Shown piece after piece: positions 1 through 64,000 of a stretch of DNA of 64,000 nt. The stretch lies in the NCBI RefSeq assembly GCF_040958095.1, contig NC_091193.1, positions 19,790,722-19,854,721 on the forward strand, in the 5' to 3' direction. Each line of letters opens with the position of its first letter. The stretch's first letter is position 1. The notes beneath the pieces were generated by a model. That model made no database searches. It worked only from the letters and a program-made list of their open reading frames with translations, and was not told the origin of the DNA. The translations under genes and the position numbers were made by a program. This DNA is from Procambarus clarkii. Taxonomy: Eukaryota; Arthropoda; Malacostraca; Decapoda; Cambaridae.

Positions 1-1097
1 TCAGCCATCTAAGGAAGAAAAACGAGAATAAATTAAGAGAAACTGCGATTTAATAAAGATCACTGCGGTTAGATCACGCCAGCCAGAATGACGCAGACGG
101 AAGACATTGGGAATCTGATAAGGTTTATTTCCTTTAACTTAGATAAGCCCGAGTTTGGTTCATAGAGTAACCTCCCTTTATTATTTAGCTAGTATTTATG
201 GATGTAGGTGTTTAAGTGAAAGTTTGTCACAGCTAATAGCCTAATCTGGTACAGTTTATATACATTATATGATAATAAATTGACTCAGTTTCACTTCTTT
301 GGCTTTCTGGGCTTCTTATCAGACTTACACATGTTAGGGGTTTTATAATGTGCTAAGGTGTGGTTACTCATCCACCAACATACAAGTCTATTAAAGGAGA
401 TAGCCTAATGGCAAACGATAAGTTAAATTTTATATTTATATCTAATGACTTTGTATCAGCCTATGTTTTTTAATGCAATAATGTTTAAGCATAACAACCA
501 TAGTACTACTTACGTTCTTGTAATCACTCGCACTTACGCCTTTTCAGTCCTCAAGTTTGCGAACACTGTTATCTTAACAAAGAGAATAAGACAAAACTAT
601 AGTCAAGATACCTTTGTCTAACCATTAGAGATATTGTAGGTGGTACTTTCCTCGGTAACGCAGAATGACTTAGCATATCATTATAGGCCTTCACCTTTAC
701 GAAGAAGATATTATTCTAGCATAATCAAGTAACTCAAGCAAGTAGCGTTACTGCGAACTATTCGATAATAATTTTGTTCAATTACATGACAATTTCCAAT
801 TTGTGTCGGAAACAGACATAAAACTAATAGGTGGGTTTATAAAGTTGCTGAAACAGTCAAACAGAACTTAGATAAAATTATTCCTTGATTCCTTTCGCAA
901 AATCATAGGTATATTATATTTTGCATGTATGTTATAGAAGAGGACTAATATATAAGGTACCAGTGGAAGTAGGAGACGTGATACTTGTCTAGAGCTCGAG
1001 CCTTCTGCAAAATGATAACAAATTAATAATTATATTCACGGTATTGACTGAGATGTTTCCATCTCGGATTCCTCCTACCTCTCGTATGACTGAAGGT

Positions 1098-3758
1098 TCA
1101 GCTGATAAAAAAAATAGTTCCAGGTAGAAGCAGAGGAACCTTGTGAGACAACATCCACCTCGCCTCACTCCAGGTTGGAGTAGAGATATTGTGTGAGGTA
1201 ACACCCACCTCATTTGCTTTGGCGGCGACTTTGCAGCAGTAGAACTTTCCGTCGCTTTTCATGCACCAGATGTCACAGTCCTCCTCCTCCGTGGCAGTGT
1301 GATCGTCGACCTCCACGCTTGTCTTCGAGTCCTCCTCCGTGGGAGTGTGATCGTCGACCTCCACGCTTGTCTTCGAGTCCTCCTCCGTGGGAGTGTGATC
1401 GTCGACCTCCACGCTTGTCTTCGAGTCCTCCTCCGTGGGAGTGTGATCGTCGACCTCCTCGCTTGTCTTCGAGTCCTCCTCCGTGGGAGTGTGATCGTCG
1501 ACCTCCTCGCTTGTCTTCGAGTCCTCCTCCGTGGGAGTGTGATCGTCGACCTCCACGCTTGTCTTCGAGTCCTCCTCCGTGGGAGTGTGATCGTCGACCT
1601 CCTCGCTTGTCTTCGAGTCCTCCTCTGTGGGAGTGTGATCGTCGACCTCCACGCTTGTCTTCGAGTCCTCCTCCGTGGGAGTGTGATCGTCGACCTCCAC
1701 GCATGGCTTCGAGTCCTCCTCCGTGGGAGTGTGATCGTCGACCTCCATGCATGGCTTCGAGTCCTCCTCCGTGGGAGTGTGATCGTCGACCTCCTCGCTT
1801 GTCTTCGAGTCCTCCTCTGTGGGAGTGTGATCGTCGACCTCCACGCTTGTCTTCGAGTCCTCCTCCGTGGGAGTGTGATTGTCGACCTCCACGATTGTCT
1901 TCGAGTACTCCTCCGTGACAGTGTGATTGTCGACCTCCACGATTGTCTTCGAGTACTCCTCCGTGGGAGTGTGATCGTCGACCTCCACGCTTGTCTTCGA
2001 GTCCTCCTCCGTGGGAGTGTGATCGTCGACCTCCACGCTTGTCTTCGAGTCCTCCTCCGTGGGAGTGTGATCGTCGACCTCCACGCTTGTCTTCGAGTCC
2101 TCCTCCGTGGGAGTGTGATCGTCGACCTCCTCGCTTGTCTTCGAGTCCTCCTCCGTGGGAGTGTGATCGTCGACCTCCTCGCTTGTCTTCGAGTCCTCCA
2201 CGTCAGCGTACCTGTTTGACCCCGTTCTGTGCCTATAATATGAATTGTAATTGTTTATACTATTATTGTGTCACTCATCACACTGTGCTTCCCACCACAC
2301 TGTGCCTCCCATCATACTGTAGTAGGAGGCACAGTGTAGTTCTGTATATTCTTTGGCATCTGCCGGTCGGTCTAACATCTAATGATGACCAAACTACACA
2401 CCAAAAGATGAAGAGCCGACGACGTTTTGGTCCGTCCTGGATCATTAGCCAGTTCATAATCAAGCATGTTTATTGTGACTCATCGTCTAACATTTAATCT
2501 AATGCTATAAAGTATATATATTTGAGGGTTGTCAGCTAGTAATAAAATACGAGTGCCTTACTTTTTATAACCGCCACTTGTAGCAAGTGAGGTGCCTTCG
2601 AGGAGACTGATTGCTTTACTGAGGAGAGGCGTCAGTACGGCGATGAGCTTCTCACTGTCGTCAGTTGCTTCTTTAAGGGATTTCGCGCTGGAGAGGTCTT
2701 GTGTTTGTTGAGCGAATGCCAGCCCCATTAGCAGCCCCACCACAAGCCCTGTGTACAAATAGTGAAGTTGTATTCAGTTCAACGTGGTTAAAATTATGTT
2801 TAAAACTCAAAGAAATGTTGCCTGAAGTTTCTAGACATCATGTTAGGACTGAACGGACTCCGTAACTGGGGATTGCAACCTCGGATATTTGTCATCCACA
2901 TAATAGTTACATAGGCCAGAATTGCTGGCTGAGAGTTTAATTCAAATGTGAACGATGGTTTGTCAGTAAGTTACAGTGGTGACTCTAATAACCCTTGCGA
3001 GGATGATACGCCTTAAGCTCGACACCAAACCAAACATTTCTTAAAAGTACTGATGACTGGCACACAGTTCGTGCCCCGGTAAGCAACCACATTAATACCT
3101 CTACTCTTACCCACCACATATGACACATTCAGATGCTATGATGTGACATTCAGATGATTAATCCTCACTTAATGTGGGACCATAACTTTGTATGGCAACT
3201 TACCCCAAGCTCGGCTACCCACTGAGGATAGGAAGAGACGTCACCATCTAGCTGTGAGTCTGGCATGATGCTCGGACATCATTACGACTGCTGCGCTGCG
3301 GGAATCTCGTGTTTACTCACCTGCCTGGCGTTAATGTTGTGTAATTATTGCATTTCTGCACTAGTGGCAACACAAAGTGGAATAGGTGTGAATGACGCTT
3401 TCTCAACTTTCTACACACTGCACTCCTTAAATGTTCACTTAGCAGTAAATTGGTACCTGGGAATTTGTCAACTGTTGTGGATTGCATCCTTGGGGAAGGT
3501 CACCGACTGAATTTATAGATATACAAGTCAATAATCCTAATTATCCCACTGAGAAGCGTGAGGAACTTAGGATAGTGTCCAGAAGTGCAGGTAAGATAAC
3601 GTAGTTATCAGCATAAAGAGCCTAAGACAATGACTAGCACTTGGGAAGGATGTGAGGACGAAGGTAAGGAACGGGGCCCGACACTTGGACCACCGGGAAT
3701 TTAACACAGATGCAGCGCTGTTGTAGTGACCGGTGGAGGGAGACTTACTTAATAACAT
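1098..3758 (-). CDS. Secreted crustin-like cysteine-motif peptide with 19 acidic 16-residue repeats (copy 1)
   Basis: Three-exon model on the minus strand: exon 1 3749-3758 (ATG TTA TTA A, donor GTAAGT), exon 2 2562-2748, exon 3 1098-2226; about 441 residues. Splice phases agree with copies 2 and 3. The N-terminus MLLRLVVGLLMGLAFA is a clear signal peptide, followed by QQTQDLSS and a roughly 45-residue spacer. Exon 3 carries 19 tandem units of the type EDSKTSVEVDDHTPTE (48 bp each, 1289-2200), strongly acidic with Thr, Ser and His. It then ends in CDIWCMKSDGKFYCC (C-x3-C-x8-CC). That spacing and the Trp-Cys and Cys-Cys pairs match the cysteine block that precedes the WAP domain in crustins, from memory of that family. 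No WAP domain follows; the frame runs on to a stop at 1098. A donor-like GTGGGT at about 1199 could instead end the exon. Secretion is well supported. A defence or mineral-binding role is inference only. Confidence 0.72.
1289..2200 (-). repeat. 48-bp minisatellite, 19 units, coding
   Basis: The 48-bp unit is in frame inside exon 3 of copy 1 and encodes 16 residues. Several frames on both strands stay open because the unit length is a multiple of three; only the minus frame continues into the cysteine motif and the upstream exon. Units vary mainly at two positions (Val or Glu; Thr-Ser or Pro-Cys), and two adjacent units carry Tyr and Asn changes. Confidence 0.9.
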
Positions 3759-3960
3759 GATAAAAGTTGATAGTTGTGGGTTTGGTGTCGTTGGTGGGGT
3801 CCGTGATGGTTGTTATTGGAGTTGGTGGCGGAGGTGTGGGGCAGGTTGATGCCACGATGATGGGTTGAGCAAGACTGAACCCCCACCCAGGTGTACGCTC
3901 TTCAGCACCCCTCCCACAGAATTCTGACATCAAAATCAAGTACATAATTAACAGCGTTCT
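3560..3960 (-). promoter_or_regulatory. Conserved 5' block around exon 1 of copy 1
   Basis: This block recurs at about 11690-12230 and 21790-22330 and contains the exon-1 ATG with its GTAAGTCTCC donor. Sequence upstream of the ATG is Pro/Thr-rich if translated, but its frame is not kept among copies. It reads better as 5' leader and proximal promoter. I could not pick a TATA box. Confidence 0.45.
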
Positions 3961-4129
3961 TTATTTCATGGATATTGTACTTAATGACACATGCAGGACT
4001 TACCTTATGACGAGAATAAGGCTTTCGCAACACTCAAAATCATGTAATGTATTTGTGTTCACTTGTTGCATAAATCTTCAAATGTATTTTACCTGTAACG
4101 TACTAAATACAATATAACAAAAATCATGA

Positions 4130-5060
4130 AGAATAATAGACATCCCGTCCTCATAAAGGCCACATGCTTGTTAATTTAGCTGCCAAACCCACTGTTTATG
4201 AATGAAAAACATTTTACACACGACTCACAACTAATGACATTCGAACATTTCCCGAAATGTTTCACTAGTGACCTCTATTTAAACAGCCCGTCCTTGCATA
4301 CAATGATCCAAGCTCGTTAATCCATCCGCCAAACCCCCTGTTTATGAATGAAAAGCTGTTTACACACAACTCATAACTGATGTCCGAACACTTCCGGAAC
4401 AAGTGCTTCGCTCACGTCCTCGTTTCGAACCACAATTCTATAAACCAGCCCGTCCTCCAAACAAAGATCCAAAAGTGATTCCATGCACCCGCCAAACCCC
4501 CTGTTTATGAATGAAAAGCGGTTTACACACGATTCACAACTGCTGTCGTTCGAACATATCCGGAACAAGTGCTTCACTGACGAATTTTGTTCGAATCACA
4601 ACGCTATAAATGCTTCACCCACGTACTACAAATACAAATAATAGCCAACAGAACCTAAACACCTAACCTAACCTATCCTATACCTATATATACACAATAT
4701 GCTAATATATTATAATATTAATTTATACTTGAGAAAATTCCCGTTTTGAATGAACAGCATGTTAAAATTTATGAATGCGTCTGTGGGGCTGACCGCTGAA
4801 TGTAATGGACTTGAGTCGAGGACGGGTTGATAAATGCTTCACCCAAGTACTTCAAATACAAATAATCGCCAAAGAATCCAAACACCTAACCTAACTTACG
4901 CCTAATCATACATAGAATTTTTAAGTATAAGAATATTAATTTAAATTGGAGAACAAACTAGTTTTTAATGCACAGTATGTTAAATTGATGAATGCGTCTG
5001 GGGAGGACGGCTGCTGCTTTAAAGAGCCTAGTTTAAGGCTGGGTTGATTTAAATCGCACC
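4130..5060. mobile_element. Cluster of short non-autonomous inverted-terminal elements (CCCGTCCTC ends)
   Basis: Several related stretches begin with cccgtcctc or end with gaggacggg. They share internal motifs such as tgtttatgaatgaaaa, a block reading ggaacaagtgcttc, and an AT-rich block after acctaacctaacc. No transposase frame is present. This is a head-to-tail or nested cluster of MITE-like copies. The same family recurs, largely inverted, at 5420-6275. Confidence 0.6.
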
Positions 5061-5419
5061 TTTGTGAATCTTTCACCCATGTACAACAAATACAGATAAT
5101 TACAAGCAGTAGTTGAACACCTAATCTGACCTGATTTATGTCTACCTATACAACAAATTCTAATATAAGATAATGTAATTTATTTATGAGATTTATATAT
5201 AAGATTTTTAATGCAGTATTTTCAAAATAATGAATGTGTGTGTTTGGGGTCAGCTACCGCAATAATGATATGTTGATGCAATCAAATTGGTGTTTTATAT
5301 TGAAATATCAGGGTAAGGAAAACAGTTCATTGTTTGGGGGCTTGTTAATTGGTGCTCTGGTCCTCTGCTATGACAACACGGTCTTGGCATGATTTGCTCC
5401 AAGGCCGTCCTCTTGCCTA

Positions 5420-6275
5420 GTTGTAACATGGGTGATTGTGGGGGAACCCGGCCGCATATACAATGGTCAAATGCTTGTTATTCAGCAGCCAAACCTTCTG
5501 TTTAAGGATGAAAACGCTCTATACATGACTCGCCAACATGTCCTCAGACAAAGTCCATTCCATCCAGCTGTCGACCCCAAAGACGAATTCATCAATTTTA
5601 ACATGCTGTTCATTCACAACAGGAATGTTTTCAAATATAAATTAATATTGTTATATATTAGCATACTGTGCATATTTAGGCATTGGTTTGGTTAGGTTAG
5701 GTGTTTAGGTTCTGTTGGCGATTATTTGTATTTGTAGTACTTGGGTGAAGCATTTACAGCGTTGTGGCTCGAACAGAAGTCGTCAGTGAAGCACTTGTTC
5801 CAAAAGTGTTCGGACGTCATCACTTGTGAGTCGTGTGTAAACCGTTTTTTTTTATTAATTAAACAGTGGGGCTTGGCGCGTGCATGGAATGGACTTTAAC
5901 CATTGTTTATGAGGACGGGTTGCACAACTGATGACACTGGAACACTTCCGAAAAAAGTGCTTCGCGGACGACTTTTGTTCGAATCAAAACGATGTAAATG
6001 CTTTACCCATGTACTACAAATAGAAGTAATCACCAACAGAACCTAAACACCTAACATAACCTAACCTAACCAATGCCTAAATATGTGCGGTATACTTATA
6101 CCAATATTAATTTGTTAATATTCCTATTTTGGATAGGAAAAAATAGGAGACAATTCCTATTTTGAATGAATAGTGTGTTAAAATTTATGAATGCGACTTT
6201 GGGTGTCGACGGTTGGATGGAATGGACTTGGTCTGAGGACGGTTGTCTACGTCCTGAAGTTCGGTCATTAATTTA
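5420..6275. mobile_element. Second, largely inverted cluster of the same MITE-like family
   Basis: The first half is the reverse complement of the family seen at 4130-5060 (ggttaggttaggtgtttagg, then a block near tacttgggtgaagc). The second half, after gaggacgggttg near 5910, is again in the forward sense and ends near gaggacggttg. The pair makes a large imperfect inverted repeat. Confidence 0.55.
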
Positions 6276-6370
6276 TTTATTATGCACCCCATACCCATCC
6301 CGTGGGTGGTGGTGGAAAGGGGGTTACAGAGGTATATAGTAGGTTCAGGAACTGAACCCCATAGTTCATT
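6255..6370 (-). mobile_element. Dispersed retroelement 3' tail (TTTATTATGCACCCCAT family)
   Basis: Begins with tttattatgcaccccatac, followed by a block rich in tggaaaggg and gttacagagg. The same block is at about 20150-20245, about 31510-31590 and, in the opposite sense, about 45070-45170, with only a short piece near 43195-43225. Family assignment is uncertain. Confidence 0.55.
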
Positions 6371-6445
6371 TAGCTAAGCAAATGACAACACAAATAAATT
6401 GCCTGAAATTAAACACCTGTCCTGATCTACGCTGTGAACAAATGT

Positions 6446-6449
<4 letters not shown>

Positions 6450-6520
<71 letters not shown>
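6450..6520. repeat. (TA)n microsatellite
   Basis: Uninterrupted alternating TA over about 70 bp. It has no coding meaning. Confidence 0.95.
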
Positions 6521-6521
<1 letters not shown>

Positions 6522-6707
6522 ATATATATATAGTTTCATTCACTTTGAGCACTAGGCTCTCGAGCACCCGACCTCCGGCATGGGTGTAGTCGCTCTATCA
6601 ATTGGGAACTGGGCCTTAAAAGAGAAGGATCCCAAGGAAACTAACTGCTCCCCAATGGATCGTGCCATTCCTAGGCTACCACTCGAGCACAAGAGAATTA
6701 TGTAATC

Positions 6708-6815
6708 CACGCCACGAGTTATGTAAACTGTTTACCACACTACCGTGAATGAAAAGTTACACCCACAGTAGTGTGGTAAACAGTTTGTATAACTCAGGGC
6801 GTGGATCACCCAATT
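6708..6815. repeat. Stem-loop inverted repeat
   Basis: Arms of about 40 bp pair across a 20-25 bp spacer: atccacgccacgagttatg on the left against cagggcgtggat on the right, with gtttaccacacta against tagtgtggtaaac. It probably belongs to a folded-back repeat beginning near 6540. Confidence 0.7.
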
Positions 6816-7329
6816 CTGTCTTATTTGTTCGACGTTGGAGGCCAGCCACTTGCAGCTAACTTCACAAAATTTTGCATGGTGATTGGTTTAGGGTACGGGG
6901 CAGACATAGGGTGGTCGGGTGGTCGAATTTCATGTCTCACCTTTGCTTAAATGCCAAATTACACTAATTTTCAATTTCATTAAATAAAAAAATTCATTTT
7001 CACTAAAATTCATCTAGCATATTAAATGTTAGTTTTTCTTATTGAATTTATTGATGAAGACTACTTTGTTAAAATTGTTATGGGGATGAAAGGAAAGTGG
7101 TGAAGAGTAGAGAAGATGGTGAAAGATAGGGAAGTTAATGAGTGGTAAGGGAGGCGGTTAATTATAGGGAAGGAGGTGAAGGGTAGGAAAGATGATGAAG
7201 AGTAAGGAAGGTGAAGGGTAGGAATGATGGTGAAGGGAGTACTGGGAAGAGTGGGGATAGGGAAATATATATGAGAGAGGGGAAGATTGAGAGAGTGGGG
7301 TAAGGGAGAGAAAAACCTGGGCGCAGATG

Positions 7330-8010
7330 GGTACTCCTAGTTAATAAAATTAATGAAAATAGGGCACTTGACTTTTACCAGGTTCATCCTGAATTAGTAA
7401 AAGCTATTTATCACTGCCTTGAGCCATTCAGATTTATATATAGAGGATTATTGATTTCTGACTGACTCCTATAATAATGGAAGAGTGGTGTCATTGTACC
7501 TCTATATACTGTATAAGTAATGTGAAACCCTCTATTCATCTTATAAGCCAATCTGTTGAACTTTGTAATTTGATGGACAGTCACTGCTATTTAGCAGCAT
7601 ATTTGCATGTAAATATAATAGTCTTTGACAGTGAACATGGCTTTTTCAGCAACTTACCAACAACAAATTTACTGAAAAGTTAGTGATTATATAGTATAAT
7701 GATAAACATTGCTTGGATATAATTTATATTCAGTTTATAAAGGCATTTGATAGTCACATTATAAATTATTGTTGAAGCTAAAATGCTTTGATGTTGGACG
7801 AATTTGTTAATTACAAAGTAACATTGTGTTGTAAGTTTCAAAATAGTTTATCTACATTTGTAACTCAGTAGTCAGTGGTATTCCACTGAACTATTCTTGG
7901 ACCACTTTTACTCTTTATTTATATGAAAGATCTACCAGGAGTAATGAAACATGGTAATATAAAATTTTATGCAGATGACTAACAATTAGATACAATATGC
8001 TTTTCTTCAT
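7330..8010 (+). mobile_element. Degraded LINE reverse transcriptase remnant
   Basis: Broken plus-strand frames show RT pieces: VFDSEHGFFSNLPTTNLLKS near 7606-7680, a KAFDS-like block near 7735, and LGPLLLFIYMKDLPGV followed by KFYAD near 7895-7980. Several stops and shifts are present. A homologous remnant sits at 14880-15310, so the insertion predates the tandem duplication. Confidence 0.7.
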
Positions 8011-9336
8011 GTCATATTAGCAAATGTACAAATGGGAAACTGCCGCTGGATGGACGAGGCTGCTGGTGGACGACGGTAACCCTAGAAAAAGAACCATTTA
8101 CCACTGCTGCCGTGAATTATCGTCTGCACCCTCACAACCTATGGAAGAAAAATGAGTATAAATTATGAGAAAAATGCGATTTCATAAAGATCACTGCGGT
8201 TAGACCACGCCAGCCAGTATGACGTAAACGCTAGGCTTGCTGGGACTCTGATAAGGCTTCAGGTATATTTCCATTAACTTGTGGTGCAGAATAACGTCTT
8301 TTTAACCTTCAGCTATTATCTGTGGATGTAGATGTTTAAGTGAAAGTTTGCTATTACAGCTAATTATTAGTATAGAATTAATAGTTAATCGTTGAAATTC
8401 CACATCATCCGTCACTTTGGGGCACGGTTCTGCATCTCCGAATATTAAAGGGTTTGTTAATATATATACACAAGTGAAGAATTTTATGTGTGAAGGAGTG
8501 ACTTAACATGGTTTATGTGGTTTATGAAGTTGATGGTAACCAATTATCATTGTTTTGATCAGACAATTAAAAAGGGATTTATTACTCATAATAACGTCAG
8601 TGACCGATATAAGTATGTAAGTGGGGAACACGTCTGTTAAAATGTGCTAAGATAGAAAAATGTTCTTCCAGTTTTATCTTCGATAATATGATCTAATGGA
8701 ATTGTCATGATTTATTTATAATTTATATTCGTTACAGATTCTGTGGTGCTATGTTCCAAGGTAATTAAGTGTAGAAAGTACGTGTAATTTGATCAGAAGT
8801 ATGGAAAAATAAGTAACATTCTGTTACGTTTTCTACCTGCTTGAAGACAATTTTTGCATGGCAACAAAGTATATATCTATTTTCTATAGTGTGTATACTG
8901 ATGGATATGACTTACGACACGGAACTATTTTGTTTCAAAGACTGATGTGCATAACTCTGTAACTTGTCTGGTTAAGTCAGACATAATTGAAAATTTGGTG
9001 GCAGGGGCAAGGAGGTGGGAGTCCCGTAAGCTCCCACGCGGGAGACCACAGTTGAATTTCCACTCCGGAAGAAATTGGTAAGTGTGCTGCCTGCTCCACA
9101 ATTTTCTTAAGTTGACCGTACTTACTGTTATTAATAGTAGCCCACATTAATTTTACATGTAGTGAGAGCAATCCTAGACAAGAGTGTTTAAGGTAAATGG
9201 TCTCGAAGCAAGTAACCAATAGGTGGCAGTTACAGGTTGGCCGAGTGTTGGATACGAGGGTTGGGGAAGTCTGGATTTGTGAGGAATTGATGTAGGTGTT
9301 CAGCTTTACCTATCTCTGAAAGTTTACGTAGGCTCA

Positions 9337-9625
9337 AATAAGGGGCCGGAAGGCTGAGTGGACAGCGCTCGGGGTTCTTAGTCCTAAGGGTCCGGGTTCA
9401 ATCCCCGGCGGAGACGGAAACAAATGGGCAGAGTTTCTTTCACCCTGATGCTCATGTTCGCCTAGCAGTAAATAGATACCTGGGAGTTAGACAGCTGCTA
9501 TGGGCTGCTTCCTGGTGATGTGTGTGAAAATTAGGATTAAGGACTTGCCCGAAACGCTATGCGTGCTAGTGGCTGTACAAGAATGTAAGAACTCTTGTAT
9601 ATATATAAATAAATAAAATAAATTT
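9337..9625 (+). mobile_element. tRNA-derived SINE
   Basis: The head resembles a tRNA with an A box (ggctgagtggacagcg) and a B box (gggttcaatccccgg). The body includes tttctttcaccctgatgc and acctgggagttag, and the tail is an A/T-rich run of aaataaataaa. It is not a functional tRNA gene because the acceptor stem does not close and a SINE body follows. Confidence 0.85.
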
Positions 9626-10019
9626 GTTATATTGCTTATTTGTTAACTATATGCGGGATGCTATTTAGAGTATTTGCCTGTTCTTGTGAGTAGGTTCTGT
9701 TAAGTAATGCTGAAGAAACTATGTAAGAGAAGGGTTGGATACCTCACCCTGATAGATGAAACTTATGACGGATCATGTTCATTGATTGATTGATAAAGAT
9801 TAAGCCGCCTTAAAGGTATCACGGGCATGAATAACCTCGTAAGTGGAGGCTCTTTCGAACCATTACCAGTACCAATAGCTGATACTGTGGATGGATGGGG
9901 TTCTTATGTTGAGTATTGCGTGTAGTTATATGTAGGGGGCCCCAGACCGAGTGAGAGACATTATAGTGACGGGAAATACTTAAGATACATGATACGTTAT
10001 TAATTAACAGGAACAATGT

Positions 10020-10340
10020 GTGCTACCACCCACCTCTCCTCTCTACAGGTAGGAAGGAGTTGGGGAACAGTGTGAGGCACCACTGACTTCACTCTAGTAG
10101 GTAGAAGTGGAGAAACAGTGTGTGGCAACCCACCCCGCGTCTCTCCAGGTAGAGTCAGAGGGACAGGTTGAGTGTGAGGCAACACGCCTTTCCTCACTCC
10201 AGGAAGGTGTGGAGGATCTGTGTGTTGCAACACTCACTTTTTCTCACTCGGGAAGGAACGGAGGAACAGTGTGAGGCAACACTCACATCGTCTCACTTCA
10301 GGTAGGAGTGAAGCAACACTCACCTCCCCACTTTACAGGT
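10020..10340. repeat. Degenerate minisatellite of about 55-60 bp downstream of copy-2 gene
   Basis: About five units built around acctgg, gtgaggcaacac and cactcacc motifs lie just 3' of the copy-2 stop codon. Single or double related units occur at the equivalent place in copies 1 (1130-1215) and 3 (about 17300-17345). The array grew from flanking sequence after duplication. Confidence 0.7.
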
Positions 10341-10533
10341 AGGAAGAGGAGCAGCAGTCGAACGTTCCCTGGTTGTTCAGACACCAGTTTTCACAGGCCT
10401 CCTCCGTGTCTTGGTCGTCGTATACCTGGACCTTTGTCTTTGAGCTGATGTCTACGAAAGCCAAACGTTTTGACTTGCCCGAAACGTTCAACGCTGATCT
10501 GTACCGATAATAATAATAATAATTGAATATACC

Positions 10534-10616
<83 letters not shown>

Positions 10617-11912
10617 TAATATTTATATATATAATATTTATATACGATAAGCTTGAATGGTCTTCAAGCCAAATATATCAGAAAAAACTTCCTCATGAAG
10701 GCTTCGAACATCAGACAGTCAGGCGCTCCAAACACTTAGCATGTCCAATACCATAACCACTGGATCACGACTGACTACAAAAATGTTGGTAGTTGTGAGA
10801 CTATTTACCCAACACCCGACAGCACTCGGTGGCCAGTGGTCACAGATAATTTTCATCAAATCAATTCACTATGTGAGGAAAATGCGAGCCTCATATGTGC
10901 GATAAGCCTGAAAACGCGAGCCTTATATGTAAGGACAAGCTTATCGTACATATGAGGCTCACGTTTTTCTCACAAAGAGGCTCACGTTTTTCTCACTTAA
11001 AGTTCATTGAACGGCTTGTGCTCTTAACTTTCCCTCTCGTTCTCTTACCTCACCCTACCGTCGCAATACGAAATACTGCTTATAAAATGTAAACGTAGAG
11101 ATGTAACCTACTTCTTGGTGTGCACACAGTTAACATTTTAGCTCTGGACTTGAGAATTAACAAAGTTTTGAAACTAAGATCCTTAATGACCCTGCCGGTC
11201 GAAGCCTAACACCTAACTGCTGATAGAAATATATTTGAGAGTTGCTAGCAGGTGGTCGGATATAATGGTTTCTTACCTTTTTGAACGGCCTGATTGATAG
11301 GCACTCCTTTCATCTCTAGTGGTAGATGACTTGCCGCTAAAAGAATTGCCTATCTTTTTTATGAGAGACTTCGCGTCGTCGGTGACGTTCTCGGTGTAGC
11401 TAACCGCGTCTTCAATGGGTTTCCTGACGGGTGAGAAGGGTCTTGAGCGAGCGTCTGCCAGCACCACCACCACCACCAGCCCGAACACAAACTCTGTGCA
11501 TAAATACTTAAGTTGTAGTTTTGTTCAACGTATGTTTAATTATGCTTAAAGTGGAAAGAAATATCCTAAAGTTTCTTTACACTATTTCAGGACTGAACAA
11601 ACTTAAAAACTGGGGGGATTGTACCCACCTCTGATGTTGTCTTTCATGGAAGGTCACCGACTGAATTTTTAGATAAACACATCAATGATCCTAATTACCC
11701 CACTGAGAAGTGTGAGGAACTTAGGATAGTGTCAGGAAGTGCAGGTAAGGTAACGTAGTTATCAGCATAAAGAGCCTAAGACAATGACTAGCACTTGGGA
11801 AGGATGTGAGGGCGGAGGTAAGGAACGGGGCCCGACACTTGGACCATCGGGAATTTCACACAGATGCAGGGCTGTTGTAGTGACCGGTGGAGGGAGACTT
11901 ACTTAATAACAT
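10333..11912 (-). CDS. Secreted crustin-like cysteine-motif peptide without repeats (copy 2)
   Basis: Minus-strand exons: 1, 11903-11912 (ATG TTA TTA A, then GTAAGT); 2, 11277-11493; 3, 10333-10498 with stop TAA. The product is 130 residues. It starts MLLKFVFGLVVVVVLADA, a signal peptide. The propeptide-like exon 2 ends in SGRSKR at the junction, matching the furin consensus R-x-K-R; a second KSKR follows about 10 residues later. Exon 3 continues to an acidic stretch (YDDQDTEEA) and the terminal CENWCLNNQGTFDCC, then SSSYL. Cys spacing C-x3-C-x8-CC is identical to copies 1 and 3 and resembles the pre-WAP cysteine block of crustins. There is no WAP domain before the stop and no repeat array, so this may be closest to the ancestral form. 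Intact as read. Function is inferred only from family resemblance. Confidence 0.75.
10533..10612. repeat. (TA)n microsatellite
   Basis: About 80 bp of alternating TA lying 5' of the copy-2 exon 3, inside its second intron. Confidence 0.95.
10640..10860 (-). mobile_element. tRNA-related SINE, minus strand
   Basis: Read on the minus strand, a tRNA-like head (atccagtggttatggtattg) leads to a B-box-like gatgttcgaagcc and a short body. A related fragment is visible at about 26195-26300. It lies in the second intron of the copy-2 gene. Confidence 0.55.
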
Positions 11913-12239
11913 GATAAAAGTTGATAGTTGTGGGTTCAGTGCCGTTGGTGGGGTCCGTGATGGTTGTTATTAGAGTTGGTGGCGGAGGTGTGGGGCAGGT
12001 TGATGCCACGATGATGGGTTGAGCAAGACTGAACCCCACCCAGGTTTACGCTCTTCAACACCCCTCCCGCCCTGCCTCTAACGCAAACACTAATTCTGCC
12101 ATTAGCATCAAGTGCATTATTAGCAGCGTTCCTTTCTTGTGGAAACTGTACTTGACGCTAATGGAGGAATGCTTACCACCGTAGAGAATAAGGCTGCCCG
12201 CAGCACTCGAACACCCCTAATATTTCTCAACCCATCCTC

Positions 12240-12780
12240 TAGCACAAGCTATAGTCTAATACGTAGATTTTAACATATGCAGCAGACAACTAACTGACGG
12301 GAAGAATCTTTTGTTCATTAAAATAAACAATAGTTTATCAAATGTAAATTAATTTTATTTTGTGTGTTTATGTAATTTATGGATAGATAAGGTGTTTTGA
12401 TAATCTTAATTTATGGATTGATTGTAATTAAAGCTGAAAATTAACTAATCATGTTTCATGTCATAGCTGCTAACATGGTTAAGTCGATTATATGTCAAAT
12501 ATTGACATGTAGATAATAATAATTAAGTATTTGACTTATACGTTGTAATCCCTATGGCTCTTCCTTGTGATGAAGAGCTATAAGAGCTATATTTTCTGCC
12601 CTTGCTAAGCAAAGCTTTCCACTGTTAAACCTTCAACTTGGTAAATAAAATGTATAAAAAATCTTGAAGAAATGTGTCGATATATAAATTGATTATGAGC
12701 TCTCTCATCAGTGACTAATTACGAGGATGTGAGGTCTAGCTTTTTATTCTCCGCCTGCTAACCTTGCTGTACCTGTTTCG
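12240..12780. other. No gene or named repeat seen
   Basis: AT-rich spacer following the exon-1 block of copy 2. No ORF, hairpin or tandem repeat that I can support. The same holds for 15310-16070, which is interval DNA of the duplication unit. Confidence 0.5.
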
Positions 12781-14115
12781 TTATTCATTTTTATTTATTT
12801 TTAATTATTTATTTATATATGCAAGAGTTCTTACATTCTTGTATAGCTTAACTATCATGGCGATCAAAATCTACTTCTCTTAGTGCATTCTAATTGTTTC
12901 CTTATATATCTTCGACTCATTTGTGTTTGCAGCTTCCACTTGTGTCCTCTTGTCCTAATTTCTCGTAACTTAAAGCTGTCCTTGCCCACCTTGACTATTT
13001 CCCTGAGTATCTTGTATGTTGTGATCATATTTCATGTTTCATCTGTCCTCCAAGGTTGTGAGGATCAGTTCCTTCAACTTATCTTCATAGCTTAACTATC
13101 TTAGCTCTGGCATTAATCTAGTTGCACTTTTTTAATTTTTGTTTTATGCGTTACAATATATGAGTTCCAGGCCTGTGCCGCTTATTTTAGTATTGGAAGA
13201 ACAAAAGCTGTGTAGATTTCCTTGAAAGCGACCTAGGTCAGGTTTGTAAACGCCATTCTAATATTTGCCTGCGTCCCATATGCTGCTGATGTGACCCTGC
13301 CTATGTGTACCTCTGATGCTAGTATTGGACTTATATCCACTCCCAAATGTTTTTATCTTTCCGATTCCTGCAGTTGCCTTCCATTTATGGTGTATACATA
13401 TATTTTCTCGTCTTCTTCCTCCCCTGTCATCATTACCTTACACTTATTGGAATTTATTACCTTACACTTATTGGAACTGAACTCTAGCAATCATTTGTTT
13501 ACCTGCTCTTGGGGTTTGTCAAAGGCTTCCTGTAACATTCTGCAATTCTCTGTTTTTACATTCTTCTTTCTCCTCACATAGTCTGAAAACATTTACATGT
13601 ATGAGCTCACTCCCTCATGTAGATTATTGACATAAATTTGGAACAGTAGTGATCCACGGACCGATCCGTGGGATACCAAGGATCTCCTCCACTCGTTACA
13701 TTTCTCCAGCTGAGGACGTCACCTGTAACTCTTTGTCTTCTGTCCTTCAGGTACTCTCTTACCCAGTTTAGTGTCTTCCCATTATCCCAGCTTGCTTCTC
13801 CATCTAGTTCACCAGTCCTTTGTGAGGAACGGTATCAAATGGTTTTTGACAGTCTAGGGAAAAAACAATCTATCCAGCTTTATTCTCCCCTTCACACTTT
13901 AGTGTCCTTGTTTTAAAACTCGATCAAGTTTGTCAGACACGACTTTCCCCTTCTAAATTTATGCTGTCTTTTTGTTACCAGTTTATCCTCTCCAGGACCT
14001 TCACTATTCTCAACCTGATTTCTTTCTCCAGCACTTTACACGGAATAATTGTCAATGACATTGGTCTGTAATTCAGTGCCGCCTGTCTGTCTCCTTTCTT
14101 GAATTAAAGGAACGC
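12780..14115 (-). mobile_element. CR1-like LINE remnant, minus strand, broken
   Basis: The reverse complement gives RT pieces in order from 14110 downward: LNYRPMSL-like text near 14060, an RxxIVxxLER region, a WIDCFF...RL region near 13880, LNWVREYLKDRRQR near 13760, then a C-terminal region down to 12880. Many stops and shifts are present. It aligns along its length with 37890-38725. The 12780-12850 tail (ttatttatatatgcaagagt) matches the tail of the SINE at 9337. Confidence 0.75.
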
Positions 14116-14879
14116 ATTGTCTTGGTCCAGAATTTTGGGTCATTTCCGACTTAAGAGTGTTATAATTAAATTGATGATTTGTGGGTTGGCCGCTTACTCT
14201 TCAGCCACGTTATTGTGACTCGTCATGTTTATATTTAAATATCAGGTTATTTAAAATAAATATTTGTGTGAGGCTTGTAAATTGATACCGAATGCTTCAC
14301 TAACGTATTTCGATTGCAAGCAATTGGCAACAGTAAAGATGCAACCTAATCTATTATACACCAAATTCTCCTTCAAATGTTGCTTCTTGTGGTAAGGGTG
14401 TTCACATACGATACCCTGGTTGATTGATTGATGAAGATTAAGCCACCCAAGAGGTGGCACGGGCATGAATAGCCCGTAAGTGGTAGATTTTTGGGAGTGA
14501 ATATGATATTTGGTCGTGAAAGGACCTTTCAAGGGTTCTTTCAAGGGAAAGGAAGGACCATTCTGTGTGCTGTGGTGGCTTTTAATCGTCAGTACATGCT
14601 CTGTGACTGCTACCACGGGGAGGATACTGTTCCCCGACCCGACCATGTTATTAGTCGGAATTTAATTCCGACCAATAACTATTTAATTAATGAGGGGTAA
14701 TTAATTCCAAACTAGAAATTTTCAACTTGTGGATTTCTTTAACTACATTGATTCTAAACCAATAAATAACAATGATTTCCAAACAAAAAATAGTGCAACC
14801 AATGATAATTAGAATGTTCCTCCTTGTGATCAGAGTGAATACCTCTTGATATAGTGTCGATATTAAAATAACTGACATT

Positions 14880-15310
14880 CTTTAGGCTATTTTATAAGAT
14901 AAACTAAAATGGTACGCCTTGTATTGCACAGATTCATCCTAATTTTGTCAAATCAGTTTATCAATACCCGATTAAGCTGCATATACATATATCAACTCAG
15001 GTTGACTACTACAACGATGGAAGATTAGTGTCATTGTACTCATAAATGTAATAGTTAACCCTCTATGATTGTTATAAACCTATCTGTTGAACTATTGTAA
15101 TTAAGTTGATGGAAAGTGTAATATATAGCCATTTAGTAACATACTTGCACGTAAATAAAATTGCCATTGATATTTAACATGGGTTTATTAGTAACATAAC
15201 AACACCCAATTTATCAGGAAATATTTAAATGATTAAATGTTTGGATATATTTTAAATTAGTTTGCAAAAGACATTTGATAGACTCACATCCTTAATTACA
15301 GTATGTTATT
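14880..15310 (+). mobile_element. LINE remnant, paralogue of 7330-8010
   Basis: Homologous to the remnant in copy 1 and at the same relative position, but more decayed. No frame of useful length remains. Confidence 0.6.
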
Positions 15311-17345
15311 CCCGAAAAGAAGTTCTTCAAAGATCTAGGTTGCAAGATCTAGGTTCTTTTTATGTAATAATAGAATGTTAAGTTTATACCACCTATATAA
15401 GACCATTAAAGCAGAGTAATACTTCTATCTGAAGCCATCACAATGTTGAAGACTATTCTATTTAGAAGTGTGCAACGTTAATATACATAATTGTAGGAAA
15501 TTCTAGGTCAATTGAATTTTGCAGAAACATGTGAAATATTGTGGCTTTACTGACCCTATAAATAAGAATATACGCAAACCTCATTTTGCACCACAAAAAT
15601 TGTTCAGACATATATATTGATACTGATGGCATAGCTACCCTAAAACAAATAATACAAGGGGTTATGGGCCAAAAAAATCGATACTCAGTACAGTTGGTTT
15701 AATTGTCGGAAGTTTTTCTTTACAAATATAATAATACCTATTTCGAATGATCTTATAATGTGAACTACACTACACTACACATTTGTTCATTTATAATGTG
15801 AAGTAGCAGACAGTAACATTCTATGTAAATTTATAATTGTGTTAAATACGATTGATGTTTTTTTTTTTAATTTTGTAAGGAATGCGATCGCACAGCTTTA
15901 TGTATGTTCGCTACTGTTTAGCTGGTTTGGATAATATACATGCCTGTTAATTTGTATCACACATATACATATCTTTGTTAATTTAAAGATTCATTTACCA
16001 TGTTCAGAACAAGAATTGATTGAATGATTTTTAAAGATGAATAAATAATTAATATTAACAAATGTACACAGGAAACTGCCCTTGGATGGACGAGGCTGCT
16101 GGTGGGCGACGGTAACCCTAGAAAAAGAACTATTTACCGCTGCTGCCGTGAATTATCCTCTCCAACTTTGTCATTATGGAAGAAATAATGATAAACAGAG
16201 ATTTCATAAAGATCATTGCAGTTAGCCCACGCCAGCCAGTATGACGCAGACGGAGGACTTTCTGGGAATCTGATAAGGTTAATTTCCTGTAACGTAGATA
16301 TGCATGATTTTGGCTCATAGAATAACCTCCCTTTAACATTTAGATATTATTTATGGATATAAGTGTTTAAGTGAGTTTATTACATTAATATCCAATATTA
16401 GTCAGGTATAGAATAGATTGGTAATTGTTTAAATTTCGATCTTTAGTCACCTGAAGCATGGTATTGGATCTAATATTACATTTATATACATATGTGAGAG
16501 TTTCATTTGTGAAGGTGTGATTAGCCGCCCACCTATAGAGTGGGTCTTGTAAGTAGATAGTCTAATTGCAAAAAGTTAATTTAATTTCATATTTATACCT
16601 AATGACCTTTATTTGTCATCCTATCTATATTTTTTAATGCATTTCATATTAAAGCAAAATAACCATAGTACTAGTTACTGTCTTGTAATCATTCGAACGT
16701 CTGGTTTAAAGTAAGTGTACAGTAGGATATAAGTAGTAGGCATCCATCAGTATCAGGAGATTAATGGATGCACCCAGCGATATAAGTAGGTGATATTAAA
16801 ACCGATGCATAATCATTTTGTCTGATTAGAGGAATTATTTGTGTCTGTACCAGAGATAAGACTAATAAGGGAATTTGTAAAGTTACTGAAACAACCGAAC
16901 AGAATCTGGATACAAATTCTTCAATGAATCCTTTCTTAAATACATAGGTACCCTGTATCTTATAATTTGCCTGATATGTAGTCATGACGGCTTGGCATAT
17001 CTCCATATTTCAAATCAAATCATATATCATATATCAAAATCGGGTATATCTCCTGATATTTCCTTTCCGTAAACTTATAATTTGCCTGTATGTTATAGAA
17101 GGGGATTAGCATATAAGATACCTATGAAATTAGGAGACTTTATAATACTGACAAAATGTTTTGCAAAAATAATGACAAATTAATGATTATATATACGGTA
17201 TTGATATTACCATCTCAGATTCCTGCTACCTCTCGTATGACTGAAGGGGATTCCTGCTACCTCTCGTATGGCTCCTACCTGGAGCTGATAAATATTAGCT
17301 CCAGGTAGGAGCGGAGAAACCTTGTGAGGCAACACCCACCTCGCC

Positions 17346-20300
17346 TCACTCCTGGAGATATTGTTTTATGCAGCAATCGAACTTTCCTTCGCTGTTCATA
17401 CAGAAGTCTTCACATTCCGTCTTCTTGCCTTTCTTGTCTTCGCCCCCGTTCTTTTTCTCCGAGTCTTTGCCTTCGTCCGTTTTCTCAGAGTCTGTGCCCT
17501 CGTCCGTTGTCTTCGAGCTCTCGCCTTCGTCCGTTGTCTTCGAGCTCTCGTCTTCGTCCGTTGTCTTCGAGCTCTCGCCTTCGTCCGTTTTCTTCGAGCT
17601 CTCGCCTTCGTCCGTTTTCTTCGAGCTCTCGCCTTCGTCCGTTTTCTTCGAGCTCTCGCCTTCGTCCCCTTTCTTCGAGCTCTCGCCTTCGTCCCCTTTC
17701 TTCGAGCTCTCGCCTTCGTCCCCTTTCTTCGAGCTCTCGCCTTCGTCCCCTTTCTTCGAGCTCTCGCCTTCGTCCCCTTTCTTCGAGCTCTCGCCTTCGT
17801 CCCCTTTCTTCGAGCTCTCGCCTTCGTCCCCTTTCTTCGAGCTCTCGCCTTCGTCCCCTTTCTTCGAGCTCTCGCCTTTGTCCCCTTTTTTCGAGCTCTC
17901 GCCTTCGTCCCCTTTCTTCGAGCTCTCGCCTTCGTCCCCTTTCTTCGAGTTATCAGCCTCGTCTTTGTTAGTTGATTTATTTGAAACGGAATTCTCTGAT
18001 CTGTACCAATTGTAATTATATAATTAATATTTTTATTATTTTATAAGCCATATCAATTGAGACATTTTATAAATTTCTCTCTCTTGATATTGCCAATTTC
18101 CCCATTCATAAGTTATCTATGTTATAGCGCACCTTGCTCTGTAGACTCAATCTTTTATCACTCACACTTAACAATTTTATGATTGATTTCTGTCGCCATA
18201 CTCATTCATGAGGTCCTGGATACCTAGAGCTGTTCATTGTCGCTTATCTAACTCAATAAGCTCATTCTTAAGCTTAATGCTTCAACTTTCATCCTTTTGA
18301 GTCTAATGGAAATGTTTTTTTGAACATGCATAGCAGCCCATCTCCCGTAATGGGTTTTATGTCACACCTTTTGGGAGTGTTTCCCGGCTCTCCACGACCT
18401 GGCCCGGCAGGATTAACCTTCGCATTGTACCTCCCACTTGAGGTTATCTTGAGTTGATTTCGGGGCTTTTTTTTTTTTTAGTGTCCCCGCGACCCGGTCC
18501 TCGACCAGGCCTTCACCCCCAGGAAGCAGCCCGTGACAGCTAACTAACTCCCAGGTACCTATTTACTGCTAGGTAACAGGGGGCATAAGGTGAAAGAAAC
18601 TCTGCCCATCGTTTCTCGCTGGCGCCCGGGATCGAACCCGGGACCACAGGATCACAAGTCCAGTGTGCTGTCCGCTCGGCCGACCAGCTCCCACTACACA
18701 GTCTCACTCATCACAATGCCATACTGTAGTAGGAGGCAGAGTGTGCTTCTGTATCTTCTCTGCCGTCTCTTGTCAACATTACTGCACTGGCTCAAGGGGA
18801 GGGGGGTAGAAATAGCCTAAGCTACTCTATCCCTTTGAGATGTATTTATTGCTTATCTCAATAAACATACTTGAACTGACTCAAGATTCTCTCCTTCGCC
18901 CGTCTCCTTCCACTATTTGCCTCGTGGCAACCTGTCTTCCTAATAGAAAGTCTCATTTCGACGCACACTCTACCCAAGGCCAAAAGTCGTTGTACTAGAA
19001 AATGGTTGCGGCTCGTGAAATTGACGTACTGTCCCGTTTTCTGTTTTAGACTCTCTGGTTGGTTAGGATGAGGGTACTTTAGTACGATAGTTTCTTGACG
19101 TTGGGAAACCTTAGGAGGAAGGGCTGCGTCCCATACCAGCCCATTTCTCGAACGTTCCCAGCGTCAAGAAACTATCGTATTAAAATGCCATATCTTAACC
19201 TCATACCGTTCTTGCGAACATTTCCAACGACAAGAATCTGCCGTATTAAAAAGCCTTATCTTACAGCCCGTCCTCCTAACGTTTCCCAACGTCAAGAAAA
19301 CGGTAAATTTAAAGAGTCCTTTCCTATCCTACCAGAGGACCCAAAACAGAAAACGGGACGTTGTCAATTTTGCGAGTGTCTACCATACACCCTTCTATGG
19401 GCTAGCGTGTTATAAGCCATATAAATAGTGTTATAAGCCATATAAATAATGTGTAATAACACGAATAATGTTTTCGCCGCACTCCTATAGCAGCCGTTAC
19501 TTGGAACTCGAAATTGAAATTGAAATAAGTTTATTGAGGTAAAATACACACAAAGGGATGAGGTAGCTCAAGCTATCCTCACCCCGTTCAGTACATCGTG
19601 TTAATACATACATATACACACATCACAAACAATAAACATATTACCAAACATTCTGAGAGATAAACATCTACATTTCCTACGGAACTCGAAGGTTCAGGCA
19701 ATTCAGTACATCATTTTTGTGACGTGACAACTCTGGAGGACGGGCTGTAGAATGAGTCAAATTCACAAAGTTAGCATGAGCGCTAAATTCAAACAGGCAT
19801 TAGTATGAACGACAAATGTAAACAATTGTTAGTATGAGCGTCAAATTCAAACAATCGTTAGCGTAAGTACTAAATTCATACCTCCAGACGAATATGATAA
19901 GTGTCTTATCAACATCAAATATAGTTATCATTGCAACGTAATTGTTGCTTACTGCTAGTAAAGATAAATTAGAAAAATATGCCCAGTTTTTGCAGAAATT
20001 TTATTTTGAAATGCAAATCACCTTAGAAAAAAAATTACTTTTATGAAAGCGTGAAGGAGCTTTCTATAAATATTAAATTAATCAAGTATTTTCCATAGAA
20101 ACAAAAAAGGCACAAATTTGTATAAACTAGTTAGTTTTAGTTTAGTTAATTTATTATGCACCCCATTCCCATCTTGTGGGCGGTAGTGGAAAGGGTTACA
20201 GAGGCACATAATAGGCTCAGGAACTGAACCCCACAATTCATGTAGCTAAGGAAGTAAATTAGTAATGGTGGAAGTTGAAATATACGACAGGACCCACCGG

Positions 20301-21940
20301 GCAAGGCTCTCCAGTGCTATAACAACAGCAGCTCGCATCATCAACAGCCTAAGCCATCTGGACGTCATACTAAACAATAATTCAAAAACAAATCCACTCA
20401 TGAGTAACACCAAGTCTCGTTGTACTTTAAAAGTTCAGTGAACGGCTTGTGCGCTTGACCTTCCCTCTCGTTCTCTTACCTCACCCTACCGTCGCAATAC
20501 GAAATACTGCTTGTAAAATGTAAGCGTAGAGATGTAACCTACTTCTTGGTGTGCACACAGTTAACATTTTAGCTCTGGACTTGAGAATTAACAGTTTTGA
20601 AACTTTGATCCTTAATGACCCAGCCGGTCGAAGCCTAACACCTAATATAATGCCGATAGAAATATATTTGAGAGTTGCTAGCAGGTGGTCGGATACAAGG
20701 GTTTCTTACCTTTTAGAACGGCCAAATTGATATGCACTCCTTTCATCTCTAGAGGCTGATGACTTGCGGTTTAAAAAATCGTCTATCTCTTCGTAGACAG
20801 ACTTCGCGTCATCGGTGACGTTCTTAGTGTAGCTAACCACGTCTTCAATGGATTTCCTGACGGGTGGGTCGTTGGGCCTTGAGCGAGCGTCTGCCAGCAC
20901 CACCACCAGCCCGAACACAAACTCTGTGCATAAATACTTAAGCTGTATTAGTTTTGTTCAACGTGTGTTTAATTATGCTTAAAGCGGAAAGAAATATCCT
21001 GAAGTTTCTTTACACTATTTCAGGACTGAACAAACTTCAAAACTGGGGAGATTGTACCCACCTCTGACTCTGACTACTCCCCAGTCTCGTGCTAAACTAT
21101 GTTTCCTATTAAATTTCGAACAAGAATTTGTCGAAGAGGCTGTAGCGTCAGCAATGTATGGCTTTGTGTTTATAATGAATAGTGTACACATATCTAAAAC
21201 AATTTAATTTGCGATGACATTTAAATATTACATGAAACCCAGTCTATTACAGCCTGACATAGTAGGTGAATGTATAACCCAGTCTATTACGGCCTCACAT
21301 AGTAGGTCTACGAATAACACTGTAAATTACAGCCAAATAGTAAGCTTATGTATAACCCAGTCTATTACAGCCTAACTTGGTGCGCTTATGTAAATCCCAA
21401 TTTCAGCTAACATTGTAGGTTTATAAATAAATATTACAACCTAACATAGTAAGCTCATGTATAAACTAATGTATTACTACCTAACATACTAAGCCATGTA
21501 TAAAATAGTGTATGTCAGGCTACATAATAAGCCATGTATAACCTAGTATATGTCAGGCTACATAGTATAACTCCATATTTATAACAGTTTAATTACCTTA
21601 ACATATTTTTAATATACCAGTTATTACAGACCGTTGTGGGAACTTGCAATTAGATCACAATTAATTAATTAAATTAAAATCCTAATTTATTATTTAAGAC
21701 GTGTACTTGAGTGAGTAAAAATCCGCATTTTACAATAGAAAATACTAAATGAGTGAACATATTTGTACTCAGCCACCATATTGGTATATTAGGCAAAAAG
21801 AGCCTAAGACAATGACTAACACTTGGGAAGGATGTGAGGACGAAGGTAAGGAACGGGGCCCGACACTTGGACCATCGGGAATTTAACACAGATGCAGCGC
21901 TGTTATAGTGACCGGTGGAGGGAGACTTACTTAATAACAT
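17346..21940 (-). CDS. Secreted crustin-like cysteine-motif peptide with 9-residue repeats (copy 3)
   Basis: Minus-strand exons: 1, 21931-21940; 2, 20710-20923; 3, 17346-18000 (stop TGA at 17346-17348). The lengths sum to 879 nt, or 292 residues, with phases identical to copy 2. The signal peptide is MLLKFVFGLVVVLADA. Exon 2 ends FGRSKR, a furin-type R-x-K-R site at the exon junction. Exon 3 starts SENSVSNKSTNKDEADNS and runs into about 17 units of EGESSKKGD or close variants. It then reads GGEDKKGKKTE and ends CEDFCMNSEGKFDCC plus IKQYLQE. The repeat unit bears no resemblance to that of copy 1, although the flanking exons are clearly paralogous. No WAP domain follows. The second intron of about 2.7 kb holds a SINE and inverted-repeat elements. 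Role unknown; secretion and processing are well supported by motif. Confidence 0.75.
17455..17950 (-). repeat. 27-bp minisatellite, about 17 units, coding
   Basis: The 27-bp unit (minus-strand sense EGESSKKGD) lies inside exon 3 of copy 3. Purity is high in the middle and units at the 3' coding end are degenerate, suggesting growth from the centre or the 5' side. Confidence 0.9.
18425..18700 (-). mobile_element. tRNA-derived SINE, minus strand
   Basis: Reverse complement shows a B-box (cgggttcgatcccgg), a body matching the SINE at 9337 (tttctttcacctt, acctgggagttag), and an A-run at the 3' end (the t-run near 18466). It lies in the second intron of the copy-3 gene. Confidence 0.85.
19020..19760. 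mobile_element. Inverted-repeat DNA elements, with an embedded retroelement tail
   Basis: The stretch carries several MITE-like ends (acagcccgtcctcctaac, ggaggacgggctg) and pieces related to 22996-23367 and 27730-27850. A tail block at 19505-19690 (aataagtttattgaggtaaa, then ctaccctc-type text) recurs in opposite sense at 23395-23570. No transposase frame seen. Confidence 0.5.
20150..20245 (-). mobile_element. Retroelement 3' tail, same family as 6255
   Basis: Begins ttattatgcaccccattc and continues to a gttacagaggcacataat block. It lies in the second intron of copy 3. Confidence 0.55.
21220..21575. repeat. Degenerate tandem repeat of about 40 bp
   Basis: About nine poorly conserved units containing tataacccagtctattaca and cctaacatagtaggc. 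It lies in the first intron of the copy-3 gene and is absent from copies 1 and 2. Confidence 0.6.
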
Positions 21941-22995
21941 GATAAAAGTTGGCAGTTGTGGGTTCAGTGCCGTTGGTGGGGTCCGTGATGGTTGTTATTG
22001 GAGTTGGTGGCGGAGGTGTGGGCAGGTTGATGCCACGATGATGGGTTGAGCAAGACTGAACCCCACCCAGGTTTACGCTCTTCAACACCCCTCCCGCCCT
22101 GCCTCTAACGCAAACACTAATTCTGCCATTAGAATCAAGTACATTATTATCAGAGTTATTTTCTTGTGGAAATTGTACTTGACGCTAATGGAGGAATGCT
22201 TACGATCGTAGAGAATAAAGCTGCCCGCAACACTCAAACACCCCTAATATTTCTCAACCCATCCTCCAGCACAAGCTATAGACTAATACGTAGATTTTTA
22301 ATGCCAGAAGTTTGACATGTGAAGCAGACAACTAATTGACGGGATGAATCTTCTATTTGTATCTATAAAAGATAAAATCTTTGTCCAAGGTTGGAGGCCA
22401 AACGCTTGGGGCTGTAATCCATTCGGGGATTATAATTCAAGTACAGATATAGTACATAGTACAGAGAAAATCTGTACTTTACATGTTCGTTTTAAACCTG
22501 ATGACCCTTTGTTATGATGATGGGCTATATTTTCTGACCTTGCTGAGTAATGCCTCTCAAAGTCCCACCTTCAACTTGGTAAACGTGCAAGGAATTGTAA
22601 AGTAATGATAGACAGAATATAGGAGCTGCAAGCACTTTGCCCCAAGAGTGTACTACTTATTTGTTGTGTTTACTATATTAATCTGCAATGTAAAATGTGA
22701 TTCTCGTACTGTGATTTGTGGATTTGTACTGACTGGATTTGTGCGTCCCTTGAAAGACTTGAAGAAGTAGAGGTTAGAAATAGCCTAAGCTACTCCCTTT
22801 AAGATGTATTTTAGTCTCAATAAACGCACTTAAACTTGAAAGTAATGAGCAAAAATTGTAAAGTTATTGGTGATTTTCTATTTAAATATCACGTTATGGA
22901 AAAGTTCATTGTTAGGGTGTTGTTAATTGGTGGCTCGGTGCCGTGTTATGGCAACACGGCCTTGGCAGGTTGCATCAAGGGTCCCTCCCTGCACC

Positions 22996-23367
22996 TGGGG
23001 TACCCCGTCCTCTTAAACAATGGCCAGTAACAATGTTTACGGTATTCCTGCCGACAATCCAATTGTCTATGAAAAAAATACACCACTCACAATTATTGGA
23101 AATGAAACAAAAAATTAAAATTGGGATTTTTTTCCAAAACAGTATGTTAAGGGTCCTCTGGTAGGTTAGGAGGGCAGAAATTCTCCTAAAGTTTCAAAAC
23201 GTCATGAAAAGCGTTAATTGAAAGTTTCCTCTCCTAACCTTTCCGAGTATGCCAGAGGACTCAAACAGGACAGTACATCACTTGCATGAGCCGATTTCAT
23301 TTCATATTATGTCCATTTTGGCTATAGCGCGCTTACCAGCGAAAAGCGACGTTATTTTTAAGAGGAC
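22996..23367. mobile_element. MITE-like element with CCCGTCCTCTTA ends
   Basis: The left end cccgtcctcttaa and right end ttaagaggacggg are perfect inverted repeats about 370 bp apart. Inside is a second palindromic pair, tcctctggtaggttaggag against ctcctaacctttccgag. No frame suggestive of a transposase. Relatives lie at 19.0-19.75 kb and 27.73 kb. Confidence 0.65.
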
Positions 23368-23789
23368 GGGTTGTGGAGTGAGACTTGCGCCAGTAGGAAA
23401 TGTATATGTTTATCTCTCAGAATGTTTGGTAATACGTTTATTGTTTGTGATGTGTGTCTATGTATGTATTAACACGATGTACTGAACGGGGTGAGAATAG
23501 CTTGAGCTACCTCATCCCTTTGTGTGTATTTTACCTCAATAAACTTATTTCAATTTTAATTTCAACTTGCGCCAGTTAACATGTGTAAGTGTGAGAGCTG
23601 TTCCCTGTATTTTTTTTTTTGTAATGTTTGTATTATTTTTTTCCTTGTTAGGCTCCGGGAACAGACTATCAAAACTTTCGTTACAGTTCCATACTTCACC
23701 AGTGCCTTTGTATTATTGTTCAACCACCACTTATTGGTAAGATTTACAGCCATACTTATTATTTATATATATAGTCAGCTATGTAGTAT

Positions 23790-24110
23790 CACATAGTTTT
23801 TCAGATTGATTTAGTTGTTTTCAGAATGATCTAGTTTTTTCATATTGTCTTAGTGATTTTCAGAGAGATTTAGTTGTTTTCAGACTGTCTTGGTGGTTTT
23901 CAGAGTGTCTTAGTTGTTTTCAAAGTGACTTTGTTGTTTTCAAAGTGACTCGTTTTCAAAGTGACAGTTTTTCTCAGAGTGAGTGACTTAATTTTTCAGA
24001 GAGACTTAGTTTATCAGAGTGTCTTAGCTGTTTTCAGAGTGTCTTAGCTGTTGACAGAATGTTTTAGCTGTTTTCAGAGTGTCCTAGTTGTTTTCAGCAA
24101 ACTGTGACAT
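23790..24110. repeat. Degenerate tandem repeat of about 20 bp
   Basis: About 14 units of the type ttagttgttttcagagtgtc with many substitutions and small indels. No coding sense. Confidence 0.7.
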
Positions 24111-24586
24111 CTAAGGTTTCATTTCGATACAAGATTACAAGATTTTCCCATCTAGGTTATCGATACGTCAATCTCCATTTTAGCTTTTGACTCGTGATGC
24201 AGGTATATTTAAGACATTTCTAATATGATAAGAGTCCTCAACCTTACCTCTCTTAGTGAATTTCAATCATCGTACCACTTTGTTTCTAAGATCACACTGA
24301 TGTAATTTTCGGATAAGAGCATTTATACAATATAATGTATCTACACTTAATTCAACCATTTACGTTTCCTCAGTCTATCTTTACTATGAGAAGCATTATT
24401 CGCTACTTCCACATAACAGAAGTAGATGTTTGTTGTGCTTTTTTGGAAGCAATCTATGCTGTATTGCTAACTTCTCAATGTTATCTTTATAATGTATTTT
24501 TCCTCAAAGGCCTTATGTTCCCACACCTAACATTGTAATTATTTCACTACTAAGTGCATCATTTTCTTACACTCCAAATCATAAAT

Positions 24587-24742
24587 AAATAGATACGCAG
24601 ATTTACATCTGCCCTACATAAACAGTGTTCGATGTGTCTTTGTACATAGTGTCATTAATATACACATTAATGCACATTATGTAAAAAGACACATCGAACA
24701 CTGTTGTTTATGTAGGGCAGATGTAAATCTGTGTATCTATGT
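24587..24742. mobile_element. Short near-perfect palindromic element
   Basis: Arms of about 55 bp (agatacgcagatttacatct paired with its complement on the right) enclose a loop of about 45 bp. Mismatches are few, so the copy looks young or is maintained. No frame inside. Confidence 0.7.
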
Positions 24743-25576
24743 ATGTAGGTTAGATTAGGATTTTAAAAGCACTGCAATCACCTTCTGTGGTTGTTTGTTC
24801 AACAAATCACTGAATTATATGTTTAACAGAACTCTAACCCTGTCCATGGAGGACAGAAGAAAATGTATATATGCTGGTTAGCATTGTAAATGTGTGGCCA
24901 CGTCTGTGGTAGGAAAAAGCAAAAAATAAATATATAACTCTTTAAGTCAACTCTCGTATGCAAAGCAACGTTTCGAGCAAATGCTAATCATAGCTTTGTG
25001 TTTCTTTTTATCTTCTTACTCATTGACACCAAATGTACATGACCTATTGAAGGTTAGTCTTAAGATATGCCTAATTATTTCAAGACTTATAAAATATATA
25101 AATGATAGATAAAGAACTACACAACCTATGTATTTAATGCGTATGTTATTTTAGTGCATTAATGTGTTATTTTTCTGCAAAAAAGTAGTAACTTGATCGT
25201 TATATCCTACCACTCCTATTCGAAAGCTACCATTTTAATAGTATTCACCGTACATCGATGCAATATCAGCTCAATAATTAATCTACTATTTCTTTTTGTC
25301 TCTCGCAGGATCATATGATGTTTCAATAGTCTGTTTAAATCAAACGTCGAGTGTTATGTACTCACTTTTATACAAAAAAATTATACTTATTATTTTATAG
25401 ACATAATTAACTTTTTTTTTTTATTTTTATTAGTCATTTTTATAAAAGAAAAATATAAACCAAAAAATATATTGGTCCGGGTATGAAGGTCACCCCGGTC
25501 TGGACCGAGACCAGGCCCGGGTCACGCTCATCCGTCAGTCATCCATCTCAGGGAACCCTCCTAGTTTCCTTTTCCC

Positions 25577-26117
25577 CTACTGGCTGCCAGGTTGTGGTCG
25601 TGAAGCTGGGCTGCCAGGTTGTGGTCGTGAAGCTGGGCTGCCAGGTTGTGGTCGTGAAGCTGGGCTGCCAGGTTGTGGTCGTGAAGCTGGGCTGCCAGGT
25701 TGTGGTCGTGAAGCTGGGCTGCCAGGTTGTGGTCGTGAAGCTGGGCTGCCAGGTTGTGGTCGTGAAGCTGGGCTACCAGGTTGTGGTCGTGAAGCTGGGC
25801 TGCCAGGTTGTGGTCGTGAAGCTGGGCTGCCAGGTTGTGGTCGTGAAGCTGGGCTGCCAGGTTGTGGTCGTGAAGCTGGGCTGCCAGGTTGTGGTCGTGA
25901 AGCTGGGCTGCCAGGTTGTGGTGTTGAAGCTGGGCTGTCAGATGGGTGGTGGTGGCGGCTCGTGTCGAGCACTTCTCCGTCGCAAGTTGTTATCTGCTCA
26001 CTGAGAAAGACAGGAAGATAAGAAGGCGACCAAGGTAGATACTCACCTGTGTTCATCAGTAAGGTGATGCACACTATGTACAATACCAGAGGTCAACTGC
26101 CACAGTGCCATCTTCAT
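25577..26117 (-). CDS. Possible Pro/Arg-rich repeat peptide gene
   Basis: Minus-strand model: exon 1 26047-26117 (ATG in AAACAATGAAG, donor CAG/GTGAGT), a 46-bp intron with a good pyrimidine tract and CTCAG acceptor, exon 2 25577-26000 ending in TAG. The product begins MKMALWQLTSG, continues SEQITTCDGEVLDTSRHHHP, then 13 units of nine residues (SPASRPQPG) and stops just after the array. A 46-bp intron is unusually short. The predicted N-terminus is weakly hydrophobic; the alternative frame holds a better hydrophobic stretch (VLYIVCITLLM) but no ATG. So the gene may be frame-damaged or simply a repeat with chance ORFs. If real, it would resemble Pro/Arg-rich peptides in composition only. Confidence 0.3.
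25583..25935 (-). repeat. 27-bp minisatellite, 13 units
   Basis: The unit gctgccaggttgtggtcgtg plus seven bases is nearly invariant. All frames are open because 27 is a multiple of three. The minus frame gives SPASRPQPG. Confidence 0.95.
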
Positions 26118-26340
26118 TGTTTATTTGTAAACTAGTTTTAGAGTCAACAAAAGTGTTATGTAGTTAGTATGGTCTATACCAACTAGCTTAGACCATACTA
26201 ACTACAAAAAAGGTTGGAAATCGTGAGACTTTTAACCCAACCTTCCCGACGATGGTCAATGTTAGGGTACAGTTATTTCATCGAATCACCTCGCTGTTGG
26301 GGTCACGTGAGTAACACAAATGTGAAGAAGCTAAAGAATA

Positions 26341-27640
26341 TGTGTCAGCCAGGTAGGTGTTCCTGTCGGTCCTAATGTGTGTCAGCCAGGTAGGTGTCCC
26401 TGTCGGTCCTAATGTGTGTCAGCCAGGTAGGTGTTCCCTGTCGGTCCTAATGTGTGTCAGCCAGGTAGGTGTCCCTGTCGGTCCTAATGTGTGTCAACCA
26501 GGTAGGTGTTCCCTGTCGGTCCTAATGTGTGTCAAGCCAGGTAGGTGTTCCCTGTCGGTCCTAATGTGTGTCAGCCAGGTAGGTGTTCCTGTCGGTCCTA
26601 ATGTGTGTCAGCCAGGTAGGTGTTCCTGTCGGTCCTAATGTGTGTCAACCAGGTAGGTGTTCCTGTCGGTCCTAATGTGTGTCAACCAGGTAGGTGTCCC
26701 TGTCGGTCCTAATGTGTGTCAACCAGGTAGGTGTCCCTGTCGGTCCTAATGTGTGTCAGCCAGGTAGGTGTTCCTGTCGGTCCTAATGTGTGTCAACCAG
26801 GTAGGTGTTCCTGTCGGTCCTAATGTGTGTCAACCAGGTAGGTGTTCCTGTCGGTCCTAATGTGTGTCAGCCAGGTAGGTGTTCCTGTCGGTCCTAATGT
26901 GTGTCAACCAGGTAGGTGTTCCTGTCGGTCCTAATGTGTGTCAACCAGGTAGGTGTTCCTGTCGGTCCTAATGTGTGTCAGCCAGGTAGGTGTTCCTGTC
27001 GGTCCTAATGTGTGTCAACCAGGTAGGTGTTCCTGTCGGTCCTAATGTGTGTCAACCAGGTAGGTGTTCCTGTCGGTCCTAATGTGTGTCAACCAGGTAG
27101 GTGTTCCTGTCGGTCCTAATGTGTGTCAGCCAGGTAGGTGTTCCTGTCGGTCCTAATGTGTGTCAACCAGGTAGGTGTCCCTGTCGGTCCTAATGTGTGT
27201 CAGCCAGGTAGGTGTTCCTGTCGGTCCTAATGTGTGTCAACCAGGTAGGTGTCCCTGTCGGTCCTAATGTGTGTCAGCCAGGTAGGTGTTCCTGTCGGTC
27301 CTAATGTGTGTCAACCAGGTAGGTGTCCCTGTCGGTCCTAATGTGTGTCAGCCAGGTAGGTGTTCCTGTCGGTCCTAATGTGTGTCAGCCAGGTAGGTGT
27401 TCCTGTCGGTCCTAATGTGTGTCAGCCAGGTAGGTGTTCCTGTCGGTCCTAATGTGTGTCAGCCAGGTAGGTGTTCCTGTCGGTCCTAATGTGTGTCAGC
27501 CAGGTAGGTGTTCCTGTCGGTCCTAATGTGTGTCAACCAGGTAGGTGTCCCTGTCGGTCCTAATGTGTGTCAGCCAGGTAGGTGTTCCTGTCGGTCCTAA
27601 TGTGTGTCAGCCAGGTAGGTGTCCCTGTCAGTCCTAATAT
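26341..27640 (+). repeat. 35-bp minisatellite, about 37 units
   Basis: The unit is tgtgtcagccaggtaggtgt followed by 15 bases ending in ggtcctaa. Variation is mainly agcc or aacc, and gttcc or gtccc. The first units carry single-base length differences. It is not coding: a 35-bp unit shifts frame each time. Each unit contains CAG/GTAGGT, which matches a splice donor. Confidence 0.95.
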
Positions 27641-27729
27641 GCAGGTAGGAGTTTCCCATGATGTTACGAAATATTTCAAGGATTCCTCCAAACAAAACAG
27701 GAATGGGAATTAATGCCCTAGAAGCTGTT

Positions 27730-27985
27730 TACCAAAACCGTCCTCTCAAAATAACGTTTTGCTCGTATGTGCGCTATGGACCAAAAACTGACGTAATTTG
27801 AAATGAAATCGGCACACAAAAGTTATGTACTGTCCCGTTTTCTGTTGTGGGAAGTAGACCTCCCAAGTACCTATTTACTGCTAGATGAAATGGGGCACAA
27901 GGTGACGTATATCGCTGCTAACTTGCTTATGATGCGGCCAGGATTCGAACCCAGGACTTAAGGCTGAGAATGGAAATCGTTCGTT
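27730..27985 (-). mobile_element. MITE-like fragment followed by tRNA-derived SINE
   Basis: 27730-27845 resembles one end of the CCGTCCTC family, ending in the gtcccgttttctgtt block also seen at 19030. 27850-27985 is a minus-strand SINE body and B-box (gggttcgaatcctgg on the minus strand). Confidence 0.6.
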
Positions 27986-27999
27986 CATCAGCTATTCAT

Positions 28000-28620
28000 G
28001 GTGTGGATGGGTAAACAGGCATTTACCCATCAATTATTCATACTGTGGATGAATTTAATGTGACTTCAGCCCAGCCTCCTGTTTTGGTAGTACTTATTGT
28101 GACGATGAGGATCATAGTTCATACACCGACGTTGAACGCAAGTAGAAATCGGACATATTGTATTTGGACAAACCGGAAAAGATTTTCTATTTATGATGCA
28201 AAGACAAACTAAACTAACTTAACCTTGTCTCCTCCCTGCTCTCCTCACAATAATAAAATATCTTCACTTCTGCATCTAATTTCAGGGGATATTACACCCT
28301 GCTTCGTATGCCTCCGGCGTACAACACTGTGAGCTGAGTATAGTCCTGGATTATATTCATGACTAAAGCATACTATTATGGTGGCCTAAAAATAACCCTC
28401 CCTGCAGTTGATAGACTCTAGGTACTACACCAAACCATACCCAGTTTCATCAGTTTGTAATCAATCACTGTCAAGAAAGTATGTGATCGGTGTTATCTTG
28501 ATATCTAGACCCCCAAAAAAATCCATTAAGAATTATAAAGATGTATGATTCTAAACCTAAGACCATATAATATAGGTACCATTTACCAGCAAAATAGTAT
28601 TGAAATAGTAATCGAGACCC
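28000..28620. other. No gene seen
   Basis: Mixed AT-rich DNA with short chance ORFs. No repeat family recognised. Confidence 0.5.
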
Positions 28621-29330
28621 CCTTTCCCTTTCCAGTCCATTGTCGTGGGCGGCTGCCAGGGTTTGATGCTCCATGGGACAGTCCTCTGTCCTTTTGGAGC
28701 CTTATGCTCCTGCTGCCGTCTTCACTAATTATGCTGGATGCTATTTCCTATTCCTTTCATTTTCCTCCCCCTCTTCTCCTTTCTAATTGTCATTTCCCTC
28801 CGACCTTTTGTCATTCTTGATTATTCTCTTACATCTTTTTTTGACGCCCGGGTGTTTGGGGAGGCACACTCACCCGCAGAACTGTGGTACCCGACGTTGC
28901 GAGCAAGGGGATGCTTTTATTGTCAATCCTCGCCTTTGTTGCTGAATCCGATCTCGACAGACTGACGGTTCTTAAGGTGGCGATTTCGGGGCGTATACTC
29001 ATGATGCACCCCTGGGGGGCCCGTCTTGTCGGTGTCCTATCCTCTAATTGTGGCTCCATGGTGGGTATGGGGCTTATTCGTGAATGAAATTATTATCTGC
29101 TTGTTTCTATGCCGCTAAATATTTAAGACTAATAACTTCCCAGACTCGTGGGGTGGGCAACCAAGCCCCTGAGTCGGACTGTGATGGAAGACCGGACTCT
29201 GTAGCCCCCGCTACATTGGGCCCAGACCAAGCCCCTCCTTTGACCCTCCCGACTACCCCCCCCCCTCTGCTCCCCTCCCACCTTTGTGGTAGGGTTGAAC
29301 TCCAAGCCCCCGCTTAACATAACCCAACAT
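28620..29330. other. GC-rich segment, unclassified, probably repeat-derived
   Basis: The base composition is unlike its AT-rich neighbours. It contains overlapping short ORFs on both strands with no domain I recognise and no supported splice sites. I suspect dispersed-repeat ends, but cannot name a family. Confidence 0.35.
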
Positions 29331-29429
29331 AACTAAGTCTGTAACTCATGTTCCTAGTAAAATAGATTATTATTGTTGGAAAAGAACCAATATGGAAAGA
29401 AATATTTGAAAATAACAACACTTACTCAG

Positions 29430-30330
29430 GTCTATTAGGCAAATCGGACCTTGCATAATGGGTTGTTGTTGCCTCCAGCAAAGCTGTGGCTCATAAAATC
29501 CACTCTAATGCTTGGTCCACATAAAGCTTTGAGTGTCTGTAATCCAGTTTACAAGAACAACTTTCTGCTTACAGAAATAAAATATATGCATATTATTCTC
29601 AATTTCAGTACATTGGTCACACCTATTGTTGTCCTAAATGCCCAACATCAACAACCTATCATTAGTAGGGAGGGTGTCATGAATATAGCCATACAATAGT
29701 TCACATTGTTTTGGGGCAATATATTTAACATTAAGGTTTGCCCATATTACTCGCCAGCTAAAGAGTGGATATGCCTCCTCTACTCTAGGAACTATATTTT
29801 GGAGCAGAACATCATACACATGTTTACTGTTCATCATTAAAAACCTTCAACATTACAAAGCCGCCTGAGAACATCAATTGCACAAGAATAAAAGTGAGGT
29901 GAAATAAAGGCAAGGTTAGTATACTCTGGCATATGTATCAAGCAGCTAACACGTACTTTACAAAAATAATGTCCTAAAGCATTTACACTATTCTTTAGGA
30001 TTACTTCCTTTATAAAGGTAACACATAACTATACCAATGACTTATGGTACACATTCAGTCTCCCTATTCCACCATCTTTCTTACCTTTACATAGTGTAGT
30101 CCGTTTAATTGTTTGGTATCTACCATACCATACATATCTAAAATAGTTTTGTCAATCTCCATAGCAATTTTCTTATCAATTGGAAAACTGTAAGACAAAT
30201 ACCATACTTTAGGTAAAATTTTGCAATTATTTATTATAGCCTTCTGAAAAAGGGTTAATTTGAAACATATTCGTAGCTACTATTATATTTCTACATGGTA
30301 CTTGCCAATTCGTAACCAATGTTGTCCCCT
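29430..30330 (-). mobile_element. LINE C-terminal remnant, minus strand
   Basis: Reverse-complement pieces include KVWYLSYSFPIDKK, a Y-x-x-IKRTTLCK-x-KKDGGIGRL block near 30060-30150, and EEAYPLFSWRVIW with a downstream Cys-His segment near 29640-29800. This pattern is usual for the region after RT in several LINE groups. Multiple stops are present. Confidence 0.65.
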
Positions 30331-30489
30331 ATTTTTTACACCAGCAAATCCCGAGAGCCTTGACAGACCCGGGTGAGCCACGCCTTAGTCATATATATTG
30401 CTAATCACAATAATGCGTAATCACAATAATGCAGGGAATAACAGGGAAGGCTTAAAATCCCAGTTGGATGCCAGTTGTGTCTCTGGAAT

Positions 30490-30690
30490 CCTTCCTTATT
30501 GTGGGTAACTCAGTAGCTTGGTTAGTACAACTATCGTCTTCCGCTTTTGTGGTCCCGTGTTCGAGGCTCCGATAGTCCAAGTTGGAAATACCTATGGGGG
30601 TACCTCCTCTGGTTGAATCAGTGAGGACCCTAGCCTCAGAGAATATAATGAAAAGCACTCGAAGCGACATACTTATCTGCATGCCAGTAG
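30490..30690 (+). mobile_element. tRNA-like SINE
   Basis: A-box-like agcttggttagtac and B-box-like gtgttcgaggctc are 35-40 bp apart, as in a tRNA-derived head; a non-tRNA body follows. It could be a decayed tRNA pseudogene. Confidence 0.5.
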
Positions 30691-31509
30691 AGGAGTGGTG
30701 TTCCTCCAGGCGACAAGGTCCTCGCTAGGATCCTGTGTCAACCTCGGTGCTCCTCTAAACCTTCCCGTCAGTGTTTCAGCCGCGCCTGTACTCTGGCACT
30801 CCCAGTACAGCAGTGCCTGGCCCTGCACCACGGGGCCCGCACCTCCCATGGCCCGCAGTCATCTTGGGGGAGGTTCTCGTATCTCCGCAGAATGATGAGA
30901 CGTTACTTAGCGTGCTCTCTGACCCCAGCTTGTTAATATTTAAATAATTTAATTTTGTATTTGGGCTAATTTAATTGTCCATCTTGTTGCTTAGACTAGC
31001 TGAGGGTTTCTTGTAAATATTGATGTGAGTGGCGGTCGGTGTTGGAGTAGGCTGCAATGTTCCGTCACGCGTCGCACCACACACACACCCAAACACTCGC
31101 CACCCACCACAACGCACAATCCTTACCCACTACACTTTGTGTCTTTAGTAATAACATTGTTTTCTCGAAATATCTGAAAAAAATGAATATATGTACACAT
31201 ACCGTGTACATGCGTACACATGTCACTGTTAGTTCTCAATAGTGTATATAAAACGTTGTGGGTGTGTATGTTGGGCGGGCGTGTGTAGTGACCTTCGGGG
31301 AAGGGGGGGTGTTATTATAGCAGCTTCCTGTCACCTGAACTCAGCGCCCCAGTCATTATAAACACTCGCCATTGTTATTATAAACAATCGTTATCGTTGG
31401 CATTATAAACACGTGTAGGAAGTATAGTATGTAAGTAATATCCTTCCTAATCTCATCAGCTGAGGTGCAGATAATGAGACGGGTCTGTTTTGATTGTTGC
31501 CATCGGAGG

Positions 31510-31590
31510 TGGTTAGTTTATTGTGCACCCCATACTCATCCTGTGAGCGGTAGCGCAAAAAGAATTACAGAGGGCACAAAAGGCCTTCAT
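31510..31590 (-). mobile_element. Retroelement 3' tail
   Basis: gtttattgtgcaccccatac and following gttacagagg-type text match the blocks at 6255 and 20150. It lies where the 3' end of the adjacent minus-strand LINE (31850-32640) would be expected. Confidence 0.5.
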
Positions 31591-31849
31591 CAGACCTCAA
31601 CAGAGGTTATTTCATTAACAATTTCATCTATCCTACACACGTTATAATTACAATGTCAGCTAGTTACAGAGAATGTTATATGTCAACAGTTATATATATA
31701 CAGTAAGTCATTATACATTAATGGTAGGTCTTATCGCTTATACATAATTGTTTGAGCAATGGAGATATTACAGAGTCATAAGAAGCTACTGTTTATTATT
31801 AGTCTTTACAATACACTACTTGTTTCTTAATCTCATATGTCGCTTATCT

Positions 31850-32640
31850 ACTGAGAGCGAAATATGGACACAGTGCAAGGATTTCAGGTATTTTATCCTT
31901 AGTAATAAGATAGGGTTCCATATCATCCAACGTGGGTTTAGATTTATCTCTTAATGGCTCAATTTTACTATATAATATATATTATATAATCTAAGATATA
32001 GTGTTCGAGTGTGTGTCCCTGTCTTTGTCCACACACTTTACACTTTACTTCATCTAGATCCCTATACAGGCCGAATTGCCAGATACTTGTAGCCAAGTCT
32101 TACTCGAGCTGTGACAACGTCTGTTAGTCTACTGACTTTGTTACTTGCCCCATACACATGTTTTACTTCACACATTTCATTGTGATGAACAATGGACCTG
32201 CTAGTTCCAGTTTGCACAGTTCTACTGTCTTCAAATTCATCCAAGAGCTCTCGTCTTATGACACTTTAAAGGGACCTATTTGATAACTCAAGATTCCGTT
32301 CAATACTGACTTTATTTACTGCAACATTAGCAAGGGCGTCAACTTTATCATGTTCCTGCAGGCCAATGTGAGAAGGAATCCACAACATTTTTATATTTAC
32401 CTCCTGATTAAGTATGTTTATATATTTATGTCTGGCTTCGAAGACAGACACGTTATTACTTGATTGCAAACTATTTATTGCTCGTAGTGAGGAAAGGGAG
32501 TGAGAAATAATTAAGCTGTCTACTTCAGTGTTGTCAATAATTGCGAGTGCTACCAGTATTGTTCCCAACTCGGCTTGCATTTTGGATGCCCAATTACTAA
32601 CTCTTACATTCCTTTGGCATAACCTATCTCTAAGTTGTCA
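31850..32640 (-). mobile_element. RNase H-bearing LINE remnant, minus strand
   Basis: The frame at 32266-32580 holds MQAELGTILVALAI, SLSSLRAI and WIPSHIGLQEHDKVDALA, characteristic of the RNase H domain of I/Jockey-type LINEs. A second piece at 32062-32244 continues it (ASNKVSRLTDVVTARVRLGY). The pieces are in different frames, so the copy is dead. A 27-bp array abuts its 5' side. Confidence 0.8.
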
Positions 32641-32679
32641 CATTCCTAGAAGTCCTACACTGGTTCTTGGTCCACTCAT

Positions 32680-34272
32680 GTCATCATTGTCACTATAAAC
32701 ACTCATGTCATCGTTGTCACTATAAACACTCATGCCATCGTTGTTACTATAAACACTTGTTTCATCTTTGTTACTATAAACACTTGTGTCATCTTTGTCA
32801 CTATAAACACTTGTGTCATCTTTGTCACTATAAACACTTGTGTCATCTTTGTCACTATAAACACTTGTGTCATCTTTGTCACTATAAACACTTGTGTCAT
32901 CTTTGTCACTATAAACACTTGTGTCATCTTTGTCACTATAAACACTTGTGTCATCTTTGTCACTATAAACACTTGTGTCATCTTTGTCACTATAAACACT
33001 TGTGTCATCTTTGTCACTATAAACACTTGTGTCATCTTTGTCACTATAAACACTTGTGTCATCTTTGTCACTATAAACACTTGTGTCATCTTTGTCACTA
33101 TAAACACTTGTGTCATCTTTGTCACTATAAACACTTGTGTCATCTTTGTCACTATAAACACTTGTGTCATCTTTGTCACTATAAACACTTGTGTCATCTT
33201 TGTCACTATAAACACTTGTGTCATCTTTGTCACTATAAACACTTGTGTCATCTTTGTCACTATAAACACTTGTGTCATCTTTGTCACTATAAACACTTGT
33301 GTCATCTTTGTCACTATAAACACTTGTGTCATCTTTGTCACTATAAATACTTGTGTCATCTTTGTCACTATAAACACTTGTGTCATCTTTGTCACTATAA
33401 ACACTTGTGTCATCTTTGTCACTATAAACACTTGTGTCATCTTTGTCACTATAAACACGTGTGTCATCTTTGTCACTATAAACACTTGTGTCATCTTTGT
33501 CACTATAAACACTTGTGTCATCTTTGTCACTATAAACACTTGTGTCATCTTTGTCACTATAAACACTTGTGTCATCTTTGTCACTATAAACACTTGTGTC
33601 ATCTTTGTCACTATAAACACTTGTGTCATCTTTGTCACTATAAACACTTGTGTCATCTTTGTCACTATAAACACTTGTGTCATCTTTGTCACTATAAACA
33701 CTTGTGTCATCTTTGTCACTATAAACACTTGTGTCATCTTTGTCACTATAAACACTTGTGTCATCTTTGTCACTATAAACACTTGTGTCATCTTTGTCAC
33801 TATAAACACTTGTGTCATCTTTGTCACTATAAACACTTGTGTCATCTTTGTCACTATAAACACTTGTGTCATCTTTGTCACTATAAACACTTGTGTCATC
33901 TTTGTCACTATAAACACTTGTGTCATCTTTGTCACTATAAACACTTGTGTCATCTTTGTTACTATAAACACTTGTGTCATCTTTGTCACTATAAACACTT
34001 GTGTCATCTTTGTTACTATAAACACTTGTGTCATCTTTGTTACTATAAACACTTGTGTCATCTTTGTCACTATAAACACTTGTGTCATCTTTGTTACTAT
34101 AAACACTTGTGTCATCTTTGTCACTATAAACACTTGTGTCATCTTTGTTACTATAAACACTTGTGTCATCTTTGTTACTATAAACACTTGTGTCATCTTT
34201 GTTACTATAAACACTTGTGTCATCTTTGTTACTATAAACACTTGTGTCATCTTTGTTACTATAAACACTCAC
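32680..34272 (-). repeat. 27-bp minisatellite, about 59 units
   Basis: The unit is acttgtgtcatctttgtcac plus tataaac. It is nearly invariant apart from c/t at one site, clustered towards the right end. All three minus frames and at least one plus frame stay open for 500 codons or more. The minus frame gives the acidic SVYSDKDDT. No splice-linked signal exon was found, so I call it a repeat, not a gene. Confidence 0.95.
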
Positions 34273-34374
34273 GTCATAGTTGTCTTTATATGTTAATCCC
34301 TAAATGTTCACTGGGAGCCGACACGCAGCTCCCGTGGTGCTGACTTTACAGGTCGTGATCTATACATCTCTTAA

Positions 34375-34610
34375 CATCTCTTTGACTCGTCTAATTCTCA
34401 AGCTTCCATACATACCATCTTCTATTACTATCCACTGCGAACATCTCTTTTGTGTCTTCTCTGTCAAATCGCCCCCCCCCCCCCACTGAGTATTTTGTAC
34501 GTCTCTATCATATCCTCTCTCTTTCTCTTATCTTTTTAGCGACTTCAGATCTAGGGATGATAGATTTAGTTCTTTCAGATTTTCTTCATACCCCATCCCT
34601 GTGCGTATAT
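34375..34610 (-). mobile_element. Short LINE 3' remnant
   Basis: The reverse complement contains KELNLSSLDLKSLKR-like text, usual near the C-terminus of CR1-like LINEs. Short and decayed. Confidence 0.4.
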
Positions 34611-34611
34611 T

Positions 34612-34898
34612 TAATATTTGTATTTAGTATTTGTATTTACAGAATCGAGTTATTAGCTCTTGGACCCCGCCTTTCTAACCAATTTATTTTTCCTTTATTA
34701 TGTGTACTACATATATTTCTCTCTAACACACACACACATCCCCAGAAAGCAGCCCATAGCAGCTGTTTACTGTTAGGTGAACAGATCACCACGGTGAAAG
34801 AAACTGCTCATTTGTTTCCGCCTCCGCCGGAGATGGAACCCGGGCCCTTAGGACTATGAACCCAGAGCACTGTCCACTCAGCCACGAGGCCCCGTAAA
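34612..34898 (-). mobile_element. tRNA-derived SINE, minus strand
   Basis: The minus-strand head shows A box (gctgagtggacagtgctc) and B box (cgggttccatctccgg), a body as at 9337, and a tail built of aaatacaaatactaaatac. It lies 30 bp from the TATA box of the WAP gene. The same tail occurs in the copy at 61765-62090. Confidence 0.85.
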
Positions 34899-34927
34899 TG
34901 TGTGTATGTGTGTGTGTGTGACCAGGA

Positions 34928-34934
34928 TATAAAA
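34928..34934 (+). promoter_or_regulatory. TATA box of the WAP peptide gene
   Basis: tataaaa lies 54 bp before the ATG at 34982, with a ccagtccc initiator-like site 25-30 bp downstream. The leader would be only about 25-30 nt. Confidence 0.6.
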
Positions 34935-34981
34935 CATCACCAGGAAGGAGCCAGTCCCATTACATCGTTGTCACCAGCACC

Positions 34982-37295
34982 ATGAAGCTAATTGGTGAGC
35001 TGATCGGGATTAGTTCGTGAGCTTCTAAGGGATTGGGGGGAGGGGGGGAATGGTTGTTTCGTCGTGTGTCTTCATAGTGTCGAGGCGAGTAGCTAATCTG
35101 CTTGCAGCTGAGGAATTTTGTGGAAGATATATTTTCACCAATGCTGGAGAATGCTGCCTAATAATACGTTTGTTTTCCTTGTTAAATCAGATATGTCGTG
35201 ACCGCCTCTGTGTCGTGGTCACCTCTGTGTCGTGGTCACCTCTGTCTGTGTCGTGGTCACCTCTGTCTGTGTCGTGGTCACCTCTGTCTGTGTCGTGGTC
35301 ACCTCTGACTGTGTCGTGGTCACCTCTGTCTGTGTCGTGGTCACCTCTGTCTGTGTCGTGGTCACCTCTGACTGTGTCGTGGTCACCTCTTTCTGTGTCG
35401 TGACCACCTCTGTCTGTGTCATAACAGAAGAGTTGTCACGGATATATTACAAGTCTAACTGTCATTCCTAGTTGTTACTATTATACATCACAAGAATATC
35501 CGGTCAATGTTAAGGAAATTATCATCTTAAAAGCTGTTAATGTGTGTTACAGTGATGGTGGGAGTGTTGATGGCGGCCTGGGCGGCGGTGCTGATGGTAG
35601 ACGCCGCGCCTCAACCCGACCTCTTCAGGTATGCTGACTCTTCCTATGTGTTCCCTCTTGTTTTCTTTCTGGGACAGGAGCGGAATCCACCGCGCCTGAC
35701 TCCCGGGTTAGTGTGAGGTGTTGTGTGTGGAGAGTGTGAGGTGTTGTGGGTAGAGAGTGTGAGGTGTGAGGTAGTGTGAGGTAAACTATCAACAATAACA
35801 TTGTCGCCGTCAGGTTACCCAGGCGTGCGGGACCCCAGCAGGAGGAGGAGGAGGAGGAGGAACTCACTCTCTCATCAGGTAAATATTCTCACCTGCTCCT
35901 CACACCGGCTTGCTTCGTGCATTGTCTCACTCCAACAGCTACACCAGACTGTGTACTGGAGTAGTGTTACCAGACTGTGTACTGGAGTAGGGTTACCAGA
36001 CTGTGTACTGGAGTAGGGTTACCAGACTGTGTACTGGAGTAGGGTTACCAGACTGTGTACTGGAGTAGGGTTACCAGACTGTGTACTGGAGTAGTGTTAC
36101 CAGACTGTGTACTGGAGTAGGGTTACCAGACTGTGTACTGGAGTAGTGTTACCAGACTGTGTACTGGAGTAGGGTTACCAGACTGTGTACTGGAGTAGGG
36201 TTACCAGACTGTACTTGAGAAGTGTTACCAGACTATACTGGAGTAGGGTTACCAGACTGTGTACTGGAGTAGGGTTACCAGACTGTGTACTGGAGTAGGG
36301 TTACCAGACTGTGTACTGGAGTAGGGTTACCAGACTGTGTACTGGAGTAGAGTTACCAGACTGTGTACTGGAGTAGGGTTACCAGACTGTGTACTGGAGT
36401 AGGGTTACCAGACTGTGTACTGGAGTAGGGTTACCAGACTGTACTGGAGTAGGGTTACCAGACTGTGTACTGGAGAAGTGTTACCAGACTAGACTGGAGT
36501 AGGGTTACCAGACTAGACTGGAGTAGGGTTACCAGATTGTGTACTGGAGTAGAGTTAGGGCGGCATTAATAAAGGGGATAGAAACAAGGCTCTAAAATAT
36601 TCATTTAGGACTAACCTCAAAATAGTGGATTTTATGTGGTCAAATTTTTGCTTGGTGAGAAATATCCATCATCCATAATTATAAAAAAAATATACAGGTA
36701 CTTTTAATTGGTAATAACTTGACAAAGGATAGCTAATAAATGTCTCATTAGTACAAAAATTTACCATAAAGAAAGCTGGAAATTGAGAAGTATGAACACG
36801 AAGTCCAAACCCTCTCTCCCATTGTCATCGCTGGTCTTTGTATGTGGTATTTTAAACCACTGAGTCAGTGTTCACTTCTGCGGCTCTTCATTAAGCAACT
36901 TTTCAGTGATCAGCTTACATTTTAGTGTGTACTGATTCTTCTTTGTGAGTGACAAGATAGTATTTATCTGTTCCCCTTTAGGAGTAAACCAGATGCCAAC
37001 TATTCTCAGTGTTATGATAAACTAGTAGATTACCTATTGCCGTGACTGCGTATCTTTAAGCGCTCTTCTCTTATTCCAAGATCCTGATTTATTTTTATTT
37101 TCTTTTATTGGTGTGCGCGAGACTAAGGAGAAACTGATGTGTCCTCCCCCGCGTGAGAGATGCATCACCATGAAGAGCTTCCAAGGTCCCAAGACTTGCA
37201 TCGACAACAACTCCTGCATCAAACCCTCTGATGTCTGCTGTATTGACGAATGCATTGATAACATGAAAATCTGCAAGCCCGGTAATCGTATATGA
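34982..37295 (+). CDS. Single-WAP-domain peptide, type III crustin-like
   Basis: Exons: 34982-34994; 35553-35628; 35814-35878 (acceptor uncertain); 37122-37295. Exons 1-2 give MKLIVMVGVLMAAWAAVL then MVDAAPQPDLF, a clear signal peptide with cleavage near VDA. Exon 3 carries a seven-arginine run in one frame (PSRRRRRRRNSLSHQ). The last exon holds a full WAP core with eight cysteines: CPPPRERC, KTC, NSC, VCC, DEC, KIC, then KPGNRI and stop. Type III crustins are signal, short Pro/Arg region and one WAP domain, which fits. Several AG sites at the start of exon 3 could be used. Phase continuity with exon 2 and the WAP exon needs the acceptor inside cccagcag rather than the upstream cag. WAP proteins act as secreted protease inhibitors or antimicrobials. 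Poly(A) signals follow at about 37407 and 37427. Confidence 0.8.
35205..35425. repeat. 21-bp minisatellite, about 10 units
   Basis: Unit gtgtcgtggtcacctctgtc plus one base, inside the first intron of the WAP gene. Open frames are by-products of a unit divisible by three. Confidence 0.9.
35939..36556 (+). repeat. 26-bp minisatellite, about 24 units
   Basis: The unit gtgtactggagtagggttac plus cagact fills much of the third intron of the WAP gene. Some units are shortened (gtactgg or tagactgg). Confidence 0.95.
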
Positions 37296-37406
37296 TTGCC
37301 ACCGCTGAAGACGCCAGCAAATGAGTACGTAGCAAGCTGTAGAGGGGCCACGAGGAGCAGCATGAAGGACAACAACACAGCATGTCAGTGTGGCAACTCT
37401 GTGTAA

Positions 37407-37432
37407 CAATAAACCTATAATTCTAAAAATAA
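37407..37432 (+). terminator. Poly(A) signals of the WAP gene
   Basis: Two aataaa hexamers about 20 bp apart, 112 bp and more after the stop codon. Confidence 0.6.
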
Positions 37433-37629
37433 AACCTGTAGTTCACCACTAAACCTGATGAACTCTTGTAAGAAATTAGCCCAACTTTAAAAGTTTTTTA
37501 ATAAACACGAGGCTTTTTTTCTCCTCACAGCCCACACTTCCATTCCCAATAGATAACCAAGATATATGTCTATAGTTCCTTTGTTGTGTATCGTCTGTTA
37601 TAGACTCACAATCAAGAGGACAGAAGGAC

Positions 37630-37800
37630 AGAAACTATTTTGGCAGCGTTTCTTTTCACCTGATGCTCTGTTCACATAGAAGTAAGGTACCTGTTGTGGG
37701 CTTCATCCCGGGGGAAATTTCATTAACTTAGTCCATCAGAACCTTGAACCACAGACCACATAAGAAGCAGCTCGAAGTTCTATCCATTGAGCCACCAGCA
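37630..37800. mobile_element. SINE fragments in both orientations
   Basis: A plus-sense SINE body (tttcttttcacctgatgctc) is followed by a minus-sense tRNA-like head (ggtggctcaatggatagaac on the minus strand). Confidence 0.5.
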
Positions 37801-37889
37801 CTCACGGTAAGGACGGAGTCCAGAGAGACTTAATTACCTGCAATGCAACTGGAACTTTACGCCTTTCTGGGGGTGCCACTTTGCCATGA

Positions 37890-38725
37890 AAGTATGAGGT
37901 GATCCACAACCAATCACCTAAATAGTTTTGGCACTAATCTAACTGCATACCTCTGCATCTTTTCAATTTTAGCTTTATGTTTCACGAGATTTGGGTTTCA
38001 GGCCAGTGCTACATATTCCAGTATTGGTCTAACAAGCTGTGCAGATTGCTTTGAAAGCATCCTGGTTTAGGTTTCTAATGTTTGCCAGCATTCCATGTGC
38101 TGCTGATGTCACCCTGCCTATATGTACCTCCGGTGTTAGCACTGAAACTACATATTTAGTCACAAATCTCTTTCTCCGATTCCTGTAGTTGCCTTCCATT
38201 TATGGTGAGATCCTTCTGGTCTTTCTCCCCTTCTCCATCTTCAGTATCTTGTAATTATTGAGACTGAACTCTAGCAACCATGTGTTCTTGCCCGGGTCTG
38301 GACTTTGTCACGATCCTCCTGTAACATTTTGCGGTCGTCTTTTTTTTTTTACATTCCGTGTTATCTTTGCATCATCTGCAAACATTGACGATCTCACTCC
38401 TTCGGGTAGATCATTAATATAAATTTAGAACAGCAGTGGTCCTAGGATCGATCATTAGGGAACCCTCACTTGTTACATTCCTCCAGCTAGAGACCTCGCC
38501 TCAGATTGAGACTTTTTAATTGTCTTCTGTCCTTCAGGTACTTTCTTACCCAGTATAGTATCTTCCTAATTATTCCAGCTTGCTCTTCCATCACGAACAG
38601 CAGCCTTTCATGAGGAACAGTGTCAAATGCTTTTTGACGGTGTAGGAAAATGCAATCTACCCAGCCTTCTTTTCTCTGTAGTATTTTACAAACTTTGTCA
38701 TAGAACTCGACCAAGTTATAAGGCA
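37890..38725 (-). mobile_element. CR1-like LINE remnant, minus strand
   Basis: Reverse complement gives EFYDKVCKILQRKEGWVDCI, then FLHRQKAFDTVPHERL and WVRKYLKDRRQ (RT palm region), then a C-terminal stretch collinear with 12780-14115. Damaged by several shifts. It ends about 150 bp upstream of the FIH start codon, so part of the FIH promoter region is LINE-derived. Confidence 0.75.
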
Positions 38726-38878
38726 TGAATTTGTTCTTTCCAAATCTCCACAGTGGGTGGAGATTTTTCCTTTCTAAATCTGCAGGGTGGGTGCATGGAG
38801 TAGAGGCAGCGACGGGGACACCATCTGTGGGTGTGGGGGTGAAGGTCTGGGTGCTGGAGGCCGCCACTCGCCTCAGTA

Positions 38879-51430
<12,552 letters not shown>

Positions 51431-51485
51431 TTTGGTGCTATTTAGACTAGTGATTTGTGAAATAATTTTGTGTTTTGGTACCTGT

Positions 51486-51491
51486 AATAAA
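51486..51491 (+). terminator. Poly(A) signal of FIH
   Basis: aataaa 56 bp after the stop codon. The 3' UTR is short unless a later signal is used. Confidence 0.6.
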
Positions 51492-51599
51492 ATGGTGGAG
51501 TTACTATCGTACAGAAATATTGATTTTGTATATGGTAATAGCTTTAGAAATCACAGATATATTTCCTTGGCTTTATAATGTGAATATTTATAATGCTTA

Positions 51600-53180
51600 T
51601 TAACCTCTGTGCTGCGTGTCTCTTATTGTGACATTCTGGTGGTGCGCCGAAATTGAAGCGCTCCCCCCCCCTCCCCCCAATTCTATTTTATTTGGATATT
51701 TTTCAATTTTCTTCCCTAAACATGTACACGTAAAATTAAAAAAAAAAATTTGGCTGTGGCAACGTAGAGAGTATGTGGCGTGACGTCACCAGAACATGAT
51801 CACCCATGCAGGAAGTTCACAGAGGTGGTCGCGCAGGTGATTCAAGACTCGTGAGTTGCCACAAATTTATTTTCATTCATTTTTTCAATGCATTTTCATT
51901 GCTTTCTAATTTTAGAAAGATACTTTCTAAAATAAGCATCTAAGATAAGTATCTAAGATACTTTTTTATTGTATCTGATGCACATTTGTGTCCTTTACAA
52001 TATGTACACAGTAGAACATTCATAATGTTCCAAGTAACTGTTTATTTACAATATGAACACACACACACTATTTACAGTCACACACTGTACTACACACTCA
52101 GTACTTCGGAGTGTGTGTGACGAAGGAAGGCCTGCTTCTTTCATGACCCAGCAGAAGGAAGAGTAATAATTATTCATTAATTATATTATTATTATTATAA
52201 TAATTCTAATAATAATTGTTGTAGTTAATAATTATTACCCTTCATTTTGCTGGGTCATAAAGGAAGCCGGCCTCAGGTGAAAGGGGGCTGTGACGATCTC
52301 TGTCTGGAACCCATAGGTGCGGGGCTCGGACGTCCACCTCCTGGCGCTCATGTGGCCCAAGGTCTGCTTCAGGAGGCTGGGATCATTCTTGCCCTTGCTG
52401 GGGTGGTTACTCTCCGGCCCCGACCACGGTGGTCTCCAGGTTTGGAGTCCCTGTGCCTTCTTTTACCAACTTCGGGGTAAACTCCAGAGCTGGAGCCCCT
52501 AGGGCAGTTTGTTGTTGCCTGCAACCTCGTTCTGACAGTTCCTGAGACAGTGCTGGAATCAATCGTATTGGTCCTTTCCATTGGAGACTTTCAGCACCAT
52601 GGAGAGGGGGAACCTGCTGCACGAGTGACGGCTTCTTCCCTGTATCGACCTACTCTGGCTTTACGTCCTGGAGAGTCTACCCCAGACCGACAACCAGCAT
52701 GCAACTCCATAGTCTCCCGAGACTGATGGATGCCTACTATCACTACTACTACTTGGGAAGCAAGTGATAATCAAAGCAGCAGTCCATGGTACACAGCGCG
52801 ACTTTGCACTCGATGCATCAGGTACACACATTTTCTCTTCCTGTTTCTTTGTTGTGTGCGCTTACAAAAAATGCACTCTTGTACACCTTTGGCTTTAGTT
52901 CCTGTAGGTGGTATGTAGCCAAGCCTGTGAAGTGTAAGGTAGTCAGAAAAAACTAGAGATTCATCAATGACTAAATTCTGTCCTGGTACAAAGTAATCGC
53001 AAAATTTTCGTCTGATACCTGTCTTGTGACATGTACCTGTTGAACACTGGGCTTGGAACAGCGCTCCGGTAGGCGCGCACAACTCCAGGGACTGATGACG
53101 CCAAACTAATATGGCACACGTCAGTTTGGATAGCTTCAGGGAGCCTCCGGGGCTCACCCCAGAAAATGGCATTTCGTTAC
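51600..53180 (-). mobile_element. piggyBac transposon remnant, internally deleted
   Basis: The minus frame 52771-53172 contains YFVPGQNLVIDESLV, the piggyBac region around a catalytic Asp. It then passes straight to LGYIPPTGTKAKGVQECIFC, the C-terminal zinc-finger region, so the middle of the transposase is missing. A TTAA at 51600-51603 followed by cctctg may be one end. The matching right end was not found. 52230-52740 is GC-rich and unclassified. The copy is inactive. Confidence 0.65.
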
Positions 53181-53433
53181 ATTCAATGCTGGTTATTTAA
53201 CGAATGTTAAATAAAATTTAATTGGGTGTAAAATATTTATATTTACCCCACACATTAAAAAGACACAAAGATGTGATGAAATTTCAGTCGATCCTTGACC
53301 AGCAAGTGGAAACTTTTCTTATTTGATGATTATCTTTGATGGACCATAACAGTCACACTATCATCACTTTGATTTTTGTGTTGAGATTTTGTAATGAATC
53401 GATAACTGTCTAATTATATACTGTATGTATGTG

Positions 53434-53618
<185 letters not shown>

Positions 53619-53657
53619 TACACACATACATATGTATGTGTATACATATGTATATAT

Positions 53658-53659
<2 letters not shown>

Positions 53660-53737
<78 letters not shown>
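53660..53737. repeat. (CA)n microsatellite abutting a LINE
   Basis: About 75 bp of CA directly followed by LINE sequence (aaagcaagccacaagaatga). Confidence 0.95.
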
Positions 53738-53738
<1 letters not shown>

Positions 53739-56068
53739 AAGCAAGCCACAAGAATGAGGGAAGGAGATATACCGTCAGTACTGGATCTAGTATTCACCAG
53801 GAAAGAAGAAGAGATTTTTGACATCCAGTACCTTCCTCCCTTGGGAAAGAGTGATCACATCCTGTTAGACATTAAATATGCTTTAAGATATCATCTAGAA
53901 GAAAATGGGGACATTGAAACAGTTGATAAACTCGATTTAAAGAGAGGCAACTATGGGGAACTTCGAAATTTTTTTAATGAGTGTAATTGGACAGAATTGT
54001 TGCTAGGCAGAGAAGTAAATGAAATGTATGCCAAATTTTTAAAACTATACGAGGAAGGCACACAAACATTCATACCAAAACAGAGATGCAGGACCAGAAA
54101 ACAGGATTGGTTCGACAGAAATTGTGAGAGGGCAAGAGACCAAAAGACACAAAAATGGAATCAGTATAGGAAGAGGCCAAACCCCCAAACATACCAGCGA
54201 TACAAAGATGCGAGAAACAATTATACAGCAGTAAGGAGAGAGGCAGAAAGAAATTTTGAAAAAGGGATAGCAGATAAATGTAAAACAGAACCGGGCCTAT
54301 TCTACAAATTCATAAACAACAAATTGCAGGTAAAGGATAATATCCAGAGGTTGAAAATGGGAAACAGATTCACGGAAAATGAAAAGGAAATGTGTGAAAC
54401 ATTAAATGAAAAGTTCCAAAGTGTGTTTGTACAAAATGAAATCTTCAGAGAACCAGACACAATAAGAATTCCAGAGAACAACATAGAGCGGATAGAGGTG
54501 TCTAGAGATGAAGTGGAAAATATGCTAAAGGAGCTCGGGAGGAACAAAGCAGCTGGCCCAGATGGCGTTTCACCATGGGTTCTGAGAGAATGTGCATCTG
54601 AGCTCAGCATTCCACTTCACCTGATCTTTCAGGCATCCCTGTGTACAGGAATCGTAGCAGACGTGTGGAAACAGGCTAACATAGTTCCAATCTACAAAAG
54701 TGGCAGCAGGGAAGACCCCCTCAATTATAGACCTGTATCATTGACAAGTGTAATAGTGAAAGTATTGGAAAAGCTAATCAAAACTAAATGGGTAGAACAC
54801 CTGGAGAGAAATGATATAATATCAGACAGACAGTATGGTTTTCGATCAGGAAGATCCTGTGTATTGAATTTACTCAGTTTCTATGATCGGGCCACAGAGA
54901 TATTACAGGAAAGAGATGGCTGGGTTGACTGCATCTATCTGGACCTAAAAAAGGCTTTCGACAGAGTTCCACATAAGAGGTTGTTCTGGAAACTGGAAAA
55001 TATTGGAGGGGTGACAGGTAAGCTTCTATCATGGATGAAAAATTTTCTGACTGATAGAAAAATGAGGGCAGTAATCAGAGGCAATGTATCGGAATGGAGA
55101 AATGTCACAAGTGGAGTACCACAGGGTTCAGTTCTTGCACCAGTGATGTTTATTGTGTACATAAATGATCTACCAGTTGGTATACAGAATTATATGAACA
55201 TGTTTGCTGATGATGCTAAGATAATAGGAAGGATAAGAAATTTAGATGATTGTCATGCCCTTCAAGAAGACCTGGACAAAATAAGTATATGGAGCACCAC
55301 CTGGCAAATGGAATTTAATGTTAATAAATGTCATGTTATGGAATGTGGAACAGGAGAACATAGACCCCATACAACCTATATATTATGTGAGAAATCTTTA
55401 AAGAATTCTGATAAAGAAAGAGATCTAGGGGTGGTTCTAGATAGAAAACTATCACCTGAGGACCACATAAAGAATATTGTGCAAGGAGCCTATGCGATGC
55501 TTTCTAACTTCAGAATTGCATTTAAATACATGGATGGCGATATACTAAAGAAGTTGTTCATGACTTTTGTTAGGCCAAAGCTAGAATATGCAGCTGTTGT
55601 GTGGTGCCCATATCTTAAGAAGCACATCAACAAACTGGAAAAGGTGCAAAGACATGCTACGAAGTGGCTCCCAGAACTGAAGGGCAAGAGCTACGAGGAG
55701 AGGTTGGAAGCATTAAACATGCCAAAACTACAAGACAGAAGAAAAAGAGGTGATATGATCACTACGTACAAAATAGTAACAGGAATTGATAAAATCGACA
55801 GGGAAGGATTCCTGAGACCTGGCACTTCAAGAACAAGAGGTCATAGATTTAAACTAGCTAAACACAGATGCCGAAGAAATATAAGGAAATTCACCTTCGC
55901 AAATAGAGTGGTAGACGGTTGGAACAAGTTAAGTGAGAAGGCGGTGGAGGCCAAGACCGTCAGTAGTTTCAAAGCGTTATATGACAAAGAGTGCTGGGAA
56001 GACGGGACACCACGAGCGTAGCTCTCATCCTGTAACTACACTTAGGTAATTACACTTAGGTAATTACA
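53738..56068 (+). mobile_element. 5'-truncated LINE with uninterrupted EN/RT frame
   Basis: An open frame of 755 codons (53754-56021) starts inside the APE endonuclease domain (SDH at residues 33-35) and lacks its N-terminal half. RT follows: NKAAGPDGVSPWVL, YRPVSL, QYGFRSGRSC, YLDLKKAFDRV (Asp397), SGVPQGSVLAP (from residue 453) and FADDAK (Asp486-487). The C-terminal segment ends RVVDGWNKLSEKAVEAKTVS and then SFKALY. No RNase H. The 3' end is two copies of a 14-bp repeat, acttaggtaattac, as CR1/L2-type elements use. The clade is CR1-like or Jockey-like; I cannot decide. The lack of stops suggests a young copy. Older fragments of the same family lie in FIH introns (41375, 42845). Confidence 0.9.
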
Positions 56069-56089
56069 CACACACAGTATATATATATA

Positions 56090-57890
56090 TAATATAGAAT
56101 GGCAAACCCATCATCTTGGAATTTCATTCAATGTATCTTTACATATGTATTATAGTGTTGATTGTACACCACATCATATGTAACATATAAACATTTATAT
56201 GCAGTATATCAAGTATGTGAATGATTAAATTTTCATTGTTTATTAGCATTATAAATCTATAAGCACTAAGTGCCTAGAGGCATGTCTGTTCATATTGATA
56301 GCTTTTTTGATATGTTCTCTGACATTTTTATTTGACATTTTATTTCTACTAATGTGCAGATATTAAAAATAATTAGGACAGTTGTGGTATTGTTCATTGG
56401 GAATCACAAAATTTATTACTATTGTACCTTGAAATATCAAATACGCTACAATTGAAGATGCTTTTTTTTTTGCCTGTAATTTGTCTAGCTAGTAACCTTT
56501 GTTTATGGAAAATCTCTACCAAAATTCAGGATTAAGATGCATCTTTTAAATATATTTTTGTAGATGAGACTATCACATTAAGAAGAAACTGTTGTGGCAG
56601 ACACTTGAGTGAATACAGTAGACATGGTAATATTTCTTGTTAATAGTTCTCACTGGCAAATGTTATTTGTACTGTACAAGATATGTACCACAGTGTCCAC
56701 TCAGGGAGAAGGTGCCCTCTGTCTTGAGAATTCCATACAATTTTAATTTTATTTCTGCATGTACACACTTCTTAGTGTAAGCAAGTGGCTGCTGCTTCCG
56801 TCACACGATGACCAAATGGGCACGATAAATACTTTTAATAATATTGTAATGTTGTTCTTCAGGGGTCCTGAGCAGTCAAAAATTATTTAAATATTTAAGA
56901 TACAGTATATTCCTTCTTCTAGAAGGAAGAAAATTCCCACAGGTAAGTTGTGAAACAACAAACTACTGTCTAAATCAAAGTTGCACTGTAATACATAAAA
57001 CTGTGTGTGCACTAGCCAATTGTCATATTCTAACCTCATAGAATGGGGAAGAATTTACAATTACTGTCACATTTAGTAGGCTTAGAGAGATACTGCAAAT
57101 TACTAGTTATTTAAAACAAATTTAAAAGTGCAGTACATATTCTGTTCATTTCTATAAAAAATAATGTTTGCCTTTTTCATGTAAATGATTTTCACCTATA
57201 AATGTCTATATATATAATAATTAATTATATTTTATATTTATGTGTTAAAATATTTGTTTTCACATACAGGTACACACCAATTTTATAAGTGCTGGTTAGA
57301 TTTTAGTGAACTTGAATTTAGTCTTCCGGGCTAGGCACCTTTTAATAATTGCTTACATAGCTTGGGTATGGTTTCATGTGCATTAAGTTACGATGCAATG
57401 GAAAAACACACATACTGTATGTGTTTCAAAGAAAAAGAAAATTCTCTGGTGAATGAAAACTTTGGCATAATATGATGATAGCATTACTATTATTGTTTGT
57501 GACATCATAGTTTTTAAAATTCCACCTTGGCAAGTACTTTATAATAATGAACTTGCAGTGGATGTTCGAAAACTATTTTTCCTAAAACTCTCAAATTCTT
57601 TAGCACCGTCTTCCTTTTGTTTGCTTTTTTCCTGCCCCTCCCACAAATTTGTTGGTGTGCATATGTAAATTTATTTATTTACATTTCATTTACAAAAAAA
57701 GAAAAGTAGCCATCACACTTTTACTTGTATAGTACAGTCAAATACCTTACATCAGATGTGTTTGAGACGAGAGGTTTCATATAATGTTCCAGTTTATCTG
57801 AAATCAGAGATGTATATTACACCCCCAGCATTTACTATTAAGTAAATTTAGTGTTTAAGTCCCAGTAATTTAGTGCCCCAGTGTTAAGTC
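56090..57890. other. No gene seen
   Basis: AT-rich intergenic DNA downstream of the LINE, with short ORFs only. 58100-59290 and 62760-63400 are similar; the 81-codon plus ORF at 62788-63033 has no recognisable domain. Confidence 0.5.
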
Positions 57891-57894
57891 CAAA

Positions 57895-58085
57895 CACTTG
57901 GGCTGGACGGTAGCTAACGGTCTTGCTTCATGCAGGTCGGCGTTCAATCCCCGACCGTCCAAGTAGTTGGGCACCATTCCTTTCCCACCCGTCCCATCCC
58001 AAATCCTTATCCTGGTCCCTTCCAAATGCTATATAGCCGTAATGGCTTGGCGCTTCCCCTTGATAATTCCCTTCCCTTCCCCAGC
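57895..58085 (+). mobile_element. tRNA-derived SINE, second family
   Basis: Head with ggacggtagctaacggtctt and B-box (gcgttcaatccccg). The body is different from the 9337 family (ttccaaatgctatatagccg). Looks little diverged. Confidence 0.8.
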
Positions 58086-59299
58086 ATTTACTTGTACTGT
58101 ACAATACTGTACAATGAATATAAATCAAAAGATGATGAAATATTGTATGACCTTGTAGTATAATTCAGTAAATGTATGACATGTTACTCATGAATTGCTG
58201 TGATGCAGGAAAGTGACAAATTTGCTTCCAAGTTAAAAGGTTGATGTAGTGCAGTTAAAATTTTGTTCTGTTCTCAACTCTTCCACTGTGGCATTTATTT
58301 GAGGACTGCCAAGGCCCACAAAAAAAAAAAAAAGTTATGATAATATAAATTGAGAAAATTTAGTGGAGCACACTATAGGTAGAATATGGATTAATAGTCT
58401 TACAGGCTTGGTGTCATATTTTTATAATTACTTAACACAAGTTCAAGGTAAAAAAACTAACATTGAATATCATGCCTCACTGCTGCGGGGGCGAGACTGA
58501 AAGGTGACATGTTTTCGTGATCAAGGTTAATGGGGGACTGATCCCATCCCAAGTTCATCCAATCTAGGTCACAATATTCCCAGAGACCTCTGGTGGTCAC
58601 ATTTCCAACCATACATATATCAACTTTATCACTATAGTGTCCCACATGTCTGGACATTCACAGGAGCAATCCCTCCACACCCCAAACACATTAATAACAC
58701 TCAGGTTTGTGCTTCTCAGTGGAAGGGTTGAATACTGTTAGGTTTTCTTGAATGGCTTCATCTTAAAAGTGTTAAAGAATTCAAATATCTTTTGTTACAA
58801 GCTATTTTCTTCATGTGGGGATAAGTCCAGTGTGTTCATCAGTATCACTTAATCCAGTTGCAGTAATTGTGGAACCACCACTAATTCAAGTTTCACTAGT
58901 CTTGTTAGAGCGACGTAATGGTACATTAATTTCATGTGACCAACCTCTGTTAATATTTTGTTTGATTGTTAATGTATTGTTTCTTGTATAATGCATTCTT
59001 CATTCAAATTAAGGTGTTTTTTTTATCTTTGAATCCTTGAAAGTTGTACTTGCCTTAATCATCATCAAACAGCATTCTGGTCCAGATATTTTGCAAATAT
59101 TTCTTATGGGTAGGAGATGTTACACTATTATCCATTCACAAGTTCAGCTTTAATTGTAAAAGCTTTTTTGAACTGTTGATATCAATTGGTCCATGAAAGT
59201 TTACCATTTGCATAGGAATTCAGTGCAATATTTACATTCTATACAAAGTGTGATTCCCTGCTCCAAAGACTGGATCAGCCAAGTATAATTATAATATCA

Positions 59300-60235
59300 A
59301 ATAAACAGATTTAAACTATTTCACACACATTAGACGAGGAGGGGAAGTAGTCATATTTGTTAGGGAAAATTTGAAATGTAGTCCCAAAGAGGGAATCAAA
59401 ACTGAGCCCCACACAGAAGCTGTTTGGCTAGAATTAAACGAAAAAGCTAAAGATCTTATAATAGGAGCTATATACAGGCCACCAAACTTAGAATGGAAGC
59501 AAAGCATCTATGGAAGGAAATGTCTAGAGTATCTAGGTCTAACAGTATTTGTGTCCAACCCGTTCTCGCAAATTCGTAAAGTCAATATTGACTTATTAAC
59601 TACGTGCATAGGTGATATACTAAACATAATAGATACCCTTAAAAAGATTCATAGAAAACACCGACCTTACCTAACCTTGTTAGTATCTTAAGATAAGCAT
59701 CTTATTGCTTCGTAATTACAATTATTACCTAACCTATACCTATTATAGGTTAGGTAATAATTGTAATTACGAAGCAATAAGATGCTTATCTTAACATACT
59801 AAGTAGGTTAGGTAAGGTCGGTGTTTTCTATGAATCTTTTTAAGGGTATCTATTATGTTAAGTATGTCACCTATGCACATATTTAATAAGTCAATATTGA
59901 CTTATTAAATTTGCGAGAACGGGTTGTTGTGTCATGGGTGACTTTAATTTTAATGGAATAAACTGGCTTAACAAAATGGAATAATGAAGCAGAATTCTAG
60001 AATTAATTGACGATTGCTTCCTTAAGCAACACATTAAGGAACCAACTTGGGAAAAATAATATTTTAGACTGTTAACTAACCGGGAGAGACAAATTATGTA
60101 ATGACATCGAAACAGATATAGCATAGAATGTAATAGATTTGTAGGAGAAAATTCTGGTAAAGTGCCAGATTTCAGAAAAGCTGGTTTTAATAGCCTAAGA
60201 AATTTTTTGGGTGAAATAGATTGGAAAGTCCTTGG
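59300..60235 (+). mobile_element. LINE endonuclease remnant split by a palindromic element
   Basis: Plus frames give RRGGEVVIFVRENLKC, AVWLELNEKAKDLIIGAIYR and PP (APE endonuclease), then after the insert VMGDFNFNGINW (the GDFN motif) and ILELIDDCF, then VPDFRKAGFNSLRNF. The RT part is missing. Several stops are present. The insert occupies 59556-59926. Confidence 0.8.
59556..59926. mobile_element. 371-bp near-perfect palindromic (foldback) element
   Basis: Ends caacccgttctcgcaaatt and aatttgcgagaacgggttg are exact inverted repeats, and the arms pair almost to the centre at about 59741. It is flanked by the 7-bp direct repeat ttgtgtc (59549-59555 and 59927-59933), a target-site duplication. 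There is no frame for a transposase, so it must be mobilised in trans. Confidence 0.85.
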
Positions 60236-60374
60236 CATGGGGGGGGGGTGGCGGTCTTGTAGCAAGACGTCAACCTAGTGATAGTAAAAATGGCGGAATT
60301 GGCTTCGATCATTTGGCTGATAACGCCAGCTGGTGGCTCTACATGAGACTGGTGACAATAACACTAGCTGCCTG

Positions 60375-60990
60375 CATTACAAAAGACGTTACGCCAGCTG
60401 GCGGCTGTACATCAGATGTAGGTGGGCCCAGATGGTGGTTCTACGTCAGATGTAGGTGGCGCCAGATGGTGGTTCTACGTCAGATGTAGGTTCTTCATGA
60501 GATGTAGGTGGTGCCAGATGGTGGTTCTACATCAGATGTAGGTGGGGCCAGATGGTGGTTCTACATCAGATGTAGGTGGCGCCAGATGGTGGTTATACAT
60601 CAGATGTAGGTGGTGCCAGATGGTGGTTATACATCAGATGTAGGTGGCGCCAGATGGTGGTTATACATCAGATGTAGGTGGTGCCAGATGTTGGTTATAC
60701 ATCAGATGTAGGTGGCGCCAGATGGTGGTTCTACGTCAGATGTAGGTGGCGCCAGATGGTGGTTCTACGTCAGATGTAGGTGACGCCAGATGGTGGTTCT
60801 TCATGAGATGTAGGTGGCGCCAGATGGTGGTTCTTCATGAGATGTAGGTGGTGCCAGATGGTGGTTCTACATCAGATGTAGGTGGGGCTAGATAGTTCTA
60901 CATTAGATGTAGGTGGAGCCAGATTTTGGTTCCACGTCAGATGCAGGTGGCGCCAGCTGGCGGCTCTACATAAAATACAGGTGGGGCCAG
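60375..60990 (+). repeat. 34-bp minisatellite, about 17 units
   Basis: The unit gatgtaggtggcgccagatg plus gtggttctacatca varies in cgcc/tgcc/ggcc and in tctacatc/tatacatc/tcttcatg. Edges are degenerate. Confidence 0.93.
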
Positions 60991-61504
60991 GTGACGGCAC
61001 TACACGTGACTAATTTCAGAAGTTAAATGATCACAAACGACTATCAGGTGTCAGGTACTTTAACTCGAGCATTTAGTTATTGTATTAGGAAATAACAAAA
61101 AATCTGCTTTGAGTAATAACTAATTTGAAGTCAAATTATTTGTTACATACATTTGCAGCCACTTAGATACATACACTGAGAGCCACTGTAATTTAAGACT
61201 AAATGCTGTAACTGAGGAGACCCAGATCTGGCACTATGTTCTCAAGGTAATATTAGGCGAGTACACACACACAGCGTCTGTGTTATATCCAAATATATCA
61301 ATATACAAATCTATATAACAATACACCAGTCAGCTTTTATTGCTTCACTCTATAATGTCATGCTTCCTCAGCAGGACACAAGCCATATGTTAAGGAGAGG
61401 TGGAGAGGGAGTCACTCGTATACAAGCTCATACAAGTTTATAACTGTATATGTAATTATACCAGTATAGTCAGTCGTTCACTAAGCGTTAGGCTGTGATA
61501 CTCA

Positions 61505-61765
61505 TGCTAAAGCATTGTTGATGTGAGGAAACTGAGTGCCCAAATGAGCCACAGAGATATTAGAAAGAACTTTTTTAGTGTCAGAGTAGTTGACAAATGG
61601 AATGCATTAGGCAGTGATGTGGTGGAGGCTGACTCTATACACAGTTTCAAACGTAGATATGAGAGCCCAATAGGCTCAGGACCCTGTACATCAGTTGAGA
61701 GGCGGGACCAATGAGTCAGAGCTCAACCCCCGCAAGCACAACTAGGGGAGTACACACACACATCC
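61505..61765 (+). mobile_element. LINE 3' fragment
   Basis: The frame reads SHRDIRKNFFSVRVVDKWNA, then VVEADSIHSFKRRYES and a stop. The 3' UTR ends aactaggggagtacacacac. The same 3' UTR recurs at 63925-64000. Strongly 5'-truncated. Confidence 0.8.
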
Positions 61766-62090
61766 TCTCAGCCGATTGGACTGAGTGCCCGAGTTATATT
61801 CCCGAACAAGGCAAAAAGAAATGCAGTTTCTTTCATCTGACATCTCTCAGATGAAAGATGGTAATGCTCACCTAGCAGTAAAAAATAGTACCAGAAAGTT
61901 TGGCAGCTGCTTCGGGCTGCATTCTGGGCATGTATGTGAGAGAGAGAAATATGTAGAAGATGTAATAGAAGACTCAAATATAATAAGGTTGGGAATCAGT
62001 ACATTCGACAACATATAGTTAGAAAAGCGGGGACCAAGAGCTAACAGCTGGATACTGTAGGTACAAATAGTAAATACAAACCTCACATCT
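61765..62090 (+). mobile_element. tRNA-derived SINE, old copy
   Basis: Diverged A box (gattggactgagtgcccg) and B-box region, body matching 9337, and a tail of acaaatagtaaatacaaa as in 34612-34898. An internal repeat of ctttcatctgacatctctca disrupts it. Confidence 0.65.
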
Positions 62091-62314
62091 TGCGTGTCAC
62101 ACACAAATTTAGTCGTGGACCCCAAAAGACTCCATATATTGATAATCAATGAAGCACCTTTTTCACTAACTGTAAATACTATTGTTTTTAAATCCGTGCA
62201 ATGTTGGGTTAGTCAGAGACCATTTAAGAGCGCAGCTGTGTCATCAATAACAGATACGGAGTGACGAGGCTACCGGTGGTGGCCCTTGCACCCTGTCGTG
62301 GCCCCCAGTGTCCG

Positions 62315-62545
62315 GAGAGGACGCAAGAAGTGTAGAGAAGACGCAAGAAGCATGGAGAGGACGCAATAAGTGAGGAGAGGACACAAGAAGTGTTGAGAGG
62401 ACGCAAGAAGCGTAGAGGACGCAAGAAGCATGGAGAGGACGCAATAAGTGTGGAGAGGACGCAATAAGTGTGGAGATGACACACGAAGTATTGAGGGGAC
62501 GCAAGAAGTGTTGAAAGGACGCAAGAAGTGTGTGGAGAAGACGCA
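62315..62545 (+). repeat. 20-bp minisatellite, about 11 units
   Basis: The unit cgcaagaagtgtggagagga has frequent one-base changes and occasional length changes. ORFs on the minus strand are by-products. Confidence 0.9.
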
Positions 62546-63409
62546 AGAAGCGTGAAGAGAATACAAGAAGTGTACCAAGACACGTACAAGTGGCTGACCA
62601 TAGTCAACTGGTGGAGGACGCAGGCCGAGCAAATACTAAATAAGGGGCTAAGATTATCACACCAGTTTATGTGGAAGACATCCTTATCACAAGACTGATG
62701 TAGAATCAAAACTCTCAATTCAAACTACCTTAGTAGAAGAAGTTGATAAGTTGTATATGAAATTACAACATAATCACTGATGTTGGGATGATAAGCCTCA
62801 GTAAAGTCAACAGAATTTCACTTGGGATGAACTCATCGAGAGATGGAGACGGAAATATTACACCAAATCCTAATCAAATCAGCAAATACAGACGTATCTT
62901 GAGTTCTATCTTTCTGTGTTTTGATTCAATTTTTAAACCGCGACATCTTACGACAGTAGCGGACATTCCTAACTCGCAAGATATTGTACAAGCGCTCACC
63001 GGTCACTCCGTTGTCAACGTGCAGCCAAAGTAACCCACAAACGGGGTTTCGTTGGCAGGCATTTGAGTTCAGCATTGTGGAAATGTTCAAAATTTTCGCC
63101 ATCGGCTCAATATTATAGGTTTCTATAGTATTTTTTCAATCAAGGACGGAAGGATTGTGCTCTACTCAGCAACTACGGTAAGATTTGCATGTGCACTTGT
63201 ATGCAAACGAAACCCGGTTATACAATTTCCCCCCGGAAAATTAACAGCCTAGTTAGGCCTGCTCAGGTGGTATAGACCTATATCTCATGCTTCATTTATA
63301 AAAATTTCAGATTTTGAAAGTTCTTTAGTAAGCACATATTTATTATCAATAGTTTGTTTCACCATAAGAGGAAAACTTGGGGTACGGATTTTTTTGTCAA
63401 GTTTTTGAA

Positions 63410-64000
63410 AGATTCAAATCAAATCAATAAAATGTTTATTCAGGTAAAAGTACATACATACAAGATGAGTTACAATCACAATGTTGGATTTCTAGATAGA
63501 GCTAGTACATACAGTGCCTAAAGCCACTAATACATACTGTACAGTTTTTCAGGTAAGGTGTGGGGCAAAAACACTTAGACTAAAACTTAATACTAATTGA
63601 GATTAAAGCAAAAATTGAGTTTAAAAGGTTGGGGGGGGGGGAACATGGCAGAAATCAGCCGTTAGACCAGTTGATCAACAAACAGTATTGTTTGAAAATA
63701 GCAAGACATGGGTTGACATTTAGGGGGTAAGGTAGGTTAGAGTTTATTAGGTAGTACTTAGTTTTTATTGTTGTCCCCTAACTCCCCTTGCCACTTCGTG
63801 GGGGAATTGTATAGGGTGTTTATGTAGCTTCAGGGCCTGGGAGTTAGTCAGCTGTCACGGGCTACTTCCTGGGGCGTGTGTGTGTGTGGTGTATGGGGGA
63901 AAAAAAAAAGTAGTTAGTAAACAGTTGAGAGGCGGGCCGAAAGAGCAAAGCTCAACCCCCGCAAACACAACTAGGTGAATACAATACAATACAATACAAT
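63410..64000. mobile_element. Retroelement and SINE tails at window end
   Basis: 63415-63600 is a tail of a minus-strand element (aataaaatgtttattcaggt). 63825-63900 resembles the SINE body end. 63925-64000 matches the LINE 3' UTR of 61690-61760 and ends in an (ATACA)n tract cut by the window edge. Confidence 0.5.

Follow-up and report, generated by a model that had tools for sequence, protein, structure and literature searches.

Three minus-strand genes of the crayfish Procambarus clarkii, here called c1, c2 and c3, raise the question of whether secreted peptides with the cysteine block of crustins, and no WAP domain after it, descend from a crustin or resemble one by convergence. They lie in a stretch of 64,000 nucleotides (the window), for which a preliminary description had proposed equal intron phases and a 10-nt coding exon 1. 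This predicted structure was confirmed in the sequence: all introns are GT-AG, and inspection showed that the six junctions proposed earlier (6/6) join the frames as expected. The predicted products have 441 aa (c1), 130 aa (c2) and 292 aa (c3). In all three copies the coding part of exon 1 reads ATGTTATTAA; this exon ends in phase 1 and exon 2 in phase 2. By inspection, the N-terminus of each copy appears hydrophobic, with an A-x-A. The exon 2/3 boundary of c2 falls within the last codon of R-S-K-R. The predicted exons are as follows.

3749..3758, minus strand: c1 exon 1, coding part ATGTTATTAA (MLL plus one base)
2562..2748, minus strand: c1 exon 2, remainder of the predicted signal peptide (A-F-A before Q-Q) and propeptide-like part
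1098..2226, minus strand: c1 exon 3, acidic repeat, cysteine block and 44-residue tail
11903..11912, minus strand: c2 exon 1, coding part
11277..11493, minus strand: c2 exon 2, predicted signal peptide (A-D-A before R-S) and propeptide
10333..10498, minus strand: c2 exon 3, one pre-cysteine segment, cysteine block and stop
21931..21940, minus strand: c3 exon 1, coding part
20710..20923, minus strand: c3 exon 2, predicted signal peptide and propeptide
17346..18000, minus strand: c3 exon 3, KKGDEGESS repeat, cysteine block and stop

The pattern C-x3-C-x8-CC occurs three times in a six-frame scan of the window, exclusively in c1, c2 and c3 and once in each. When the window was resampled 60 times under a first-order Markov model, matches averaged 0.12 and never exceeded 1.

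1233..1277, minus strand: c1 cysteine block CDIWCMKSDGKFYCC
10351..10395, minus strand: c2 cysteine block CENWCLNNQGTFDCC
17370..17414, minus strand: c3 cysteine block CEDFCMNSEGKFDCC

Five matches were found in 264 kb: these three, one in a neighbouring crustin described below, and a fifth at window coordinate -43918, where the frame is rich in cysteine and of low complexity. The block had been called terminal, which is nearly so in c2 (5 residues after it) and c3 (7), but not in c1, where 44 residues follow. According to the accessible parts of PMC5793079 and PMC10363340, which define the cysteine-rich block of crustins, types I and II carry C-x3-C-x8-CC with Trp before Cys2. The pattern is present in all three copies; the residue before Cys2 is W in c1 and c2 and F in c3.

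A search with L024, a crustin of the same genome used as control, recovered 38 proteins with E <= 1, so the database contains decapod crustins, and 26 of the 38 were used to build a block profile. One crustin of this genome is 94% identical to a P. clarkii protein. Among the 4545 ORFs listed (8269 searched), c1 ranked first and the neighbouring crustin second, with E-values of 0.21 and 0.28, neither significant; the blocks of c2 and c3 were not recognised (ranks 1174 and 599). When the non-cysteine residues were compared with four crustin blocks and the scores summed, 21 (c1), 292 (c2) and 359 (c3) of 20000 shuffles were as good. Single comparisons were weaker than the sums, e.g. 1739 of 20000 for c3 against the neighbour block. 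The c2 block was predicted as a hairpin, with pLDDT values of 73 and 85 for the pair of ten-residue bins spanning it (mean for the exon 3 model 62), and the block of a Homarus crustin was likewise modelled as a hairpin. Foldseek with the c2 exon 3 model returned 7 matches with E <= 10 and none with E <= 0.001, and the search for PDB relatives of c2 gave nothing convincing.

An apparent crustin lies ~9.4 kb beyond c1, outside the window and on the same strand, with a block exon CPYWCKRDNGSLRCC followed by a WAP exon. The latter reached 26.2 bits with Pfam WAP (cut-off 20.8) on an inferred join of the two exons, which uses GTCAGT, not a consensus donor. In 264 kb, tblastn aligned the block exon with c2 exon 3 over most of the latter (E 0.001-0.002); the block exon also has candidate acceptors whose phase would equal that in c1-c3. 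Genome-wide, the alignment has E-values of 7.0 and 3.9 and is not significant, which slightly lowered our confidence in a crustin origin with secreted, WAP-less products. The pre-cysteine parts of c2 and the neighbour were matched as well by 16 of 2000 shuffles; that of the neighbour showed no match to the c1 repeat unit (1542 of 2000 as good). Exons 1 and 2 of the neighbour were not found by tblastn, and visual inspection of hydrophobic frames in the 3.3 kb of readable sequence preceding the block exon did not reveal them either.

The absence of a WAP domain downstream of the second and third copies, claimed earlier, held between c3, c2 and c1 in searches by tblastn, a cysteine regular expression and a crustin-WAP profile. 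In 264 kb the WAP profile gave two strong matches, both outside the interval from c3 to c1, and on the minus strand between the copies the crustin-WAP profile matched only frames at 4274 and 4595, at chance level (E 3.4 and 12). A WAP-like exon does occur in the window (37122-37295), on the strand opposite to c1-c3. Pfam detected no WAP in c1-c3, with c1 and c3 queried with shortened repeats. The WAP that follows the cysteine block in crustins of types I and II was therefore not found after these blocks, with the qualification that for c1 the next 5 kb, adjoining the window, read N.

Most of c1 and c3 consists of coding minisatellites, which were absent from the preliminary description.

1282..2199, minus strand: c1 coding minisatellite, 48 bp x 19.1, unit DSKTSVEVDDHTPTEE
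17454..17949, minus strand: c3 coding minisatellite, 27 bp x 18.4

The c1 unit matches a segment that occurs once in c2 (0 of 2000 shuffles as good). The c3 repeat has a different, 9-residue unit, and c2 has no repeat. We rejected the open frame across the repeats as coding evidence, since the arrays can be read through in other frames as well. The calculated net charge is about -96 for c1 and -22 for c3, and the calculated pI is 4.1 for c1, 4.7 for c3 and 4.5 for c2 after a cut at R-S-K-R; a mature c2 without this cut would be basic (pI 8.7). Among the comparison crustins, L024 is basic (9.2) and the visible part of the neighbour neutral (7.0). The cationic mature peptide that characterises crustins of types I and II is thus not predicted for c1, c3 or R-S-K-R-cut c2.

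Flanking DNA is also shared, on the 5' side by all three copies and on the 3' side by c1 and c3.

3494..4038, minus strand: c1 5' module (upstream DNA, 5'UTR, exon 1 and start of intron 1)
11648..12230, minus strand: c2 5' module
21793..22257, minus strand: c3 5' module, 95% identical to c2
914..1174, minus strand: c1 tail plus 3' flank (70% to the homologous c3 3'UTR)
17075..17355, minus strand: c3 3'UTR, homologous to the c1 tail

The c1 and c2 modules are 86.6% identical overall and 92-100% in the seven bins of 50 columns that span positions -120 to +229 relative to the ATG. A DNA search of the 4.03 Gb genome with the 5' module gave 25 matches; the 3 long ones are c1, c2 and c3 themselves, and the 22 short ones all start at query 376-379, in intron 1, and represent a dispersed repeat. 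At the other end, the DNA that encodes the 44-residue tail of c1 has its homologue in the c3 3'UTR. Between c2 and c3, exon 2 differs at 28 of 211 aligned sites and three flanking intron stretches at 26 of 555 (Fisher p 1e-4). In exon 2, dN and dS are 0.20 and 0.23 for the mature part (c2 vs c3) and 0.38 and 0.28 for the signal part (c1 vs c2); the signal-part codons of c2 and c3, gap columns omitted, differ by 0 nonsynonymous changes and 1 synonymous change. Positive selection on exon 2 was rejected: with dN and dS alike close to 0.2 for the mature part, the excess is probably better explained by older divergence with flanks homogenised by gene conversion than by selection on the protein.

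Searches for other relatives gave little. With the c2 protein, 126 database candidates were recovered, none with E <= 10, and the neighbour crustin had no candidate. No Pfam family exceeded its cut-off for c1-c3; the match of c2 to EGF_CA (E 0.025, 15.3 bits) is below the cut-off of 27. A calcium-binding EGF domain, which has six cysteines with C-x-C at the end of its middle part, was rejected on this ground and because the blocks of c1-c3 hold four cysteines ending in CC. Penaeidins, with a six-cysteine C-terminal domain, were rejected on the four-cysteine block. Against the whole genome, the c2 protein gave five matches with E <= 10: c2 exons 2 and 3, c3 exon 2, the block exon of the neighbour (E 7.0) and a site elsewhere (E 1.84). 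This search missed c1 and the c3 block, so diverged members of the family may have escaped it. Two further weak genome-search matches (L035 and L036) showed no crustin.

With crustins of types I/II, including L024 and L034 of the same genome, c1-c3 share an apparently signal-like N-terminus and the C-x3-C-x8-CC block, with Gly in mid-block, Trp before Cys2 (c1 and c2) and a block modelled as a hairpin (c2 and the Homarus crustin). They differ in having no detected WAP, in being acidic and in the long pre-block repeats of c1 and c3. An early intron in the signal-peptide coding sequence, a feature of types I/II that is not universal, is also found in c1-c3, where it follows 10 nt in phase 1; in L024 it appears to follow two codons (M-K) in phase 0, as judged from the acceptor and comparison with P0001. 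The available text of PMC5793079 places the intron of L. vannamei Crustin Lv within the signal peptide after 2 codons, and that of Crustin-like Lv in the 5'UTR. Type III single-WAP proteins, members of the wider crustin group as defined there, show the opposite loss, with WAP retained and the cysteine block absent.

One WAP-less protein with a crustin block has been noted before: the uncharacterised protein LOC119568318 (XP_037772700) of Penaeus monodon, which according to the accessible part of PMC10363340 has the block consensus but no four-disulfide-core domain. It resembles c1-c3 in this by description, but is a single penaeid sequence with a canonical block, for which that part of the source describes no repeats, cluster or gene structure. 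CshFc of Fenneropenaeus chinensis, summarised in PMC8626000 as having no WAP domain and almost no antibacterial activity, is also comparable by description only, the lack of killing being a prediction for c1-c3; it may be unrelated or a truncated protein. No account of a crayfish family of WAP-less crustins came up in our literature search, which was thin on subscription journals.

The preliminary description had left crustin derivation and convergence side by side. The neighbour crustin, its alignment with c2 and the lack of a WAP between the copies now favour the former, and a crustin origin with secreted, WAP-less products seems to us reasonably probable from the sequence. Against this stands an independent secreted peptide family that acquired a crustin-like block by convergence and merely lies close to a crustin gene. 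The profile ranks of c2 and c3, the genome-wide E-values of the c2-neighbour alignment, the sub-threshold EGF_CA match as the sole Pfam result for c2 and a leader exon unlike that inferred for L024 would all fit such a family. We nevertheless consider it unlikely, because a crustin whose block exon can be aligned, and has possible same-phase acceptors, lies next to c1-c3 on the same strand, and because the 5' modules make c1-c3 paralogues and c1 ranks first against crustins. Acidic matrix proteins of cuticle, gastrolith or egg coat, built on a crustin scaffold and binding calcium by their repeats, are a similarly unlikely reading. Crayfish mineral matrix proteins are often acidic, and the charges of c1 and c3 and the expansion of different repeats in two copies agree with it, but c2 has no repeat and its uncut mature form is basic.

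Decay of unexpressed crustin duplicates appears improbable. The c1 frame does continue through the position of the ancestral stop, and exon 2 carries no clear purifying signal because dN is near or above dS; however, the frames are open, the splice sites intact and the four cysteines retained in all three diverged copies, and the signal-part codons of c2 and c3 show no nonsynonymous change. Quite improbable, too, is that c1, and possibly the others, is still a crustin in which splicing joins exon 3 to a more distant WAP exon. By eye, a donor-like GAG^GTG(A/G)GTGTT (^, splice point) follows soon after the block in 3/3 copies, in frame in c1 and beyond the stop in c2 and c3, and additional GT sites lie across the stop codons of c2 (CT^GTAAAG) and c3 (GA^GTGAGG). 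The neighbour requires just such a block-to-WAP splice, and the unread 5 kb follow c1. This is countered by the searches, which gave no WAP above chance level from c3 to c2 or c2 to c1, by the phase mismatch between the neighbour WAP acceptor (phase 1) and the c1 donor (phase 0), and by the acceptor-like TTTTGCAG^AAGG of c1 itself, which would add a short non-WAP end.

On the favoured reading, in which the direction of change is inferred, as are expression and cleavage of the products, their disulfides and their binding, a crustin gene would have been duplicated in tandem in Procambarus crayfish, and three copies would have retained the leader exons and four-cysteine block and no longer carry the WAP exon. 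The pre-block segment would then have been free to change, remaining single in c2 and being amplified about 19x in c1, with a different 9-residue unit amplified in c3. The precursors would be secreted, those of c2 and c3 probably cleaved at R-S-K-R after the propeptide, to give an acidic arm, disordered for the most part, that carries a hairpin with two disulfides at its end. The accessible text of PMC8005205 reports that the WAP cysteines of Crus1 are required for killing and not for binding, and that of PMC9305162 says that a crab crustin opsonises without obvious direct activity. Lacking WAP, the products of c1-c3 should not kill in the manner of crustins. A binding function is less likely than not; if present, the hairpin would most likely bind a surface, whether that of a microbial cell wall, of host cells or of the cuticle, while the acidic arm would serve as a spacer and the product as an opsonin-like or decoy molecule.

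We tentatively suggest, as possible rather than probable, a new crustin-derived class that discarded the killing WAP, retained the hairpin and expanded acidic repeats before the block in two neighbouring copies, and whose promoter-leader region, kept nearly identical by gene conversion, would place diverging products under common control. Published tests, so far as their accessible texts describe them, disable or omit the WAP. A natural set of WAP-less genes clustered with a relative that has the WAP would offer matched material for the function of the block alone, and the cluster may be a case of an immune peptide repurposed by domain loss and short-segment amplification.

The preliminary description of three paralogous minus-strand genes, here c1, c2 and c3, was confirmed at the level of gene models. 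Predicted exon 1 is ATGTTATTAA in all three copies, all predicted introns are GT-AG, and the intron phases are shared, with phase 2 at the end of exon 2. The four-cysteine block of crustin type, C-x3-C-x8-CC, matched three times in the six frames of the window, each time within c1-c3, against a chance level of 0.12 on average and 1 at most in 60 Markov resamplings. At the exon 2/3 boundary c2 and c3 read R-S-K-R, absent from c1, which by its consensus resembles a furin site.

The copies have in common a 5′ module composed of upstream DNA, 5′UTR, exon 1 and early intron 1, and this leader is much more alike among them than exons 2 and 3:

3494-4038, 5′ module of c1
11648-12230, 5′ module of c2
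21793-22257, 5′ module of c3

The modules agree in 86.6 % of 568 columns between c1 and c2 and in 95 % of 466 columns between c2 and c3. Relative to the ATG, all seven 50-column bins between -120 and +229 show 92-100 % identity of c1 and c2, whereas dS in the coding part of their exons 1-2 is about 1. The near-identity of the leader, set against the older divergence of the mature part, suggests either gene conversion or a constraint, possibly intronic, on the leader. Searching the whole 4.03-Gb genome with the module gave 25 matches, namely the three copies and 22 short matches sharing one start point in intron 1, which represent a dispersed repeat.

To look for WAP exons, which define crustins, we searched 264 kb (the window and 100 kb on each side) using tblastn with the WAP of a neighbouring gene, an eight-cysteine regular expression and a profile from 26 of 38 crustins. 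Only two convincing WAP-like exons were recovered, one of them in the neighbour (negative coordinates lie beyond the left edge of the window):

-9288 to -8325 (L010:712-1675), minus strand, Cys block exon and WAP exon of an apparent two-exon crustin, the neighbour; WAP exon at profile E 2e-8
37122-37295, plus strand, WAP-like exon CPPPRERC...CCIDEC...C, with a stop and then AATAAA; profile E 6e-9

Pfam itself reported nothing for the exon at 37122-37295. A candidate signal-peptide exon lies near it (35540-35628), in phases that do not allow a direct join. The third-best profile match, at -94323, reached only E 0.065, and between c3 and c1 the minus strand gave profile matches at E 3.4 and 12 only. 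The earlier observation that no WAP pattern follows the block in c2 and c3 holds by all three methods. The post-block sequence of c1 is homologous to the 3′UTR of c3, translated in a different frame. A donor-like GAG|GTG(A/G)GTGTT follows the block in all three genes, past the stop in c2 and c3; it may be a relic of a lost exon junction, and it leaves room for a further exon in c1.

The neighbour is on the same strand as c1, about 9.4 kb past it. Its block exon ends CPYWCKRDNGSLRCC-PNKE and has, by eye, candidate acceptors in the phase of c1-c3; the WAP exon with a stop is located about 0.6 kb further on. With the exons joined as inferred, GAGA|GTCAGT to CCCACAG|CACGC, they score 26.2 bits for Pfam WAP (cut-off 20.8). 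The readable sequence yielded no exons 1-2 for the neighbour; in the genome sequence exactly 5,000 N stand beside the window, at -4999 to 0. The block exon matched most of c2 exon 3 at 31-32 % (E 0.001-0.002 in the 264 kb). Genome-wide the pair reached only E 7.0 and 3.9, and the weight of this link therefore comes from position.

PMC10363340 gives CRYWCKTPEGQAYCC as the commonest penaeid block, and 15 residues in 89 of 110 blocks. The non-cysteine match summed over four crustin blocks was equalled by 21 (c1), 292 (c2) and 359 (c3) of 20000 shuffles, and single comparisons by 15 to 1739 of 20000. Among 4545 listed ORFs (8269 searched), a crustin block profile placed c1 first (E 0.21) and the neighbour second (E 0.28), with c3 at rank 599 and c2 at 1174, so the case rests on paralogy and the neighbour and not on the blocks of c2 and c3. 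AlphaFold2 modelled the block as a hairpin both in exon 3 of c2, with strands at 38-40 and 46-48 (pLDDT 73 and 85 in the covering bins), and in the Homarus crustin P0021 (strands 27-32 and 38-43; bins 58-67). Overall pLDDT was 62 and 63, a modest confidence, and the models are not independent because crustins were included in the c2 alignment.

c1 consists mostly of a 48-bp unit repeated in frame 19.1 times, and c3 mostly of a 27-bp unit repeated in frame 18.4 times, a feature absent from the preliminary description. The c1 unit DSKTSVEVDDHTPTEE matched the one pre-block segment that c2 has, SKTKVQVYDDQDTEE, better than all of 2000 shuffles, and on this likeness the c1 array most likely arose through amplification of a segment once present as a single copy. 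The pre-block part of the neighbour resembled that of c2 (equalled by 16 of 2000 shuffles) and was unlike the c1 unit, where 1542 of 2000 shuffles did as well. Elsewhere in the window we noted a 27-bp x 58.9 minisatellite (32638-34299) with several open frames, the minus strand reading SDKDDTSVY units, and a LINE-like element (53769-56021, plus strand) with a long open frame and a reverse transcriptase (Pfam RVT_1, E 1.9e-32).

By definition c1-c3 are not crustins, as no WAP was detected, with a reservation for c1 owing to the 5 kb of N. Whether the family is crustin-derived or convergent had been left undecided; the description that fits best is that of WAP-less paralogues, probably derived from a crustin. 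The idea has a partial precedent, since a single WAP-less protein with a crustin block was already noted in P. monodon (PMC10363340). In the literature searched, mostly open-access, we found no report of a WAP-less cluster that combines repeat expansion with a neighbour bearing a WAP.

As for crustins elsewhere in the genome, L024, queried with a shortened repeat, aligned over 96 % of its length at 94 % identity with P0001 from nr, a clear P. clarkii crustin, yet named translation initiation factor IF-2-like; PMC10363340 describes such misnaming for penaeids. By this match the genome belongs to P. clarkii or a near relative. Another crustin, the Gly-rich L034 (C44:22874000-22876000), shares the contig with c1-c3, about 3 Mb off; the window itself is C44:19790722-19854721.

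Concerning function, the WAP cysteines of Crus1 are stated to be required for killing and dispensable for binding bacteria (PMC8005205), and a WAP-less shrimp protein is cited as nearly inactive in PMC8626000. By analogy, c1-c3 would lack killing activity, and the kept hairpin would bind something, with an acidic arm ahead of it. The predicted acidity argues against attachment to bacterial walls by charge alone, and would be compatible with a matrix or calcium-binding role.
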